From Microbaculum marinisediminis (GTDB lineage Bacteria; Pseudomonadota; Alphaproteobacteria; Rhizobiales; Tepidamorphaceae), in contig NZ_JALIDZ010000007.1 in the NCBI RefSeq assembly GCF_025397915.1, positions 124,001 through 188,000 of the forward strand: a stretch of 64,000 nucleotides of DNA, given 5' to 3'. The notes under the pieces are model-generated. The model saw only the letters and a program-made list of their open reading frames with translations. It was not told the origin of the DNA and ran no database searches. Of this stretch, positions 1 through 64,000 are shown piece by piece. A program made the translations under genes and the position numbers. Within the stretch, counting starts at the first letter, position 1, and every line of letters begins with the position of its first letter.

Positions 1-149
1 TCGGCGAGACCGTGGCCGTTGTCGATAGCCGATGCGGCGAGTTCGCGGACGGTTGCTGCTGCGGCGAGAGCGGACAGGGTATGGCCGTCGTTTGAAACGA
101 TGCCCACGCGACGTTGCCCTTCATCGTCGAGAAACTGAACAAGGCGCAC
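1..149 (-). CDS. Fumarylacetoacetate hydrolase family, AraD1-like protein (N-terminal fragment)
   Basis: Only the first 49 codons are in the window; the gene runs off the left edge. The start is a GTG at 149, chosen because AGGAG lies about eight bases upstream. The fragment opens with MRLVQFLDDEG, then RRVGIV, and later a TVRELAASAI stretch. This resembles the N-terminus of AraD1-type members of the fumarylacetoacetate hydrolase superfamily, which process 2-keto-3-deoxy sugar acids; the catalytic domain is outside the window. It lies 53 bp downstream of the enolase-superfamily dehydratase on the same strand. That fits a pathway in which the dehydratase makes a 2-keto-3-deoxy acid and this enzyme uses it. 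The family call rests on an N-terminal pattern alone. Confidence 0.6.
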   Translation of the reverse strand, partial: MRLVQFLDDEGQRRVGIVSNDGHTLSALAAAATVRELAASAIDNGHGLA

Positions 150-202
150 TGACGAAACTCCTGTTGGGGACAAGGCGGCCGTGCCGCCGGAAGCGGGCGA
201 AT

Positions 203-1390
203 TCAAAGGGGAACGACGGACGTGTTGATCTCGACACCCAGGCCGGGCTTGTCTTCGACATACATGTATCCGTCACGTACTTCGGGCGCGCCTGTCACCA
301 GTTCTCCAAGAAAGGTGTCACCGTCCCTTCCGTGATGCGGAAAATGCTCGATCAACGGTATGCCGATATGGGACATGACGAGATGAACGTTATGGATGTC
401 CGGGGCATGAGGAACGACGGGAAGATTGAAAGCCTGGGCAAGCGCGACGATTTTCCTGGCTTCGGTGAAACCACCGCAGCGATTCACGTCGAGCTGCACT
501 ATGTCGACGCAGCCGTTGGCGATGAGTTGCTTGAAGCCGTAACGGGTGAATTCATGCTCGCCGCCGGCGATCGCGATCTTCGTGGCCGAGCGTAAACGCG
601 CGTACCCGTCATAATCCTCGGGAATCAGCGGTTCCTCTAGCCAGGCGATATCATAGGGCTCTAGCAGCGGGAGCATCTCCAGCGCGTACTGGAGCGTCCA
701 GCCCATATAAGCATCGGTCATCAGCTCCATGTCGTCGCCGATCGCTTCACGAAGCCTGCGCACCATTTCGACATTCCGGCGCATGCCCGCGCGGCCGTCA
801 CGGGGGCCCCAGCCGAAGCGCATCTTCATGGCGGTGAAACCTGCCTCCCGGTACCCCTTGGCCATGTCGACCACTTGGTCGAGGTCGTCCATCGCGTAGC
901 CGGCACTGGCATAGGCACGAATTTTCTCGCGCGTGCGGCCGCCCAGAAGGTCGAAAACCGGGCGCTGCGTGGTCTTGCCCATGATGTCCCACAGCGCGAT
1001 GTCCAGGCCGCTGATGGCTTCGAGCACCAGCCCCTTGCGGCCGATATTGATCGTGCTGCGGAACATCATTTCCCAGACCAGCTCTACATCGAAGGCGCTT
1101 CGGCCCAATACCAAGGGAGCCAGTCTGGTTTCGATGATGCTCGCAAGGGCCTCGGAGCCGAGGCCGACGATCCCCAGGCCGGTCATGCCGTTTTCGGCGG
1201 TTACGCGGACGATGACGGCGAAAACGTCTTCTCCGGACGCGGAAATCGGCTTGTTGAACAGGCCCATCGCGCCAACCAGCGTCCTGTCGCCAGCCTCATA
1301 GAGCGCATCCATTGGGCTGGTGCTCCACCAGGCGGGATTGGTCCACGTAGGTTCGGGGATTCGAATGGCCTCAACCCGGGCAATTTTCAC
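203..1390 (-). CDS. Mandelate racemase/enolase superfamily acid-sugar dehydratase, rhamnonate-dehydratase-like
   Basis: A 395-residue protein starting at GTG 1390, with GAGG five bases upstream; an upstream extension to 1462 is possible but has no ribosome site. Family members abstract the alpha proton of a hydroxy acid and eliminate water to give a 2-keto-3-deoxy acid. Visible residues are the K189-M-R191 motif, metal ligands D226, E252 (LEEP) and E278 (GEHE), then D301 and H328 as the His/Asp pair. The RFGWGPRDGR and GGEHEFTRYGF stretches recall L-rhamnonate dehydratase. The first acid/base residue pair is KxR, not the KxK of mandelate racemase. It is divergent from the GntR gene and precedes the AraD1-like gene. 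Superfamily membership is secure; the substrate is not. Confidence 0.85.
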   Translation of the reverse strand: MKIARVEAIRIPEPTWTNPAWWSTSPMDALYEAGDRTLVGAMGLFNKPISASGEDVFAVIVRVTAENGMTGLGIVGLGSEALASIIETRLAPLVLGRSAFDVELVWEMMFRSTINIGRKGLVLEAISGLDIALWDIMGKTTQRPVFDLLGGRTREKIRAYASAGYAMDDLDQVVDMAKGYREAGFTAMKMRFGWGPRDGRAGMRRNVEMVRRLREAIGDDMELMTDAYMGWTLQYALEMLPLLEPYDIAWLEEPLIPEDYDGYARLRSATKIAIAGGEHEFTRYGFKQLIANGCVDIVQLDVNRCGGFTEARKIVALAQAFNLPVVPHAPDIHNVHLVMSHIGIPLIEHFPHHGRDGDTFLGELVTGAPEVRDGYMYVEDKPGLGVEINTSVVPL

Positions 1391-1434
1391 GGCAACCTCA
1401 ATAGCATCTGGATGGCGAAAAAATATGTCTATTG

Positions 1435-1472
1435 CAACAAAAGTCAACAAATGATATAACAAAAAAATGTTA
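1435..1472. promoter_or_regulatory. Putative operator region between the dehydratase and GntR genes
   Basis: The 76-bp divergent gap is AT-rich. It carries CAACAA at 1435-1440 and again at 1445-1450, exactly ten bases apart, and a related AACAAA at 1458. A perfect inverted repeat, TAACA-N6-TGTTA (1457-1472), overlaps the GntR start codon. GntR-family proteins commonly bind short palindromes in such divergent promoters, so autoregulation is plausible. The low complexity of the A-run makes chance a real alternative. Confidence 0.4.
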
Positions 1473-2189
1473 GAGAACCAAGAACATAGTGGAAATTCCT
1501 TCGTCCAGAAGGCGGCAAGGGGTACGGGTGCCCCGCACCGCGCCGAGGGGATTTACAACAAAATATGCGCGGATCTGCAGAAGGGAATCTATGCCCCGGG
1601 GGACAAGCTTGTTCTGCGCGAGTTGGCGGCTGAATTCGGTGTCAGCCTCACCCCGGTCCGGGATGCTCTCAATCGGCTCGTCGGGGAAAGGGTCCTCGAG
1701 ATGCGGCCCAATCGAACCATTGCGGTGCCGATTCCGCTTGCCGCGGAAGTCCGGGAGGTGCGCCGTATTCGCATGGAGATCGAGGGGTTCGCTGCCGCGG
1801 AGGCTGCCAGTCGCATTTCAGTCGATGAGCTTGAGCAGGTCGAGCTTGCCTGTGACCGATACGTGGCCGCGCGCAAGTCCGGTGATGCGGTAGTTACGCT
1901 GGAAGCCAATCGGGTCTTTCATTTCAGCGTTTATGCGGCGGCAAGGATGCCGTTCCTCTTGGAAATCATAAATGGGTTCTGGCTGCGCAACGGCCCGCTA
2001 CAGCATCTGTTGCTGCAATCCGGGACGCCGCGGTTCGATCGCTCCGATACCCTTCATCGGGCTGTGCTCGATGCCCTGCGCGACAGGGACGAAGTTGCTG
2101 CCCGCAAGGGGGTGAGTGACGATATCGACTATCCGACCAACGACATCATCATGGCTTTGGCAGAGCTGCGGGAGTCACAAGGACGATAG
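1467..2189 (+). CDS. GntR family transcriptional regulator, FCD (FadR-type) subfamily
   Basis: A 240-residue one-component regulator. Residues about 27-90 form the winged helix (IYNKICADLQKG, LRELAAEFGVSLTPVRDAL, with the canonical ELA...S.TPVR signature). Residues about 95-225 are the alpha-helical FCD ligand-binding domain with the expected D/H pattern (FHFSVYAAA, LHRAVLDAL). FCD members usually bind organic or sugar acids and repress neighbouring catabolic genes. The ATG at 1467 has no recognisable ribosome site and sits inside an A-rich palindrome, so translation may be weak or tied to autoregulation. It faces away from the dehydratase and is followed after 109 bp by the amidase, so it probably controls both arms of this island. 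Confidence 0.9.
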   Translation: MLENQEHSGNSFVQKAARGTGAPHRAEGIYNKICADLQKGIYAPGDKLVLRELAAEFGVSLTPVRDALNRLVGERVLEMRPNRTIAVPIPLAAEVREVRRIRMEIEGFAAAEAASRISVDELEQVELACDRYVAARKSGDAVVTLEANRVFHFSVYAAARMPFLLEIINGFWLRNGPLQHLLLQSGTPRFDRSDTLHRAVLDALRDRDEVAARKGVSDDIDYPTNDIIMALAELRESQGR

Positions 2190-2298
2190 CGACAAGCAGC
2201 GCAAGGGTTCCGGCAGGCGCCGGTGCGTTGCACGGCGTTCGTCCGACAAAAATATGAAAAACAGGCATCGACGTGTCGGTGCCCGCCAGGGGGGCAGA

Positions 2299-3735
2299 GT
2301 GTCAGTAAACTTCGATAAGAACGCCGAAATCGGCTATCTGACGGCAATCGATCTCAAGCAGGCCTATACGTCGGGTGCGCTCTCCGCGAAGACGGTGACG
2401 GAACAGATCCTAGACCGGATCGCGGAGCTTAATCCCGAGCTAAACGCGTTCTCGGCCCTGACGGCCGATCAAGCCATGCAGGACGCGGCGAACGCCGACG
2501 CACAGAGAGCCGAGGGGCGAGACGCGCCGTTGCTCGGCATTCCGGTGACGATCAAGGACGCCTACGACCTGGCAGGTGTCAAGACCGAGACTGGCTCCAT
2601 CTGGCTGAGCGAAACCAGCGCGGTTGCCGACGCGGACAACGTGGTCGTCAAGCGGCTTCGCGATGCGGGGGCCGTGGTGCTGGGCAAGACCACAACCTCG
2701 GAGATGGCCTGGTCGGGACTGAGCTGGAGTCCTCTTACCGGAACGACCCACAACCCCTGGGGCAAGGGGCTCAATGCCGGCGCATCCTCCGCGGGGGCCG
2801 GGGTTGCCGCCGCCGCCGGGTTCGGGCCGCTTCATCTTGGATCGGACGGTGGCGGATCGATCCGCATGCCCTGCCACTTCTGCGGCGTCTTCGGCCTCAA
2901 GCCGACATTCGGCCGGGTTCCGCATGTTCCGATGTCGAACAACGATTATGCCACTCACATCGGTCCAATGAGCAAGACGGTGGCCGACAGTGCCCTGATG
3001 CTGAAAGTCATGGCGGGTCCCCATCATCTCGACCACACGTGCTGCGAGAGTTCGCCGCCTGATTATCTCGCCAGTCTTCCCGCCACCATGAAGGGGAAGC
3101 GGATCGCGCTGAGTGTCGATCTGGGGCATGCGCGCGTAGACGACGATGTCGCGGCCTCCGTGCGCGAAGCGGCAAAACTGTTTTCGAGCCTGGGTGCCAA
3201 TGTCGAGGAGGTTACGCCGAGCTGGGGCGAAAAAGGTGCTGATCTCGCTCGGTTCTTCTGGGCTGCGAAGGAGGGGCGCAGGGCCAACCTCATCGAGGAA
3301 TGGGGCAGCAAACTTGGGGCGGACTACGTTGCCTGCATGCGGGCCGGTGCAGAGTACAGCGCACCCGAATTCCTCAATCGCCGGCAAGAGAAATACGATT
3401 ATGTCGCGGAGATGCAGTCGTTCTTTGAAGATTGGGATTTCTTGCTGACGCCAACGGCATCCGTCACTGCTTTCCCGCCGCAACAAATGCGCCCGGATCA
3501 CTGGCCTCAGCACGAATGGGATTGGATGGCATGGGCCGAGTTCCTCTACCCGTTCAATCTCTCCGGCAACCCCGCGGCTTCCGTGCCATGTGGTTTCGAC
3601 GGCTCGGGGCTGCCGATCGGCCTGCAAATCGTGGGCCGGCGCTTTGACGATCTAGGCGTTCTGCAGGCGTCCGCCGCCTATGAAGCCTCCAATCCGATTT
3701 ACCGGCAGCGTCCGAGCTTCGACAGCTTCCGGTGA
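2299..3735 (+). CDS. Amidase signature family hydrolase
   Basis: A 478-residue protein of normal length for the family, which hydrolyses carboxamides to acid plus ammonia. The Ser-cisSer-Lys triad is visible: K86 (VTIKDAYD), S163 (GASSAG) and nucleophile S187 (GGGSIR), with the usual 24-residue spacing between the two serines. Start GTG 2299 is preferred because AGGGGGG lies five bases upstream; an in-frame ATG at 2254 lacks a ribosome site. It follows the GntR gene on the same strand and precedes an amino acid ABC transporter. It may therefore release an amine or amino acid from an imported amide, or make the acid that the divergent dehydratase uses. The substrate cannot be read from sequence. 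Confidence 0.88.
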
Positions 3736-3808
3736 AGATCTGGGTTGCGCGCAATCGCGCGCCAAGAAAAACGCCGTCTCCCAGAGCGGTCTCTTAGAGG
3801 GAACAGCT

Positions 3809-4600
3809 ATGAACTATTTAAAGAATTTAGGTTGCGCGTTGGCTGTGGCAGTCGTGTCCGTCGTCACGGGGGCTCTGCCGGCGTCTGCACAGTCCGCGCT
3901 TGATCGCATTCTTTCAGCCGGCAAGATCGTTATTGGCGTGCAGAACGATGTGCCGCCATACAGCCAGATCGGCGCCGACAACGAAGTCGAGGGCATGGAT
4001 ATCGAGATCGCCCGAGCCATTGCGCGGGATCTCGAGGTTGATCTTGAACTCGTGATCATAACCGGCGCGAACCGTATTCCCACGCTCGTCTCCAATATGG
4101 CCGACATGGTGATCGCAACCGTCGGTATTACACCTCAGCGGGCCAGTGCCGTTGCGCTTTCCGATCCCTATACGGCTTTCTCGATGGTGCTCGTCGGGCC
4201 GAGCGATGTGGAAATGTCTAGCTATGACGACACCGCCGGCAAGGTGATCGGTCTGACGCGGGGCACCATGCAGGACGATATCGTCAGTCGAAATGCGCCC
4301 GATGCCGACATTCGTCGGTATGACGATGATGCGACGGTCGTTCAGGCTCTGGCCACGCGCCAGATCGACGCAACGGCTTTCGGCAACACCGTCGTTGCCA
4401 GCCTCATGCAGAAATTCCCCAATCTCGAACTGGAGCGTAAGTTCGACGCCTATTCCACGTTTGCCGCAATTGCTGTGCGGCAGAGCGATGCCGACCTGCT
4501 CCAGTGGGTCAATACGTGGATCTTCTTCAATCGGCATAACGGCTACCTGGCGTCACTGCACAAGAAGTGGCTCGGAATCGACTTGCCGCCGCTCGATTGA
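3809..4600 (+). CDS. Polar amino acid ABC transporter substrate-binding protein (family 3)
   Basis: A 263-residue periplasmic binding protein. Residues 1-29 are a Sec signal peptide (MNYLKNLG, hydrophobic core, ASAQS cleavage region). The mature part begins with the family-3 pattern (LDRILSAGKIVIGVQNDVPPYS, then EGMDIEIARAIARDL). The ATG at 3809 has GAGGGA upstream and gives a complete signal sequence, so longer in-frame extensions were dropped. It supplies ligand to the two permeases and ATPase that follow, which together form a full importer. Family 3 proteins bind amino acids, opines or similar small ligands. The neighbouring aminotransferase and amidase suggest an amino-acid-like ligand, which is inference. 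Confidence 0.9.
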   Translation: MNYLKNLGCALAVAVVSVVTGALPASAQSALDRILSAGKIVIGVQNDVPPYSQIGADNEVEGMDIEIARAIARDLEVDLELVIITGANRIPTLVSNMADMVIATVGITPQRASAVALSDPYTAFSMVLVGPSDVEMSSYDDTAGKVIGLTRGTMQDDIVSRNAPDADIRRYDDDATVVQALATRQIDATAFGNTVVASLMQKFPNLELERKFDAYSTFAAIAVRQSDADLLQWVNTWIFFNRHNGYLASLHKKWLGIDLPPLD

Positions 4601-4750
4601 TCGACACCGTCAGGAAGGCTTCGGCTTTCCTGACGCCCCCTTCCTCTTGGTCTCGCCTTTTCTTCCGTCGCCATGACGCACGCGGTGCCGCCCCGGCGCG
4701 GCCCGATGGGGGGTGCCTTTGTCCATTACAAGCAGAACCAGGGACCTTTC

Positions 4751-5446
4751 ATGACCTATGTCCTTCAGTTCGGGCCGGTCTTTCAGCGGTCCGATCTCAT
4801 ATGGGCCGGGCTGTTGACCACTATACAATTGTCGGTCATCGCGATTTCGGCCGGTTTTGTCATTGGAACCGTTTGCGCCCGGATGCGAGCCGAGGGCGGT
4901 ACCGTTTCCCGAACCATTGCGGCAACTTATGTTGAAGCGATCCGCAACACGCCGTTTCTTGCCCAACTATTCCTGGTTACGTTCGGGCTTCCCCAATTCG
5001 TTGCGATGCTCGGTGCGCCGATCCGGCCGTCCCCTTACACGCTTGCCATCATCGCTCTCAGCATCAACCTCGGGGCGTACATCACCGAGATCGTCCGAGC
5101 GGGTCTGGAATCCATTCCCAGGCAACAGGTTGAAGCTGCGCAGAGTCTGGCGCTCAAGCCGCACCAGATTTTCCTCAGGATCAAACTGCCTCCGGCGCTC
5201 GCCAACGTCTATTCGGCGCTCAGCGGGCAGTTCATCCTGCAGATGCTGGGATCCAGTATCGTATCAGTGATCGCGGTACAGGAACTGACGTCTGCGGCCG
5301 GCCGGATCCAGTCCGAAACATTCCGGACCTTTGAGACCTATCTGGTCGTTGCCGCTTTATATTTCGGCCTCGCCTTCCTTCTGCGCGCCATATTCTACGC
5401 CATTGCCTCAATGCTTTGGCCATGGCGCAGAAAAACGGTCGGGTGA
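4751..5446 (+). CDS. Amino acid ABC transporter permease (HisM/GlnP type)
   Basis: A 231-residue inner-membrane permease with about five membrane segments. The first hydrophobic stretch is TTIQLSVIAISAGFVIGTV, and the cytoplasmic EAA loop (QVEAAQSLALKPHQIFLRIKLP) contacts the ATPase. The start at 4751 follows AGGGA at good spacing; the same frame is open upstream from 4673 but that leader is not membrane-like. The gap after the binding protein is 150 bp, longer than elsewhere in the operon. The second permease starts six bases after this stop. The two permeases probably form a heterodimer, as is usual for this family. Confidence 0.88.
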   Translation: MTYVLQFGPVFQRSDLIWAGLLTTIQLSVIAISAGFVIGTVCARMRAEGGTVSRTIAATYVEAIRNTPFLAQLFLVTFGLPQFVAMLGAPIRPSPYTLAIIALSINLGAYITEIVRAGLESIPRQQVEAAQSLALKPHQIFLRIKLPPALANVYSALSGQFILQMLGSSIVSVIAVQELTSAAGRIQSETFRTFETYLVVAALYFGLAFLLRAIFYAIASMLWPWRRKTVG

Positions 5447-5451
5447 GCGAT

Positions 5452-6108
5452 ATGTATAGTATGCGCACCTTTGGTCTTGATGAAGCGCTCTACTTGCTCC
5501 AGGCCGCACAGTGGACAATCTATCTTTCGGTTCTGACCTTCGCGATGGGCGGTCTCGTGGGGTTTGTCATCGCCCTGGCGAGGTCCTCTAGATCCCCCGC
5601 CCTGCGCACCATCTCTGGAGCCTATGTTCAGATATTCCAGAACACGCCGCTGATTATGCAGTTGTTCATCGTCTATTACGGGCTCAGTCTCCTCGGGTTC
5701 AGGTTGCCGGCCGTAATCGCGGCTGGCGTGGCGTTGACGTTCTTTGCGTCTGCTTTCCTGGGCGAGATCTGGAAAGGGTCTATCCAGGCCGTGCCTCGCC
5801 AACAATTCGAGGCTGCCGATGCGCTCGCTTTGTCGCCCTGGCACAGGACACGGTACATTATATTGCCCCAGGCGATCCGTATTGCGACGCCTCCAACCGT
5901 GGGGTTCTTCGTTCAGATCGTGAAGAATACGTCGTTGACGAGCATCGTCGGCATGACGGAACTCATGCGGGCCGCAACGATCATGAACAATGCAACCATG
6001 GCGCCGCTGAATATCTATGCGGTCGTGTGTCTGATCTATTTTCTGATCTGTTTCCCGCTCTCAGTGCTGAGCCGCAAGTTGGAGGCCCGCGTCAATGTCG
6101 GTCGTTAA
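5452..6108 (+). CDS. Amino acid ABC transporter permease (HisQ/GlnP type)
   Basis: A 218-residue permease, start ATG 5452, six bases beyond the previous stop, with a GGTGAG ribosome site overlapping that stop. An upstream in-frame ATG at 5416 would overlap the first permease by 31 bases and is less likely. Membrane segments are visible at [23 protein letters not shown] and further on. The EAA loop reads [27 protein letters not shown]. The sequence [16 protein letters not shown] is a standard polar amino acid permease block. Its end overlaps the ATPase start by 14 bases, implying translational coupling. Confidence 0.88.
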
Positions 6109-6823
6109 AGTCCATAATATTCGCAAGAGCTTTGGGAGCGTAGTCGTTCTGAAGGACATCAGCCTTGAAGTCCAGTCGGGGGAAGTGCTTGTTCTCCTGG
6201 GGCGTAGCGGCTCGGGAAAATCGACGCTCCTGCGATGCCTGAACGGGCTCGAAACCATCGAGGCGGGGTCGATCGAAGTTGCTGGGCATCCCATGACCTA
6301 CAACGGGGAATCCTTGAGGGCCCTGCGCAAGGATGTTGGCATCGTCTTTCAGCAGTACAATCTGTTTCCGCACATGACCATCGGGCAGAACATCATGCTC
6401 GCCCCGCATCTGGTGAAACAGGTGCCGAAGGCGGAGGCCGAAGAGAAGGCGCGCAAGATGCTGGAGAAAGTCGGCCTGCTCGACAAATTCCATGAGTATC
6501 CGGACCGCCTTTCCGGAGGGCAGCAGCAACGCGCCGCCATAGCGAGATCTCTCGCCATGGAGCCCAAGCTCATGCTGTTCGATGAAGTGACCTCGGCACT
6601 CGATCCGGAATTGACCGAGGAAGTGCTTGCGGTCATGGCCGCACTGGCGGAGTCGGGCATGGCGATGGTCGTCGTGACCCACGAAATGGGGTTCGCCAGC
6701 AAGGTCGCCGATCGCGTGATCTTCATGGATGACGGCACGATCGTCGAGGAAGGTTCCCCCGACACGATCTTCGCCTCGCCGTCGACGCCGCAGTTCCGTT
6801 CTTTCCTGGCCAGGGCCAATTGA
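6095..6823 (+). CDS. Amino acid ABC transporter ATP-binding protein (GlnQ type)
   Basis: A 242-residue cytoplasmic ATPase energising the importer encoded by the three preceding genes. Walker A is GRSGSGKST (about residues 36-44), the signature is [15 protein letters not shown] (about 136-150), Walker B is [13 protein letters not shown], and the switch histidine lies in VVVTHEMGF. The length and the GlnQ-type ending (FRSFLAR) are normal. It overlaps the second permease by 14 bases. The next gene begins 161 bp later after a small hairpin, so it may be the last gene of the transport unit. Confidence 0.93.
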
Positions 6824-6906
6824 TTGCGCGGGCGTATGCGGCAGACAAGCGTGGGAGACCGCAGGGCAAATTGGCTGTCCCGTGGCTTTAGCGCGGCCTC
6901 TGTGGA

Positions 6907-6923
6907 GCCTTGCTCCGCAAGGC
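6907..6923. repeat. Seven-bp perfect hairpin downstream of the ABC transporter genes
   Basis: GCCTTGC and GCAAGGC flank a three-base loop in the 161-bp gap between the ATPase and the aminotransferase. No T-run follows on either strand, so it is not a classical intrinsic terminator. It could stabilise the 3' end of the transporter message or attenuate read-through into the aminotransferase. Confidence 0.35.
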
Positions 6924-6984
6924 GACAGCGAGGGGCCTTTAAGCCGGACCATCGAAAATCGGCGAATGCCGGGAAGCCTGGCCA

Positions 6985-8346
6985 ATGACGCATTCAAATT
7001 TCTTGCGTGAACGCGATATCCGCTTTCATCTCCATTCCCAGACCAATCCTGAAGCGCTGAGACGTGACGGGCCAATCATCATCGAACGCGGTGAAGGACC
7101 TTATGTCATCGGTGAAGACGGAAAGCGCTATCTCGACGTTATGGCCGGTCTTTGGTGTGCTTCGCTCGGCTTTGAAAACGAGAGAATAGCTGGGGTTGCA
7201 GCGCGGGCCTATCGGTCGCTGGCCTATTATCACAGCTTCAGTGGGCGCGCGTCGCCCGATGCGATTGATGTCGCCGCATCGATCGCGCAGCGGGTTCCCA
7301 TCGAAAATGCGCGGATCTATTTCGCGACATCTGGGTCGGAAGCGATCGAAACCATGATCAAGCTGGCCTGGTTGTATTTTCGAGGAAGGGGCCAGCCGGA
7401 ACGACGAAAGATCATCGCGCGCGACAGGGCGTTTCATGGCTCGACCATCTTTGCCGCGTCGCTGACAGGTCTGCCCCATATGCATCGGGAGTTCGGCTTG
7501 CCACTGGGGGGGATAGTCCGCGTCTCCTGCCCGGATACCTATCGCGGCAGGATTGCCGGTGAAAGTGAAGATCAGTTCGCCGATCGCCTTGCCGCGGAAC
7601 TGGATGAGGCAATCGTCGCGGAAGGGCCCGAAACGATAGCGGCGTTTATCGCAGAGCCCATAAACGCCGGGGCAGGGGTCATCGTTCCGCCGGATACCTA
7701 TTTTGAGAAGGTACGGGCCGTTCTGGACAAGTACGGCATATTGTTGCTGGCCGACGAAGTGGTTTGCGGCTTCGGGCGCACAGGTGAGTGGTTCGGCTGC
7801 CAGGCTATGGGCATGAAGCCCGATATGATGGCGATGGCCAAGGGGCTGTCATCCTCGTATTTCCCGATTTCCGCCGTGGCGCTGACCCCGGAGATCTACG
7901 AGGCGATCGATGCGGCAAATGCGCATGGAACCAATTTTGGTCATGGCTTCACCAATTCGGCGCACCCGGTCGGGGCAGCAATCGTCAGGGAAGTACTTGC
8001 GATCTACGACGAGATGAACTTGCTCGAACGTGTATCGCGACAGGGCAAGCTTCTGCGTGAACGGCTTTCCGAGGAGCTATCGGATTGCAGCATCGTCGGC
8101 GATGTCCGAGGCCGAGGTCTCATGGCTGGCGTGGAGATCGTGGAGGACCGGAACAGCAAGGCAGTCTTTGCTGTCGAAAAGGCGGTCCCCGCGCAGATCG
8201 AACGAATGGGGATGGACTATGGTCTGATGCTTCGGCCGCAAGGGAATACAGTGACATTCTGTCCGCCATTTATAGTAACCGACGAGCAGGTCGAGGAAAT
8301 GGCGAACAAGGTCGGAGCGATACTCCGTGAGATAAGTTCGCTATAG
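6985..8346 (+). CDS. Class III pyridoxal-phosphate aminotransferase (omega-aminotransferase type)
   Basis: A 453-residue PLP enzyme of the class III family, which moves an amino group from omega-amino acids, amines or beta-amino acids to a keto acid. Visible blocks are the cofactor phosphate-binding region FATSGSEAIETMIKLA, the LLADEVVCGFGRTG block with the PLP-nitrogen aspartate, and the Schiff-base lysine in MAMAKGLSSSYFPISA. The GTNFGHGFTNSAHPVG stretch and the C-terminal MLRPQGNTVTFCPPF are also typical. The ATG at 6985 is preceded by GGGAAG at rather long spacing. The downstream SDR starts ten bases after the stop. With the amidase and importer it could deaminate an imported amine. Specificity within the class cannot be told. 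Confidence 0.88.
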   Translation: MTHSNFLRERDIRFHLHSQTNPEALRRDGPIIIERGEGPYVIGEDGKRYLDVMAGLWCASLGFENERIAGVAARAYRSLAYYHSFSGRASPDAIDVAASIAQRVPIENARIYFATSGSEAIETMIKLAWLYFRGRGQPERRKIIARDRAFHGSTIFAASLTGLPHMHREFGLPLGGIVRVSCPDTYRGRIAGESEDQFADRLAAELDEAIVAEGPETIAAFIAEPINAGAGVIVPPDTYFEKVRAVLDKYGILLLADEVVCGFGRTGEWFGCQAMGMKPDMMAMAKGLSSSYFPISAVALTPEIYEAIDAANAHGTNFGHGFTNSAHPVGAAIVREVLAIYDEMNLLERVSRQGKLLRERLSEELSDCSIVGDVRGRGLMAGVEIVEDRNSKAVFAVEKAVPAQIERMGMDYGLMLRPQGNTVTFCPPFIVTDEQVEEMANKVGAILREISSL

Positions 8347-8356
8347 GGGGCCGGCG

Positions 8357-9124
8357 ATGTCTTGTTCCCTGTTCGACCTCAAGGGGCGCATGGCGCTCGT
8401 TACCGGCTCGAGCCAAGGTATCGGATTATCTCTGGCGAAGGCCCTTGCGAAGCAGGGCGCTCAAGTCGTTCTCAATGCCCGCGATGAAACGAAACTGAGC
8501 GCCGCCCAGGCGCAGTTGAAAACTGCGGGCTTGGATGTATATCGCTGCGCCTTCGACGTATCCGATCATTCGGCGACGGAAGAGGCTATAGCCCGTATTG
8601 AGAACGATATCGGTCCCATCGACATAGCCATCAACAACGCGGGTATTCAGTATCGCGAATCCTTGGAAGCGTTCCCAGTCGATCGGTGGGAACAGCTTCT
8701 TGCCGTCAATGTTTCGGGCACTTTCCATGTGAGCCGCGCTGTCGCGAAATACATGCTGGCGCGAGGGCGTGGCAAGATAATCAATGTTGCTTCAGTTCAG
8801 TCCGAACTGGCGCGATCCTCGATCGGACCCTACACCGCGACCAAGGGGGCAGTCCGGAATCTTACCCGGGCAATGGCCGCGGAGTGGGCGCGTTACGGAC
8901 TTCAGATCAACGCACTGGCACCGGGCTACTTCAAGACACCACTCAATAGCGCGCTTGCAAGCGATCCGGAATTCACGGCTTGGCTCGAGACGCGCACCCC
9001 GGCGGGGCGTTGGGGAGAAGTTGATGAGTTATCGGGAGCCGCGATTTTCCTGGCCTCCGATGCATCCAACTTTGTTAATGGACATACGCTCTTCGTCGAC
9101 GGCGGAATCTCGATCGCGCTCTGA
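8357..9124 (+). CDS. Short-chain dehydrogenase/reductase, gluconate 5-dehydrogenase-like
   Basis: A 255-residue classical SDR. Cofactor motif TGSSQGIG (about residues 17-24), NNAG (about 94-97), catalytic Ser in INVASVQSE and the YxxxK pair in YTATKGAV are all present. The C-terminal block (GRWGEVDELSGAAIFLASDASNF, VNGH, VDGG) is the version seen in gluconate 5-dehydrogenases, which interconvert gluconate and 5-ketogluconate. It begins ten bases after the aminotransferase. A sugar-acid oxidoreductase fits the divergent acid-sugar dehydratase and AraD1-like enzyme, so the island may handle an aminated or amidated sugar acid. This is the last gene of the low-GC block. Confidence 0.85.
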   Translation: MSCSLFDLKGRMALVTGSSQGIGLSLAKALAKQGAQVVLNARDETKLSAAQAQLKTAGLDVYRCAFDVSDHSATEEAIARIENDIGPIDIAINNAGIQYRESLEAFPVDRWEQLLAVNVSGTFHVSRAVAKYMLARGRGKIINVASVQSELARSSIGPYTATKGAVRNLTRAMAAEWARYGLQINALAPGYFKTPLNSALASDPEFTAWLETRTPAGRWGEVDELSGAAIFLASDASNFVNGHTLFVDGGISIAL

Positions 9125-9594
9125 CCGCATCAGACCCGCGTCGGCCCTCCGTGATGGCTTCGGGGCACAGGGCGTCATCGGTGCCTGGATAACCATCCGC
9201 AACCTGATCGAATGGATTGCGTTCCTGATCTCAGAACGCCAAGGGAGACGAATTACCAGGGTCGAGATCAGGGAACCGCGGCGTAAACCCGAAAAGGGGG
9301 CCACCTTGGAAAAGCCGCCAAACCGCCTGCAATTCCGGGACCGCTTCGGCGAAGTCTTCAGGATTCAGATTCGGTATTCAGCGGACACGCTCCAGGTCGA
9401 CGATTTCTCGTTCAGGAGGGCTTTTCGTTTCGGTAGTCCGGTGGCGCTATTTAATCGGATCTGCATTGGCCTGTGCGGCAGCCGGGGCCTGCACCAGGCC
9501 CCGGATCATGAGTCGCACGTCATACCGACTATCCGCGCGGGGATTCTCTCGCAGCCGGCCCGTCCATCGGCGTTCGATGGGGCCGTCGCTGGGC
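9125..9594. other. Gene-poor junction between the low-GC island and the GC-rich chromosome
   Basis: About 470 bases without a convincing gene. One rightward frame stays open across most of it, but it has no start with a ribosome site and no recognised domain. A strong hairpin lies at 9482-9504. Base composition shifts here from the lower-GC left block to the GC-rich remainder. No integrase, transposase, tRNA or direct repeat that would mark an insertion end was found. Confidence 0.5.
9482..9504. repeat. Ten-bp perfect stem hairpin, possible terminator-like element
   Basis: CCGGGGCCTG and its exact reverse complement flank a three-base loop. It lies about 90 bases downstream of the leftward lipoprotein gene and 358 bases past the rightward SDR, so it could end either transcript. 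No T-run follows on either strand, which argues against simple intrinsic termination. Confidence 0.45.
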
Positions 9595-9798
9595 CTACGG
9601 CCGGAACGGCGGTGAGGACGGAACGCTCGTATCGAAGGGCTCGTTGAGCATCGGCAGAAGGCCGGCGCGCGGATTGTAGTTGACCGGCGGGGGATAGTAC
9701 AAACCGGCGCCATCGCCGCCGCCGGCGGTGCTGCACGCCGCCAGCACCGGAAGCGATGCCAGAAGCGACGAAACAATCAAAACTCTACGCACTTGCAT
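9595..9798 (-). CDS. Small lipoprotein, unknown function
   Basis: A 67-residue protein. Residues 1-21 form a lipoprotein signal peptide with a positive start (MQVRR), a hydrophobic core and the lipobox LAAC; cysteine 21 would be lipidated. The mature part is about 46 residues, rich in Gly, Pro and Tyr (YYPPPVNYNPR), and ends with Ser/Pro. The start ATG has GGGAGA about eight bases upstream. Short Pro-rich lipoproteins of this kind are common in alphaproteobacterial outer membranes and usually lack assigned roles. It is alone on its strand, with the collagen-like gene starting divergently about 340 bp away. Confidence 0.7.
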   Translation of the reverse strand: MQVRRVLIVSSLLASLPVLAACSTAGGGDGAGLYYPPPVNYNPRAGLLPMLNEPFDTSVPSSPPFRP

Positions 9799-10138
9799 TC
9801 TGGATCTCCCGGGTCTGATTCGCCGAGCGGAACCCTAGCACAAGCGGTGTCCGTGTCACCGACATTGCGGCGCGCCCGTACCCCGGTTCCGCTGCATTCC
9901 CGGCCTTGCGATCCGCAGGAACCTTGGCGGCCGGGACTGCGTTCTGGCCGATAATAGGCTGTAAATGTGGTTAACGCATTATAAAGGCCGCGCCCGTGCC
10001 GATGTCTGCAGCCGCGGTGTCGGCGCCCACTGGCTTTTCGCGCCCACCGGACTAAGAATCGGGGCATTCGGGGAGCGTCTCCGTTACTTGACAGGGATTC
10101 GATCCGTAGGCTCCGGCGAACCGGGCAAGAGGAGTCGA
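9799..10138. other. Divergent intergenic region, lipoprotein/collagen-like genes
   Basis: About 340 bases with no supported gene. The centre (about 9955-9990) is locally AT-rich and includes TATAAA at 9980-9985, a possible promoter -10 element for the rightward gene. The collagen-like frame stays open upstream to 9965, but that extension has no ribosome site and would destroy the signal peptide. Confidence 0.4.
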
Positions 10139-11053
10139 ATGCGAAGCGGGGCGAATTCGGTCTGCCGGACGTGCGTCCTGGCGACGGCTGCCATGGTGGT
10201 CGTGCTGGGCGTCGCCGCTGTCGACCCGGGCCGGGCGCAGGGCCAGGCCCAGGCCCAGACCCAGAACAGGGCACAGGATCGCGCGCAGGACCAGGCGGCA
10301 ACCGCCAGTTCGCTTCCGCCGCTGGATGGCGAGCGGATCAGCGCGGCCGCGGCCCGGAACAAGCTCGTCGTCTTCGATGCGGCGATCGCCGGGGGCAAGC
10401 TGATGGTCAGGGGCGTGGCCTCCGAGCCGGGCCAGCTTGTCCGCCTCGACGGCCGGTACCGGACGCGTTCGGACGAACGCCAGTATTTCGAGTTCGCCCA
10501 TGTCTATCTTCCGGACGACTGCATCGTAAGACTGCGGGCCGGCAATCGGCGGGCGAGGGCGGTCGTGCAGAACTGCGGGCCGCGCGGACGAAAGGGCCGG
10601 CCTGGCGCCAGGGGGGCAGCCGGCGGGCCCGGTCCCGCCGGCGCCTCCGGCATCGCGGGCACATACGGCTTCAGCGGCCAGGTCGGCCCGATCGCGGGCG
10701 GCCCGTCCGAACCGCCGGTCTTCGCGGGGGAGACCGTCGACCTCACGGTCACGGACGGGCAGAGGATCCTGGGGGCCGCGCAGGCTGCTCTGGGGCTCAC
10801 CGGCGACAAGACGAGCGCCGGTCGGGTCGGGCTCTGCTACCAGTCCCTGCCCGATGGGCCCGTGCAGGACGTCAACGGCAGCGATTTCCTGTTGGTCACG
10901 TTCACCGCCGAACGGCAGATCTATTCGGCGGGCGGCAGCGTCCAGGTCCCGCCAGGGCCTTATCGCATCGGGTTTTGCGTGCAGAACCTCGGCGACGCGC
11001 CGCTGGACGACAATGACGTCGCCCAGGGCTGGGTGATGGTGACCAGCGAGTAG
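10139..11053 (+). CDS. Secreted protein with a short collagen-like Gly-X-Y tract
   Basis: A 304-residue exported protein, start ATG 10139 with AGAGGAG five bases upstream. Residues about 1-34 form a signal peptide. A Gln-rich low-complexity segment follows (QGQAQAQTQNRAQDRAQDQ), then a globular domain with two cysteines (DDCIVRL, QNCGPR). Nine consecutive Gly-X-Y triplets start at GPRGRKGRPG and end at GASGIAG. A C-terminal beta-rich domain of about 125 residues follows, with two more cysteines. Bacterial collagen-like tracts trimerise and are often found in surface stalks or adhesins. Nine triplets is short, so it may act as a trimer-nucleating hinge. No close family was recognised for the flanking domains. 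Confidence 0.75.
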   Translation: MRSGANSVCRTCVLATAAMVVVLGVAAVDPGRAQGQAQAQTQNRAQDRAQDQAATASSLPPLDGERISAAAARNKLVVFDAAIAGGKLMVRGVASEPGQLVRLDGRYRTRSDERQYFEFAHVYLPDDCIVRLRAGNRRARAVVQNCGPRGRKGRPGARGAAGGPGPAGASGIAGTYGFSGQVGPIAGGPSEPPVFAGETVDLTVTDGQRILGAAQAALGLTGDKTSAGRVGLCYQSLPDGPVQDVNGSDFLLVTFTAERQIYSAGGSVQVPPGPYRIGFCVQNLGDAPLDDNDVAQGWVMVTSE

Positions 11054-11063
11054 GCCGGTCGGT

Positions 11064-11079
11064 CCCGCCTCGCGGCGGG
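11064..11079. terminator. Terminator-like hairpin between convergent genes
   Basis: CCCGCC-TCGC-GGCGGG lies in the 33-bp gap between the convergent stops of the collagen-like and pentapeptide genes. The tetraloop stem could serve both directions. Neither side has a T-run. Confidence 0.4.
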
Positions 11080-11086
11080 CCGTCGC

Positions 11087-11932
11087 CTACTGACAGTTGG
11101 CGAGCGTCAATCCGCTGGGCAGTTTCGTGGCCGCGTCGCCGCACGCCGTCGCCAGCATGTCCTGGGTGAGACCGGAGGCGCCGGTCAAATCGGCACCGGA
11201 CAGGCGTGAGCGCTGCAGCGTGGTCCGGTCCATTTTCGCTCCCGTGAACTGAGCGCCGGAGAAATCGCCATGCGACATACGGGCGCCGCTCAGGTCGGCG
11301 TCGATGAAGGACGCGTTTATGGCCTGGGCCCGGTCGATGTCGGAGCCGCTCAGGTTGGCCCCTGAAAAGTCGGCGCCCTGGATATCGGTGCGCTCCAGAT
11401 TGGCGTCGTTGAGCTGCACCTTCTCCAGCACCGCGCGTGCCATGACGGCGCGTTTCATCGTTATGTCGCGCATGTCGGCGCCGGCGAAGTTGGCGTCCGT
11501 CACATCGGTTTCGTCGAAATCGGCGTTGCGCAGATCCGCGCCGGAGAAATTGGCGCCGGGGGCCTTGCCCTTCTCCATGTCGGCATTGCGCAGCTTGGCG
11601 TTGGCGAAGGTGGAGCCGGACAGGTCGGATTCCTCCATCTCGGCGCGCTGCATGTCGGCGTTGGCGAAATTGGCGTTGGGCATGCGCGCGTACTTCATGT
11701 CGGCATTGCGCAAGATCGCGCCCGACAGGTCGATGTCGGCGCGGTCGATGTCGCGCAGATGGGCCGACCGCAAGTCGCATTTCTGGCAGCTTCCGGTCGA
11801 AATGAGCTGTTCGATCGCGCCCGTCGGGTCCACCGGCTGCGGCTGCATGTGCGGAATGACGAAAATTACCGCTCCGGCGATCACGATCAGGAGCGGCAAA
11901 CCAAACAGAATGAGCAGTCTCGGAGTCGACAT
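11087..11932 (-). CDS. Membrane-anchored pentapeptide-repeat protein
   Basis: A 281-residue protein. Residues about 6-27 form one membrane segment (LLILFGLPLLIVIAGAVIFV), leaving the rest outside the membrane, probably periplasmic. After a CQKC pair (about residues 49-52) there are roughly 30 A(D/N)LXX-type pentapeptide repeats to about residue 245, which fold as a right-handed quadrilateral beta-helix. The C-terminus (LTQDMLATACGD, LPSGLTLANC) is a recurring cap in proteobacterial members, and two cysteines there could form a disulfide. Family members include gyrase-protecting DNA mimics, but most are of unknown role and a membrane-anchored one is not expected to bind gyrase. Convergent with the collagen-like gene. 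Confidence 0.85.
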   Translation of the reverse strand: MSTPRLLILFGLPLLIVIAGAVIFVIPHMQPQPVDPTGAIEQLISTGSCQKCDLRSAHLRDIDRADIDLSGAILRNADMKYARMPNANFANADMQRAEMEESDLSGSTFANAKLRNADMEKGKAPGANFSGADLRNADFDETDVTDANFAGADMRDITMKRAVMARAVLEKVQLNDANLERTDIQGADFSGANLSGSDIDRAQAINASFIDADLSGARMSHGDFSGAQFTGAKMDRTTLQRSRLSGADLTGASGLTQDMLATACGDAATKLPSGLTLANCQ

Positions 11933-12206
11933 GTCGGTAAGGCCTCGTCCCGCGTGGGCCCGTTCTCGATATTCGGAATATGCGGTTTCGCGGCGGAATT
12001 GACCAGACCCTGCCGACCTTTCGGACCGGAACGGCCGTGATCTACAGCGCCGCCGACGGTTTGGACGTTCGAGCGTAACGGAACTTTACCAGATACACCT
12101 TAAGCGCCACCACATGACCCACCATCGAGGGCGCGGCACGGATCGTGCTGCGACCGGGGCGAAGAGACGGCTTCCGTCGTCGATTGTACCAGAACGGAGC
12201 ATTAGC

Positions 12207-13235
12207 GTGCCGAATACATCCCCCTCCGTGCCTGATCGGATCGATTGGGTCGATATCGCCAAGGGATTCTGCATCATCATGGTCGTGATGATGCACTCGA
12301 CGCTGGGCGTCGAAAAGGCCGCTGGCGCTGAGGGCTGGCTGCATCCGCTAGTGGAGTTCGCGAAGCCGTTCCGCATGCCCGACTTCTTCCTGATCGCAGG
12401 CCTGTTTCTGGCGCGCCGCATCGATCGGCCGTGGGGGGAATATCTCGATCGCAAGGTGCTGCACTTCGTCTATTTCTACATCCTGTGGATGGGTATCCAG
12501 ACCGTGCTCAAGACCGGCCTGGCCGGTGACGGGTTCGCCGCGATGCCGCGCGACTTCCTGTACGGCCTGATCCAGCCTTACGGCACGCTGTGGTTCATCT
12601 ATCTCCTGCCGGTGTTCTTCGTCGTCACCAAGCTGTTGCGCCCGGTCCCTCCGGTGGTCGTGCTGGTCGCCGGCGCCGCGCTTCAGGTTGCCCAGGTCCA
12701 CACCGGCTCGGTCATCGTCGACGAGTTCGCCAGCCGTTTCGTTTTCTTCTACGCGGGCTACGCGCTTGCTCCGGCCATCTTCGCCTTTGCAGCGAAGGTC
12801 CAGGAGATGCGGCAGGTGGCGCTCGGCGCGCTGATCCTGTGGGCGCTGGTGAACGGCAGCCTGGTCGAGGCCGGCCTCGCCGACGCGCGCTTCGTCAGTC
12901 TCGGGCTCGCCGTGCTCGGCGCCATGGCGGTCGTGTCCGTTTCGGCGCTGCTCGCCGCGTCGCTGGCCGCCGTGCCGCTGCGCTATTGCGGCGAGAACTC
13001 CATCGTCATCTATCTCGCATTCTTCCTGCCGATGGCCGTCACGCGGATCGTGCTGCTGAAACTCGGCATCGTGCCCGATATCGGCACGATGTCTCTGATC
13101 GTCACCAGCGCCGCCATCGTCGGCCCACTCGTGATGTTCTGGATCGTGCGCGGCACCTGGTTCGGCTTCCTGTTCGAGCGGCCGGCCTGGGCGCGCTACG
13201 AACCGACGCGGCGCCTGGCGCATGCCGCCGAATAG
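12207..13235 (+). CDS. Acyltransferase 3 family integral membrane protein
   Basis: A 342-residue polytopic membrane protein. The opening RIDWVDIAKGFCIIMVVMMHS is the family-3 acyltransferase signature with the conserved Asp, Lys and His. These enzymes O-acylate (often O-acetylate or succinylate) exported sugars, glucans or lipids. About ten hydrophobic segments follow, and PFRMPDFFLIAGLFLARR matches the conserved R/F-x-x-P-x-F-x-x-x-G block. Start GTG 12207 is preferred (GGAG eight bases upstream); an ATG at 12114 gives a 31-residue basic leader. It stands alone, 67 bp before polA on the same strand. The polymer it modifies cannot be inferred. Confidence 0.82.
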   Translation: MPNTSPSVPDRIDWVDIAKGFCIIMVVMMHSTLGVEKAAGAEGWLHPLVEFAKPFRMPDFFLIAGLFLARRIDRPWGEYLDRKVLHFVYFYILWMGIQTVLKTGLAGDGFAAMPRDFLYGLIQPYGTLWFIYLLPVFFVVTKLLRPVPPVVVLVAGAALQVAQVHTGSVIVDEFASRFVFFYAGYALAPAIFAFAAKVQEMRQVALGALILWALVNGSLVEAGLADARFVSLGLAVLGAMAVVSVSALLAASLAAVPLRYCGENSIVIYLAFFLPMAVTRIVLLKLGIVPDIGTMSLIVTSAAIVGPLVMFWIVRGTWFGFLFERPAWARYEPTRRLAHAAE

Positions 13236-13302
13236 GCAGGGACCGACGCCCGCCCCCTAAAAAGGGTCGCCAAGCGGCACCGGCCGGGGCATAGTCCCGG
13301 CC

Positions 13303-16275
13303 ATGCCGAAAACCGAAAATCACCCCGTCAAATCCGGCGACCATGTGTTCCTGGTCGACGGCTCGTCCTACATCTTCCGCGCCTACCACGCGCTGCCGCC
13401 CCTGACGCGCAAGTCCGACGGGCTGCCGATCGGCGCGGTGCACGGTTTCTGTCAGATGTTGTGGAAGCTGTTGCGCGACGCCGAGGAAAACGGCGACGCC
13501 GACAAGCCGACGCATCTCGCCGTGATTTTCGACTATTCGGCGAAAACCTTCCGGAACGAGATCTACGATCAGTACAAGGCGCACCGCCCGGAGCCGCCTG
13601 AGGATTTGCGCCCGCAGTTCGGCCTCATCCGCGAGGCGGTGAAAGCCTTCAACGTGCCCGGGATCGAGCTGGAGGGCTACGAGGCCGACGACCTGATCGC
13701 GACCTACGCGAGGCAGGCCGCCGACAAGGGCGCCACCGTGACGATCGTCGCCTCCGACAAGGATTTGATGCAGGTCGTCGGCGACCACATTGAGATGATG
13801 GACCCGATGAAGGAACGGCGCATCGGGCCCGCCGAGGTCGAGGAGAAGTTCGGCGTCGGTCCCGAGCATGTCGTCGACGTGCAGGCGCTCGCCGGCGATT
13901 CGGTCGACAACATTCCCGGCGTGCCCGGCATCGGCGTGAAGACCGCCGCCCAGCTCATCCTCGAATACGGCGACCTCGAATCGCTGCTGCAGCGCGCCGA
14001 GGAGATCAAGCAGCCGAAACGGCGCCAGAACCTGATCGAGCATGCCGACAACGCCCGCATCTCGCGCAGGCTCGCTGAACTGAAGTCCGACGTGCCGGTG
14101 GAGACGGATCTCGGCGAACTCAGCGTGCGCGCGCCGGAGCCGGAGCGCCTCATCGCCTTCTGCAAGGGGATGGAGTTCACCACCATCACCAAGCGCGTCG
14201 CCGACGCGACCGGCGTCGACGCGGCCAAGGTCGAGCCTGCCGAGGTGCCGTTCAAGTACTGGCCGCCCGAAGGCGGAGAGGGCGGCGAGCCTAAGGCCGA
14301 CAGGCCGGCGAAGACGAAGGTCGCGGAGAAGACGGAAGACCAACGCCAGGCGGCGGTCCAGCCTGCGGGCGGTCCGGGATCGCCGTCGGCTGCGGTCGAG
14401 GCCGGCGCGGCGGCCGCCAGGTGTGTTCCGATCGATTCCTCCGCCTATGAGATGGTGACGACGCTGGACGTGCTCGACGCCTGGATCGCCGAGGCGATGA
14501 CGGCGGGCGTCGTGGCGGTCGACACGGAGACCACCTCGCTCGATGCCATGCAGGCGGAGCTTGTCGGCGTCTCGCTTGCCACCGGCCCGGGGCGGGCCTG
14601 CTACATCCCGCTCGGCCATCGTGCCTCGGAAGGCCTCGATTTCGGCGACGACCGCCCGGAGCAGATCGAGATGTCGGAGGCGCTCAAGCGTCTCAAGGTG
14701 CTGCTGGAGAACCCCGGCACGCTGAAGATCGCGCAGAACCTCAAATACGATTGGCTGATTTTCATCCGCCACGGCATCGACGTCGCCCCCTTCGACGACA
14801 CCATGCTGCTGTCCTACGCCCTCGATGCCGGGCGCGGAGGCAACGGCATGGACGAGCTGTCGCGGCGCTGGCTCGACCACGAGCCGATCAAATACGCCGA
14901 TGTCGCCGGCACGGGGCGCAACAAGGTGACGTTTGACCTCGTTCCGATCGACCGCGCCACGGAATATGCCGGCGAGGACGCGGACGTGACCTACCGGATA
15001 TGGCAGGTCCTGAAGCCGCGCCTGGCCGCCGAGCACTTGGCCACCGTCTACGAGACGCTGGAGCGGCCGATGGTGCCGGTGCTCGCCCGCATGGAGCGGC
15101 GCGGCATCACCATCGACCGGGCGATGCTGTCGCGCCTGTCGGGCGATTTCGCCCAGGCCGCCGCCGCGCTCGAAGCCGAGATCCACGATCTTGCCGGCGA
15201 GTCCTTCAACGTCGGTTCGCCGAAGCAGCTCGGCGACATTCTGTTCGGCAAGATGGGGCTGCCCGGCGCCAAGAAGACGAAGACCGGGGCCTGGACCACC
15301 GGGGCGAGCGTGCTCGAGGATCTTGCCGCCGAAGGCCACGAGCTGCCCAGGAAAGTCCTCGATTGGCGCCAGCTTTCAAAGCTCCGCTCGACCTATACCG
15401 ATGCGCTGCCCGGCTACGTCAATCCGGAGACCGGGCGCGTCCATACGTCCTACGCGCTTGCCGCGACGACGACGGGTCGGCTGTCGTCGTCCGAACCGAA
15501 CCTGCAGAACATTCCCGTCCGCACCGAAGAGGGCCGTCGCATCCGCAAGGCCTTCGTCGCCGAGAAGGGAATGAAGCTTGTCTCGGCCGACTACAGCCAG
15601 ATCGAGCTGCGCGTGCTGGCCCATATCGCCGATACGCCGCAGCTCAAGCAGGCGTTCGACGACGGGCTCGACATTCACGCGATGACCGCCTCGGAGATGT
15701 TCGGCGTGCCGGTGAAGGGCATGGATCCGATGATCCGCCGCCGCGCCAAGGCGATCAACTTCGGCATAATCTACGGCATCTCCGCCTTCGGGCTCGCCAA
15801 CCAGCTGTCGATCCCGCGCCAGGAGGCGGCCGACTACATCAAGCGCTACTTCGAGCGTTTCCCCGGCATCCGAGACTACATGGAGGACACCAAAGCGTTC
15901 GCCCGCGCGCACGGCTACGTCACCACGATTTTCGGGCGGCGCTGCAACTATCCCAACATCACCAAGGGCCATCCCTCCGAACGCGCCTTCATGGAGCGCG
16001 CGGCGATCAACGCCCCGATTCAGGGCTCCGCCGCCGATATCATCCGCCGCGCCATGATCCGCATGGAGGATGAGCTGCGCAAAGCCAGGGTGAAGGCGGA
16101 GATGCTGCTGCAGGTGCACGACGAACTGATCTTCGAGGTGCCCGAGGACACGGTCGACGATGCGATCCCGGTCATCGTCAGGGTGATGCAGGAGGCGCCG
16201 CTGCCGGCCGTTTCGCTGAAGGTCCCGCTTCAGGTCGACGCCCGCGCCGCCGACAACTGGGACGAGGCGCATTGA
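13303..16275 (+). CDS. polA: DNA polymerase I
   Basis: A 990-residue enzyme for Okazaki fragment maturation and repair synthesis. Residues about 8-290 are the 5'-3' exonuclease (VDGSSYIFRAYHALPPL, EADDLIATYAR, GDSVDNIPGVPGIG). A charged Lys/Glu/Pro linker covers about 320-380. The 3'-5' exonuclease follows, with Exo I DTET intact (near 407-410), Exo II NLKYDWLIF and Exo III YAGEDADVTYR, so proofreading should be active. The polymerase domain fills the C-terminal 400 residues: motif A SADYSQIELR, motif B RRRAKAINFGIIYG, motif C QVHDELIFE (near 937). Length is slightly above E. coli PolI because of the linker. It is 16 bp upstream of the sulfatase-like gene, an apparently fortuitous neighbour. 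Confidence 0.98.
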   Translation: MPKTENHPVKSGDHVFLVDGSSYIFRAYHALPPLTRKSDGLPIGAVHGFCQMLWKLLRDAEENGDADKPTHLAVIFDYSAKTFRNEIYDQYKAHRPEPPEDLRPQFGLIREAVKAFNVPGIELEGYEADDLIATYARQAADKGATVTIVASDKDLMQVVGDHIEMMDPMKERRIGPAEVEEKFGVGPEHVVDVQALAGDSVDNIPGVPGIGVKTAAQLILEYGDLESLLQRAEEIKQPKRRQNLIEHADNARISRRLAELKSDVPVETDLGELSVRAPEPERLIAFCKGMEFTTITKRVADATGVDAAKVEPAEVPFKYWPPEGGEGGEPKADRPAKTKVAEKTEDQRQAAVQPAGGPGSPSAAVEAGAAAARCVPIDSSAYEMVTTLDVLDAWIAEAMTAGVVAVDTETTSLDAMQAELVGVSLATGPGRACYIPLGHRASEGLDFGDDRPEQIEMSEALKRLKVLLENPGTLKIAQNLKYDWLIFIRHGIDVAPFDDTMLLSYALDAGRGGNGMDELSRRWLDHEPIKYADVAGTGRNKVTFDLVPIDRATEYAGEDADVTYRIWQVLKPRLAAEHLATVYETLERPMVPVLARMERRGITIDRAMLSRLSGDFAQAAAALEAEIHDLAGESFNVGSPKQLGDILFGKMGLPGAKKTKTGAWTTGASVLEDLAAEGHELPRKVLDWRQLSKLRSTYTDALPGYVNPETGRVHTSYALAATTTGRLSSSEPNLQNIPVRTEEGRRIRKAFVAEKGMKLVSADYSQIELRVLAHIADTPQLKQAFDDGLDIHAMTASEMFGVPVKGMDPMIRRRAKAINFGIIYGISAFGLANQLSIPRQEAADYIKRYFERFPGIRDYMEDTKAFARAHGYVTTIFGRRCNYPNITKGHPSERAFMERAAINAPIQGSAADIIRRAMIRMEDELRKARVKAEMLLQVHDELIFEVPEDTVDDAIPVIVRVMQEAPLPAVSLKVPLQVDARAADNWDEAH

Positions 16276-16291
16276 CGCCGCGACGGTCCGG

Positions 16292-17914
16292 ATGTGCGCC
16301 AAGAACATCCTCTGGATCATGTGCGACCAGCTCCGGTTCGACTATCTGAGCTGCGCCGGACATCCCTACCTTCAGACGCCGAACATCGACGCGCTGGCCA
16401 ATCGGGGCGTGCGGTTCAGCCGGGCCTATGTGCAGTCGCCGATCTGCGGCCCCTCGCGCATGAGCTTCTACACCGGCCGCTACGTGCGCTCGCACGGGTC
16501 GACCTGGAACGGCGTGCCGCTGCGGGTCGGCGAGCCGACCCTCGGCGACCACCTTTCGGAGATCGGCGTGCGCACCGCGCTGATCGGCAAGACGCACATG
16601 CGTGCCGACACCGAGGGCATGGCGCGGCTCGGCATCGATCCGGAGTCGCTCATCGGCGTGCAAGTCGCCCAATGCGGCTTCGAGCCCTACGAGCGCGACG
16701 ACGGCCTGCATCCCGATGGTCCCTACGCGCCGGACCCGGCTTATGACGACTATCTGCGCGACCGGGGATTCGGCGGGTCCAACCCGTGGGAGCAATGGGC
16801 GAATTCGGCACAGGGCGAGGACGGCGACATCCTGTCCGGCTGGCTTCTGGCGCACGCCGACAAGCCGGCGCGCGTGCCCGAGGCGCATTCCGAGACCGCC
16901 TACATGACCAATCGCGCGATGGCCTTCATCCGCGAGGCCAAGGCCGACGGACGGCCGTGGTGCGCGCATCTCTCCTACATCAAGCCGCACTGGCCCTACA
17001 TCGTGCCGGCGCCCTATCACGACATGTACGGGGCGAACCAGGTGGTTCCGGTCGTCCGCTCCGGTCGCGAGAAGGAGAACCCGCATCCCCTCTACGCGAG
17101 CTACATGGAGGAACGCTTCTCCAGGGTGTTCGCCCGGCCCGGCGTGCGCGAGCGGGTGATCCCCGCCTACATGGGCCTCATCAGGCAGATCGACGATCAT
17201 GTCGGACGGCTAGCCGCTTTCCTTGAAGAGGAAGGGTTGACCGACTCCACCATGATCGTCTTCACCTCGGACCACGGCGACTATCTCGGCGACCACTGGC
17301 TCGGCGAGAAGGAGTTGTTCCACGAGGTTTCGGTGAAGATCCCGCTGATCGTCGTCGATCCCTCCCGTGACGCCGACGCCACGCGGGGGACCGTGACCGA
17401 CGCTCTGGTCGAGGCGATCGATCTGGCGCCGACCTTTCTCGACGCCTTCGGCGGCAAGGCGAAGCCGCATGTGCTGGAGGGGCGGTCGCTGCTGCCGCTG
17501 CTGCGCGGGTCGCCTGACTGGACGCGGCGCGCGGTCATCAGCGAGTACGATTATTCGCAGCGCCGTGCCCGGGTCGATCACGACGTGCCGGTTGCCGATT
17601 GCCGCATGACCATGGTCTTCGACGGACGCTGGAAGCTCGTCCATGTCGAGGGCATGCGGCCGATGCTCTACGACCTTGAAAGCGATCCCGAGGAGTTCGT
17701 CGATCTCGGTGACGATCCGGCCTGCGAGGCCGAGCGGGCCCGGCTCCTGGGCCTGATGTTCGCCTGGGCGCGCAATCCGGCGAACCGCATCACAATGTCC
17801 GAGGAGCAGATCGCCGCGGCCTACGACACCGAACTCGATGCCAATATCCTGATCGGCTACTGGGACGAGGCCGAGGTCGACGCGGCGCGGAAGGCGCGCG
17901 GCGATGCCGAGTGA
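16292..17914 (+). CDS. Sulfatase-superfamily hydrolase, phosphonate monoester hydrolase-like
   Basis: A 540-residue alkaline-phosphatase-fold hydrolase. The CGPSR motif at residues 52-56 is the C-x-P-S-R signal in which cysteine 52 is converted to formylglycine, the catalytic nucleophile. The first metal site reads CDQLR (D12), with Gln where classical sulfatases have a second Asp, as in phosphonate monoester hydrolases. The second site is FTSDHGDYLGDH. The block HLSYIKPHWPYIVPAPYHDMY is also close to that subfamily. Substrates could be phosphate or phosphonate diesters or sulfate esters; such enzymes are promiscuous. The protein lacks a signal peptide, so it is cytoplasmic. The ATG is 16 bp after polA with a poor ribosome site. 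No maturase was seen nearby. Confidence 0.85.
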   Translation: MCAKNILWIMCDQLRFDYLSCAGHPYLQTPNIDALANRGVRFSRAYVQSPICGPSRMSFYTGRYVRSHGSTWNGVPLRVGEPTLGDHLSEIGVRTALIGKTHMRADTEGMARLGIDPESLIGVQVAQCGFEPYERDDGLHPDGPYAPDPAYDDYLRDRGFGGSNPWEQWANSAQGEDGDILSGWLLAHADKPARVPEAHSETAYMTNRAMAFIREAKADGRPWCAHLSYIKPHWPYIVPAPYHDMYGANQVVPVVRSGREKENPHPLYASYMEERFSRVFARPGVRERVIPAYMGLIRQIDDHVGRLAAFLEEEGLTDSTMIVFTSDHGDYLGDHWLGEKELFHEVSVKIPLIVVDPSRDADATRGTVTDALVEAIDLAPTFLDAFGGKAKPHVLEGRSLLPLLRGSPDWTRRAVISEYDYSQRRARVDHDVPVADCRMTMVFDGRWKLVHVEGMRPMLYDLESDPEEFVDLGDDPACEAERARLLGLMFAWARNPANRITMSEEQIAAAYDTELDANILIGYWDEAEVDAARKARGDAE

Positions 17915-17964
17915 CGGCGCCGAGTGATGACGCCGCGAGGCGCTGGCGCCGGTCCGCCTGTCGG

Positions 17965-18393
17965 CTAACCCGGCATGCCCTCGTACGGGGCGATGTCGTC
18001 GGAAAGGCACAGCCAGTCCGGCCGGTTGCGGGCGAAGACATAGCGTTGCGGATGCCACAGCGCGGAGTCGTCGAAGGTTCCGCCGGCGATTCCCTGCAAG
18101 CCCGGCAGGAACTCCAGCGTCCAGCCGAGCGTCGTGCCGCAGGTCGGACAGAAGCGGGTCTCGATCCAGCGCCCGGCATCCGATGTCAGCCGGTAGGGCC
18201 GCGTCTCGCCCTTGAGGAACGCGACGTCGGCGGCGTCGAAATAGACGGATAGGCCGAGAACGCTGCCGGTCCGCTTCCGGCACCAGTGGCAGGAGCACGC
18301 GCTGATCCGCTTCGGCGTGCCCGTCGTCCGGTAACGCACGGCGCCGCAGACGCATCCGCCGCAGACGCATCCGCCTTCGTGTCCGTCGCTCAT
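17965..18393 (-). CDS. GFA/CENP-V family zinc protein
   Basis: A 142-residue protein with the GFA fold (glutathione-dependent formaldehyde-activating enzyme family). Zinc-binding cysteines are visible at CVCGGCVCGAV near the N-terminus, CSCHWCRKR at about 33-41 and FCPTCG at about 81-86. Start ATG 18393 is set by a strong GGAGG six bases upstream. It lies only 17 bp downstream of deoB and may be read with the nucleoside-salvage operon. True GFA activity is disputed for many members, so a metal-binding thiol chemistry role is the most that can be said. Confidence 0.85.
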   Translation of the reverse strand: MSDGHEGGCVCGGCVCGAVRYRTTGTPKRISACSCHWCRKRTGSVLGLSVYFDAADVAFLKGETRPYRLTSDAGRWIETRFCPTCGTTLGWTLEFLPGLQGIAGGTFDDSALWHPQRYVFARNRPDWLCLSDDIAPYEGMPG

Positions 18394-18410
18394 CGTCGCC
18401 TCCGTCCTGA

Positions 18411-19631
18411 TTAGAGGAAGGTCGTACCGTGCTGGAGGGGCGGCAGCCCCAGATGCGCGGCGACCGTCTGCCCGATATCGGCGAAGCTCGTCAGCGGCTG
18501 CGCGGGCCGGCCGTCGATACCCGGGCCGAAAGCCAGAACCGGGATCCGCTCGCGGGTATGGTCGGTGCCGGCGAAGGTCGGGTCGTTGCCGTGGTCGGCG
18601 GTCAGGACGACGAGATCGCCGGGCCGCAGAAGTGCCATCAGCTCGGGCAGCCGCGCGTCGAACTGTTCGAGGCAGGCCGCATAGCCGGCGACGTCGCGGC
18701 GATGGCCGTAGAGCTGGTCGAAATCGATGAAGTTGGTGAAGACGAGATCGCCGTCCTTCGCCGCCCGCGCGGCCTCCAGCGTCCGCTCGAACTGGCTGGC
18801 GTTGTCCGGCGCCTTCAGCACCTGGGTAGCGCCCCGGCCGACGAAGATGTCGGAGATCTTGCCGACCGCGTAGACGTCGTGCCCGGAGGCCTCGACCGCA
18901 TCGAGCAGCGTCGGCGCCGGTGGAGGCAGGGCGTAGTCGCGGCGATGGGGCGTGCGCACGAAGGTCGCCGCGCTGTCGCCGAGGAAAGGCCGGGCGATCA
19001 CGCGACCGACGCGCAGCGGATCGCACAGCCTGCGCGTGATTGCGCAGAGGTCGTAGAGCCGGTCGAGGCCGAAGGTCTCCTCGTGCGCGGCAATCTGCAG
19101 CACGGAATCGGCCGAGGTGTAGCAGATTGGCTTGCCCGTGCGCATGTGCTCCGCGCCGAGCTCCGCGATGATCTCGGTGCCGGAGGCATGCTTGTTGCCG
19201 AGCAGGCCCGGCAGATCGGCCTGCGTGATCATGGCGTCGGTAAGAGACTTCGGAAACGCCGGCTCGGTCGTCGGGAAATAGTGCCAGGCGAACGGCACCG
19301 GTAGTCCGGCGATCTCCCAGTGGCCGGACTGGGTGTCCTTGCCCTTCGATACCTCGCAGGCATAGGTCCAGACCGCCGACGGCCGTTCGACGCGTGCCAG
19401 GCCGTCAGGATGGCGCCCGGTCGCGGCCTCCGCCGCGCGGCCGAGGCCGAGCGCGTTCATGTTGGGGACGCGCAGCGCCCCGGACCGGCCGCCGGGCACG
19501 TCGGCGCGCCCGGCCGCGCAGGCTACGGCGATATGGCCGAGCGTGTCGGCGCCCTCGTCGCCGAAGGCGGCGGCATCGTCGGCACCGCCGATGCCGACGG
19601 AATCCATCACCAGGATCAGCGCCCGTTTCAT
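18411..19631 (-). CDS. deoB: Phosphopentomutase
   Basis: A 406-residue enzyme interconverting deoxyribose-1-phosphate (or ribose-1-phosphate) and the 5-phosphate, the step joining nucleoside phosphorolysis to DeoC. The N-terminal [31 protein letters not shown] is diagnostic, and the metal-binding alkaline-phosphatase-fold motifs [14 protein letters not shown] and [10 protein letters not shown] are intact near the C-terminus. The start at 19631 overlaps the deoA stop as ATGA, implying translational coupling. Fourth of the cdd-punA-deoC-deoA-deoB order counting back from the distal end, it is the last classical salvage gene before the GFA-like gene. Confidence 0.96.
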
Positions 19632-20965
19632 CGTGCCGTCTCGTCGATGCGCGCGCACACGACCGGCCGCGGCTCCGGCGCGTCGCCGATCGTATAGGCG
19701 CCTCGCAGGGCCTCCGCCCCGCGCTCGGCAGCCGCCTCGTTACCGGCGTGAACGATGCCGATCGGACGGTCGGGACCGACCTCGTCGCCAAGCCCGGCAA
19801 GCTGCGTGAACCCGACCGCGGGATCGATCACATCGTCCGTGCGCCGCCGCCCGCCGCCGAGCGAGATCACGGCGACACCGACGCCGCGCGTATCGATCGC
19901 CGCGACATGGCCCGCGTCCCGCGCGAACACCGCGCGCCGGATCGGTGCCTCGGGCAGGTGGACCCAGGGCCGCTCGACGAGATCGGCGGGGCCGCCGAGG
20001 GCTGTAACCATCCGCGCGAAGGTCTCCGCCGCCTGTCCGCCGTCCAGGACATTCCTCGCCATCTCGAGACCGGCCTCCGTCGATCCCGCCAGGCCGCCCA
20101 GGCGCAGCATCTCGCCGGCGAGCGACAGCGTCACGTGCTCCAGCCGTCCGTCGCGTCTCTCGCCGGTCAGGAAGTGCACGGCGTTGGCCACCTCGACCGC
20201 GTTGCCCGCGGCCGAGGCGAGCGGCTCGTGCATGTCGGTCAACAGGGCCGTCGTCCTCAGCCCGGCGCCGTTGGCGACCGAGACGAGACTGACCGCGAGC
20301 GCCCGGGCCGCTTCGTAGTCTTCCATGAAGGCGCCGGACCCGAGCTTGACGTCGAGTACCAGTCCGTCGAGCCCGGCGGCGAGCTTCTTCGACAGGATCG
20401 AGGCGGTGATCAGCGCGATCGATTCGACCGTCGCGGTCACGTCGCGGATCGCGTAGAGCCGCCGGTCGGCCGGTGCCAGATCGGCGGTCTGGCCGATGAT
20501 GGCGCACCCGACGTCGGCGATCACCCGGCGAAACGTGTCGAGATCGGGCTGGCTCCGGTAGCCGGGTATCGAATCGAGCTTGTCGAGCGTGCCACCGGTA
20601 TGGCCCAGGCCCCGCCCGGAGATCATCGGCACGCGCGCCCCGCAGGCCGCGACGATCGGGGCGAGCATCAGCGAGACGGTATCGCCGACGCCGCCGGTCG
20701 AATGCTTGTCGAGCACCGGGCCGCCGTCGGCCGTCCCGCCCGTTCGGGGCCAGTCGAGCACGGAGCCGGAATCGCGCATCGACAGCGTCAGCGCCACGCG
20801 TTCGGCCGTGTCGAGATCGCGGAAGAAGATCGCCATCGCCAACGCCGCCACCTGGCCCTCGCTGATCGACCCGTCCGTCAGGCCCTGGATGAAGAACGAG
20901 ATCTCCTGGGCCGAAAGCGTCTCGCCGTCGCGTTTCCTGCGGATGATTTCCTGCGGCAGAAGCAT
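19628..20965 (-). CDS. deoA: Thymidine phosphorylase
   Basis: A 445-residue enzyme that phosphorolyses thymidine and deoxyuridine to base plus deoxyribose-1-phosphate. The small alpha domain starts [15 protein letters not shown] and has FIQGLTDG. The phosphate-binding and active-site region reads [24 protein letters not shown], the pyrimidine phosphorylase signature, followed by [21 protein letters not shown]. Size matches the bacterial DeoA family. It starts six bases downstream of the deoC stop and its own stop overlaps the deoB start. The product feeds DeoB and then DeoC in the same operon. Confidence 0.96.
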
Positions 20966-20971
20966 GACCGG

Positions 20972-21751
20972 CTAATATCCCGTCCCTGTCTCTCTGGCAG
21001 CCGTGCGTCCGTCGAGTTCGGCCAGCAGGGCATCGAGCAGCCCCGAGGCGCCGAAGCGGAAGGTCTCCGGCCTTGCCCAGTCCGCCCCGAGGATCTCGTC
21101 GGCGAGGCCGAGATAGGTGGCCGCGTCGTCGAGCGTGCGGATGCCGCCGGCCGCCTTGAAGCCGACCTTTCCGCCTGTCTCGGCGATTACCGAAAGCATG
21201 ATGCGGGCGGCCTCCGGCGTGGCGTTGACCGTCACCTTGCCGGTCGAGGTCTTGATGAAGTCGGCGCCGGCGCGGATAGCGATTCCGGACGCCGAACGTA
21301 TCAGCGCCGGATCTTCCAGTTCGCCGGTTTCGAGGATGACCTTCAGTGTCGCGCCCCGTGTCGCACCTTGGGTCGCCGCGCGTACCCGCGCGACCTGCGC
21401 CTCCGCTTCGGCGGGATCGGTCGCGATGCGGCGATACGCTATCACCATGTCGATCTCGTCGGCGCCGTCGACCATCGCCCGGTCGGTCTCGTCGAGGATT
21501 GCGTCGATAGCGGACTCCCCATCGGGGAAGTTCACGACGGTCGCGATCCGCACCGGCGTCCCGGTGAGCAGGGGCCGTGCCTGGGCGACGAAGCGTGGCC
21601 AGATGCAGATTGCCGCCACGGGCCCGTGCGCGGTCGTCGCGCGCGCACACAAGGCCGCGACGTCCGCGGGCGTGCAGGTCGCATCGAGATTGGTGAGATC
21701 GAGACAGGCGAGGGCGCGCATCGCCACCGCCCTGCAGTCGACGATGTTCAT
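20972..21751 (-). CDS. deoC: Deoxyribose-phosphate aldolase
   Basis: A 259-residue class I aldolase cleaving deoxyribose-5-phosphate to acetaldehyde and glyceraldehyde-3-phosphate. The Schiff-base lysine lies in GADFIKTSTGK (near residue 165). The second active-site lysine is in VGFKAAGGIRTL. The N-terminal ACLDLTNLDATCTPADV and the VVNFPDGES block are typical. Its start overlaps the stop of the purine nucleoside phosphorylase gene (ATGA). Acetaldehyde and triose phosphate from this step carry nucleoside carbon into central metabolism. Confidence 0.95.
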   Translation of the reverse strand: MNIVDCRAVAMRALACLDLTNLDATCTPADVAALCARATTAHGPVAAICIWPRFVAQARPLLTGTPVRIATVVNFPDGESAIDAILDETDRAMVDGADEIDMVIAYRRIATDPAEAEAQVARVRAATQGATRGATLKVILETGELEDPALIRSASGIAIRAGADFIKTSTGKVTVNATPEAARIMLSVIAETGGKVGFKAAGGIRTLDDAATYLGLADEILGADWARPETFRFGASGLLDALLAELDGRTAARETGTGY

Positions 21752-22545
21752 CCGATCTCCCCGACGAGGCGCGTCAGCAACCGCGCGAGCTTGTCCCCGC
21801 CCTCGGGCGCCATCGCCTTCGTCTCTTCGTGCGACAGTTCGGCCCCGGTGATGCCGGCGGCCATGTTGGTGATGACCGAGAAGGCGAGCACCCGCATCCT
21901 CAGGAAACGGGCGAGGATCACCTCCGGAACGGTCGACATGCCGACGGCGTCGGCGCCGAGCACGCGCGCCATGCGGATCTCCGCCGGCGTCTCGAAGGTC
22001 GGACCGGAGAACCAGGCATAGACGCCGGAGGCGAGGCCGATGGCTTCGGCCTCGGCCGCACGTTCGGCGGCGGCGCGAAGGTCGGCGTCGTAGGCCATCG
22101 TCATGCCGACGAAACGGTCGTCTGTCGGCTCGCCGATCAGCGGATTGGCGCCGGCGAGATTGATGTGGTCGGTAATCATCATCACCGAGCCGGGCGGTGC
22201 CGTCGGATCGAGGCTGCCGGCGGAATTGGTGAGGATCAGCGTCTCGACCCCGATCGCCTGCAGCATCTCGAGCGGAAACCGCATCGCATCGGCGCGGCCC
22301 TCCTCGTAATAGTGGGCGCGGCCGGACAGGACGGCGACGGGCCTGCCGGCGAGCGTGCCGATGACGAGCGCGCCGGAATGGCCCGAAACCGTCGGCTCCG
22401 GGAACCCCGGCAACTCCGAGTAGGGGATCGAGGCGGCATCGGCGAGCGCGTCGACCAGCCCCCCGAGCCCCGAGCCGAGCACGATTCCGATCGTCGGCTG
22501 GTGCTGCGCCTTTTCAGCGATCAGCGATGTCGTCGTGTCCTTCAT
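21748..22545 (-). CDS. punA: Purine nucleoside phosphorylase (trimeric PNP type)
   Basis: A 265-residue enzyme that splits purine (deoxy)nucleosides into base and (deoxy)ribose-1-phosphate. GIVLGSGLGG near the start binds phosphate, and SGHSGALVIG, TNSAGSLDP and GPTFETPAEIRMARVLGADAVGMSTVPE are signature blocks of the low-molecular-weight homotrimeric class, not of hexameric DeoD. ATG 22545 has GGAGGGACG immediately upstream, so a much longer upstream in-frame extension is rejected. It overlaps both cdd (upstream) and deoC (downstream) by four bases. Confidence 0.93.
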   Translation of the reverse strand: MKDTTTSLIAEKAQHQPTIGIVLGSGLGGLVDALADAASIPYSELPGFPEPTVSGHSGALVIGTLAGRPVAVLSGRAHYYEEGRADAMRFPLEMLQAIGVETLILTNSAGSLDPTAPPGSVMMITDHINLAGANPLIGEPTDDRFVGMTMAYDADLRAAAERAAEAEAIGLASGVYAWFSGPTFETPAEIRMARVLGADAVGMSTVPEVILARFLRMRVLAFSVITNMAAGITGAELSHEETKAMAPEGGDKLARLLTRLVGEIG

Positions 22546-22937
22546 CGTCCCTCCGGTCCGAATGCGCGCGGCAGCAACTCGCCGAGCGTTACCGTTTCCA
22601 CCACGCCCGTGGCATCGCACAGATGAATGCGGGTATCGGCCGTGCCGAATTCCCGGATCCGTTGCCGACAGCCGCCGCAGGGCGGGATGCATGCCACCTT
22701 CCCTGCGACGATGGCCACCTCGATGATCGCCCGCTCGCCGGCGCCCACCATCTGGGCGATCGCCGAGGTCTCGGCGCACCAGCCTTCCGGATACGAGGCA
22801 TTCTCGACATTGCAGCCCGAATAGATCGCGCCGCCGGCCGACCGGATCGCCGCGCCGACGGGAAAGTTCGAATGCGGCGCGTAGGCCTTCGCCATCGCCG
22901 CCTTCGCGGCCTCGAACAAATCGTGCGGATCGCTCAT
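22542..22937 (-). CDS. cdd: Cytidine deaminase
   Basis: A 131-residue homotetrameric-type enzyme converting cytidine and deoxycytidine to uridine forms, which DeoA can then use. Zinc and catalysis motifs are CAETSAI (zinc Cys and catalytic Glu) and PCGGCRQ (two zinc Cys). Substrate-binding residues lie in FPVGAAI and GCNVENASYPEG. Start 22937 has AAGGAG at ideal spacing. It is the first gene of the cdd-punA-deoC-deoA-deoB salvage operon. The gap to the CAP-domain gene upstream is 55 bp, so a promoter between them is possible but not evident. Confidence 0.95.
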   Translation of the reverse strand: MSDPHDLFEAAKAAMAKAYAPHSNFPVGAAIRSAGGAIYSGCNVENASYPEGWCAETSAIAQMVGAGERAIIEVAIVAGKVACIPPCGGCRQRIREFGTADTRIHLCDATGVVETVTLGELLPRAFGPEGR

Positions 22938-22992
22938 CACCGCTCCTTCGCGTAACCCGCGCCGCCCTTCACCGGCGCCGAACATCCCGTCT

Positions 22993-23496
22993 TCACCTGC
23001 CCCGGTCCGGGTCGGGCGCCGCCAGGATCAGTGTCCAATAGGTCCCGTACTTGTCATCCGCCCGCGCCGCGCCGACGCCGATCTCGGTTGCCTGCGGCTC
23101 GAGCAGGTTCGACCGGTGGCCGGTCGACGTCTGCCAGCCCGCCAGCGCCGCGTCGAAGTCGTCGTAGCCGGCGCTGACATTCTCGACGGCGACGAGCCAG
23201 ACGTAACCCGCCCCCTTGAGCCGCTTGTGCAGTGGGCCGATCAGGTCGTGGCCGAGCCGTCCGCGTCGCGCCATGGCCATTGCCTGCCGCTCGGCGATGG
23301 CGTTGAGGCGGCTGTTGGCGTTGACGGGGCCGCGTCCCTGTGCCGTCCGAAAGGCGGTGGTGGATGCGGCGGCGGCCCGCGTATTGACCGCAACGGGGCT
23401 GACGCCGCCGAAACCGCCGGGCCCGGCGCACGCTCCCACGAGTAGCGTCAGGCAGAGGATAACGGGAAATGCCGCCCGGGCGGAAATCGCCTTCAC
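22993..23496 (-). CDS. CAP/SCP domain lipoprotein
   Basis: A 167-residue predicted lipoprotein. The start is taken as GTG 23496, giving a lipid signal peptide (VKAISARAAFPVILCLTLL, lipobox VGAC). No ATG lies within 140 bases upstream in frame, and the ribosome site is weak. The CAP domain fills the rest: LNAIAERQAMAMARRGRLGHD, VENVSAGY, GWQTSTGHRSNLLEP and YGTYWTLIL match bacterial CAP (YkwD-like) proteins, including the conserved His, Glu and HRxNLL blocks. Bacterial members are exported and may act on cell-wall or lipid ligands, but activities are mostly unknown. It lies just upstream of cdd on the same strand. Confidence 0.78.
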   Translation of the reverse strand: MKAISARAAFPVILCLTLLVGACAGPGGFGGVSPVAVNTRAAAASTTAFRTAQGRGPVNANSRLNAIAERQAMAMARRGRLGHDLIGPLHKRLKGAGYVWLVAVENVSAGYDDFDAALAGWQTSTGHRSNLLEPQATEIGVGAARADDKYGTYWTLILAAPDPDRGR

Positions 23497-23842
23497 CGGG
23501 CGCCCCGCGGTGCGCGGCAGCGCCGCTGCGCGTCTGGATTCCGGCTGGTCACGTGCGGGGCTTCGGGTCTTTGGCGGTGGTGAGAAATTCGTTCGCCATG
23601 TCCACCTCTCTATCGAAAAACCGTCCGGCCAGATCGTGGGCATCCGTCTTGCCGGCCGGCGGGAGATTGGCACGGGCAGGGGGCGGTTGCACCCGCTTTG
23701 TGACGGCCGAAGGTCGATTTGTCCCGCGTCTTTCCAGCCATGTGGCTGATGTCGATCCCGACGGTCGGCTTCGCCCGCATTTGCCTTGGCGGTCGCGACC
23801 TGCTTAACAGGAAGGCCCAGCCACCCCGTTTCCCTGGAGGCC
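23497..23842. other. Divergent region between the CAP lipoprotein and homospermidine synthase genes
   Basis: About 346 bases. Apart from a possible 16-codon leader-like frame on the leftward strand (23549-23599), nothing with coding character was seen. The rightward frame of homospermidine synthase is open from a TTG at 23786, but that start has no ribosome site. No clear promoter consensus or long inverted repeat was identified. Confidence 0.4.
23549..23599 (-). CDS. Possible 16-residue micropeptide or leader
   Basis: An ATG at 23599 is preceded by GAGAGGTGG at good spacing and encodes MANEFLTTAKDPKPRT before a stop, about 50 bases upstream of the CAP-domain lipoprotein GTG. No homologue is recalled and such short frames occur by chance. 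The strength of the ribosome site is the only positive evidence. It could be a translated leader of the downstream leftward gene. Confidence 0.2.
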   Translation of the reverse strand: MANEFLTTAKDPKPRT

Positions 23843-25264
23843 GTGATCCGCGCCGCAACGCCGAATGGAAATATCGTAATCCTCGGATACGGAACGATCG
23901 GCCAGTGCGTCCTGCCGTTGCTGATCGACCGCTTGAACCGGCCTGCATCCGATTTCACGATTATCGACCGGATCGATCCGCCGGGCATGCTGTCGCCCTT
24001 TCGCGAAAGCGGCCTCACCTATCGGAAACGGGCGGTCTCGGCGCAGAATTTCGCGGAAGTTCTCGCGGAAGCCACGGAACCGGGCGATCTCCTCCTCAAT
24101 CTCACCATGGGCGTCGATTCCCTCGCCGTCGCCGACTGGTGCCACCACCATGGCGTCTCCTATGTCGATACGGCGCTGGAGCCATGGGAAGGCTTCGTCG
24201 AGGACTCCGATCTGCCCGCCGGCGAGCGCACGGAATACGCCCTGCACCAGCGTGCCCGGCTGCACGCGGAGAAGACCTGGCGGACCGATGGTCCGACGGC
24301 GATCATCACCCATGGTGCCAATCCCGGCCTCGTCAGCCACTTCGCCAAGGCGGCGCTGATCGAGATAGCCAAGGGTATGAAGCTCGATTTCGCCGCGCCG
24401 TCGACGCGGTGCGACTGGGCCCGGCTCGCCCAGCGGACCGGCACCAAGGTGATCCATATCTCCGAGCGCGACACTCAGGTCTCGGCCACGCCGAAGATGC
24501 CGGGAGAGTTCGTCAACACCTGGAGCATCCCCGGCTTCGTCGAAGAGGCGATGATGCCGGTCGAACTCGGCTGGGGCACCCATGAGCGCGCCTTGCCGGA
24601 CGACGCCCTCGAGCACGCGGAAGGTCCCTGCAACACGATCTACATCGACCAGCCGGCGGCCCGCTTCCAGATGTACTCCTGGGTACCGACGTCGGGACAG
24701 ATCCTGGGTCTCGCCCTGCCGCACAGCGAGAACGTGACGATCAGCGACTACCTGACGGTCGAGGCCGACGGCGAGCCGACCTACAGGCCGACCGTCGCCT
24801 TCGTCTATCTGCCGTGCGACGGCGCCTTCACCAGCCTGCACGAGACGATGATGGGCGGCTGGCAGGAACCCGAGGCCGAGCGCGTCATCAAGCGCGACGT
24901 CGTCGAGGGGCAGGACGAACTCGGCGTCCTGCTGCTCGGTCACGGCCTGAACGGGCTCTGGTACGGGTCGCAGCTCGATATCCACGAGGCGCGGCGCGTC
25001 GTGCCCCATTCCAACTCGACGGCGTTGCAGGTGGCGGCCGGCGTGGTCGCATCGTCGCTATGGGCGCTTGAGAACCCGAATGCCGGCTTCTGCGAGCCGG
25101 AAGACCTGCCGCACGATTTCGTGCTCGAGGCGGCACGGCCGTATCTCGGCCGCGTGGTCTGCGAGCGGACCGACTGGACGCCGGTCGATCAGCGCCCGTT
25201 CATCGATGCCCCGCCGGAGCCGAAGGATCCGTGGCAGTTCGCCAATTTCCGATCCGGCACCTGA
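23843..25264 (+). CDS. hss: Homospermidine synthase
   Basis: A 473-residue NAD-dependent enzyme joining two putrescines (or spermidine plus putrescine) into homospermidine, a major polyamine of many alphaproteobacteria. The N-terminal Rossmann motif is NIVILGYGTIGQCVLPLL. Further blocks are MGVDSLAVADWCHHHGVSYVDTALEPWEGF, THGANPGLVSHFAK and LGWGTHE. The proline-rich end (PEPKDPWQF) is also normal. The start is uncertain: GTG 23843 follows GGAGG by only two bases, and TTG 23786 would add 19 residues without a ribosome site. It converges on ahcY across a terminator. Interesting context: a putrescine-type importer lies about 16 kb away. Confidence 0.93.
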   Translation: MIRAATPNGNIVILGYGTIGQCVLPLLIDRLNRPASDFTIIDRIDPPGMLSPFRESGLTYRKRAVSAQNFAEVLAEATEPGDLLLNLTMGVDSLAVADWCHHHGVSYVDTALEPWEGFVEDSDLPAGERTEYALHQRARLHAEKTWRTDGPTAIITHGANPGLVSHFAKAALIEIAKGMKLDFAAPSTRCDWARLAQRTGTKVIHISERDTQVSATPKMPGEFVNTWSIPGFVEEAMMPVELGWGTHERALPDDALEHAEGPCNTIYIDQPAARFQMYSWVPTSGQILGLALPHSENVTISDYLTVEADGEPTYRPTVAFVYLPCDGAFTSLHETMMGGWQEPEAERVIKRDVVEGQDELGVLLLGHGLNGLWYGSQLDIHEARRVVPHSNSTALQVAAGVVASSLWALENPNAGFCEPEDLPHDFVLEAARPYLGRVVCERTDWTPVDQRPFIDAPPEPKDPWQFANFRSGT

Positions 25265-25304
25265 GGGCGAACCGGGGTAGGCGGTCGCGCATCGCCCGCC
25301 ACCA

Positions 25305-25337
25305 CAAACAAAAACGGCGGGCTGATCGCCCGCCGTT
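25305..25337 (-). terminator. Intrinsic terminator of the metK-ahcY transcript
   Basis: A ten-bp perfect stem (AACGGCGGGC with its complement, 25313-25337) and a five-base loop. On the leftward strand it is followed by a T-rich tail (TTTTTGTTTG), 27 bases after the ahcY stop. This is the clearest intrinsic terminator in the window. It may also help stop the convergent homospermidine synthase transcript. Confidence 0.85.
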
Positions 25338-25363
25338 CTCGTTCAGTCGTGTGAGGCCAGGCC

Positions 25364-26758
25364 TCAGTACCGGTAGTGGTCGGCCTTGTACGGCCCTTCC
25401 TGCGACACGCCGATGTAGCTGGCCTGCTCGGGGGTCAGCGTCGTGAGATTGACGCCGAGCTTGGCCAGATGCAGCGTGGCGACCTTCTCGTCCAGGTGCT
25501 TGGGCAGCACGTAGACCTTGTTCTCGTAGGCCGCGCCGTTGGTCCACAGCTCGATCTGCGCCAGCGTCTGGTTGGTGAACGAGGCGCTCATCACGAAGCT
25601 CGGGTGGCCGGTCGCGTTGCCGAGATTCACCAGGCGGCCCTCTGAGAGCAGGATCATCCGCTTGCCGTCGGGGAACTCGATCATGTCCACCTGCGGCTTC
25701 ACGTTGGTCCACTTGTAGTTCTTCAGGCCGGCTACCTGGATCTCGTTATCGAAGTGACCGATGTTGCAGACGATGGCCATGTCCTTCATCGCCCGCATAT
25801 GGTCCACCGTCAGCACGTCCTTGTTGCCGGTGGCGGTGACGAAGATGTCGGCATGGGGCACCGCTTCTTCCATGGTCTGCACGGCGAAGCCGTCCATTGC
25901 CGCCTGCAGCGCGCAGATCGGATCGATCTCGGTCACGACCACGCGCGCGCCGGCGCCGCTCAGCGACTGCGCCGAGCCCTTGCCGACGTCGCCGTAGCCG
26001 GCGACCAGCGCCACCTTGCCCGCCATCATCACGTCGGTCGCCCGGCGGATGCCGTCGACCAGGCTCTCGCGGCAGCCGTACTTGTTGTCGAACTTCGACT
26101 TGGTCACCGAGTCGTTGACGTTGATCGCCGGGAAGGGGAGGTCGCCCTTCTTCTGCATCTCGTAGAGACGCAGCACGCCGGTGGTGGTCTCCTCGCTGAC
26201 GCCCTTGATCGAGGCCTTCACCTTGGCGAACCAGCCCGGGCTCGCGGCAAGCCGCTTCTTGAGCTGTGCCACCAGCGCCTCTTCCTCCTCGCTCGTCGGC
26301 GTCGGCATGGCCGAGGCGTCGGCCTCCACCTTGGCGCCGAGCAGGATGTACAGCGTCGCGTCGCCGCCGTCGTCGAGGATCATGTTGGCGACTTCGCCGT
26401 CCGGCCAATGGAAGATCCGGTCGATATAGTCCCAGTACTCGGTCAGGCTCTCGCCCTTCACCGCGAATACCGGCGTGCGCTTCGCCGCGATCGCCGCCGC
26501 CGCGTGGTCCTGCGTCGAGAAGATGTTGCACGAGGCCCAGCGCACCTCCGCGCCGAGCGCCTGCAGCGTTTCGATCAGCACCGCGGTCTGGATCGTCATG
26601 TGCAGCGCGCCGGAAATCCGTGCGCCCTTCAGCGGCTGCGAGGCACCGTACTCCTCGCGCGTCGCCATCAGGCCCGGCATCTCCGTCTCCGCAATCTCGA
26701 TCTCCTTGCGGCCCCAGTCGGCCAGTCCAAGGTCCTTCACAACATAATCGCCAGACAT
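25364..26758 (-). CDS. ahcY: S-adenosylhomocysteine hydrolase
   Basis: A 464-residue NAD-dependent enzyme that splits S-adenosylhomocysteine, the by-product of methylation, into homocysteine and adenosine. Visible blocks are [60 protein letters not shown] with substrate and NAD residues, the Rossmann motif [10 protein letters not shown], and the C-terminal KADHYRY that completes the neighbour's cofactor site. The insertion in the middle ([14 protein letters not shown] region) is the longer bacterial form. ATG 26758 follows AGGACAGGTG; a GTG one codon earlier is possible. It is the last gene of the methyltransferase-metK-ahcY set. Confidence 0.98.
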
Positions 26759-26796
26759 CACCTGTCCTTTTCCATTTGAATTCGCATTACACGGAA

Positions 26797-26819
26797 GGGG
26801 CAGCCGAAGCGGCCGCCCC
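26797..26819 (-). repeat. Imperfect GC-rich hairpin between metK and ahcY
   Basis: GGGGC-A-GCC pairs with GGC-C-GCCCC around a five-base loop with one mismatch, in the 87-bp metK-ahcY gap. It is followed leftward by CTTCCG, not a real T-run. It may partly attenuate ahcY or protect the metK message. No match to known SAM or SAH riboswitch consensus was recognised by eye. Confidence 0.35.
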
Positions 26820-26845
26820 GTATTTAGATCGATCAGGCCGATGGC

Positions 26846-28036
26846 CTACGCGGCCGCCGAGCGGATGGCGTCGGCGAGATCCGTCGTTTCCCAGCTGAAG
26901 CCGCCGTCCGTTTCGGCCGGCCGGCCGAAATGGCCGTAGGCCGCGGTGCGCGCGTAGATCGGCTGATTGAGCTTGAGGTGCTCCCGGATGCCGCGCGGAC
27001 GCAGGTTCAGGACCTGGCGCAGCACCGACCCGAGCTTGTCCTCGGCGACCTGTCCCGTCCCGTGCATGTCCACGTAGATCGCCAGCGGATCGGCCACGCC
27101 GATCGCGTAGGAGAGCTGGATCGTGCAGCGGTCCGCGAGGCCCGCGGCCACCACGTTCTTGGCGAGGTAGCGCGCGGCGTAGGCCGCCGACCGGTCGACC
27201 TTGGTCGGGTCCTTGCCGGAGAAGGCGCCGCCGCCGTGCGGGGCCGCGCCGCCGTAGGTGTCGACGATGATCTTGCGGCCGGTCAGCCCGCAGTCGCCAT
27301 CCGGGCCACCGATCACGAACTTGCCCGTCGGGTTGATGTGCCAGTCGGTCTTGGCGGTCAGGAAGCCGTCGGGCAGCGCGCCGCGCACGTAGGGCTCGAC
27401 GATGCCGCGGATGTCGTGCGAGGTCAGGCGGTCGTCGAGATGCTGGGTGGAGATGACCACTTGGGTGACCTCGACCGGCTTGCCGTCGACATAGCGCATG
27501 GTCAGCTGGCTCTTGGCGTCGGGGCCGAGCATGCCCGACTCGCCGGACTTGCGGCCGTCCGCCATGAGCTTGAGGATCTTGTGCGAATAGTAGATCGGCG
27601 CCGGCATCAGATCCGGCGTTTCCTTGCAGGCATAGCCGAACATGATGCCCTGGTCGCCGGCGCCTTCGTCCTTGTCGCTGCCGGCGTCGACACCCTGCGC
27701 GATATCCGCCGACTGCGAATGCAGCAGCACCTCGATATCGGCGTGTTCCCAGTGGAAGCCGTCCTGTTCATAGCCGATATCGCGGATCGCCATGCGGGCG
27801 CGATGGGCGATGAGCTCCTTGGAGATGGTCTTCGGACCGCGGGTCTCGCCGGCGATGACCACGCGGTTGGTCGTGGCCAGCGTCTCGCAGGCGACGCGCA
27901 CCTGGCTCGGATCCCAGCCTTCGGCGAGGGCGATCCCGAAAAAGGTATCGACCACCTCGTCCGAAACGCGGTCGCAGACCTTGTCCGGATGACCTTCGGA
28001 GACGGATTCCGAGGTGAAGAGATAATCTTTCTGCAT
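26846..28036 (-). CDS. metK: S-adenosylmethionine synthetase
   Basis: A 396-residue cytoplasmic enzyme making SAM from methionine and ATP. Signature blocks are [20 protein letters not shown] (ATP and metal His/Asp), [33 protein letters not shown] and the P-loop-like [19 protein letters not shown]. Full length with a clear GGGGGAA ribosome site six bases before ATG 28036. It starts 31 bases after the HTH-methyltransferase gene and precedes ahcY, placing SAM synthesis, SAM use and SAH clearance in a single transcription unit. Confidence 0.98.
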
Positions 28037-28067
28037 TGGGTGTTCCCCCTTTTCTGGGCAGACGGAC

Positions 28068-29510
28068 TTAGGCTTGCCGTCGCGAGATCACATAGGTTTC
28101 GTCGTTGAACCACAGGCCGCCGTGCTTGCGCAGGACACCGGCGGTCGCATCGATGTAGCGGCCGTCCTTGACGACATCGCTCAAACGCTCGTCCTCGATC
28201 TGGGCCACGTAGATCGCCGCGTTCCAGGCCGCGAACAATGTCGAGGTGCCTATCGCCCCGGCAAGTTCGTTGGGCAGCGTGTGCATGTCGTAGCGGAACA
28301 CCGACCGCGCGTCCGAATAGGCGTTGTACTTCAAATCCCGGTGCGTGGAACCGAGGATTTCTTTCGTCGCCTTGAGAATGTCGTGTCGGTCGTTCGTATA
28401 GGGCCGCTCTCCCGGCCAGACCGTCTGCACGATCTCGAGTCCCGGATCGTTGCCGTGGCTGTGGATACCCACGAGCCGGCCGCCGGGCCGGAGCGCGCGG
28501 GCCAGCGGGGCGACCACCTTGTTCGCCTTGAACTCGGCCGGCACGCGCAGGCGATAGGGCTGCGATGCGATGATCAGGTCGAAGTCGGCCGTCGCCATGC
28601 CCGGCTTCGGGATCACCGAGTCTAGCAGGAAACGATGGTCGCGGCGATAAATGACGAGCACCACCGGCCGCTCGTAGATCGGATTGCCGGTTTTCTCGCT
28701 GGTCTTGGCCTGCCAGTGCTCGGCGAGGAACGGCTGAAGTGCCGTGATCTGTTCCTCGAACTCGAAGGACGAAGAGCCGTCCAGCGCCACCTCGTGCCAG
28801 ACCAGGCTGTTGGCCGCCGCCGGAGAGCGCACGCGCAGCCACGGCGCCTCCGAATAGTACATGTTGGTCAGCACCAGCACCGAGGCGGGGTGTTCGTGGA
28901 ACCGGTCCGGCATCTTCTCCAGCGCCAGCCGGATGTCTTCGAGGCTGATCTCCTTGCCTGAGATGTAGTGCGGCATGGTCGGGAAGCGGGCGTGCATGGC
29001 CCGCATCAGACGGGTCAGCACCGTCCCGTCGCCGAGGCCCGCGTCGAACACGCGCACCGCCGGCGGCGCCGGGTGGATATGGGCAAGCTCCATCGCCACG
29101 CGGTTCGCGACCACCCACTTCTCCGAGCAGGTGTTCACGAACATCAGGTATTTCTGGCGATTGTCGAAGAAGCGGAAGTTCTTGCCCTCGCTTGGTTCGT
29201 GCGTCTCGGTGTCGCCCGAGGGGGCCGCTGTCAGCGATCCCTGCGCTGCGAGCGTCTCTTTCGGCACCATTGCGCCGTTCGGCCCGAGCACCGTTTCCTC
29301 GGCGTCGGCATTGCCGCTGTCGCGGCTGCCGTCTCGGTTCATGAAGTCTTGCAGGCGTTCAAGCGTATTGAGCGTGACGCTTTTGCCGTCGCGCAGTCTG
29401 GCGACGAGCTTGCCGTCGTTGACCGCCAGTCGACCAAACGTCGATTCCGCCATCCGATGGCGCTGGCAGTATTTGCCGATATCGGCGAGCAGCGCTTCGT
29501 GTCCGGACAT
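28068..29510 (-). CDS. HTH domain fused to class I SAM-dependent methyltransferase
   Basis: A 480-residue two-part protein. Residues about 1-55 look like a small helix-turn-helix domain seen in alphaproteobacterial regulators ([18 protein letters not shown], then [12 protein letters not shown]). A polar Gly/Asp/Glu linker covers about 56-115. From about 150 a class I methyltransferase fold follows: SAM motif [16 protein letters not shown], an acidic loop [17 protein letters not shown] after strand 2, and [13 protein letters not shown] as the central strand. ATG 29510 is set by GGGAGGA eight bases upstream. First gene of the metK-ahcY operon, with its own sigma-70-like promoter. A SAM-sensing regulator is a natural guess, but neither the methyl acceptor nor DNA binding is shown. 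Confidence 0.7.
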
Positions 29511-29551
29511 GGCCGTTTCCTCCCGACACAGTTCTTGTTTGGCTGACACCA

Positions 29552-29580
29552 ATTGCAACGCGGCTGGGCTTTCTTGTCAA
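29552..29580 (-). promoter_or_regulatory. Sigma-70-type promoter for the methyltransferase-metK-ahcY operon
   Basis: On the leftward strand a perfect -35 TTGACA (29575-29580) is separated by 17 bases from TGCAAT (29552-29557, four of six consensus). Transcription would begin near 29545, leaving a leader of about 35 bases with the GGGAGGA ribosome site. Such a short leader leaves little room for a riboswitch. Confidence 0.65.
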
Positions 29581-29588
29581 AGTGAACG

Positions 29589-29611
29589 TTTCCCATGCAG
29601 ATAATGGGAAA
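29589..29611. promoter_or_regulatory. Perfect palindrome upstream of the SAM-cycle promoter, likely operator
   Basis: TTTCCCAT and ATGGGAAA (8 bp each) flank seven bases and end eight bases upstream of the -35 element. The position suits an activator or repressor dimer. The HTH-methyltransferase encoded immediately downstream is one candidate binder; a SahR- or MetR-like regulator elsewhere in the genome is another. Confidence 0.55.
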
Positions 29612-29805
29612 TTTTCCGGAATGCAAGGCGGGGCGGCGCCCAGCTGGATGGGATTCGGCGCATTTCCGATGATGTTTTCGGGAGAATTCGGCGGTTTTTT
29701 GGAAATATGTCGCCGAAACGCGAGGGTCGGCGTTTCCTTCGGGCGCAACGCGCTCGTTTGGCGGCCCACGAAGCGGAAACGCTGTGGGACGGGTGTCATA
29801 TAGCG

Positions 29806-29829
29806 TCGAGTGGGCTGTGGCCCACTCGA
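29806..29829 (-). terminator. Ten-bp hairpin after the 3-hydroxyacyl-CoA dehydrogenase-like gene
   Basis: TCGAGTGGGC and its exact complement flank a TGTG loop ten bases past the leftward stop at 29839. It probably ends the long nicX-type operon and separates it from the SAM-cycle promoter region. No T-run follows, so termination may need Rho or the hairpin may only protect the 3' end. Confidence 0.55.
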
Positions 29830-29838
29830 TATCCGTTC

Positions 29839-30828
29839 CTAGACGACCGGGGGGCGAGCCGCGCCCATGTGCTTGAGCAGCCCGACGAAGGCGGCTAGAC
29901 GGTCGCGCTGATAGGCGGCCACGTCCATATCGGAGTAATCGAGGAAGCCCTCGCGGGTCTTCAGACCGATGCGGCCGGCCTGCATGTTGTCCTCGACGAT
30001 CTTCGGCGCCGTATAGCGATCGGTGCCGAGCGCTTCGCTCATGTAGCGATCGGCGTGATAGAGGATGTCGCCGCCGCCCCAGTCGATGAACTCGAGCACG
30101 CCGAGGACGGCGAACCGGAAGCCGAACCCGAAACGGGTCGCCTTGTCGATCTCCTCCGCGCTTGCCACGCCTTCCTCGACGAGCCGCGCCGCCTCGTTCA
30201 TGCACAGTGCCTGCAGCCGCGGCACGATGAAGCCGGGGCTCGCCTTGCACACCACGGGCACCTTGCCGATGCCCTCCAGCAGGTCGACCAACCGCTGCGT
30301 GACGTCGTGGTCGGTCTTCGCCCCGGGCGAAATCTCCACCAGCGGTACCAGGAAGGCGGGATTGAGCCAGTGCGCGTTGAGAAAGCGCTCCGGCGGCGTG
30401 ACGAAGCCCTGCAGCTCGTCGGACAGCATGGTCGAGGTCGTCGAGGCTATGATCGCATCGGCGCGCGTATGCGCCGACAGGAGCGCGAAGGCGTCTTGTT
30501 TGGCCTCGATCGTTTCCGGCACCCCCTCGAAAATCACGTCGGCCCGGGCGAGCGCGGCCGGGGCCTGATCGGCGATGGCGAAGGTCACCCGGGACAGGAT
30601 CGGTTCGATGGCCTCCGCGCCTATCATGCCGATGCCGGCGAGCATGGTCAGCGTCTGCCTGATCTCGCCGAGCGCATCGTCGCGGACGCGGACCGCATCG
30701 GCGCCGTCGCGCGGCTTCAGGTCGACCAGCGTGACGGGGTGGCCGGCATAGGCGAAGACCACGGCGATGCCGCGGCCCATGCGGCCTGCGCCGGCGGCTG
30801 CAACCATCTCCCTGTCGGAACCGGCCAT
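29839..30828 (-). CDS. 3-hydroxyacyl-CoA dehydrogenase-like NAD oxidoreductase
   Basis: A 329-residue protein with an N-terminal Rossmann domain (GAGRMGRGIAVVFAYAGHPVTLVD) and a helical C-terminal domain. Catalytic features of the 3-hydroxyacyl-CoA/lambda-crystallin family are visible: STTSTMLSDEL, the His in NAHWLNPAFLVPLVEI, the CKASPGFIVPR block with the conserved Asn-to-Ser change, and LKTREGFLDYS near the end. Relatives oxidise 3-hydroxybutyryl-CoA, L-carnitine or L-gulonate. It is the distal gene of the operon, starting at the opine-dehydrogenase stop (one-base overlap). With the CoA ligase and acyl-CoA-dehydrogenase-fold proteins it could serve beta-oxidation of a ring-cleavage product. 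Confidence 0.82.
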   Translation of the reverse strand: MAGSDREMVAAAGAGRMGRGIAVVFAYAGHPVTLVDLKPRDGADAVRVRDDALGEIRQTLTMLAGIGMIGAEAIEPILSRVTFAIADQAPAALARADVIFEGVPETIEAKQDAFALLSAHTRADAIIASTTSTMLSDELQGFVTPPERFLNAHWLNPAFLVPLVEISPGAKTDHDVTQRLVDLLEGIGKVPVVCKASPGFIVPRLQALCMNEAARLVEEGVASAEEIDKATRFGFGFRFAVLGVLEFIDWGGGDILYHADRYMSEALGTDRYTAPKIVEDNMQAGRIGLKTREGFLDYSDMDVAAYQRDRLAAFVGLLKHMGAARPPVV

Positions 30829-31913
30829 CACACGCCCTCCCGAAGCAGTCTCGTCATGCCGGCACGGTCGAGCCCGGCAAGACCGAGCCCTTCGAGGGTC
30901 CGTCCGTTGGCCCGGAAATCGTCGTCGCAGATGGCCGAGCCAATCGCCAGCAGCCCCGTTGCGGTCGGCGCCGGGACGCCGGCCCAGTCCGCGACCGAGA
31001 CGAGGAAGGCGAGACCCTGCTGCACGTCCTCGCGCATGTAGCGGTGCTCGGTCAGCACGATGTGTTCGCGCCAGTCGCCGGAATCGACCAGTTGCTCGTG
31101 TCCCTTGCGCCCGTACATCCACTCGTCGCCATCGGTGGCGTAGTGGTCGGCGAGCGGGAAATGCGGCGCCTCGTAGCCGAGCGCCTCGCGGACGGCCACC
31201 CGTTCGGCGTCGAGCCGGTTGGTGACGCGGCGGACCGCCGGTTGGGTGCCCTCGTTGTGGATGTCCCAGTGATCGAAATGTTCGAGCGGTCCGGCATTCA
31301 TAACGATCAGCGGCGGATGGATGACCGGGCCGGCGTTCATCAGGGCCCCGGACAGGCCGTCGCCGCAATCCTCGACGCTCGGATAGGCCTCGCGGATCAG
31401 CGCCAGCGCGCGATCCTTGTCCTCGAGCGGAAAGACCCCGGTCGGAAGCCGCGTCGCCCGCACGGTGATGGCGATGTCGCGCGGGCCGTGCTTGCGGGTC
31501 AGGTAGGGCAGGGTGCCGGTCTCCGCGAAGGCTACCTTCGCCGCGGAGCCTGCATCGCGGATCGCCTTCGCCATCAGGTAGCAGCCGAAGGTGCCCGGCG
31601 GCAGGAACACGACCTGCCCGTCCGAAAGGTGCGGCGCCATTGCCCGGGCGATATCGGTTTGCGCGAAGGCCGGCGCCGGGCAGACGATCAGGTCGGCGCC
31701 GGAGACCGCCTCGCCGATATCGGCGGTGACGACCGCGGTCGCGATCTCGCGCGTGCCCTTGAAGTCCTTCAGCGTCAGCCTGTTGCCGGCCGCGTTCAGG
31801 TCCTCGACGCCGGCCCTGTCGCGCCGCCAGAATCGAACGCGGTGACCCTGTTCGCTCAGATCCGCGGCCGCCGCATGCGATCCGTTACCGCCGCCCAGAA
31901 CGGCTATTTCCAT
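30828..31913 (-). CDS. NAD/NADP octopine/nopaline dehydrogenase family protein
   Basis: A 361-residue protein with the opine dehydrogenase fold. The N-terminal Rossmann motif is VLGGGNGSHAAAADL, with HRVRFWRR after strand 2 suggesting NADP or phosphate contact. The C-terminal helical domain holds NAGPVIHPPLIVMNAG, a standard block with the catalytic His region. Known relatives join or split amino acids and 2-keto acids (opines); many catabolic ones have unknown substrates. Start ATG 31913 is 17 bases after the TRAP permease stop. Its presence in this operon suggests that an N-substituted amino acid or imine intermediate is reduced or oxidised. Confidence 0.85.
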   Translation of the reverse strand: MEIAVLGGGNGSHAAAADLSEQGHRVRFWRRDRAGVEDLNAAGNRLTLKDFKGTREIATAVVTADIGEAVSGADLIVCPAPAFAQTDIARAMAPHLSDGQVVFLPPGTFGCYLMAKAIRDAGSAAKVAFAETGTLPYLTRKHGPRDIAITVRATRLPTGVFPLEDKDRALALIREAYPSVEDCGDGLSGALMNAGPVIHPPLIVMNAGPLEHFDHWDIHNEGTQPAVRRVTNRLDAERVAVREALGYEAPHFPLADHYATDGDEWMYGRKGHEQLVDSGDWREHIVLTEHRYMREDVQQGLAFLVSVADWAGVPAPTATGLLAIGSAICDDDFRANGRTLEGLGLAGLDRAGMTRLLREGV

Positions 31914-31930
31914 GGCTGTCAGCCTCCGGT

Positions 31931-33220
31931 TTACATTGTCGAGGGGATCAGAAGCGCGAGCGACGGCACCGCGATCAGCAGGGCGACGCGGACGATGTCG
32001 ACGGCGATGAAGGGAACGACGCCCTTGAATATCGTGCCGGTCGGCACCTCGGGCACGATCGATTTGAGCACGAACACGTTCAGGCCAACCGGCGGCGTGA
32101 TCAGACTGATCTCGATGGCGACGACGACGAAGATGCCGAACCAGATCGGATCGATGCCGAGTCCGACGACGACCGGAAAGAACACCGGCACCGTCAACAG
32201 CATCATCGAGATCGATTCCAGCACCGCGCCCAGAACCAGGTAGATGAGCAGGATCACGATGATGACGGCGGTCGGATGCGCGCCGAGCGCCGTGATCCAG
32301 TCGCGAAGGTCGTTCGGCATGCCGGCGAGGTTGACGAAATTGGAGAACAGAAGCGCGCCGAACAGGACCAGGAACAGCATCGCCGTCATCCGCGCCGTCT
32401 CGACCAGGATCTCGTAGAGCGTCGCCCAGGTCAGGCGCCGCCGCAGGGCGGCCAGCAGGAACGCCCCGAAGGCGCCGATGCCTGCGGCTTCGGTCGCGGT
32501 GAAGATGCCAAGATAGATGCCACCCATGACGCAGGCGAACAGGCCGAGTACGCCGATGACGCCTTTGGTGGCGCGCACGCGTTCCAGGAACGGCAGGGCC
32601 TCGATGTCGTGCTGGTGTTCGGCGCGAATGAGAAGCGACAGGCGCACCGCGATCAGATAGCCGAGCACCCCGACGAGGCCCGGCAGGATGCCCGCGAGGA
32701 ACAGCTTGCCTATGTCCTGCTGCGTGATGACGCCGTAGAGAACAAGCACGATAGACGGCGGGATCAGAATGCCGAGCGTGCCGCCGGCGGCGATCGAGCC
32801 GGTGGCGAGCGTGTCGGAGTAACCGTAGCGGCGCATCGAGGGCATCGAAACCCGCGCCATCGTCGCCGCCGTCGCCAGCGATGAGCCGCACACCGAGGAA
32901 AAGCCGCCGCACGCGACCACGGTGGCCATCGCGAGACCGCCGCGATAGTGGCGCAGCCACGCATTCGCGGCCGCATACATGTCGTCGGCGAGCCCGGCCT
33001 TGAGCACGAAGTTGCCCATTAGCACGAACAGCGGCATCACCGACAGGGTGTAGCTCATGCCGTTGTCGTAGAAGACCTGCCCGAGCAGGGCCATGGCCGG
33101 CGCCAGGCCGATCTTGACGACGATGCCGACGAAGGCCACCAGCGTCATCGAGAAGGCGATTGGAATGCCCCCGGCGATCAGGACGAGCAGGACGACAATG
33201 CCGACGATCCAGTCAATCAT
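31931..33220 (-). CDS. dctM: TRAP transporter large permease (DctM)
   Basis: A 429-residue membrane protein with about 12 hydrophobic segments, the transport subunit of a sodium-coupled TRAP importer. Typical blocks are LIAGGIPIAFSM at the start, GNFVLKAGLADDMYAAANAWLRHYRGGLAMATVVACGGFSSVCGSS, and TGSIAAGGTLGILIPPSIVLVLYG. Length is standard. It starts 18 bases after the small-permease stop and is followed by the opine dehydrogenase gene. Confidence 0.94.
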   Translation of the reverse strand: MIDWIVGIVVLLVLIAGGIPIAFSMTLVAFVGIVVKIGLAPAMALLGQVFYDNGMSYTLSVMPLFVLMGNFVLKAGLADDMYAAANAWLRHYRGGLAMATVVACGGFSSVCGSSLATAATMARVSMPSMRRYGYSDTLATGSIAAGGTLGILIPPSIVLVLYGVITQQDIGKLFLAGILPGLVGVLGYLIAVRLSLLIRAEHQHDIEALPFLERVRATKGVIGVLGLFACVMGGIYLGIFTATEAAGIGAFGAFLLAALRRRLTWATLYEILVETARMTAMLFLVLFGALLFSNFVNLAGMPNDLRDWITALGAHPTAVIIVILLIYLVLGAVLESISMMLLTVPVFFPVVVGLGIDPIWFGIFVVVAIEISLITPPVGLNVFVLKSIVPEVPTGTIFKGVVPFIAVDIVRVALLIAVPSLALLIPSTM

Positions 33221-33238
33221 CTCGTACCTGCCGGGCCG

Positions 33239-33763
33239 TTAGAGCAAACGCGAGGGGGCGGCGCGAAGCCGGCGCCAGTGCTCTGCGGCGACGACGAGCT
33301 GCGCCAGCGCCGCTAGGGTGGTGAAGCCTGCCATCGTGTAGCCGATCGGGCCCTTGGGGACGCGCAGGAAGATCGTGACGTCGCCATAGGAGGCCAGCTG
33401 TGCAGCGTGCATCATCAGGCGCCAGGCGACCAGCACCAGGACGCCCGAACAGATGATGGAGACGATCACCGCGTGTATCTCGCGGCCGCGGCTGGAGAAG
33501 CGCTCGGTAACCAGCGACACGGCGATGTTCTCTTCGTGCAGGCAGACGAGCGGCAGCGCGATGAAGATTATCATGCCGAGCATGATCTCGGTGATCTCGA
33601 AGGCGCCGGGCAGAGGCCGCGAAAGCAGGTAGCGGCCGAACACGTCGATGGTCGTGACCATCATCATCGCCATCAGCAGGACGGCGACCAGCACGCCGAG
33701 CGTCAGCTCGGCGAACCGCAGGGCGCGACTGCGCCCCGCGGTGATATCGTGGGTCCTTGCCAT
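33239..33763 (-). CDS. dctQ: TRAP transporter small permease (DctQ)
   Basis: A 174-residue protein with four membrane segments, the DctQ subunit joining binding protein and large permease. Features are TTIDVFGRYLLSRPLPGAFEITEIMLGMIIFIALP and HAVIVSIICSGVLVLVAWRLM, as usual for the family. It lies 21 bases after the binding-protein stop and 18 bases before dctM, making a compact dctPQM unit inside the larger catabolic operon. Confidence 0.9.
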   Translation of the reverse strand: MARTHDITAGRSRALRFAELTLGVLVAVLLMAMMMVTTIDVFGRYLLSRPLPGAFEITEIMLGMIIFIALPLVCLHEENIAVSLVTERFSSRGREIHAVIVSIICSGVLVLVAWRLMMHAAQLASYGDVTIFLRVPKGPIGYTMAGFTTLAALAQLVVAAEHWRRLRAAPSRLL

Positions 33764-33784
33764 CGACCGACGGTCGGCGCGGGG

Positions 33785-34813
33785 TCAGTTGCCGGCCTTG
33801 ACCTTGTCGATTTCCGCTTTCAGCGCCTCGTAGACAGCGGGACCGTCGACGCCCTTGGCCGAGATCTGCTTCAGAGCCTCGTCGCTGTACGGCTTCAGCG
33901 CGGCATTGATGGCGGCAAGCTGATCGTCGGCGGGGACGACGAATGTCATCTTGCCGCTTGCCTTCATCGTCTCCATGGCGCCGGCGTCCGCCTTGTCCCA
34001 GACCTGGCCGGCAAGACGGGCGAGGTTTTCGCCCGACACGCTCGTGATGGCGTCCTGATCTTCCTTCGACAGCGCGTCCCACTTGGCCTGGTTGATGACC
34101 ACGAAGAACGAAACGTTGTAGAGGCCGCCGGGCATGATCAGGCCCTGGTCGAGCACTTCGTTGACCTTGAAGGCGGTGATGGATTCGGCCGGGAACTCGA
34201 TGCCGTCGGCGACGCCGCCGGACAGGATCTCGTAGGCCTTGGTCACAGGCGCCTGGATTGGCACGAGACCGAGCGCTTTCGCGGCTTCCTGGGCGAAGCC
34301 GCCGCCGATACGGATCTTCGACCCCTTGATCGAGTCCATAGAGCTGAGATCGCGGCCCTTGGTCCACAGCTGGCCGGGCCCGTGGGTGAACACGCTCAGC
34401 ACATGCGTGCCTTTGTGTTCGTCGACCTTGGCCAGGTCCTGTTCATAGATGCGCCAGTAGGCGACCGACAGCCACTCCGACTTGTCGGACAGGCCCGGCA
34501 ACTCGGCGATGGTGGTCACGCCGAAGCGGCCCGGCGTGTAGTTGTGGACGCCATAGGTGACGTCGGCCACGCCGTTGACGGCGAAGTCGAAATGCGCTGG
34601 CGGCGGACCCAGCGGGGCTTCGAGCACTTCCATCTTGACCCGGCCCTGGGTCGCTTCCTCGACCTGCTCGGTCCAGGGCACGATGATTTCCGCGAGCAGC
34701 GGATGTTTGGGAGGCAGCCAGTTGGCGACGCGCAGAACGGTCTGTGCCGAAGCCGGCGTGACCGAAAGCGCCACGCCCGTGGCGACGAGTAAAGCTGCGA
34801 CAGTCTTTTTCAT
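33785..34813 (-). CDS. dctP: TRAP transporter substrate-binding protein (DctP)
   Basis: A 342-residue periplasmic receptor. Residues 1-24 are a Sec signal peptide ending ASAQT. The mature protein shows the DctP pattern (VLRVANWLPPKHPL, GSKIRIGGGFAQEAAKALG with the carboxylate-binding Arg, GVADGIEFP). TRAP receptors bind carboxylates, including aromatic and keto acids. Placement in the NicX-type operon suggests that the ligand is an N-heterocyclic or related acid. The gap to the upstream CoA ligase is 40 bases. Confidence 0.92.
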   Translation of the reverse strand: MKKTVAALLVATGVALSVTPASAQTVLRVANWLPPKHPLLAEIIVPWTEQVEEATQGRVKMEVLEAPLGPPPAHFDFAVNGVADVTYGVHNYTPGRFGVTTIAELPGLSDKSEWLSVAYWRIYEQDLAKVDEHKGTHVLSVFTHGPGQLWTKGRDLSSMDSIKGSKIRIGGGFAQEAAKALGLVPIQAPVTKAYEILSGGVADGIEFPAESITAFKVNEVLDQGLIMPGGLYNVSFFVVINQAKWDALSKEDQDAITSVSGENLARLAGQVWDKADAGAMETMKASGKMTFVVPADDQLAAINAALKPYSDEALKQISAKGVDGPAVYEALKAEIDKVKAGN

Positions 34814-34853
34814 GGTCAGTTCCCTCTTGTTGTCGCGTTCTCGGCCAAGCCCC

Positions 34854-36377
34854 TTATGCCGGGGCGTTTGTCGCCTCGGCCGCGATGCGTGAAACCTCGT
34901 CGATGCGCACCTTGCCCATCGCGTTCTTCGGCAGTTCCGCGACGAACACCACGTCGCGCGGATGCTTGTAGCGAGCCAGCTTCCCCTCGAAATGCGCGGC
35001 GATCGTCTCCCGGCTCACCGTTGCGTCGGCGGCCACGATGACGGCGACGGGCACGGCTCCCCAGCGCGGATCGGGCCGGCCGACGACGCAGCACTCGGCA
35101 ACGCCGTCGATCTCGCGCAACAGCCGTTCTGCTTCGGCCGGATAGATGTTCTCGCCGCCGGAGATGATCACGTTCTTGATCCGGTCTCTGAACCAGTAAT
35201 CGCCGTTCTCATCATATTCGGCCACATCGCCGGTCCGAAACCAACCCTCGGTAAAGGCTTTCGCGGTCGCGTCCGGATCGTTCCAGTAACCACTCGCGAC
35301 ATGTGGGCCCCGCACCAGGATTTCCCCGGCAACGCCCGGCCCGAGATCGTTGTCGGCGGTATCGACGATGCGAACCTCCGTATGCAGTCCGACCTGGCCC
35401 ATCGAGCCGACGGTCGCATAGGCCTTGTTGATGCGCTGGTAGATCGCGATCGGCGCGGTCTCCGAGGAGCCGTAGACCTGAATGACGGGCACGGAGCGGG
35501 CGTGGAACGCGGCGATCAATTCGTCCGGCACGATCATCGAACCGGTCGCCAGCGCCCGCAGCGACGACAGATCGGTCTTGGCCCAGTCGGCATGGCCCGC
35601 CACCGCTGCAATGGTCGCCGGCACCAGCACCGACAGGGTTGGGCGGTCGTCGTCGACCGCTTTAAGGAACGCTGCCGGATCGAACTTCTCGTGCAGCGTC
35701 ACGGTCGCGCCGAGATGGAGCGCCGGTGTCGTCTGGATGTTGAGCCCGCCGACATGGAACATCGGCAACACGGTCAGCACGTGGTCGTGCGACGTCATGT
35801 CGTGCATGTGGATCGCATTGATCGCGTTCCAGGCGATGGCGGACTGGGTCAGCACGGCGCCCTTCGGCCGGCCGGTCGTGCCCGAGGTATAGACGAGCAG
35901 CAGCGGGTCCTCGGCGCGGCCGCTCCGGTCCGGCGCGGGACCCGCCGCCGCGATTAGGTCGTCGAGCGTGTCGGCGCCGTCCAACGGTCCGTCCACCGCG
36001 ACGCGACGGCAGCCGTCGGGATAGTCATCCTCGGAAAGCGCCGCGAGCAACTGTTTGTGACCGATCGCCGCCTTGGCGCCGGCGTTGCGCAGGATGAAGG
36101 CGTGCTCCGGCGCGGCGAGGCGCCAGTTGAGCGGCACGACGATCATGCCCAGCCTGGCGGCGGCGAACATCAGGACGAGAAGATCGGGATGGTTGAACCC
36201 GAGCCAGGCGATGCGGTCGCCGCGACGGGCACCGAACGCGCTCGCGAGCACCCACGCCATCTTGTCGACGCGCCCGGCGAGGCCGGAATAGCTGAGCGTC
36301 TCGCCGGCGAAACGGATCGCCGGCTTGTCCGGTTGGAAGCTGGCGTGCCGTTCAATCCAGAGCGAGATGTCGCGCAT
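34854..36377 (-). CDS. AMP-binding acyl-CoA synthetase/CoA ligase
   Basis: A 507-residue enzyme of the ANL family that activates a carboxylic acid with ATP and CoA. The P-loop-like motif is LLVYTSGTTGRPKGAV, the A5/A7 blocks are YGSSETAP and WFRTGDVAEYDENGDYWFRDRIKN, and the C-terminal lysine is in PKNAMGKVRIDE. ATG 36377, ten bases after the previous stop, gives a normal N-terminus (MRDISLWIERHASFQPDKPAI); a GTG at 36404 overlapping the upstream gene is the alternative. In this operon it probably loads CoA onto a ring-cleavage product or the starting acid. The specificity-determining residues could not be interpreted. Confidence 0.9.
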   Translation of the reverse strand: MRDISLWIERHASFQPDKPAIRFAGETLSYSGLAGRVDKMAWVLASAFGARRGDRIAWLGFNHPDLLVLMFAAARLGMIVVPLNWRLAAPEHAFILRNAGAKAAIGHKQLLAALSEDDYPDGCRRVAVDGPLDGADTLDDLIAAAGPAPDRSGRAEDPLLLVYTSGTTGRPKGAVLTQSAIAWNAINAIHMHDMTSHDHVLTVLPMFHVGGLNIQTTPALHLGATVTLHEKFDPAAFLKAVDDDRPTLSVLVPATIAAVAGHADWAKTDLSSLRALATGSMIVPDELIAAFHARSVPVIQVYGSSETAPIAIYQRINKAYATVGSMGQVGLHTEVRIVDTADNDLGPGVAGEILVRGPHVASGYWNDPDATAKAFTEGWFRTGDVAEYDENGDYWFRDRIKNVIISGGENIYPAEAERLLREIDGVAECCVVGRPDPRWGAVPVAVIVAADATVSRETIAAHFEGKLARYKHPRDVVFVAELPKNAMGKVRIDEVSRIAAEATNAPA

Positions 36378-36387
36378 CGAATAGGGC

Positions 36388-37659
36388 TCAGTCGTCCGTT
36401 TCACCCGGTTTGTAGAGTGCCTCGCGGCCGATCCGGTCGAGGCAGAGTTCTGCGGTCCAAGGCAGCATTAGCGAGCCGCAGCGGCTGTCGCGATAGAGCC
36501 GTTCGAGCGGCAGGGTCTTCAGCATCGACTGGCCCCCGCAGGTGCGGATCGCGAGCTGACAGAGCTCGTTGGCGTTCTCCATCACCGTATACTGGGCTGC
36601 ATAGGCGCGCAGAACCTGTTCTTTCGACGGATCGGCCTTTGCCTCGGTCACCGCCTGGAACCACAGCGCCTTCGTCTGCTGCAGCATGACGAACATCTGC
36701 GCCAACGCGATCTGCTTGGTGGGGAACTTGCGGCGCTTCTCCGGCCCGGTATTCGGGATCTCGCCGCGCAGGTACCTGACCGTGAAGTCGACCGCGGCCT
36801 GGGCGATGCCGAGATAGGTCGGTGACAGCGTCATGAACATGTGCGGCCAGCGCGAGGCGGCCTGGTAGTAGACGCCACGCGGCATCAGGGCGGCGTCGTC
36901 GTCGACGAAGACGTCCTCGAAGATCAGCGTGCGCGAAACGGTGCCGCGCATGCCGAGCGGATCCCAGTCGCCGACCACCTTAACGCCCTCGGCATCGGCG
37001 GGAACCGCGATGTACATCGTATCGCGCCGCGACGGCCTCTCGCCCGGCTTCATCTCGCCGCACAGGACGCCGTAGTAGTTTGCCGAGCCCGACAGCGAGG
37101 CGAAGATCTTCTTGCCGTTGATGAGCCAGCCGCCGTAGACGCGCTTGGCCGACGTCGAGAACGGCACCACGCCCGCCGCCGCCGCGCCGCCCTCGGAGAA
37201 CGGCTGGGCGTAGATCGCGCCCTTGTCGATGATCCGCTCGTAGTGCATCGCGCGCCGTCGAAGGTGCTCTTCGCGGTCGTCCGCGGACATCTCCAGGTCG
37301 TCGGAGAGCGGGCCGGTCCAGAGGCACGAGCAAACGTGCATGTTCCAGGTCAGCGCCGTCGAGCCGCAGTAGCGGCCGATCTCGGCGGCCGTCGTCGCGT
37401 ATCCGCGGAAATGCGCGCCCGCGCCACCATGCTCCTCAGGCACGCAGATGCCGAGCAGGCCGACCTCGTGCATGTCCCGGTAGTTCTCTGTCGGGAAGAT
37501 CGCTTCCCGGTCGTACATGGCCGCCCGCGGGGCGAAGTTGGTCTGACCGATCTTTCGCGCCCGCGCGTTAAGCTCGGCTTCCTTGTCGGACAGCCGAAAC
37601 GCCTCCGGATCGAAGATCGGCTGGTCGAGATCGATCGTATCGAGATCCAACACTGTCAT
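36388..37659 (-). CDS. Acyl-CoA dehydrogenase-fold flavoprotein
   Basis: A 423-residue protein with the three-domain acyl-CoA dehydrogenase fold. The middle domain reads QPFSEGGAAAAGVVPFSTSAKR and the C-terminal helices contain CGGQSMLKTLPLERLYRDSRCG. The usual C-terminal EGT block with the catalytic Glu of short-chain dehydrogenases is absent: the sequence there is LMLPWTAELCLDRIG. Two readings fit: a dehydrogenase using a Glu elsewhere, or a flavin-dependent monooxygenase of the same fold working with the divergent flavin reductase. ATG 37659 has AGGAG six bases upstream. It sits between the alpha/beta hydrolase and the CoA ligase genes. Confidence 0.8.
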   Translation of the reverse strand: MTVLDLDTIDLDQPIFDPEAFRLSDKEAELNARARKIGQTNFAPRAAMYDREAIFPTENYRDMHEVGLLGICVPEEHGGAGAHFRGYATTAAEIGRYCGSTALTWNMHVCSCLWTGPLSDDLEMSADDREEHLRRRAMHYERIIDKGAIYAQPFSEGGAAAAGVVPFSTSAKRVYGGWLINGKKIFASLSGSANYYGVLCGEMKPGERPSRRDTMYIAVPADAEGVKVVGDWDPLGMRGTVSRTLIFEDVFVDDDAALMPRGVYYQAASRWPHMFMTLSPTYLGIAQAAVDFTVRYLRGEIPNTGPEKRRKFPTKQIALAQMFVMLQQTKALWFQAVTEAKADPSKEQVLRAYAAQYTVMENANELCQLAIRTCGGQSMLKTLPLERLYRDSRCGSLMLPWTAELCLDRIGREALYKPGETDD

Positions 37660-37667
37660 CGGGGCTC

Positions 37668-38408
37668 CTACGGAAGGTCGTTGAGGAATCTCCTTACCGC
37701 CTCGGCGAAACGGCCTGGGCATTCGAGCGGGGCGAGGTGGCCGGTCTCCGGCAGGGTCTCGATCCGCGCGCCCCTGATCTTCTCGGCCATGCGCTGCATG
37801 GTCTTCAGCGGGGCATTGGTGTCCTGTTCGCCGGCGATCAGGAGCGTCGGCACCGCGATCCGCGCCAGTTCCTCGCGGCGGTTGAAGGTGACGAGGCAGG
37901 TCAGCCCGGCACGGTAGCTCTGCTCCGGAAGCTCCGACATCAGTGTCGTCGCCGTCGGGCCTGCCTCCGGGTCGGGGTTCGACCCGAGCAGATCCTTGGC
38001 GAAACTCTGCGCCAGCTCCGGCATCGTCACGCCCTGGTCGAGCGGTGCGAGCCTGGCCGCCAGGAACTGCTTCTGGAATTCGCCGTCCGGGCTGCCGAAG
38101 ACAGGGGTCGTGCCCGACAGGATCAGCGCCGCGACGCGGCCGGGATGGCGCGCGGCGATCTCCTGCGCCAGCATGCCGCCGATCGAATGGCCCAGGAACA
38201 CCGCCCGGGCGATACCGGCCCTGTTCATGTCCTCGACGACGGCATCGGCCATGCCCGCGAAGGTGAACCCGTCGTCCAGGGGCTTGCCGCCGTAGCCGGG
38301 CATGTCCCAGGGGACGATCGCGAAATCGTCCTTCAGCCGGTCGATGACCGGGGTGAACATGCGGCAGTCCGAGCCGACACCGCTGAACAGGAAGAGGGGC
38401 GCGCTCAT
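37668..38408 (-). CDS. Alpha/beta hydrolase, candidate N-formylmaleamate deformylase
   Basis: A 246-residue hydrolase. Nucleophile S75 is in GHSIGG, the acid is probably D196 (AGEQDTNAP) and the base H224 (ETGHLAPLE). The oxyanion region is LFLFSGVGSDCRMF, resembling enol-lactonase and haloalkane-like members. In nicotinate degradation NicX is followed by NicD, an alpha/beta hydrolase that removes the formyl group from N-formylmaleamate. This gene overlaps the NicX-like stop by four bases, so the same role is a reasonable inference. Direct sequence similarity to the Pseudomonas NicD is not obvious by eye. Confidence 0.75.
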   Translation of the reverse strand: MSAPLFLFSGVGSDCRMFTPVIDRLKDDFAIVPWDMPGYGGKPLDDGFTFAGMADAVVEDMNRAGIARAVFLGHSIGGMLAQEIAARHPGRVAALILSGTTPVFGSPDGEFQKQFLAARLAPLDQGVTMPELAQSFAKDLLGSNPDPEAGPTATTLMSELPEQSYRAGLTCLVTFNRREELARIAVPTLLIAGEQDTNAPLKTMQRMAEKIRGARIETLPETGHLAPLECPGRFAEAVRRFLNDLP

Positions 38409-39451
38409 CCCTCGACTCCCGCGAGGCGGCCGCGCTCGACGACCGCGACGCCGTCGAGCGTGATCGTGCAGTTGCGGGTCGGCAGGTCGAAATGGCCCTT
38501 GGTGTAGCGGTTGGCGAATTCGTTGGCGCCGGTGGAGAACAGGAAGTTTCCGGCGAAGGCGCGCAGTTCCGTGCCGTTGGTCTCACGCTGGTCGTACATG
38601 GTCAGCGCCTCGTAGCGCGCGCCTTCGTTGAGCCCCCAGCCGACATGGCTGACGGCATAGGCCTCCCGGTCGCCCCACGCTTCCAGATAGCGGCGCATCA
38701 GTTCCGCGTCGGTGCCCGTTCCCAGGACGTCGGTCACATAGTCGTTCTCGATGACGAAGGTCACCGCGTGCTCGAAATAGCGCTTGAACGTCAGGTTCAC
38801 GTCGCCGACATCGAAGACGAGCGTGCCGTTCACGGAATTCGCCTTGGGAAAGCTGACGACGACCCCACCCGGCCAGTGGGCGACCGTCTTCGGCCGGTCG
38901 GTATAGCCCCACACGCCGGCGGTCGCGGCGTCGCGCATATCGACGGTGAGGTCGGTGCCGGCGGCCGACATAACGCGCATTTCCGTCGCGGCCCGCGCCT
39001 GCTTCACCGCCGCTTTGACCCGCGTCTCCATGGATGGATGCGGGATCAGCCGCTCGAGCGCCTCGGGGTGTTCGTTGGAAATCATCTGGATGCGGGTGCC
39101 GCCGGACAGGATTTCGGGCATTTCCGGCGAATGCAGGAGGCCCTCCACCGTGCAGTCGACGACGAGCGTCGATGCTTTCAGCGCCTCGATCGCGGCCCGC
39201 TGGTTGGTCAGGGCCAGCGATGCCCCTGTCGAGCGGACCGGCACCGGCGCGTCCTGCGGCGGGGTGGGAACGACGACATGAAAGGCGGTCACGCCAAAGC
39301 GGGCGAGCGCAAGCTCGGCGAGGTGGACGTTGAGCGTCCGGGACTGGGTTTCCGAAAGGATCGCGACCTGTTCGTCCGACGTAACCTTGCAGAGCTCGAA
39401 CACCCTGACGAAGGCGTCGATCCACTTGGCTTCGATCCGGTCGCTCAGCAT
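38405..39451 (-). CDS. nicX: 2,5-dihydroxypyridine 5,6-dioxygenase (NicX-like)
   Basis: A 348-residue protein, almost the length of Pseudomonas putida NicX (about 350). From memory of that family, the Fe(II) ligands are two His and an Asp; here H269 (SHVGWGLNEGAR), H320 and D322 (GHFDLPTRNC) occupy the matching places. Other shared blocks are LLHSPEMPEIL, GTRIQMISNE, HWPGGVVVSFP, GTLVFDVGD and AFAGNFLFSTG. NicX opens the ring of 2,5-dihydroxypyridine to N-formylmaleamate with O2. ATG 39451 is chosen for GGGA upstream and the best fit to NicX length; starts at 39466 and 39478 are possible. First gene of the leftward operon and divergent from the flavin reductase-MarR gene. Confidence 0.85.
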   Translation of the reverse strand: MLSDRIEAKWIDAFVRVFELCKVTSDEQVAILSETQSRTLNVHLAELALARFGVTAFHVVVPTPPQDAPVPVRSTGASLALTNQRAAIEALKASTLVVDCTVEGLLHSPEMPEILSGGTRIQMISNEHPEALERLIPHPSMETRVKAAVKQARAATEMRVMSAAGTDLTVDMRDAATAGVWGYTDRPKTVAHWPGGVVVSFPKANSVNGTLVFDVGDVNLTFKRYFEHAVTFVIENDYVTDVLGTGTDAELMRRYLEAWGDREAYAVSHVGWGLNEGARYEALTMYDQRETNGTELRAFAGNFLFSTGANEFANRYTKGHFDLPTRNCTITLDGVAVVERGRLAGVEG

Positions 39452-39619
39452 CAATTCCCGTCCCATTTTGTCTTGCATGCGAGGCAATCTCGACGGGGTT
39501 TGTCACCCTCGTATTTTTATCAAGACTAGCACTCGCCTTTTTATATGAAAAGTGATAATTTTATACTTGAAGTAAGTTTGTGGGGGCATGCGCGAAGAAT
39601 AACGCGAGGGAGGCCCGCG
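39452..39619. promoter_or_regulatory. Divergent promoter region, nicX-like operon and flavin reductase-MarR gene
   Basis: A 168-bp gap with a strongly AT-rich core (about 39505-39580), unlike its GC-rich surroundings. AAAAGTGATAAT at 39548-39559 recurs exactly upstream of the ABC binding-protein gene at 61069-61080. The region must hold both divergent promoters and, probably, an operator for a local regulator such as the MarR domain of the fusion protein. Confidence 0.5.
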
Positions 39620-40582
39620 GTGAGCAACGCGAATTCCTTTCGGATGGCGCTGGGACGGTTCGTCACCGGCGTGACCGTCATTACCGCCCTGGACGAGAAC
39701 GGCGAGCCCGTTGGGCTCACCGCCAATTCCTTCAATTCGGTTTCGCTCGATCCACCGCTCGTCCTGTGGAGCCTGGCGCGCCGGTCGAAGAACCTGTCGG
39801 CCTACGAGAGCGCCTCGCATTTCGCCGTCAACGTGCTGTCGGTCGACCAGAAGGCGATCTCGGATCGTTTCGCCAGGCCCGTCGAGGACCGTTTCTCCGG
39901 CGTCGAATGGGAGCCGGGCACCGGCGGCGCGCCGGTGCTGAAGGGCTGTGCCGCGGTTTTCGAATGTTCCAAGGAGCAGTGCTACGAGGGCGGCGACCAC
40001 GTCATCTTCCTCGGTCGCGTCGAGAGCTTCGACGAGGAGAACCGCGTGCCGCTGGCCTATCACGCCGGCCGCTATGCCACGACCGCGCACTATGCCGGCG
40101 AATTCACCAACGGCCCATTCCAGGACGATTACCTGCTTTATCTTCTCGCGCGCGCGTCCAGTCTGGCCAGCGCCGAGTTCCATGCCGAACTCGCCAGCCT
40201 CGGCGTGCCGGTGCCGATGTGGCGGATTCTCGCGATCCTCAGCGGCAGCGAGGGCCATCCCGTCGGTGAGATCGCCGCCCGGGCCCTTCTCAAGCAGCCG
40301 AACGTGACGAAGATCGTCAACCGGCTGGAAGAGCTGGGACACGTCCGGCGGACCGCCGACCCGGATGACCGGCGCAAGGTTCTGGTGCGGATTACCCCGG
40401 CCGGAGAGGACCTAGTGGCTTCACTGATCGTCCGGGCCCAGGCGCATGAAGCCAGTCTGCTCGGCACCCATACGCCGGCGGAAGCGGAAATCCTCAAGCG
40501 GGGGCTGAAGCAGCTCATTCGCCGCCTGGCCGAACGCCAATCGGGACTTCTGTTTGAGGCGCCGGAGATGGAGGCGGTTTGA
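39620..40582 (+). CDS. Flavin reductase fused to a C-terminal MarR domain
   Basis: A 320-residue fusion. Residues 1 to about 165 are an FMN reductase of the HpaC type (FRMALGRFVTGVTVITA, LTANSFNSVSLDPPLVLWSLA, FAVNVLS, GDHVIFLGRV). Residues about 175-300 form a MarR winged helix (MWRILAILSGSEGHPVGEIAARALLKQPNVTKIVNRLEELGHVRR, DPDDRRKVLVRIT). The same architecture is known in C1, the reductase of Acinetobacter p-hydroxyphenylacetate hydroxylase, where the MarR part binds the aromatic substrate and controls reductase activity. GTG 39620 has GAGGGAGG six bases upstream. It would supply reduced flavin to a monooxygenase, perhaps the acyl-CoA-dehydrogenase-fold protein of the divergent operon, and might also bind DNA. 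Confidence 0.88.
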   Translation: MSNANSFRMALGRFVTGVTVITALDENGEPVGLTANSFNSVSLDPPLVLWSLARRSKNLSAYESASHFAVNVLSVDQKAISDRFARPVEDRFSGVEWEPGTGGAPVLKGCAAVFECSKEQCYEGGDHVIFLGRVESFDEENRVPLAYHAGRYATTAHYAGEFTNGPFQDDYLLYLLARASSLASAEFHAELASLGVPVPMWRILAILSGSEGHPVGEIAARALLKQPNVTKIVNRLEELGHVRRTADPDDRRKVLVRITPAGEDLVASLIVRAQAHEASLLGTHTPAEAEILKRGLKQLIRRLAERQSGLLFEAPEMEAV

Positions 40583-40644
40583 GCCGATTCGGTCTGTCGG
40601 CCGGTATGCTTCCATTCCGGTCGTCGGCGTAGTCTAGTGCGCGG

Positions 40645-41553
40645 ATGGCCTTCACCCTCCGCCAGCTCCAGTACTTCATCGCGGTCGCCGGGCAGGGCAC
40701 CGTCTCCGGCGCGGCGCACACCCTGTCGATCTCGCAGTCCGCTGTGACCGAGGCGATCAAGGAGCTGGAACGCGATCTCGGGGTCGAGCTGTTCGAGCGC
40801 CATCCGCGCGGCCTGTCGATCACCCACAAGGGGCACCAGTTCCTCCGCCACGCGACCAAGATCCTGGCGGATGTCTCGGATGCGCGCCGAACCTTCTCTG
40901 AGGAGCAATCCGCCGCGACCGGCAGGCTGCAGCTCGGCGTCACCTCGCTCGTCGCCGGCTACGTGCTGTCGGACCTGCTGGCGCGCTATCGCCGTGCCTT
41001 TCCCGCGATCGAGGTCTCGGCGATCGAGGACAACGGCGAATATCTCGAACACCTCCTGATCGGCGGGGAGCTCGATGTCGCGGTGATGGTCATCTCCAAT
41101 CTGCGCGATCGCATGGCGCTGCAGGCCGAGATCCTTGAGGTCTCGCCCTACCGGCTGTGGCTGCCGCTGGGCCACCGTCTTGCCAGCGCCGATATCATCA
41201 ATGTCAGCGACATCGCCGCCGGGCCGCTGATCATGCTCACTGTCGACGAGATCGAGGAGAACACGGGCAAGCTCCTGTCGGCGCTCGGTGCGCGGCCCCA
41301 TGTTGCCTTTCGCACCCGCTCGGTCGAGGCGGTGCGCAGCCTCGTCGCCACCGGGGCGGGCATCGCGCTCCTGCCCGATCTGGTCTACCGGCCATGGTCG
41401 CTCGAAGGCGACCGCATCGAGTCCCGCGACATCGCCGACCCGCTTCCCGTCGTCCAGGTCGGGGTGGTCTGGCGCCGCGGCTCGCACTTGCCGGAGTCCG
41501 CGCGGGATTTCGTCGGCATCGCCCAGACCCAGCGGGTGCTTCGGCAGCGATAG
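40645..41553 (+). CDS. LysR family transcriptional regulator
   Basis: A 302-residue regulator. The N-terminal winged helix is canonical (LRQLQYFIAVAGQGTVSGAAHTLSISQSAVTEAIKELERDLGVELFERHPRGL). The effector domain covers about 90-295 (GRLQLGVTSLVAGYVLSDLLARYRRAFP, LDVAVMVI, GIALLPDLVYRPW). It is 62 bases after the flavin reductase-MarR gene and 132 bases before the putrescine-type transporter, with a palindromic T-N11-A site in between. It most likely controls the downstream transporter operon, although the upstream catabolic operon cannot be excluded. Confidence 0.93.
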   Translation: MAFTLRQLQYFIAVAGQGTVSGAAHTLSISQSAVTEAIKELERDLGVELFERHPRGLSITHKGHQFLRHATKILADVSDARRTFSEEQSAATGRLQLGVTSLVAGYVLSDLLARYRRAFPAIEVSAIEDNGEYLEHLLIGGELDVAVMVISNLRDRMALQAEILEVSPYRLWLPLGHRLASADIINVSDIAAGPLIMLTVDEIEENTGKLLSALGARPHVAFRTRSVEAVRSLVATGAGIALLPDLVYRPWSLEGDRIESRDIADPLPVVQVGVVWRRGSHLPESARDFVGIAQTQRVLRQR

Positions 41554-41559
41554 CCGATA

Positions 41560-41580
41560 GATATCGGATATTCCGATATC
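41560..41580. promoter_or_regulatory. Perfect 21-bp palindrome, probable LysR operator
   Basis: GATATCGGA and TCCGATATC flank the three bases TAT, seven bases after the LysR stop and 106 bases before the binding-protein start. The core contains an AT-N11-AT arrangement as required for LysR-type boxes. Its placement suggests control of the transporter operon by the adjacent regulator, although LysR genes are more often divergent from their targets. Confidence 0.65.
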
Positions 41581-41685
41581 GACCTTCTGATAAATGAAAT
41601 TGCGAAACCGTTCGCAAGTCATGACGATACGGTCCCGGGAGTGCGCCGCCGGGAGGGTGGCGGCGCGTTGACCGGGAGAGAACAC

Positions 41686-42843
<1,158 letters not shown>

Positions 42844-42945
42844 GCCGTCGGGACGCGGGTGCTCTCTCGTTGCCCGGATGGCAGGGCCGTCCGGGTCGAC
42901 GGGGAGGCGCGGCTCGGGAGTTTGTTCAGGGCTCCGTGCTGACAC

Positions 42946-43010
42946 CTTGCTCCGCGCATTCCCGTTTTCGGGGGAATGAGCGGAATAGTGACAGGCCGTT
43001 GCGATATGGC
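42946..43010. repeat. Dispersed REP-like hairpin element, copy 1
   Basis: CTTGCTCCGCGC, an ATTCCC/GGGAAT hairpin (42958-42977), GGGAATGAGCGGA and CCGTTGCGATATGGC occur in order. The same pieces recur at 62542-62654, with an extra inverted arm there. Both copies sit immediately 3' of an ABC binding-protein gene. Such elements in other bacteria stabilise the upstream message or block read-through. Confidence 0.7.
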
Positions 43011-43064
43011 GGGTATCGTGGTCCCGCCTTGGCGAACGGCAGAAGCCAGACGGCGAATGCGTTT

Positions 43065-44060
43065 ATGACAGCGGCAGTTTCCTTCCAGAAAGTCTCGCGC
43101 CATTTCGGTGTGGTGCGCGCGGTCGACGATGTCGATCTCGACATCGCGCCGGGTGAGTTCTTCGCCATGCTCGGGCCGTCGGGCTCCGGCAAGACCACTT
43201 GCCTGCGCCTGATCGCCGGCTTCGAGCAGCCGACATCGGGCCATATTGAGATCTTCGGCGAGACCGCGGAGGGCGTGCCGCCCTACCGCCGCAACGTCAA
43301 TACGGTCTTCCAGGACTACGCGCTGTTCCCGCATCTGAACGTGATCGAGAACGTCGCTTACGGCCTGATGGTGCGCGGCGTGGCGAAAGCCGAGCGCCGA
43401 AAGGTCGCCGAGGAGGCGCTGGATCTCGTGCAGCTTCCCGGCTACGGCGACAGGAAGCCGGGCCAGCTCTCCGGCGGCCAGCGCCAGCGCGTCGCGCTTG
43501 CCCGCGCCCTCGTCAACAAGCCCAAGGTTCTGTTGCTGGACGAACCGCTCGGCGCCCTCGACCTGAAGCTGCGCGAGCAGATGCAGGAGGAGCTCAAGGC
43601 GCTGCAGAAACGCCTTGCCATCACCTTCGTCTTCGTCACCCACGACCAGGGTGAGGCGCTGTCGATGGCCGACCGCATCGCCGTCTTCAACGAAGGCCGC
43701 ATCATGCAGATCGGTTCGCCCGAAGCGATATACCAGCGCCCGGCCTCGCGTTTCGTGGCCGACTTCGTCGGCTCCTCCAACGTGTTGCCGCCGGACTTCG
43801 TGGAAAGACATACCGGTGCCAGGCGCTGGGCGAGCCTGCGCCCCGAGGCGGTCCGGGTCGAGCCCGCGGCGGCCGGCACCATCACCGGAACGGTGGTCGC
43901 CTGTAACTTCCTCGGCGCATCGACGCGGATCGCCGTCGACGTCGAGCGCCTGCGCCTGCACGCGATCCTGCCCGCCTCGCAGGAGGCGCCGGTCGAGGGC
44001 GATACGGTTGCGCTGGCCTGGTCGGCGGCGGCCCTGCACCTGATGGACGACACGGTATGA
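43065..44060 (+). CDS. Polyamine-type ABC transporter ATP-binding protein (YdcT/PotA-like)
   Basis: A 331-residue ATPase. Walker [10 protein letters not shown] (about residues 36-44), signature [15 protein letters not shown], Walker [14 protein letters not shown], switch His in [10 protein letters not shown]. The C-terminal 90 residues form a TOBE/OB extension ([26 protein letters not shown]), usual for spermidine/putrescine ATPases. The ATG at 43065 has a weak ribosome site and is separated from the binding-protein gene by 221 bases containing a REP-like element, so its expression may be lower than that of the receptor. It overlaps the next gene by four bases. Confidence 0.93.
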
Positions 44061-45007
44061 GCGCGGCGGCCTCCCACGCCATCCTGCCCGGCCGCGGTGG
44101 CGTCTTAGCAAGCCTGTCGGATCTGCTGTGGCGTCGGCCGGGATTGTTGCTGCTGGCGATGCTGGCGCCGCCGGTCCTCTGGCTGGGCATCATCTATCTC
44201 GGTTCGCTGTTCGCGCTACTGGCCCAGAGCTTTTTCTCGATCGACGAGTTCTCCGGCCTGATCCGCTACGAGCTGACGCTGAAGACCTACGGCGAACTCT
44301 TGCGCCCGTCCAACATGGACATCATCCTGCGGTCGGTCCTGATGGCCTCGGCTGTCACCTTGGCCGCGGCGATCGTCGCCTTTCCGGTCGCCTACTACGC
44401 GGCCCGATACGCGCGCGGCAAATGGAAGGCGCTGTTCTATCTCGGCGCCATGCTGCCGCTGTGGTCGAGCTATCTGGTCAAGGTCTATGCCTGGAAGCTG
44501 ATCCTGGCCAAGGAGGGCATCCTCACCTGGGTCTTCACCAAGCTGCACCTGATGTGGCTGCTCGACGCGGTCCTGTCGATCCCGGTCCTGGGCGGCAACT
44601 CGCTGTCGGTGAGCTATATCGGCACCTTCCTGGTGTTCCTCTACGTCTGGCTGCCGTTCATGATCCTGCCGACGCAGGCGGCCCTGGAGCGGGTGCCGGT
44701 CAGTCTGATCGAGGCGTCCTCGGATCTCGGCGCGGCGCCGGGACAGACCTTCCGAAACGTGCTGCTGCCGCTGGCGCTGCCGGGTATCGTCGCCGGCTCG
44801 ATCTTCACCTTCTCGCTCACCTTGGGCGACTACATCATTCCGCAGATCGTCGGCTCGTCGCGGCTGTTCATCGGCCAGGCGGTCTACGCCCAGCAGGGCA
44901 CGGCCGGAAACATCCCGCTGGCGGCGGCCTTCACCGTCGTTCCGATCGTCATCATGGGCTTCTACCTGTGGGGCGCCAAACGGCTGGGGGCGTTCGATGC
45001 ACTCTGA
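44057..45007 (+). CDS. Polyamine-type ABC transporter permease (YdcU/PotB-like)
   Basis: A 316-residue inner-membrane permease with six main hydrophobic segments (for example [20 protein letters not shown]). The EAA loop is [29 protein letters not shown]. The block [37 protein letters not shown] is typical of PotB-type subunits. It overlaps the ATPase stop (ATGA) and its end overlaps the second permease start, so the four transporter genes are translationally coupled from the ATPase onward. Confidence 0.92.
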
Positions 45008-45812
45008 CCGGACCCACCGCGCACCGCTGGGATTGAAGATCGCCGCCGCCGCCGGGCTCTTGTTCCTGCACCTGCCGATCCTGCTGATCTTCGTCTACGC
45101 CTTCACCACCGAGGAGCGCAGCTACCAGTGGCCGCCCCCCGGCTTCACGCTGCAGTGGCTCGGTGTGACGTGGAACCGTCCCGATGTCTGGGAGGCGCTC
45201 GGCCTGTCGCTCAAGGTGGCCAGCATATCCACCGCGATCGCGCTCGTACTCGGTACGCTTTGCGCCGCCGCCGTATCCGGCTCGCGTTTCTTCGGCCGGG
45301 AGACGATCTCGCTCCTGGTCATCCTGCCGATCGCGCTGCCCGGCATCATCACCGGCATCGCCCTGCGTTCGGCGTTTTCCATCGCCGATATTCCCTTCTC
45401 CGTCTGGACCATCGTGCTTGGCCACGCGACCTTCTGCGTCGTCGTCGTCTACAACAACGCGATCGCCCGCTTCAGGCGCACCTCCGGCTCGCTGATCGAG
45501 GCCTCGATGGACCTCGGCGCCGACGGGTTCCAGACCCTGCGCTACGTGATCCTGCCCAATATCGGCACGGCGCTCGTCGCCGGCGGAATGCTCGCCTTCG
45601 CGCTGTCCTTCGACGAGGTGATCGTCACGACCTTCACCGCCGGACAGCAGGCGACCCTGCCGATCTGGATGCTGGAGGAGCTGGTGCGCCCGCGCCAACG
45701 CCCCGTCACCAACGTGGTGGCGATGGTGGTCGTCCTGGTGACGCTCCTGCCCATCGTCGCCGCCTACTACCTGACCCGCGGCGGCGCCGAGATCGCCGGC
45801 CACGGCAAGTGA
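44997..45812 (+). CDS. Polyamine-type ABC transporter permease (YdcV/PotC-like)
   Basis: A 271-residue permease. Membrane segments begin at [26 protein letters not shown], and the EAA loop is [25 protein letters not shown]. The [25 protein letters not shown] block near the end is characteristic of PotC/YdcV subunits. It starts inside the end of the first permease gene and lies 26 bases before the aldehyde dehydrogenase. Confidence 0.92.
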
Positions 45813-45838
45813 AGTCACTTCAAGTGAGGGAGTGCCCC

Positions 45839-47278
45839 ATGAATGCGCCCGTGAATACCGAAATGCTGATCGGCTCCCGGTTCGAGGCCGGCAAGGAAAC
45901 GCCCGAGACTATCCTCAATCCGAAGACCGGCGAAACGATCCTCGATCTGCCCGAGGCATCCAGCGCCCAGATCGATGCCGCCGTCGCCGCCGCCGCGAAG
46001 GCTTTCACCACGTGGTCGCGCACGACGCCGGCCGAGCGGTCGGGCTATTTGCTCAGGATCGCCGAGCGCATCGAGGCCGAGGCCGATGCGTTCGCCGCGC
46101 TCGAGGCGCTGAACTGCGGCAAGCCGATCAATGCGGTGAAGGGAGACGAAATCCCGGCGATCGTGGACTGCTACCGCTTCTTCGCCGGTGCCGTTCGCTG
46201 CGTGCCCGGTACGGCCGCGGGCGAGTATATGTCCCGCTTCACTTCGATGGTCCGCCGCGACCCGATCGGTGTCGTCGCCTCCATCGCGCCGTGGAACTAT
46301 CCCCTGATGATGATGGCCTGGAAGCTCGCGCCGGCGATCGGCGGCGGCAACACGGTCGTCTTCAAGCCCTCCGAGCAGACGCCGCTGACCGCGCTGAAAC
46401 TGGCCAGGATCCTCGCCGACGTGCTGCCCGAGGGCGTCGTCAACGTGGTTCTGGGCCGCGGCGAGAGCGTCGGCAACGCGCTGATCAATCACCCGAATGT
46501 CGATATGATTTCGCTGACCGGTGACGTCGCCACCGGCAAGAAGATCCTGCAGGCCGCCGCCAGGTCGGTGAAGCGCACGCACCTGGAGCTTGGCGGCAAG
46601 GCGCCGGTCATCGTCTTCGACGACGCAGATATCGGCGAGGTCGTCGAGGGCCTGCGTGCCTTCGGCTATTACAATGCCGGCCAGGATTGCACCGCCGCCT
46701 GCCGCATCTATGCCGGCGACAAGGTCTACGAAAAGCTCGTCGCCGACCTGTCCGCCGCCGTTTCGACCATCAAGTACGATGAGGAAGACGATTCGGTGAA
46801 CGAGATCGGTCCGCTGATCTCGAAGCGCCAGCGCGAGCGCGTGTCGAGCTTCGTGGAGCGGGCATCGGAACTGAACCACATCGAGATCACCACCGGCGGC
46901 AAGCCGGCGGAGGGCAACGGCTTCTTCTATCAGCCCACCGTCGTCGCGGGCGCCCTGCAGACCGACGAGATCGTCCGCCGCGAGGTATTCGGGCCCGTCG
47001 TCTCGGTCACGCGGTTTTCGGACGTCGAGGAGGCGGTCGTCTGGGCCAACGATTCCGACTACGGCCTCGCCTCTTCGGTGTGGACTGGCGACGTGTCGCG
47101 GGCGATGGCGACGGCGGCGCGGCTGCAGTACGGCTGCACCTGGATCAACACCCACTTCATGCTGGTCAACGAGATGCCGCATGGCGGCCTGAAGCAGTCC
47201 GGCTACGGCAAGGACATGTCGCTCTACGCGCTCGAGGACTACACCGCCCTGCGCCACGTAATGGTGAAGCACGGCTGA
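45839..47278 (+). CDS. Aldehyde dehydrogenase, gamma-aminobutyraldehyde dehydrogenase-like
   Basis: A 479-residue NAD-dependent aldehyde dehydrogenase. Catalytic residues are visible: [11 protein letters not shown] with the oxyanion Asn, [11 protein letters not shown] with the general-base Glu, and [11 protein letters not shown] with the nucleophilic Cys. Cofactor loop [13 protein letters not shown] and [11 protein letters not shown] are present. The arrangement after a YdcS/T/U/V-type importer matches PatD, which oxidises 4-aminobutanal made from putrescine to GABA. A putrescine aminotransferase or oxidase is not next to it. Start ATG 45839 follows GAGGGAG at seven bases; upstream in-frame sequence belongs to the permease gene. 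Confidence 0.9.
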
Positions 47279-47380
47279 GGGCGGACGTCGCGGGGCGGCG
47301 GGAAGAGGCGGCTTCGCCCGCCCGTCCCCGCGTCGCCCGTTCCGGTCCGGGCCCGATTCCATCAGCGGTATACGGGTTCG

Positions 47381-48451
47381 TCAGTGATGTACGGATGCGC
47401 CCGTGTCGTCCCAGATGTTGCCCGACCAGACGTTCCCGACACCGTCCGGATTGTAGGCGGTGACGGGGCCATAGTAGCCGCCGCGGCTGAAATAGAGGCG
47501 CGAGAACCGGTTGTTCGTGACTTTGATGTTGTAGGTGGCCGGCGCGCCGCTGTTCTGTCCCGCGTACAGCGTGTAGCCGCCGCCCGCCATCAGGTTGTCC
47601 GAGATGGTCCGGTTGGCCTCCAGTCCGAAATCCTGGAACAGGCTAATGGCGTCGGTCTGTCCCAGAGGATTGAAGACCGTGTTGTGAATGATGTCGAGTT
47701 GCTGGGTGGACCCTGTCGACGTCGTGCCGTTGGTGTGGTCTCCGGGCTCGAAGCCGGGGCTGTGAATGAAATTGTGCGCAATCAGACCCTGGTAGATTTG
47801 GACGCCCGTTGACCAGCCGTAGATGTTGCATCGGCGGATCGTCGTGTTCTTCGCGTCCCCGTAGACGTCCTTGATCGCGGCCTCGACCCGGCGCTCGCCC
47901 TTGGCCGGACCGACCGTGCAGCGGTCGATCGTGGTGTTGTCGGCATGCCGGATCGCGATGCCGAAAAATCCGCTGCTGTAGACGCGAACGTTGTCGATGG
48001 TGACATTGTCGGCGACGACGTCGACTGGACCATTGACGATATAGTCCCTGAACACCGCGCCTTCGGTGTCGATCGTGACCCATCCGCGCGGGTCCCAGCG
48101 CCAGCCGGGGCCGGACTGGACGTCGTCGGGAATGGTCTGGAGGTCGACGTCGACTTCACGATACCGGGTGATGAACCGGAACCGTTTCTTTCCGCGCAGC
48201 TTCTTGCGCTTGATGACCCATTTCTTCTTCTTGATTCTTATGACCCTCTTGACCTTCAGTTTGGTCACGATCCCCGTGTTCGTCGCGTCGGGATAGCCGC
48301 ATTTGCTGGGCGCCTCGGCGCAGTTGAGCGCCGTTTCGGCCTGTGCCCGTGCGGGGGCACCAAGAACGAAGACAAGAAAAAAAGCGAACAGAAGAGCGCC
48401 AGGAAGCAGAACCCGGCGTTTGAGATCGCGTGGGCGCGCGGTCGGTATCAT
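47381..48451 (-). CDS. Secreted right-handed parallel beta-helix protein with a Lys/Arg-rich N-terminal segment
   Basis: A 356-residue exported protein. A signal peptide (RRVLLPGALLFAFFLVFVLGAPARAQA) is followed by two cysteines (NCAEAPSKCG). A very basic stretch comes next (VIRIKKKKWVIKRKKLRGKKR), then a helix-repeat region from about residue 130 with NTTIDRC, NTTIRRCNIYG and NNRFSR-type coils. This is the pattern of right-handed parallel beta-helix (pectate-lyase-like) folds. No catalytic residues of a known lyase or hydrolase could be named. The ATG at 48451 has GGAGG unusually far upstream; a TTG two codons earlier would be better spaced. It is isolated and convergent with the aldehyde dehydrogenase. 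Confidence 0.75.
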   Translation of the reverse strand: MIPTARPRDLKRRVLLPGALLFAFFLVFVLGAPARAQAETALNCAEAPSKCGYPDATNTGIVTKLKVKRVIRIKKKKWVIKRKKLRGKKRFRFITRYREVDVDLQTIPDDVQSGPGWRWDPRGWVTIDTEGAVFRDYIVNGPVDVVADNVTIDNVRVYSSGFFGIAIRHADNTTIDRCTVGPAKGERRVEAAIKDVYGDAKNTTIRRCNIYGWSTGVQIYQGLIAHNFIHSPGFEPGDHTNGTTSTGSTQQLDIIHNTVFNPLGQTDAISLFQDFGLEANRTISDNLMAGGGYTLYAGQNSGAPATYNIKVTNNRFSRLYFSRGGYYGPVTAYNPDGVGNVWSGNIWDDTGASVHH

Positions 48452-48675
48452 GGACAAAGTCGTCAGCCTCCACTCTGCCCTCCGTCCTGCCTGGTCAGTC
48501 GCCCCACACCTCCGGAAATACACGCGTGGGCGTTACCGGTGGTTGAGCGCGCCGGCTAAAATTTGACCAATCAAGTATTTATTCGGGAGGTGATGCCGCG
48601 AGGCCTGGACTGGTCGCGTTCTCCGCGTCCCCATACCAGAGGCAATCACTTCGCCGATCTGCTAGGCTCGCGCGC

Positions 48676-49002
48676 ATGCTGAATCGACGCCTGATTGTTC
48701 CTTTCCTCCTTGTCCTTTTGGTGCTGGTGCCTGGAGCGTCGGCCACCGCGGCCGCCGGCGATCCCGTCAACGGTCGGCTCGTCGTCGAGAGATGGTGTTC
48801 GCTTTGCCACTCGGTCAACGGCGTGAACACCGATCCCGACCGCGCCCCGACCTTCGAGCAGATCGCCAATCGCGACGGCCGCGACAGGGCCTATCTGTCC
48901 CGGATGGTGCACGAGGACCACTTCCCGATGACGACATTCCGTCTGTTCGAGGACGAGAAGCGCGACGTCGTCGCCTTTATTCTCTCTTTGAGCAGAAATT
49001 AG
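48676..49002 (+). CDS. Small class I c-type cytochrome
   Basis: A 108-residue periplasmic cytochrome. Residues 1-26 form a signal peptide (LLVLLVLVPGASATAAAG). One heme-binding CSLCH lies at about residues 40-44, and the axial Met is probably in DHFPMTTFRL (near 85). Class I monoheme cytochromes of this size carry single electrons between membrane complexes and dehydrogenases. It precedes the ferredoxin reductase and molybdenum hydroxylase cluster on the same strand. It could accept electrons from a hydroxylase, but the promoter-like region after it suggests separate expression. Confidence 0.85.
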   Translation: MLNRRLIVPFLLVLLVLVPGASATAAAGDPVNGRLVVERWCSLCHSVNGVNTDPDRAPTFEQIANRDGRDRAYLSRMVHEDHFPMTTFRLFEDEKRDVVAFILSLSRN

Positions 49003-49044
49003 CGGTCCGCATCCGTGAATTGCCGGATTGAAGGGGCCGATTGA

Positions 49045-49102
49045 CAGAGATCATTTGCATACGAATGGATATCGCATAATATAAGTATACGAACGATCTC
49101 TG
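49045..49102. promoter_or_regulatory. Promoter/operator region of the N-heterocycle cluster
   Basis: An AT-rich stretch bounded by CAGAGATC (49045-49052) and its complement GATCTCTG (49095-49102). Inside are two related 11-mers, GCATACGAATG (49057-49067) and GTATACGAACG (49085-49095). A third relative, GTATTCGAATG, lies at 61087-61097 before the ABC binding-protein gene. A possible promoter is TTGCAT at 49055 with TATAAG at 49080. The repeats could be the operator of the MarR protein encoded at 59.1 kb. Confidence 0.5.
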
Positions 49103-49115
49103 CGGAGTGCTCGCT

Positions 49116-49889
49116 ATGGCCGCGATCGATACCCAGCGCGTCCTCGACGTCCATCACTGGACGGACCGACTGTTTTCCTTTCGCACGACCCGTGACCCGG
49201 GTTTCCGCTTCGAGAACGGCCAGTTCGTGATGATCGGCCTGCCCGTCGACGGCCGCCCGCTGCTGCGCGCCTATTCGATGGCGAGCGCGAACCACGAGGA
49301 CACGCTCGAGTTCTTCTCCATCAAGGTGCCCGACGGTCCGCTGACGTCGCGGCTCGCCCAGATCCAGGAAGGCGACCAGATCCTGGTCGGCCACAAGCCG
49401 ACGGGCACCCTGGTCCAGGACAGCCTGTTGCCGGGCAAGCGCCTCTATCTGATCTCCACCGGCACGGGCGTCGCCCCGTTCGTCTCGATCATCAAGGATC
49501 CGGAGGTCTACGACCGCTTCGAGGCGGTGGTCCTCGTCCACGGTTGCCGCTTCGTCGAAGACCTCGCCTATGGCGAGCAGATCGTCGACAACGTTCTCAA
49601 GGACGAAATTCTCGCCGAGATCATCGGCGACAAGCTGCACTATTATCCGACCGTCACGCGCGAGCCGTACGAGCGCAAGGGTCGGGTCACCGACCTGTTG
49701 CGGTCCGGCGCGGTTTCGGGGTCGTTCGGCCTGCCGCCGCTCGATCCGGATGCCGACCGGGTGATGATCTGCGGCGGTCCGGCGATGCTCGCCGACATGG
49801 TCGAGATGATGAAGGATATGGGATTTTCGGAGGGATCGGCCTCGCGGCCGGGGCACTACGTGATCGAAAAGGCCTTCGTCGAACGCTGA
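49116..49889 (+). CDS. fpr: Ferredoxin-NADP reductase
   Basis: A 257-residue FAD enzyme moving electrons between NADPH and ferredoxin or flavodoxin. The FAD-binding RAYSMASAN (RxYS) and FFSIKVPDGPLTSRL, the NADP-binding GTGVAPFVSIIKDPE, and the VMICGGPAMLADM block are characteristic, and the end (HYVIEKAFVER) is the usual C-terminus of bacterial Fpr. ATG 49116 follows GGAG by eight bases; a GTG at 49107 is possible. It is the first gene downstream of the operator-like region and could supply low-potential electrons to the 6-hydroxynicotinate-reductase-like protein eight kilobases away. It could also be a stress-related housekeeping Fpr. Confidence 0.92.
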   Translation: MAAIDTQRVLDVHHWTDRLFSFRTTRDPGFRFENGQFVMIGLPVDGRPLLRAYSMASANHEDTLEFFSIKVPDGPLTSRLAQIQEGDQILVGHKPTGTLVQDSLLPGKRLYLISTGTGVAPFVSIIKDPEVYDRFEAVVLVHGCRFVEDLAYGEQIVDNVLKDEILAEIIGDKLHYYPTVTREPYERKGRVTDLLRSGAVSGSFGLPPLDPDADRVMICGGPAMLADMVEMMKDMGFSEGSASRPGHYVIEKAFVER

Positions 49890-49961
49890 CGCCGTGCCGC
49901 TTGCGGTGAGGTAGTGAAGCTGATCGACTGGGGCATCGATCGGGGGGAGGAGGAAACGGCT

Positions 49962-52040
49962 TTGAGCGATGAAGCCGTCCAGTCGGCTGTTTCGGGCGCC
50001 CGCCAGCGGCGGGTGAGCGGCATCGACGTCGGCGGCACCTTCACCGATCTCGTCATCCACGAAAACGGTCCGGACGGACCGGCGGTCCGCATCGCCAAGG
50101 TGCCGACCACCCTGCCCAACCAGGCCGAGGGGGTCCTGTCGGCGATCGCGCTGGCCGGCGTCGCCCCCGCCGACATCGATCTCCTGATCCACGGCACCAC
50201 GGCGACCACCAACGCGATCCTCGAACGCAAGATCGCCCGGGTCGGCCTGATCACCACGGCGGGCTTCCGCGACACGCTGGAGCTCGGCCGCCGCACGCGG
50301 CCCAGGCCCTATGGCATGACCGGGAAGTTCAGCCCGCTCGTTCCGCGCGACCGGCGCCTCGAGGTCGACGAGCGCATGGACGTGAACGGCCAGGTCGTCC
50401 GCCCGCTCGACGAGGCCGGAGTCGCCGCGGCGGCCCGCGCGCTGCTGGCGATGGGGTGCGAAAGCGTCGTCATCCACTTCCTGCATGCCTATGCCAACCC
50501 GGCGCACGAGCTGCGCGCCGGCGAGATCGTCCGCGAGATATGGCCGAACGATTACGTCACGCTCGGCCACGCGCTGCTGTCGGAGTTCCGCGAATACGAG
50601 CGCGGCACCACGGCGACGGTGAACGCCGCCGTCCAACCGATCCTCGACCGCTATGTCCATCGCCTGCAGGGCGATCTGGAGGCGCAAGGCTTCGCCCACG
50701 ACCTTCTGGTGATGAACGGCAACGGCGGCACCGTTTCGGCCCGCCTCGTCGCCCGCGACGCCGCCAAGACCGTGATGTCCGGTCCCGCGTCCGGTGTCAT
50801 CGCCGCCGCCGCGACGCTACGGCAATCGGGGCTTGAGAACGCGATAACCTACGACATGGGCGGCACCTCCACCGACGTCGCGTTGATCCACGGCGGCGTG
50901 CCGGAAGTGTCCTCCGAACTCTCCATCGACTACGGCCTGCCGATCCACGTGCCGATGGTCGACGTGCGCACGGTCGGCGCCGGCGGCGGATCGATTGCCT
51001 CGATCAACGCGGCGGGCGTCCTCAGGGTCGGGCCGGAATCCGCCGGCTCCGCGCCGGGTCCGATCTCCTACGGCCGCGGCGGCACCGAGCCGACCATCAC
51101 CGACGCCAACATGGCGCTCGGCCGCCTCGATCCCGCCGGCCTCACCGCGGTGGAGGGCACCGTCGATGTCGATGGCGTTCGCGCGCGCATCGACGCGGCG
51201 CTGGCGCGGCCGCTCGGCTACACGAGCGAGGAAGCCGCCGCCGCCGTCCTGAAGCTCGCCAACACGCACATGGCCGGGGCGATCCGGCTGGTGTCACTGT
51301 CGCGCGGCTACGATCCGCGCGATTTCGTGCTGTTCGCCTTCGGCGGCGCCGGACCGCTGCACGCCGTCGCCATCGCCCGCGAACTCGGCATTCCCGAGGT
51401 GCTGGTGCCGGCGCGGCCGGGTCTCACCAACGCGCTGGGCTGCCTCGTTGCAGATCTCCGGCAGGACCTGGTCAACACGGTCAACGAGCCGCTCGCGACC
51501 CTCGACATGGCCGCGGTGAAAGCGACGCTCGAGGCCCAGCGCGCCCAGGGGCAGGCGGTCAACGCGGCGAGCCGCGACGAGATCGCCGAGACGGTCGTCC
51601 TGCATGGCGCCGACATGCAGTTCCGTGGTCAGACCCACCTGATACGCGTGCCGATCCCGTCGCCGGACGTGAGCCGCGAGGCGCTGCAGGCGCTTTTCGA
51701 GGACGCCTATTTCGCCCGCTTCAACGTCCGCCTGCCCGAGATTCGGGCCGTGCTCGTCAATCTCGTCACCTCGGTGATCGGCAAGCGGCGCGGCATCGAA
51801 CTGTCCTCCCTCGCCGGGACGGCGGAGGGGGAGGCCAGGATCGGCACGCGCGCGCTCTACGCCGACGGCAACTGGCACGAGGCCGCCATCTACGGCCGCG
51901 ACCGGCTGCGGCCCGGCGACGCGTTCGCCGGCCCGGCGGTCGTCCAGCAGATCGATGCCACGACCGTGATCGAGCCCGGCGCGACAGCGTGCGTCGACAC
52001 GGTCGGCAACCTGCGCATCATGGTCGGGGAGGCCGCATGA
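49962..52040 (+). CDS. Hydantoinase/oxoprolinase A subunit
   Basis: A 692-residue protein of the HyuA/5-oxoprolinase N-terminal family, which uses ATP to open a cyclic amide (lactam or imide) with its B partner. The nucleotide-fold opening GIDVGGTFTDLVIHENG and HGTTATTNAILERK are diagnostic. The central GPASGVIAAA and YDMGGTSTDVALI blocks and VGAGGGSIASI with GAGPLHA-like FGGAGPLHAVAIARELG complete the actin-like core. TTG 49962 has GGAGGA eight bases upstream; GTG 49914 would add 16 residues with a poorly placed site. Its end overlaps hyuB (ATGA). Substrate is unknown; a ring-reduced N-heterocycle is suggested by the neighbours. Confidence 0.9.
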   Translation: MSDEAVQSAVSGARQRRVSGIDVGGTFTDLVIHENGPDGPAVRIAKVPTTLPNQAEGVLSAIALAGVAPADIDLLIHGTTATTNAILERKIARVGLITTAGFRDTLELGRRTRPRPYGMTGKFSPLVPRDRRLEVDERMDVNGQVVRPLDEAGVAAAARALLAMGCESVVIHFLHAYANPAHELRAGEIVREIWPNDYVTLGHALLSEFREYERGTTATVNAAVQPILDRYVHRLQGDLEAQGFAHDLLVMNGNGGTVSARLVARDAAKTVMSGPASGVIAAAATLRQSGLENAITYDMGGTSTDVALIHGGVPEVSSELSIDYGLPIHVPMVDVRTVGAGGGSIASINAAGVLRVGPESAGSAPGPISYGRGGTEPTITDANMALGRLDPAGLTAVEGTVDVDGVRARIDAALARPLGYTSEEAAAAVLKLANTHMAGAIRLVSLSRGYDPRDFVLFAFGGAGPLHAVAIARELGIPEVLVPARPGLTNALGCLVADLRQDLVNTVNEPLATLDMAAVKATLEAQRAQGQAVNAASRDEIAETVVLHGADMQFRGQTHLIRVPIPSPDVSREALQALFEDAYFARFNVRLPEIRAVLVNLVTSVIGKRRGIELSSLAGTAEGEARIGTRALYADGNWHEAAIYGRDRLRPGDAFAGPAVVQQIDATTVIEPGATACVDTVGNLRIMVGEAA

Positions 52041-53836
52041 CCACCCGGACACCAGTGACCAGCCGGACACCAGAAAGCGTCGATCCACTCACCCTGGCCG
52101 TGATCCAGGCGGCGCTGCAGCAGGTCTGCAACGAGATGGACCTCGCCTTCTCGCGCTCCGCCTTCTCCCCGGTGATTGCCGAGGCAGACGACCGCTCATC
52201 CGGCATCTACGACCGCCACACCGGCGCGCTGATCAGCCAGGGCGAACTCGGCCTGCCCGTCTTCGTCGGCACCATGCAGTATTCGACCGCCGAGCTGATC
52301 CGCCTGATCGGCGAAGGCAACGCCGGCGCGCCGGAGCCCGGCGACATCTACATCGTCAACGATCCCTATCTCGGCGGCACGCACCTGATGGACGTGCGCT
52401 TCGCCATGCCTTTCTATTACAACGGCGAGCTGTTCTGCTGGCTGCAGAACACCGGCCATTGGCCCGACGTCGGCGGCATGGTGCCGGGCGGCTTCTCCGC
52501 CCACGCCACCGAGGTCGAGCAGGAGGGCCTGCGCCTGCCGCCGGTCAAGCTGTTCAAGCGCGGCGAGATGGACCGGGAGATCTACGCGATCCTGTGTTCC
52601 AACATGCGCGTTTCCGACCAGCGCATCGGCGACATCAAGGCCCAGGCCGCGGCCCTCTATGTCGGCGAGCGCCGGCTCTGCGATCTGATCGACCGCTACG
52701 GGCTCGACACGATCACCCGGGCGATCGGCGAGATACGCGACCGCGCGGCGACGCTGATGCGCGCGCACATAGCCGAGATTCCGGACGGCACCTACACCTC
52801 GGAGGCATTCGTCGACTCCGACGGCGTCGTCAATGAGCCTTTGAGGATCGCGCTCATCGTCACCAAGGCCGACGACAAGCTGCACTTTGATTTCTCGAAT
52901 AGCTCGCCGCCCTGCCAGGGGCCGATGAATTCCGTCGTCGCCACCACTTATTCGTCGGTCTATCTGGCGGTCCGACACATCTTTCCGGACATCCCGCTCA
53001 ACTCCGGCGCGTTCGAGCCGCTGGTGATCGAACGGCCGGAAGGCACGTTCCTCGACGCGCGCTATCCCCGGCCCGTCTCCGGCTGCGCGGCGGAGGTCTC
53101 CCAGCGCATCGCCGAATCCGTGTTCCTGGCGCTGGTGCAGGCCATTCCGGACAAGGTGACGGCGGCGCCGGCCGGTTCGTCCGGCAACTTCGCGCTCGGC
53201 GGCTTCGATCCGGCCAAGGGCTCGGGCTACGTCATGTACCAGATCTCCGGCGGCGGCTATGGCGGCAACGCCGACCATGACGGCCTCAGCAACGGCTGTT
53301 CGACCATCGGCATTTCGCGCACCCCGCCGGTCGAGGTCATGGAGCAGTATTTCCCGGTGCTGTTCCACCGCTTCGCCCTGCGCGAGGGCTCGGGCGGCGC
53401 GGGCCTGCATCGCGGCGGCTTCGGCGTCCACTACGAGGTCGAGGTGCTGCGCGGCGACGCACGCGCCTCATTCGTCATGGACCACGGCCGTTTCGGTCCG
53501 CCCGGCGTGCTCGGCGGTGCCGATGGCGGGCCGAACGTCGTCAAGGTTCACCGCAACGGCACGGTGATGATCCCGGAGCATCTGTCCAAGGACCAGGGCA
53601 TCCCGATGCAGGTCGGAGACCGGGTCGAGGTGATGACGCCCGGCGGCGGCGGCTATGGCGACCCGTTCCTGCGCGATATCGCCGCCGTCCGCAACGATTT
53701 CCGGATGGGCTACTATACGGCCGACGAGATCCGCCAGCGGTTCGGCGTGGCGATCCGTGCGGACGGCACGGTCGACGACGTGGAGACGGCACGCCTGCGC
53801 GGCCAGGCCGGACCTGCGTCCCGGATGACGGCGTGA
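52037..53836 (+). CDS. Hydantoinase/oxoprolinase B subunit
   Basis: A 599-residue catalytic partner of the A subunit. Family blocks are DPLTLAVIQAALQQVCNEMDLAFSRSAFSPVI near the start, NDPYLGGTHLMDVRF, the metal-site WLQNTGHWPDVGG, SGCAAEVSQRIAE, and the glycine-rich end MTPGGGGYGDPFLRD. Length matches independent HyuB proteins, not the fused 5-oxoprolinase. ATG 52037 overlaps the A-subunit stop by four bases. The FAD subunit starts 11 bases later. ATP-dependent ring opening of a lactam, such as a tetrahydro-6-oxonicotinate, would fit the cluster; this is inference. Confidence 0.9.
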   Translation: MTTRTPVTSRTPESVDPLTLAVIQAALQQVCNEMDLAFSRSAFSPVIAEADDRSSGIYDRHTGALISQGELGLPVFVGTMQYSTAELIRLIGEGNAGAPEPGDIYIVNDPYLGGTHLMDVRFAMPFYYNGELFCWLQNTGHWPDVGGMVPGGFSAHATEVEQEGLRLPPVKLFKRGEMDREIYAILCSNMRVSDQRIGDIKAQAAALYVGERRLCDLIDRYGLDTITRAIGEIRDRAATLMRAHIAEIPDGTYTSEAFVDSDGVVNEPLRIALIVTKADDKLHFDFSNSSPPCQGPMNSVVATTYSSVYLAVRHIFPDIPLNSGAFEPLVIERPEGTFLDARYPRPVSGCAAEVSQRIAESVFLALVQAIPDKVTAAPAGSSGNFALGGFDPAKGSGYVMYQISGGGYGGNADHDGLSNGCSTIGISRTPPVEVMEQYFPVLFHRFALREGSGGAGLHRGGFGVHYEVEVLRGDARASFVMDHGRFGPPGVLGGADGGPNVVKVHRNGTVMIPEHLSKDQGIPMQVGDRVEVMTPGGGGYGDPFLRDIAAVRNDFRMGYYTADEIRQRFGVAIRADGTVDDVETARLRGQAGPASRMTA

Positions 53837-53847
53837 GGGAGAGCGGA

Positions 53848-54717
53848 ATGGCGGCCTATTTCCGACCTGTGACCCTCGACGAAGCACTGGAGATCCGCGC
53901 GAACGGGCCGGTGACGATCCTGGCCGGCGGCACCGATGTCTATCCTGCGCGCGCGAACCGTGTCGCCTGGGGCGATATGCGGCGCGACGATATCCTCGAC
54001 ATTTCCGCGATCGAAGAGCTGAGGGGATTGGAACAGACCGCCGATGGCCTGCGTTTCGGCGCGCTTGCGACCTGGTCCCGGTTGCGTGGCGCCGATCTGC
54101 CCGACGCCTTCGCCGGGTATCGGGCGGCTTCCCGCGATGTCGGCGGCGCGCAGGTGCAGAACCGCGGCACGCTGGTCGGCAACATCTGCACCGCCTCTCC
54201 CGCCGGCGACGGCATCCCCTGCCTGCTCAGCCTCGACGCCGGGATCGAGATCGCTTCGCCGCGCGGCCGCCGCACCGTGCCGATGGCCGAGTTCATCGAC
54301 GGCTACCGGCACACGGTCTGCGGGTCCGACGAGATCGTCACGGCGATAATCGTGCCGCATCCCCCGGCGGGCGCCCGCGGCGCCTTCGTCAAGCTCGGCG
54401 CCCGGCGCTATCTCGTCATCTCGATCGTCATGGTCGCCGCAGTCCTCGCCGCCGACGAGGACGGCATCGTCACCCACGCCCGCGTCGCGGTCGGCGCCTG
54501 CTCGGCGGTCGCGCAACGGCTGGCGGCGTTGGAGACGGCTCTCGTCGGCCGGCCGCTCGTCGCCGCGCCCGATCTCGTTTCGGCGGACCTGGTTACGGGA
54601 CTGGCGCCCATCGACGATGTGCGAGGTTCCGCGGCGTTTCGCGCGGCCGCCGCCATCGATGCGGTTCGTGACGCCCTGTGGCAAGTGACCGGCACCGGCC
54701 GGCGGAGTGCGGCATGA
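53848..54717 (+). CDS. Molybdenum hydroxylase FAD-binding subunit (xanthine dehydrogenase family)
   Basis: A 289-residue flavin subunit. FAD-binding motifs are ILAGGTDVYPARANR (pyrophosphate loop) and VQNRGTLVGNICTASPAGDGIP, and the C-terminal domain GAFVKLGARRYLVISIVMVAA is normal. It would pass electrons from the iron-sulfur/Mo protein encoded next to NAD or another acceptor. ATG 53848 has GGGAGAG upstream; an in-frame start at 53833 would add five residues. It overlaps the next gene by four bases, so the two subunits should be made together. A separate FAD subunit distinguishes this enzyme from the cytochrome-linked NicAB nicotinate dehydrogenase of Pseudomonas. Confidence 0.92.
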   Translation: MAAYFRPVTLDEALEIRANGPVTILAGGTDVYPARANRVAWGDMRRDDILDISAIEELRGLEQTADGLRFGALATWSRLRGADLPDAFAGYRAASRDVGGAQVQNRGTLVGNICTASPAGDGIPCLLSLDAGIEIASPRGRRTVPMAEFIDGYRHTVCGSDEIVTAIIVPHPPAGARGAFVKLGARRYLVISIVMVAAVLAADEDGIVTHARVAVGACSAVAQRLAALETALVGRPLVAAPDLVSADLVTGLAPIDDVRGSAAFRAAAAIDAVRDALWQVTGTGRRSAA

Positions 54718-57485
54718 TGCTCGACAAGGCGCAGACGGCAACGACAGCGATCCGCTTCAGCGTCAACGGCGACGCCGTGACCGTGTCCGCCGATCCGTTC
54801 GCGAGCCTGGCCAGCACGCTGCGCGACAGGCTGGGTCTGACGGGCACGAAGATCGGCTGCGACGCCGGCGATTGCGGTGCCTGCACCGTTCGTCTGGACG
54901 GCGAGCAGGTCTGCGCCTGCCTCGTCGCGACCGGGCAGGCCGAAGGCGCGGTTATCGAGACGGTCGAAGGCCCCGGACCGGACGGTCTCACCGACAAGCT
55001 GCGCAAGGCGTTCCTGGTGCACGGCGCCGCCCAGTGCGGGATCTGCACCCCGGGCATGCTGATGGCGGCGACCGATCATCTCGCCCGCAACCCCGGTACC
55101 GCGCGCGCCGAGGTCGAGGACGCGCTCGGCGGCGTGCTCTGCCGCTGCACCGGGTACCTGAAGATCGTCGATGCGATCATGGACGTCGCCGAAGGCCGGG
55201 TTCTCGAGACGCCGACGGCCGCGGGCGGAAACGCCGTCGGTGCCCGCATCGCCCGCGTCGATGGCTGGGCCAAGGTTGCCGGCACCGACCGGTTCGGCGC
55301 TGATGAAGCGCCAGCCGACGCCTTGTGGATGCGCGTCGTCCGCTCGCCGCACGCACGGGCGACCTTCACGATCGGCGATCTCGATGCGGTCGTCGCCGCG
55401 ACGCCGGGCCTCGAAGCGATCCTGACCCACAAGGATGTGCCCGGCGATAACCGCTTCGGCATCTTCCCGCACACCCGTGACCAGCCGGTCTTCGCCGAGG
55501 GCCGTGTCCGCTTCCGCGGCGAGGCGGTCCTGGCGCTGGTCGGCACCAGGGACGCCGTCGACTCCCTGAGCGACGCGGACCTGCCGATCGCGTGGTCGGT
55601 GGAAACGCCGATCGTCGGCGTCGAGCAGGCGCGCGCCGCCGGCGCCGCCGCGGTGCACGCCGACAGGCCCGACAACGAGCTCGCCGCCGGCAGGCTCAGG
55701 TGCGGCGATGTCGATGCGGCGCGACCGGCCGCGGCGGCCGTCGCCGAGGGCCGTTTCGAGACGGCCTTTGTCGAGCACGCCTATATCGAGCCGGAAGCCG
55801 GCTTCGCCGTCGCCGTCGGCGACCGCGTGGAAGTCACCGTCTGCACGCAGGCCCCCTACATGGACCTGGAGGAGACGGCCCGCGTCCTCGGCGTCGACGC
55901 CGCGAAGGTCCGCATCAGGCCGACCGCCTGCGGCGGCGGTTTCGGCGGCAAGCTCGATGTCTCGGTGCAGCCGCTGCTGGCGGTCGCCGCGCGGGTGACC
56001 GGCAGGCCGGTTCGCGTCGTCTATACCCGCACCGAGTCGATGGCCTCGACGCCGAAGCGCCATCCCTCCAGCCTTTGGGCGCGCGCCTCCGCCGACGGCG
56101 ACGGCCGCTTGCTGACCTACGAACTCGAAGGCGACTTCAACACCGGCGCCTACGCGTCCTGGGGCCCGACGGTCGCCGGCCGCGTGCCGGTCCACGGCAC
56201 CGGCCCCTACACGGTGCCCAACGTCCTGAACAACGCCCGCGCGATCTACACCAACGAGACGCCCTCCGGCGCCTTCCGCGGCTTCGGCATCCCGCAGGCG
56301 GCGATCGCCCACGAGACCCTGATCGACGATCTGGCCGAGACGCTTGGCATCGACCGCTGGCAGATCCGACGCATCAATGCCATCGGCAACGGCGACACGA
56401 CACCGTCCGGCCAGACGCTGCATGCGTCCGCCGGCCTGCCCGAATGCCTGGACGCCCTTAAGCCGGACTGGGACGCGGCGCTGACGCGCGTCGCCGAGTT
56501 CAACGCCGGCGGCGACGGTCGCAGGCGCCGCGGCGTCGGCATCGGCTGCATGTGGTATGGCTGCGGCAACACCTCCGTCGCGAACCCGTCGACGATGCGC
56601 ATCACGCTGGGTCGCGATGGGCGGCTGACCTTCTTCAACGGCGCCGTCGACATCGGCCAGGGCTCTTCGACGGTGCTGCTGCAGATGGCCGCCGACGGGC
56701 TCGGCCTTCCGACCGGCTGTTTCGACATGGTGGTCGGCGACACCGATCTCACCCACGACGCCGGCAAGACGTCGGCGTCCCGGCAGACCTACGTTTCCGG
56801 CAATGCCGCGCGCCTTGCCGGCGAGGATCTGCGCGCCAGGATCCTCAAGCTCGTCAATGCTGGCGACGACGCGGTGCTTAGCCTTCGTGGCGACAGGGTC
56901 ACCATTGCCGACGGACAGGCGTCGCACGTCATCGACCTCTCCGCCCTCGACGCCGATACCGAGGGCACCGTGCTCGAAGGCCTGGGGACCTGGGACCCGC
57001 CGGCGACCCCGCTCGACGAGAACGGGCAGGGTAGCCCGTACGGCACCTACGGTTTCGCCGCGCAGATGGCCGAGGTCGAGGTCGACCTACGCCTGGGAAC
57101 GGTGACGGTGATCGAAATCGTCGCCGCCCATGACGTCGGCCGCGCCATCAACCCGACGCTGACCGAGGGGCAGATCCACGGCGGCATCGCCCAGGGGCTC
57201 GGCCTAGCCCTGATGGAGGAATACATTCCCGGCCGCACCGAGAACCTGCACGACTACCTGATCCCGACGGTCGGCGACATTCCGCCGATCAAGACCTACC
57301 TGATCGAGGACGCCGAGCCGACCGGGCCCTACGGCGCGAAGGGCGTCGGCGAGCCCGCGCTGATCGCCACGCCGCCGGCGATCCTCGGCGCGATCCGCCA
57401 CGCCACGGGTGTCACGATCCGCCGGGTGCCGGTGCTGCCGCACCGCCTGTGGCAAGCGCTGCGCGAGAAGGAGGGCGCCGCGTGA
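54714..57485 (+). CDS. Molybdenum hydroxylase with fused 2Fe-2S and Mo-cofactor domains
   Basis: A 923-residue fusion. Residues about 10-165 carry two 2Fe-2S clusters (GCDAGDCGACTVRLDG with QVCACL, then CGICTPGML and CRCTGYLKI). Residues about 180-923 form the molybdopterin domain (GFGGKLDVSVQPLLA, GAFRGFGIPQA, DIGQGSSTVLLQMAADGLGLP, and GAKGVGEPALIATPPAIL with the catalytic Glu). In most relatives these parts are separate proteins. Such enzymes hydroxylate carbons next to ring nitrogens in nicotinate, purines or quinolines with water as oxygen source. Together with the FAD subunit, and next to a 6-hydroxynicotinate-reductase-like gene, nicotinate-type hydroxylation is the best guess. Start ATG 54714 overlaps the preceding stop. 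Confidence 0.92.
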   Translation: MMLDKAQTATTAIRFSVNGDAVTVSADPFASLASTLRDRLGLTGTKIGCDAGDCGACTVRLDGEQVCACLVATGQAEGAVIETVEGPGPDGLTDKLRKAFLVHGAAQCGICTPGMLMAATDHLARNPGTARAEVEDALGGVLCRCTGYLKIVDAIMDVAEGRVLETPTAAGGNAVGARIARVDGWAKVAGTDRFGADEAPADALWMRVVRSPHARATFTIGDLDAVVAATPGLEAILTHKDVPGDNRFGIFPHTRDQPVFAEGRVRFRGEAVLALVGTRDAVDSLSDADLPIAWSVETPIVGVEQARAAGAAAVHADRPDNELAAGRLRCGDVDAARPAAAAVAEGRFETAFVEHAYIEPEAGFAVAVGDRVEVTVCTQAPYMDLEETARVLGVDAAKVRIRPTACGGGFGGKLDVSVQPLLAVAARVTGRPVRVVYTRTESMASTPKRHPSSLWARASADGDGRLLTYELEGDFNTGAYASWGPTVAGRVPVHGTGPYTVPNVLNNARAIYTNETPSGAFRGFGIPQAAIAHETLIDDLAETLGIDRWQIRRINAIGNGDTTPSGQTLHASAGLPECLDALKPDWDAALTRVAEFNAGGDGRRRRGVGIGCMWYGCGNTSVANPSTMRITLGRDGRLTFFNGAVDIGQGSSTVLLQMAADGLGLPTGCFDMVVGDTDLTHDAGKTSASRQTYVSGNAARLAGEDLRARILKLVNAGDDAVLSLRGDRVTIADGQASHVIDLSALDADTEGTVLEGLGTWDPPATPLDENGQGSPYGTYGFAAQMAEVEVDLRLGTVTVIEIVAAHDVGRAINPTLTEGQIHGGIAQGLGLALMEEYIPGRTENLHDYLIPTVGDIPPIKTYLIEDAEPTGPYGAKGVGEPALIATPPAILGAIRHATGVTIRRVPVLPHRLWQALREKEGAA

Positions 57486-59074
57486 CGACGATCGACAAAA
57501 GCCCCGCGACCGACCGGTTGTCCGCCGAGGCCCGCTCGAAGCAGTTCGGTGCCGCGGAGGAGGGCGGCGTCATCCGCTGCGACGCCTGCCCGGTGCTGTG
57601 CCGCATCAAGCCGGGGCGCGCCGGCGCCTGCGACCGCTACGCCAACGAAGACGGCCACCTCGTCCGCGTCGATCCGGTGCTGCTGCTGGAGAAGGCCGTC
57701 GAGGCGGGCGGCAATCTCGTGCCCTTCGCCGACGCCGGTTGGGACGGCAAGCTGCTCGACCCCGAGCGCACCTTCGTCACCGGTGTCGGCTCCGGCACCA
57801 CCTATCCCGACTACAAGCCGGCGCCCTTCATCGTCGCCGCGGAGCATGACGGCGTCGACACGGTCACCGTCGTCACCGAGGGCATCTTCAGCTACTGCGG
57901 CGTCAAGGTGAAGATCGACACCGACCGCCACCTCGGCCCGGAGACGGCCCCGGTGCGCGCGAACGGCGAGCAGATCGGCCACGTGACGACGGCCGAATAC
58001 GGCTCGCAGATGCTGTCCATCGGCGGCGTCCGCCATCTCACTGGCGGGTCCAAGAAGGAAGGCAACGTCACCTGCCGCGCGCTGATGGATCTGTGCGCCG
58101 GCGATCCGGTGACGCTGTCGATCGACGGCGGCCACGAGGTCGTAGTCCAGGCCGGGCATGCTCCGATCGTTGATGGTCATCCGGAAGAGCGCATGCGCGT
58201 CGGCTGCGGCTCCGCCGCCGTCGGCATCTTCGCCAGGCAATGGCTCGGCCATGTCGACGAGGTGATCGTCGTCGACGACCACATCACCGGCGTCCTCACC
58301 GAACATCAGGCCGGCAAGGTGCTGCAGATGCCCGCCTCCGGTATCCGTGTGCGTGGCCGCCGCTCGACGCCCGGCCGTTATTTCCAGGTCGCCCAGCCCG
58401 GACTCGGCTGGGGCGGCACCGACATCACCGAGCCGCTCGAGATCATAGCGAAGATCGATCCGGCAACGGCCTGGCCCGGTCTGCGCCTGCTGATGACCTC
58501 GACCACCGGCGAGGACGCGCTCTACTGCGTGCTCGACGAAAACCTCGTTCCGGTGCCCGCCGAGATGCCGTCCGCGGTGCGCGCCGTCGTCGACCGGATC
58601 GGCGAGAACTGCGAGCCGTCGCTGTGCTCCGTCGTGTTCATGGCCGGTGCCGGTGGATCGCTGCGCGCCGGCGTGACCGAGAACCCGGTGCTGCTGACCC
58701 GCTCGGTGGCCGCCGGCGAGACGCGCGTCACCATGGGCGGCGCGCCGGTCTATCTGTGGCCCGGCGGCGGCATCACTGTCATGGCCGACGTGACGCACAT
58801 GCCGAAGGGCTCGTTCGGCTACGTGCCGACGCCGGCGATCGTCGCGCCGATCGAGTTCACGCTGCCCGCCGCGCTCTACGAGATCCTCGGCGGCCACGCG
58901 TCCGATGCCGTCTCCATCGACGACATCCTGCGCGCCGTCGCGCCGGAGGCGCGTGTCGAGGCCTGGCACGGCGGCAACCCGTGGCCGTTCCAGCAAGGCG
59001 CCGGAACGAAGTCGGGGGGCACAAAAACGGGTGGTAAAAAAACCGGGGGAACCGGGACCGGAGGAGCCGGGTGA
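57482..59074 (+). CDS. 6-hydroxynicotinate reductase-like iron-sulfur protein
   Basis: A 530-residue protein resembling the 6-hydroxynicotinate reductase family first known from the nicotinate fermenter Eubacterium barkeri, which reduces the pyridine ring with ferredoxin. A cysteine cluster near the N-terminus (RCDACPVLCRIKPGRAGACDRYAN) can hold an iron-sulfur centre. Other strong blocks are EGIFSYCGVKVKIDTDRHLG, VRVGCGSAAVG and HITGVLTEHQAGKVLQ. GTG 57482 overlaps the Mo-subunit stop and has AAGGAGG seven bases upstream. The last 30 residues are a Gly/Thr/Lys repeat (KTGG units) absent from ordinary enzymes. Family recall is by pattern, so the exact substrate stays open. Confidence 0.75.
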   Translation: MTTIDKSPATDRLSAEARSKQFGAAEEGGVIRCDACPVLCRIKPGRAGACDRYANEDGHLVRVDPVLLLEKAVEAGGNLVPFADAGWDGKLLDPERTFVTGVGSGTTYPDYKPAPFIVAAEHDGVDTVTVVTEGIFSYCGVKVKIDTDRHLGPETAPVRANGEQIGHVTTAEYGSQMLSIGGVRHLTGGSKKEGNVTCRALMDLCAGDPVTLSIDGGHEVVVQAGHAPIVDGHPEERMRVGCGSAAVGIFARQWLGHVDEVIVVDDHITGVLTEHQAGKVLQMPASGIRVRGRRSTPGRYFQVAQPGLGWGGTDITEPLEIIAKIDPATAWPGLRLLMTSTTGEDALYCVLDENLVPVPAEMPSAVRAVVDRIGENCEPSLCSVVFMAGAGGSLRAGVTENPVLLTRSVAAGETRVTMGGAPVYLWPGGGITVMADVTHMPKGSFGYVPTPAIVAPIEFTLPAALYEILGGHASDAVSIDDILRAVAPEARVEAWHGGNPWPFQQGAGTKSGGTKTGGKKTGGTGTGGAG

Positions 59075-59538
59075 TGGCCGCCGCCAACGAGACCGCCGCA
59101 CAGCGTAGCCGTCACGACCCGGCAGGCTACAGGCTCGAGCCGCAGATCGGCTACGTACTGCGCCGCGCGCACCAGCGCGCCACCCAGATCTTCAATTCCG
59201 TCATGGGCGAGTTCAAGGTGACGCCGACCCAGTTCGCCGCGCTCGCCAAGCTCGACGATGTCGGCCGCGTTTCCCAGAACGAGCTCGGCCGGCTGACGGC
59301 GATGGACCCGGCGACGATCTGGGGCGTCGTCAGTCGCCTGCTCAAGCAGGGCTATGTCGTCCAGTCGACGGACCCGAACGATGCCCGCCTCGTCATGTTG
59401 GAACTGACCGAAACCGGCCGCGAGGCGATCGATCGGATGAAGGCGGTGGCCGCCGAGGTCTCGCGCGAGACGCTGGCCCCCCTCACCGAGGAGGAATCCA
59501 GGAAGCTCCTCGACCTGTTGAGCCGGATAGGGAGCTGA
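59074..59538 (+). CDS. MarR family transcriptional regulator
   Basis: A 154-residue regulator with a full MarR winged helix: GYVLRRAHQRATQIFNSVMGEFKVTPTQFAALAKLDDVG, then SQNELGRLTAMDPATIWGVVSRLLKQGYVVQSTDPNDARLVMLELT. It lies inside the catabolic operon, its ATG sharing a base with the preceding stop and the next gene starting two bases later, so it is co-expressed with the enzymes. MarR proteins often respond to aromatic acids. Candidate operators are the GTATWCGAAYG repeats at 49.06-49.10 kb and 61.09 kb. Confidence 0.93.
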   Translation: MAAANETAAQRSRHDPAGYRLEPQIGYVLRRAHQRATQIFNSVMGEFKVTPTQFAALAKLDDVGRVSQNELGRLTAMDPATIWGVVSRLLKQGYVVQSTDPNDARLVMLELTETGREAIDRMKAVAAEVSRETLAPLTEEESRKLLDLLSRIGS

Positions 59539-59540
59539 CC

Positions 59541-60428
59541 ATGCTGGCCGACACCGCTCGAATCCAAAATCTGGCGGGCGGTCGGTTGCATCTTTCGCAC
59601 GGGCCGATCGATGTGGTCCTGCGGGCCTGGGGCGCGCCGGACGACATCGGCGCGGCCTATCGCGCGGTGGCGGCGCGCTTTCCCGAGATCCTTCCCGAAC
59701 TCTGCGGCGAGTTGCCGGTTCTGCGCGCGCCGCTCGGTGACGGGCCGACGCCTGCGAGTCCGGTCGGCCGGCGCATGCAGGTGGCATGTGCGCCGTACGC
59801 AGGGACCTTCGTCACGCCGATGGCCGCCGTCGCCGGCTCCGTCGCCGACGAGCTGCTGGCGACGATGCTGGGTGCGGCGCCGCTGACCCGCGCCTTCGTC
59901 AATGACGGCGGTGACATCGCCGTTCATTGCGCGCCCGGCACCGATGGCGCCACGACGCTCGACGTCGGCGTCGCCGGCGACTTCGGGCGCGGCATCCTGC
60001 CGGGCGTGAACGGCGTCGTGCGGATCGGCGCCGGCGATGGCGTCGGCGGTATCGCCACCTCCGGCGCCCACGGCCGTTCGCGTTCGCTGGGCATCGCCGA
60101 TTCCGTCACTGTGCTCGCCCGGGACGCGGCCGGCGCCGATGTCGCCGCGACGCTGATCGCCAATGCCGTCGATCTGGATCATCCGGCGGTTCAACGCCTG
60201 CCGGCCTGCGAACTCGATCCCGACAGCGATCTCGGCGACCGGCTGGTCACGGTCGCGGTCGGCGATCTACCGCGCGCGGCGATCCGTGCCGCGCTCGAAA
60301 GCGGACTTGCCCGTGCGCGCGACTATCGGACCCGAGGCCTGATCGTCGACGCGGCGCTGATGCTGCGCGGCGAGGCAATCGCGTTGAACGAGGGCCATCT
60401 AAGAGCAATTCAGGGGAGAGCCGCATGA
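59541..60428 (+). CDS. UPF0280 family protein
   Basis: A 295-residue protein of a conserved family without assigned activity, distantly related in fold to the flavin transferase ApbE. Family blocks are PVGRRMQVACAPYAGTFVTPMAAVAGSVADELL, RAFVNDGGDIAVHC, and GIATSGAHGRSRSLGIADSVTVLA. ATG 59541 follows GGGAG at good spacing. It is packed between the MarR and amino-acid-synthesis-family genes, overlapping the latter by four bases. Constant company with a ring reductase and hydantoinase suggests a role in that pathway, perhaps flavin handling. That role is inference. Confidence 0.85.
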   Translation: MLADTARIQNLAGGRLHLSHGPIDVVLRAWGAPDDIGAAYRAVAARFPEILPELCGELPVLRAPLGDGPTPASPVGRRMQVACAPYAGTFVTPMAAVAGSVADELLATMLGAAPLTRAFVNDGGDIAVHCAPGTDGATTLDVGVAGDFGRGILPGVNGVVRIGAGDGVGGIATSGAHGRSRSLGIADSVTVLARDAAGADVAATLIANAVDLDHPAVQRLPACELDPDSDLGDRLVTVAVGDLPRAAIRAALESGLARARDYRTRGLIVDAALMLRGEAIALNEGHLRAIQGRAA

Positions 60429-61006
60429 GCGTCGACGTCCGCAAGATCGTCACCGGGGTCGAGGACATCTGGCACGACGGAGGCCCGCCGCTCGCCGATC
60501 CGCTGCGCAGGGGATGGATTGCCTGCGTCATCGCCAACCCCTTTGCCGGCCGATACGAACCCGACATCGAACGCTTTATGGATGACCTGAAGCCGATGGG
60601 CCTCGAGTGTTCCAGGCGATTGGTCGCCGCGATCGGTGGCGACGTCGGCAGGGTCGAGGCCTATGGCAAGGGGGCGCTCGTCGGTGTCGACGGCGAGATC
60701 GAGCACGGGGCGCTGTGGCACGTGCCCGGCGGCTACGCGATGCGCGAACTGCTCGGCCAGGCTCTCGCGATCGTCCCGTCCACCGCGAAGCTCGGCGCCA
60801 TGGGCGCGGGGATCGACATCCCGATCCACCACAAGGACGCCTGCTACGTACGCAGCCATTTCGACGCCATCACCGTGACGGTCGCCGACGCCCCGCGTCC
60901 CGACGAGATGATGTTCGTGCTGGTCATGGCGACCGGCGGTCGCCCGCATGCCCGCGTCGGCGGCCTCCAGGCATCGGAAATTTCGAAATGGGACGGTCAG
61001 CGCTGA
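60425..61006 (+). CDS. Amino acid synthesis (AA_synth) family protein
   Basis: A 193-residue protein of a family named for weak links to amino acid metabolism and still uncharacterised. Conserved stretches are GWIACVIANPFAGRYEPDI, AYGKGALVGVDGEIEHGALWHVPGGYAMRELLG, GAGIDIPIHHKDACYVRSHFD and VLVMATGGRPHARVGG. It overlaps the UPF0280 stop (ATGA). The fold and repeated His/Asp pairs (IPIHHKDACYVR) hint at metal or cyclic-amide chemistry, but nothing firmer can be read. The next gene starts 163 bases later, behind a promoter-like region. Confidence 0.85.
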   Translation: MSVDVRKIVTGVEDIWHDGGPPLADPLRRGWIACVIANPFAGRYEPDIERFMDDLKPMGLECSRRLVAAIGGDVGRVEAYGKGALVGVDGEIEHGALWHVPGGYAMRELLGQALAIVPSTAKLGAMGAGIDIPIHHKDACYVRSHFDAITVTVADAPRPDEMMFVLVMATGGRPHARVGGLQASEISKWDGQR

Positions 61007-61068
61007 GGAGGAGCGATGCGCCGGCCGGACCGGACCACGAGAGAGGCAGGGAGAGAGCGGCTTCCGAA

Positions 61069-61097
61069 AAAAGTGATAATCTGCTCGTATTCGAATG
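61069..61097. promoter_or_regulatory. Promoter/operator region upstream of the ABC binding protein
   Basis: AAAAGTGATAAT (61069-61080) is identical to a 12-mer in the nicX-like/flavin reductase promoter at 39548-39559. GTATTCGAATG (61087-61097) contains the palindrome ATTCGAAT and resembles the two 11-mers before the ferredoxin reductase gene. The AT-rich patch stands out in a GC-rich gap and probably drives transporter expression. Confidence 0.5.
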
Positions 61098-61169
61098 GTT
61101 CCGCACGGGACCGATCCGATCCGGACAGGAAAGAGCCGGTGGATCGGCCAAAACAGAGGGAATGGCACC

Positions 61170-62486
61170 ATGAGTGATTCGAAGAAGAATACGACCCCCC
61201 CGTCCAGCGGCATCACCCGTCGCTCGGCCCTCAAGGGCTTCGCGGCGACCGGCGCCGCGGCCGCCGCCGCGCAGGTCGCGCCGGGCGCCGTGCGGTACGT
61301 CCAGGCGCAGACCTCCGAACCCCTGAAGCTCGGATTCCAGGTCCACCGCACCGGCATCGGCGCCGCCTACGGGCGCTGGTACGAGCGCGTCGTCAACGCC
61401 TGCGTCGCCGAGATCAACGCCAATGGCGGCATCGCCGGCCGGCAGATCGAGATCGTCGCAGAGGATGACGGCACCGATCCCAAGCGCGGCGCCGAGATGG
61501 TCGAGAAGTTCGCGACCCAGCACGGCGTCGATATCGCCTTCGGCACCCTGTTCTCGCACGTCGTCATGGGCTCGGCCCCGCGCGCCGGCGAGCTGAAGCT
61601 TCCCTATTACGTCGTCTCCGAGGGCTACCACGTCGCCTCGGGCGCCCTGAACCGCTACACCTTCCAGCCCGGTATCACCGACGTGCGCTCGCAGGTGATG
61701 TCGATGGCCCCGTGGGTCGCCGGCAACCTCGGCAAGAAGGTGACGATGATCTACCCGGACTACGCGTTCGGCCACGATCACCGCGACTATTTCTCCGAGG
61801 CGATGAAGAAGCAGGGCGGCGAGATCGTCGAGCTTATCCCGATCCCGCCGACGGAGACGTCCTACACCAAGTACTTCCCGAAGATCCCGTCCTCCACCGA
61901 GGTGCTCTATCACGTCATGGTCGGTCCGGGCGTGCTCACCTTCGTCAAGGAGCTCGGCGAACACTTCGGCTCGAACCGTCCGGAGCTCTTCGGCTTCATC
62001 GACTCGCTCGAGGCCGTGCCGCTGGCGAGCCCGGGTCTCGAATTCCTGGAAGGCACCTACTTCTGGGAAGGCTACCCGCGCTATGCACAGCCCGACCAGA
62101 CGCCGTACGACAAGCACTATCGCCAGGCGGTCGGCGTCAACGACGATGGTGCGTCGGTCAACGATCCCAAGGACATCTCGACCTACTCGCACATGTTCGG
62201 CTGCTGGGAGACGCTCTACACCATCAAGCAGGCGGTTGAGGCATCGGGCTACAAGGGGCCGAAGGACAAGGCCGCGCTGGTCGAGGCGACCGAGGCGATC
62301 ACCGATATCCCGTGGAGCAATCAGCACCCGCAGGGCGACAAGGTGTTCAACGGCAAGATGCACCAGGTATTCGGGCACCAGAACATCTCGCAGGTGGCCA
62401 ACGCCAGGCTCGACGTCGTGCACCGCACCTCGATCGAGGACGGCATGTACGAGAACGACACCGACTACACCAAGATGCCGTTGTAG
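61170..62486 (+). CDS. Branched-chain/urea-type ABC transporter substrate-binding protein, Tat-exported
   Basis: A 438-residue type I periplasmic receptor. The leader has a twin-arginine motif (SGITRRSALKGFAATG) before an Ala-rich core and an AQT cleavage region, so export is probably by Tat, unusual for this class. The mature part shows LKLGFQVHRTGIGAAYGRWYERVVNACVAEINANGGIAGRQIEIVAEDDGTDPKRGAEMVEKF, the LivK/AmiC pattern. ATG 61170 has GAGGGAA upstream; in-frame extension to 61095 lacks a signal sequence. Such receptors bind branched amino acids, amides, urea or aromatic acids. The downstream LivH/LivM-type permeases complete the importer. Confidence 0.9.
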   Translation: MSDSKKNTTPPSSGITRRSALKGFAATGAAAAAAQVAPGAVRYVQAQTSEPLKLGFQVHRTGIGAAYGRWYERVVNACVAEINANGGIAGRQIEIVAEDDGTDPKRGAEMVEKFATQHGVDIAFGTLFSHVVMGSAPRAGELKLPYYVVSEGYHVASGALNRYTFQPGITDVRSQVMSMAPWVAGNLGKKVTMIYPDYAFGHDHRDYFSEAMKKQGGEIVELIPIPPTETSYTKYFPKIPSSTEVLYHVMVGPGVLTFVKELGEHFGSNRPELFGFIDSLEAVPLASPGLEFLEGTYFWEGYPRYAQPDQTPYDKHYRQAVGVNDDGASVNDPKDISTYSHMFGCWETLYTIKQAVEASGYKGPKDKAALVEATEAITDIPWSNQHPQGDKVFNGKMHQVFGHQNISQVANARLDVVHRTSIEDGMYENDTDYTKMPL

Positions 62487-62541
62487 GACGGGATCCTCTT
62501 TGCACCGGAGGGGCCGGAATTTCCGGCCTCTCCGTCTCCCA

Positions 62542-62654
62542 CTCATTCCCGCGAAGGCGGGAATCCGGAAGCGGCAAGCGCGGAGCAAGTGGCCCTAGAG
62601 TCCCGCCTTCGCGGGAATGAGCGGAGAGACGTCAGTCGTCCGTCGCGATACGGC
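62542..62654. repeat. Dispersed REP-like element, copy 2 with 21-bp inverted arms
   Basis: Exact 21-bp inverted repeats at 62542-62562 and 62601-62621 are separated by 38 bases. Each arm is itself a hairpin (ATTCCCGC...GCGGGAAT). The interval holds GCGCGGAGCAAG, and CCGTCGCGATACGGC follows. These parts also occur in copy 1 at 42946-43010. The element separates the binding-protein gene from the permeases, as in copy 1. Confidence 0.8.
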
Positions 62655-62690
62655 CATGATCGCGCGTTTCCAGTCTGAAAGAGACCGCCC

Positions 62691-63572
62691 TTGGATTTCG
62701 GACCCTACCTGTTTCTCGCCGTTCTGGAGGGAACCGTCACCGCCGCGGTGCTGGCGCTCACCGCGCTCGGCCTGTCGCTGGTGTTCGGCGTCATGCGCAT
62801 CGTCAACGTCGCGCACGGCGAGTTCTTCATGCTCGGCGCGGTGCTGGCCTGGTGGATCGCCAGCATGGTTGCCGGTCACCCGGCGGTCGGCTTTCTCGCC
62901 GCGCTGGTCCTCAGCCCGCTCATCGTCGGCGCCGTCGCGCTCGTGTGCGAGCGCACGGTGCTGAGGCGCATCGACTACGATCCGGAGGCGACCATCGTCG
63001 CCACCATCGGCATCCTCTACATCATCCAGCAGCTCGCGCTGACCTTCTACGGCGCCGATGCGCGGCCGGTCGAGGCGCCTATCCATTTCCGGGTCCTGTT
63101 CCCCTGGTTCGGCTATTCCGGCTACAAGCTCGTCGTCGTCGGTGCCTCCGCCGCGCTGCTCATCGCCACCTGGTTCGTGCTGACGAAGACCCGCCTCGGC
63201 CTCGTCATGCGCGCCACCCAGTACGACCGCGAGACCGCGCAGGCCTTCGGCATTCCCGTCGACAGGGTCTACGCGGTGGTCTTCGCCATCGGCGCCATGC
63301 TGGCCGCCACCGCCGCCGTGCTGATCGTGCCGATCCAGCAGGCGCACTACCTGATGGGCGGCGATCCGCTGCTGCTGTCGTTCATCGTCGTCATCATCGG
63401 CGGGCTGGGCTCGATCCTCGGCACGGTGGTCGCCGCGATCATCATCGGCCTCAGCGACGGCATCATCTCGGTGTTCTTCTCGCCGACGCTGGCCAAGATC
63501 CTCGCCACCCTGCTCGTCGCCCTCGTTCTCGTCGTTCGGCCGCAGGGACTGTTCGGGAGGACGTCGCGATGA
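62691..63572 (+). CDS. Branched-chain-type ABC transporter permease (LivH-like)
   Basis: A 293-residue membrane permease with about eight hydrophobic segments. LivH features include LTALGLSLVFGVMRIVNVAHGEFFMLGAVLAWWI, the EAA-like MRATQYDRETAQAFGIPVDRVYAVVFAIGA, and GGLGSILGTVVAAIIIGL near the end. TTG 62691 is the only start that keeps the normal N-terminus; its ribosome site (AAAGAGA) is weak. It follows the REP-like element and overlaps the LivM-like gene by four bases. Confidence 0.9.
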   Translation: MDFGPYLFLAVLEGTVTAAVLALTALGLSLVFGVMRIVNVAHGEFFMLGAVLAWWIASMVAGHPAVGFLAALVLSPLIVGAVALVCERTVLRRIDYDPEATIVATIGILYIIQQLALTFYGADARPVEAPIHFRVLFPWFGYSGYKLVVVGASAALLIATWFVLTKTRLGLVMRATQYDRETAQAFGIPVDRVYAVVFAIGAMLAATAAVLIVPIQQAHYLMGGDPLLLSFIVVIIGGLGSILGTVVAAIIIGLSDGIISVFFSPTLAKILATLLVALVLVVRPQGLFGRTSR

Positions 63573-64000
63573 GCGCGGGCCTGGAGGCGCGCACGATGTC
63601 GCGGTCGCGCGTTGGCGACCGCGCGGTGCTGCTGCACCTCGCCGTGATCGCGGCGCTGTTCCTCGTCCAGTTCGTGGTCGGCGACTATCAGCACCTGAGC
63701 CTTGCCCGCGTCATGGTGCTCGCGGTCTACGCGGTCGGCTACAACATCCTGTTCGGCTACACCGGCCTGCTGAGTCTCGGCCACGCCATGTTCTTCGCCG
63801 CCGGCCTCTACGGCGCCGGGCTGACGGCGACCTACCTGTCCTTTGGCGTCCCGGCGGCCTTCGTCGCCGGCATCGTCTCGGGCCTCGTCCTCTCGGCCGG
63901 GATCGGCCTGATCGCGCTGCGCACTACCGGTGTCGCCTTCATGATCGTCACCATGATGTTCGCCCAGGCCGGCTACCTGATCGTGCTCTATTTCGGCGCG
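63569..64000 (+). CDS. Branched-chain-type ABC transporter permease (LivM-like), 5' part
   Basis: The first 144 codons are present; the frame is open at the right edge. ATG 63569 overlaps the LivH stop (ATGA) and has GGGAGGA at good spacing. Residues about 21-144 hold three to four membrane segments with the LivM pattern (VMVLAVYAVGYNILFGYTGLLSLGHAMFFAAGLYGAG, GLIALRTTGVAFMIVTMMFAQAGY). The ATPase genes of the importer are expected just beyond the window. Confidence 0.9.
   Translation, partial: MSAGLEARTMSRSRVGDRAVLLHLAVIAALFLVQFVVGDYQHLSLARVMVLAVYAVGYNILFGYTGLLSLGHAMFFAAGLYGAGLTATYLSFGVPAAFVAGIVSGLVLSAGIGLIALRTTGVAFMIVTMMFAQAGYLIVLYFGA

Follow-up and report, generated by a model that had tools for sequence, protein, structure and literature searches.

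Results

Between positions 49107 and 63572 of the window, the whole 64,000-nucleotide stretch of Microbaculum marinisediminis DNA analysed here, lies a run of plus-strand genes in which every gene named by the earlier note was confirmed. It opens with a ferredoxin-NADP+ reductase-like protein (FNR, 49107..49889; Pfam FAD_binding_6 and NAD_binding_1), which scores 158.7 bits against NCBIfam PRK10926, under the cut-off of 390; 9 of the 64 Hnr loci of proteobacterial type include an FNR. HyuA, the predicted ATP-binding subunit (49914..52040; Pfam Hydantoinase_A, 300.5 bits), and its partner HyuB (52037..53836; Hydantoinase_B, 541 bits) follow, and then the FAD subunit of a molybdenum hydroxylase (MoFAD, 53833..54717; FAD_binding_5 and CO_deh_flav_C) and a subunit in which [2Fe-2S] and Mo parts are fused (MoL, 54714..57485; Fer2, Fer2_2, MoCoBD_1 and MoCoBD_2). 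Beyond these come a 530-residue homologue of 6-hydroxynicotinate reductase (Hnr, 57482..59074), recognised by homology to enamidase-linked Hnr, a MarR-family regulator (59071..59538; Pfam MarR), the ApbE-fold protein UPF0280 (59541..60428; NCBIfam PRK04334, 348 bits against a cut-off of 290) and AA_synth (PF06684, DUF1185; 60425..61006; 233.6 bits against 27). A Liv-type importer closes the run, with a periplasmic binding protein (61170..62486; Peripla_BP_6) and a LivH-type permease (62691..63572; LivHM profile match in the overlapping locus L009); in that overlapping locus the importer genes continue beyond the window end, with an ATPase downstream. Liv-type importers are present in many Hnr loci of other genomes. 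A small c-type cytochrome of 108 residues (48676..49002, plus strand; Pfam Cytochrom_C at 24.1 bits and E 9.4e-5, just above the cut-off of 21.3) is the first feature in the range that the earlier note covered, and its membership of the cluster is uncertain.

Six neighbouring pairs (HyuA/HyuB, HyuB/MoFAD, MoFAD/MoL, MoL/Hnr, Hnr/MarR and UPF0280/AA_synth) overlap by 4 bp, a count that depends on the start codons chosen. The order MoFAD-MoL-Hnr-UPF0280 recurs in 32 of the 36 alphaproteobacterial neighbourhoods fetched, so the arrangement is not one of chance, and Hnr-UPF0280 is found in the remaining four. MarR sits between Hnr and UPF0280 in the window; in the other alphaproteobacterial neighbourhoods it is elsewhere or absent.

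What had been called a 6-hydroxynicotinate-reductase-like protein does belong, by neighbourhoods, identity and tree, to the Hnr family that adjoins enamidase and Mo-hydroxylase genes in Firmicutes, Thermodesulfobacteriota and Proteobacteria. It is 40-47% identical to enamidase-adjacent Hnr of Firmicutes, Thermodesulfobacteriota and one archaeon, falling in one tree with them, and 61-79% identical within the proteobacterial-type set; plasmid records name proteins 62.6-65.9% identical to it 6-hydroxynicotinate reductase. Searches of Pfam, NCBIfam and PDB sequences gave no match, and we take the Hnr name from the conserved partnership with enamidase and from the plasmid-record annotation. Six Cys are invariant across 41 Hnr sequences. 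The structure model (pLDDT 83.6, pTM 0.82) retrieved nothing at E 0.001 or better in a Foldseek search (best 0.12), and its best VIA-align Z of 4.7 pairs residues 131-218 with the C-terminal part of the glycine-cleavage T-protein, a match too weak to be used and no proof of a new fold.

An Hnr orthologue with a Mo-hydroxylase beside it is what the reductive nicotinate pathway would lead one to expect, and both are in the operon. The E. barkeri nicotinate fermentation genes reportedly comprise ndh, hnr and ena, as described by Alhapel et al. in 2006. The likeness to that system lies in the Mo-hydroxylase and Hnr, whereas the window operon has HyuAB and FNR, has no enamidase, and carries the FeS domain of the Mo-hydroxylase within the Mo subunit; Acetobacterium bakii, a relative of E. 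barkeri, carries UPF0280 and AA_synth beside enamidase.

The fused Mo-hydroxylase subunit has the GVGEP and Cys motifs, and its PDB matches include E. barkeri nicotinate dehydrogenase (3hrd), which is not the best of them; by score the subunit is closer to aldehyde oxidoreductases. On two plasmids, from Neorhizobium and a member of the Comamonadaceae, Hnr comes with a cytochrome-bearing Mo-hydroxylase, in one case with HyuAB and in the other with enamidase. Each of these hydroxylases contains Mo and cytochrome c domains, and an alignment of 1246 columns puts their identity at 50%; neither hits a nicotinate-dehydrogenase model in NCBIfam, and the nicA/nicB label is deposited annotation in Neorhizobium only. 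Both went into a NicB profile, so that their own scores against it are circular and those of loci L145 and L154 are not. Judged by sequence, the Mo-hydroxylase too is exchangeable among Hnr loci. A nicotinate cluster with an Hnr homologue, its genes assigned by BLAST, has been published for Azorhizobium caulinodans and Bradyrhizobiaceae, of which strain SG-6C uses nicotinate and 6-hydroxynicotinate (PMC3511419). In two relatives, Azorhizobium doebereinerae (L145) and Aquabacter (L154), the hydroxylase is NicB-like and is accompanied by enamidase, whereas the window has an XDH-type Mo-hydroxylase and HyuAB. It could be argued that the operon degrades a related N-heteroaromatic by the same chemistry (isonicotinate, picolinate or a substituted pyridine or pyrimidine, for example), as nothing in the sequence determines the substrate and the Mo-hydroxylase has aldehyde oxidoreductases as its best PDB relatives. 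We think this quite unlikely, however, given that the Hnr/UPF0280/AA_synth core elsewhere comes with enamidase and, in a few genomes, with a hydroxylase annotated nicAB or similar, and that an Hnr cluster has been assigned in SG-6C (PMC3511419).

HyuA and HyuB are full-length matches to Hydantoinase_A and Hydantoinase_B, and HyuA has the sugar-kinase-type ATP motifs GIDVGGTFTD and DMGGTSTD, features shared with the superfamily of caprolactamase, 5-oxoprolinase and N-methylhydantoinase. Window HyuA differs from these enzymes in forming a separate orthologous group. The best NCBIfam model for HyuA is caprolactamase alpha, and HyuA and HyuB, at 471 and 340 bits against equivalog cut-offs of 1000, are not caprolactamase in the strict sense. 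The best-scoring paralogue of HyuA in its own genome is 45% identical, while orthologues in Hnr genomes are 56-87% identical. We set the orthologue threshold at 56% identity or more after inspecting the gaps: among the 44 Hnr genomes of the class sample, a second copy at 52% comes next below it and everything else does not exceed 47%, and among the 28 genomes of the replication set the next match is at 46%. At this threshold HyuA occurs in 26 of 44 genomes with Hnr and 2 of 245 without, and in both of the latter this HyuAB type adjoins another Mo-hydroxylase. A looser cut of 50% gives 7 of 245, adding five Hnr-free genomes at 50-54% (G011, G095, G182, G224 and G120). We rejected a carboxylase of the acetone or acetophenone type, no third-subunit gene having been recognised among the operon genes scanned. 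In the open-licence literature, outside which most subscription journals lie, we found no paper linking 6-hydroxynicotinate or 6-hydroxynicotin with hydantoinase.

Across 80 Hnr genomes, 42 carry HyuA only and 33 enamidase only, with three carrying both and two neither (Fisher p 1e-16 unweighted; 1e-8 when each combination of family and pattern counts once); with the three counted twice, the HyuAB form is found in 45 and the enamidase form in 36. A replication in 28 fresh genomes, all listed as 100% complete, gave 12 with HyuA only, 14 with enamidase only, two with both and none with neither. The exchanged gene is an enamidase by sequence, the L047 protein matching PDB 2vun at E 5.7e-112. Enamidases were counted above 600 bits, a threshold again chosen after inspecting gaps; two replication genomes (G432 and G499, 621 and 617 bits) were thereby counted as having both, against the favoured reading, and would drop out at 650, while including weaker paralogues (244-413 bits in G104, G064, G299 and G314) would take the genomes with both from 3 to 7. 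Comparison of the genomes thus supports the view that HyuAB and enamidase replace each other.

This pattern might be lineage history only, with two versions of a gene block inherited separately and HyuAB doing a neighbouring step. Family f193 is uniform for the kind of opener and f181 nearly so, and independent pairs on starred tree branches (four for exchange, none against, one undecided) give p 0.125 at best. Both kinds, however, are found inside four families, the Hnr tree of 76 rows requires 12 changes (at least 4 of them forced by starred branches), and the only two genomes of 80 without either opener are one that is 70% complete and one in 770 contigs. We therefore regard a purely historical explanation as very unlikely, and favour functional replacement of enamidase by HyuAB.

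Both openers occur in the genome to which the window belongs, one of the three of that kind. Its single enamidase match at E 1e-30 or better (E 4.4e-213) lies outside the window operon, on contig C8 (G000:C8:205476-206639), so HyuAB need not be the sole ring opener here. Alternatively, this enamidase may open the ring in the organism, with window HyuAB cleaving another lactam or serving as a redundant second opener. The C8 protein falls within the proteobacterial enamidase group, nearest to the enamidases of Hnr genomes, and is accompanied by two AA_synth genes and an importer; moreover, a genome of the same genus (G290) has an enamidase, adjoining a Mo-hydroxylase, UPF0280 and two AA_synth, and no HyuA orthologue. 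On the other hand, it is HyuAB that the overlapping Hnr operon contains, no Hnr, Mo-hydroxylase or UPF0280 was recognised within the 19.9 kb fetched around the C8 gene, and a second genus mate (G289, only 85% complete) has HyuA with no enamidase found. We consider this explanation unlikely. The earlier proposal that HyuAB does the enamidase's step with ATP accordingly gains from the mutual replacement across Hnr genomes and is tempered by the enamidase encoded in this one.

In 99 of the 107 Hnr loci the gene immediately following Hnr is UPF0280. The window protein has no Pfam ApbE match, but profile comparison with ApbE (hhalign) gave a probability of 95.3% and E 2e-8 over 96 columns, against 0.2% for each of the controls Hnr and AA_synth. 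Foldseek ranks 3-40 for its structure model were all ApbE/Ftp/FmnB (E 7.1e-5 to 0.026, with nothing further until 0.3), which align over 207-226 residues at VIA-align Z 14.5-16.4, the next family reaching 7.9. Going by its model, then, UPF0280 has an ApbE fold. Asp200 and Thr204, invariant in 27 sequences and in all 99 rows, align with ApbE and keep the spacing of four residues seen in the E. coli metal site (D280/T284). ApbE uses a His as base (PMC12052999), whereas no column of the 99 UPF0280 rows has His in at least 70%. The ApbE target motif D-x-x-[ST]-G-A-[ST] occurs, strict or relaxed, in none of 126 Hnr rows (a set in which some loci appear twice), so ordinary ApbE chemistry on Hnr is unsupported, and we regard UPF0280 as a candidate flavin-attachment factor for Hnr. 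Within the same open-licence literature we found no paper on UPF0280, nor on 6-hydroxynicotin with ApbE.

AA_synth is present in 90 of 107 Hnr loci and has relatives in the PDB (3byq and 2qtp). Glu90, Glu92, His93, His98, His144, Arg172 and Arg176 are invariant in 21 sequences and His174 is not; cavity or salt-bridge roles have been described for these residues, with His174 also named (PMC2954203). The Pfam match and these residues together place the protein in PF06684. Ring opening is credited to enamidase alone and AA_synth accompanies both kinds of opener, so we give low weight to AA_synth as the opener itself.

Discussion

We consider it probable that this operon serves reductive nicotinate breakdown, with HyuAB opening the lactam in the enamidase's place. 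In the scheme that we infer, the Liv-type importer would take up nicotinate and the Mo-hydroxylase, acting as a nicotinate 6-hydroxylase, would put oxygen on C6. Hnr would then reduce 6-hydroxynicotinate, yielding 1,4,5,6-tetrahydro-6-oxonicotinate (THON), a six-membered lactam, with electrons flowing to it from FNR by way of reduced ferredoxin, and its flavin would probably be fitted with the help of UPF0280. HyuAB, a relative of caprolactamase, 5-oxoprolinase and N-methylhydantoinase, would open THON as an ATP-dependent lactamase, and AA_synth would probably act on the opened, enamine-bearing product, which would lose ammonia to give 2-formylglutarate. The earlier description of a mostly uncharacterised variant needs narrowing, since the core cluster is already in print (PMC3511419); it holds for the HyuAB version and for the roles of UPF0280 and AA_synth.

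A broader interpretation may be offered tentatively, and we think it rather doubtful as a whole. Hnr may be a ring reductase with a fold not seen so far, and may receive its covalent flavin from UPF0280, a dedicated cytosolic protein that has an ApbE fold but needs neither the histidine nor the target motif of ApbE; the lactam may be opened by freely exchanged, unrelated enzymes, a metal-dependent enamidase or ATP-driven HyuAB, with AA_synth then acting on the enamine product. If this is the case, lineages have repeatedly come to pay ATP for a reaction that another enzyme carries out ATP-free.

Reductive nicotinate breakdown is known from a few organisms. Since, in our sample of Hnr genomes, the HyuAB form occurs no less often than the enamidase form, genes annotated only as hydantoinase or oxoprolinase may often belong to nicotinate degradation. 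A role in amino acid metabolism was inferred for DUF1185 from nearby Liv-type importer genes (PMC2954203), for which an alternative reading can now be offered. UPF0280 and DUF1185 ('amino acid synthesis') become testable parts of one pathway, the attachment of flavin to Hnr becomes directly approachable by experiment and, if the broader interpretation is true, these two families would gain their first functions.

The operon and its reductase

The window covers positions 124001-188000 of contig C7 in a genome of 5.1 Mb and 55 contigs. From window position 49107 the + strand encodes, in this order, a ferredoxin-NADP+ reductase-like protein (FNR), the hydantoinase A/B-type pair HyuA and HyuB, the FAD subunit and the fused FeS/Mo subunit of a molybdenum hydroxylase, a homologue of 6-hydroxynicotinate reductase (Hnr), MarR, the ApbE-fold family protein UPF0280, AA_synth (PF06684/DUF1185) and a Liv-type importer, and the earlier note had thus named the gene content correctly. 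Six neighbouring gene pairs overlap by four bases with the start codons chosen, making it likely that most of the set is transcribed as a unit. The importer extends beyond the window into the adjoining locus L009, where scanning of further downstream frames revealed a pair of HlyD/AcrB-type efflux genes and a family III CoA-transferase on the opposite strand (L009, 11678-12946, - strand, ~10 kb beyond the window end). The CoA-transferase might activate glutarate at a later step. Base composition changes within window 48001-60000, from 0.617 G+C at 48-50 kb to 0.70-0.72 across much of the operon. Judged from their translations, genes at window 42591-45812 look like a polyamine-type ABC importer with its ATPase and two permeases.

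The Hnr homologue had no match in Pfam, NCBIfam or PDB sequence searches. When titled records were scanned with an alignment headed by the Eubacterium barkeri enamidase (PDB 2vun) and the best 80 of 549 loci kept, 65 of these 80 contained an Hnr homologue; among those 65, the stretch fetched held UPF0280 in 59, AA_synth in 59 and a recognised Mo-hydroxylase in 55. They span Acetobacterium bakii, other Firmicutes, Thermodesulfobacteriota and one Archaeoglobi genome. Sequence identity of the window protein is 40-47% with the distant enamidase-linked homologues and 61-71% with the proteobacterial group, and this, together with the company of enamidase, supports its description as 6-hydroxynicotinate-reductase-like. 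The Archaeoglobi genome bin has enamidase, UPF0280 and Hnr together (L104, 9971-14275), a nicotinate-type cluster in an archaeon. Of the 289 genomes in the class sample, 44 carry the homologue, the window's own among them; the other 43 have it at 62-73% identity, in one case broken into two pieces, and plasmid records label proteins 62.6-65.9% identical to it as 6-hydroxynicotinate reductase. According to PMC3511419, the SG-6C protein is 42% identical to E. barkeri Hnr; there, use of nicotinate and 6-hydroxynicotinate by SG-6C was shown and its genes were assigned by BLAST.

Six cysteines are invariant in 41 Hnr sequences, four of them forming C-x2-C-x3-C-x9-C, which fits an iron-sulphur protein. 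The E. barkeri enzyme reportedly binds flavin covalently, holds several FeS clusters and depends on ferredoxin. A KorAB-type 2-oxoacid:ferredoxin oxidoreductase, another enzyme that might supply reduced ferredoxin, lies near Hnr in L055, L056, L060, L077, L131, L148 and L196, that is, in six of 64 proteobacterial-group Hnr loci, with L196 additional to that count. An oxygenase that looks Rieske-type, family F12 (e.g. L047:11742-12884), is present in 15 of the same 64 loci.

Across these 64 loci an XDH-type hydroxylase occurs with enamidase in 18, with HyuAB in 13 and with neither in reach in 11, and a NicB-like hydroxylase with enamidase in three and with HyuAB in one; the remaining 18 have no hydroxylase above thresholds in the stretch. 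The NicB-like profile was seeded by the L079 and L080 proteins themselves, which are 50% identical and both have Mo and cytochrome c domains; of the two, L079 alone is annotated nicA/nicB. Since two hydroxylases interchange and one is so annotated, nicotinate is our best guess for the substrate.

Candidate ring openers across genomes

The reductive nicotinate pathway itself is already known; a form using HyuAB was not found in the literature searched. Among 36 fetched neighbourhoods, enamidase is in 10 and HyuA in 14, with no overlap, and in the other 12 neither was found; no HyuA or HyuB was recognised in any of the 80 enamidase loci (best 80 of 549). Whole genomes were then searched in three sets, with HyuA orthologues cut at 56% identity or more. 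The 44 Hnr genomes of the class have a HyuA orthologue in 26 and enamidase in 18, one genome having both and one neither. Eight further Hnr genomes among relatives (10 of 41 relatives matched, from which the window's genome was excluded and one 39-residue match at E 4.8e-4 dropped) have HyuA only in five, enamidase only in two and neither in one. A phylum sample of 398 genomes gave 32 with an Hnr match, four already counted, and the 28 new ones have HyuA only in 12, enamidase only in 14, both in two and neither in none. Pooled, the 80 genomes divide into 42 with HyuA only, 33 with enamidase only, three with both and two with neither, these last being 70% complete in one case and in 770 contigs in the other.

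Both kinds of opener occur within each of four families (f1, f2, f24 and f105). Fisher's test gives p 1e-16 over genomes, which are related to one another, and 1e-8 when each combination of family and pattern counts as one unit. On an Hnr tree built from 76 rows by a quick method, the opener label needs 12 changes vs 22.2 in shuffles, at least four of them forced by starred branches. The independent pairs on starred branches number just five (four agreeing, none disagreeing, one without difference; p 0.125), so exchange is unproven by the tree alone; the within-family switches and the replication set of 28 new genomes add weight to it. The earlier proposal that HyuAB takes the place of enamidase was a good one and gains support from the distribution over 80 genomes; the window's own genome holds both.

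The HyuA orthologue is present in 28 of 289 class-sample genomes, 26 of them with Hnr, and window-type HyuAB thus forms a group of its own, associated chiefly with Hnr. In the other two (G114 and G217; loci L197 and L198) HyuAB of this group adjoins a different Mo-hydroxylase without Hnr, which may point to a route where hydroxylation yields a lactam and the ring is not reduced. Copies at 50-54% identity occur in five more Hnr-free genomes of the sample. The nearest named relatives of the window's HyuAB are caprolactamase and N-methylhydantoinase; by analogy with relatives that open lactams or cyclic amides, the six-membered lactam 1,4,5,6-tetrahydro-6-oxonicotinate (THON) would be a fitting substrate.

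UPF0280 and AA_synth

In 99 of 107 Hnr loci the gene directly downstream of Hnr, in the same orientation, encodes UPF0280. In two of the eight exceptions UPF0280 is still downstream, with overlapping envelopes in L149 and at a distance of 3.7 kb in L110. In L127, L107, L123, L088 and L126 Hnr is at, or no more than 0.7 kb from, the stretch end; L153 has no UPF0280 after Hnr though its sequence continues. The family profile matches ApbE, and a search with the structural model (pLDDT 91.7, pTM 0.91) returned 2o34, of the same family, and then solely ApbE, Ftp and FmnB to rank 40 (second-look Z 14.5-16.4 for ApbE-type proteins vs 7.9 for uricase). Asp200 and Thr204 are invariant, with the spacing of D280 and T284 in E. 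coli Ftp, metal ligands according to PMC4767422. ApbE uses a His as base (PMC12052999), whereas the UPF0280 alignment contains no conserved His, and the ApbE target motif is missing from all 126 Hnr rows, a count in which some loci appear twice. Given an ApbE-like fold without that His, and an Hnr without the motif, it is possible, though we would stop short of calling it probable, that UPF0280 attaches or handles flavin for Hnr by a different chemistry.

For AA_synth, PMC2954203 describes two solved members as hexameric variants of the Bacillus chorismate mutase fold with a conserved cavity. Of the residues named there, Glu90, Glu92, His93, His98, His144, Arg172 and Arg176 are invariant in 21 members and His174 is not. 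That study inferred a role in amino-acid metabolism in part because genes for branched-chain amino-acid transport lie close by; the same type of importer lies in the Hnr clusters here. AA_synth accompanies enamidase even without Hnr in the stretch read (L133, L157, L160 and L163), from which we would guess that it acts once the ring has been opened, the enamine being a possible substrate.

Candidate ring openers within the genus

The enamidase of the window's genome is on another contig, C8, with two AA_synth genes, a Liv-type importer and an isochorismatase-domain protein (L163, G000:C8:196500-216400, positions 8968-16541) and a MarR gene close by; no Hnr, Mo-hydroxylase or UPF0280 was recognised around it in the stretch read. 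It groups with enamidases of Hnr genomes in the enamidase tree, so it is quite possibly capable of opening THON. The cluster may belong to an enamidase pathway that is entered by a different step, or it may supply the half that the window pathway lacks. One genus mate (G289, 85% complete) has the HyuAB operon in pieces over two short contigs, and enamidase was not found in it; in the other (G290, 86% complete; L190/L191) one contig carries FNR-Hnr-MarR-importer but not HyuAB, and a second carries enamidase-MarR-Mo-hydroxylase-UPF0280-AA_synth-AA_synth. In these drafts, 85-86% complete, the absence of either opener is provisional. With both openers in the window's species, the genus appears to be exchanging HyuAB and enamidase even now.
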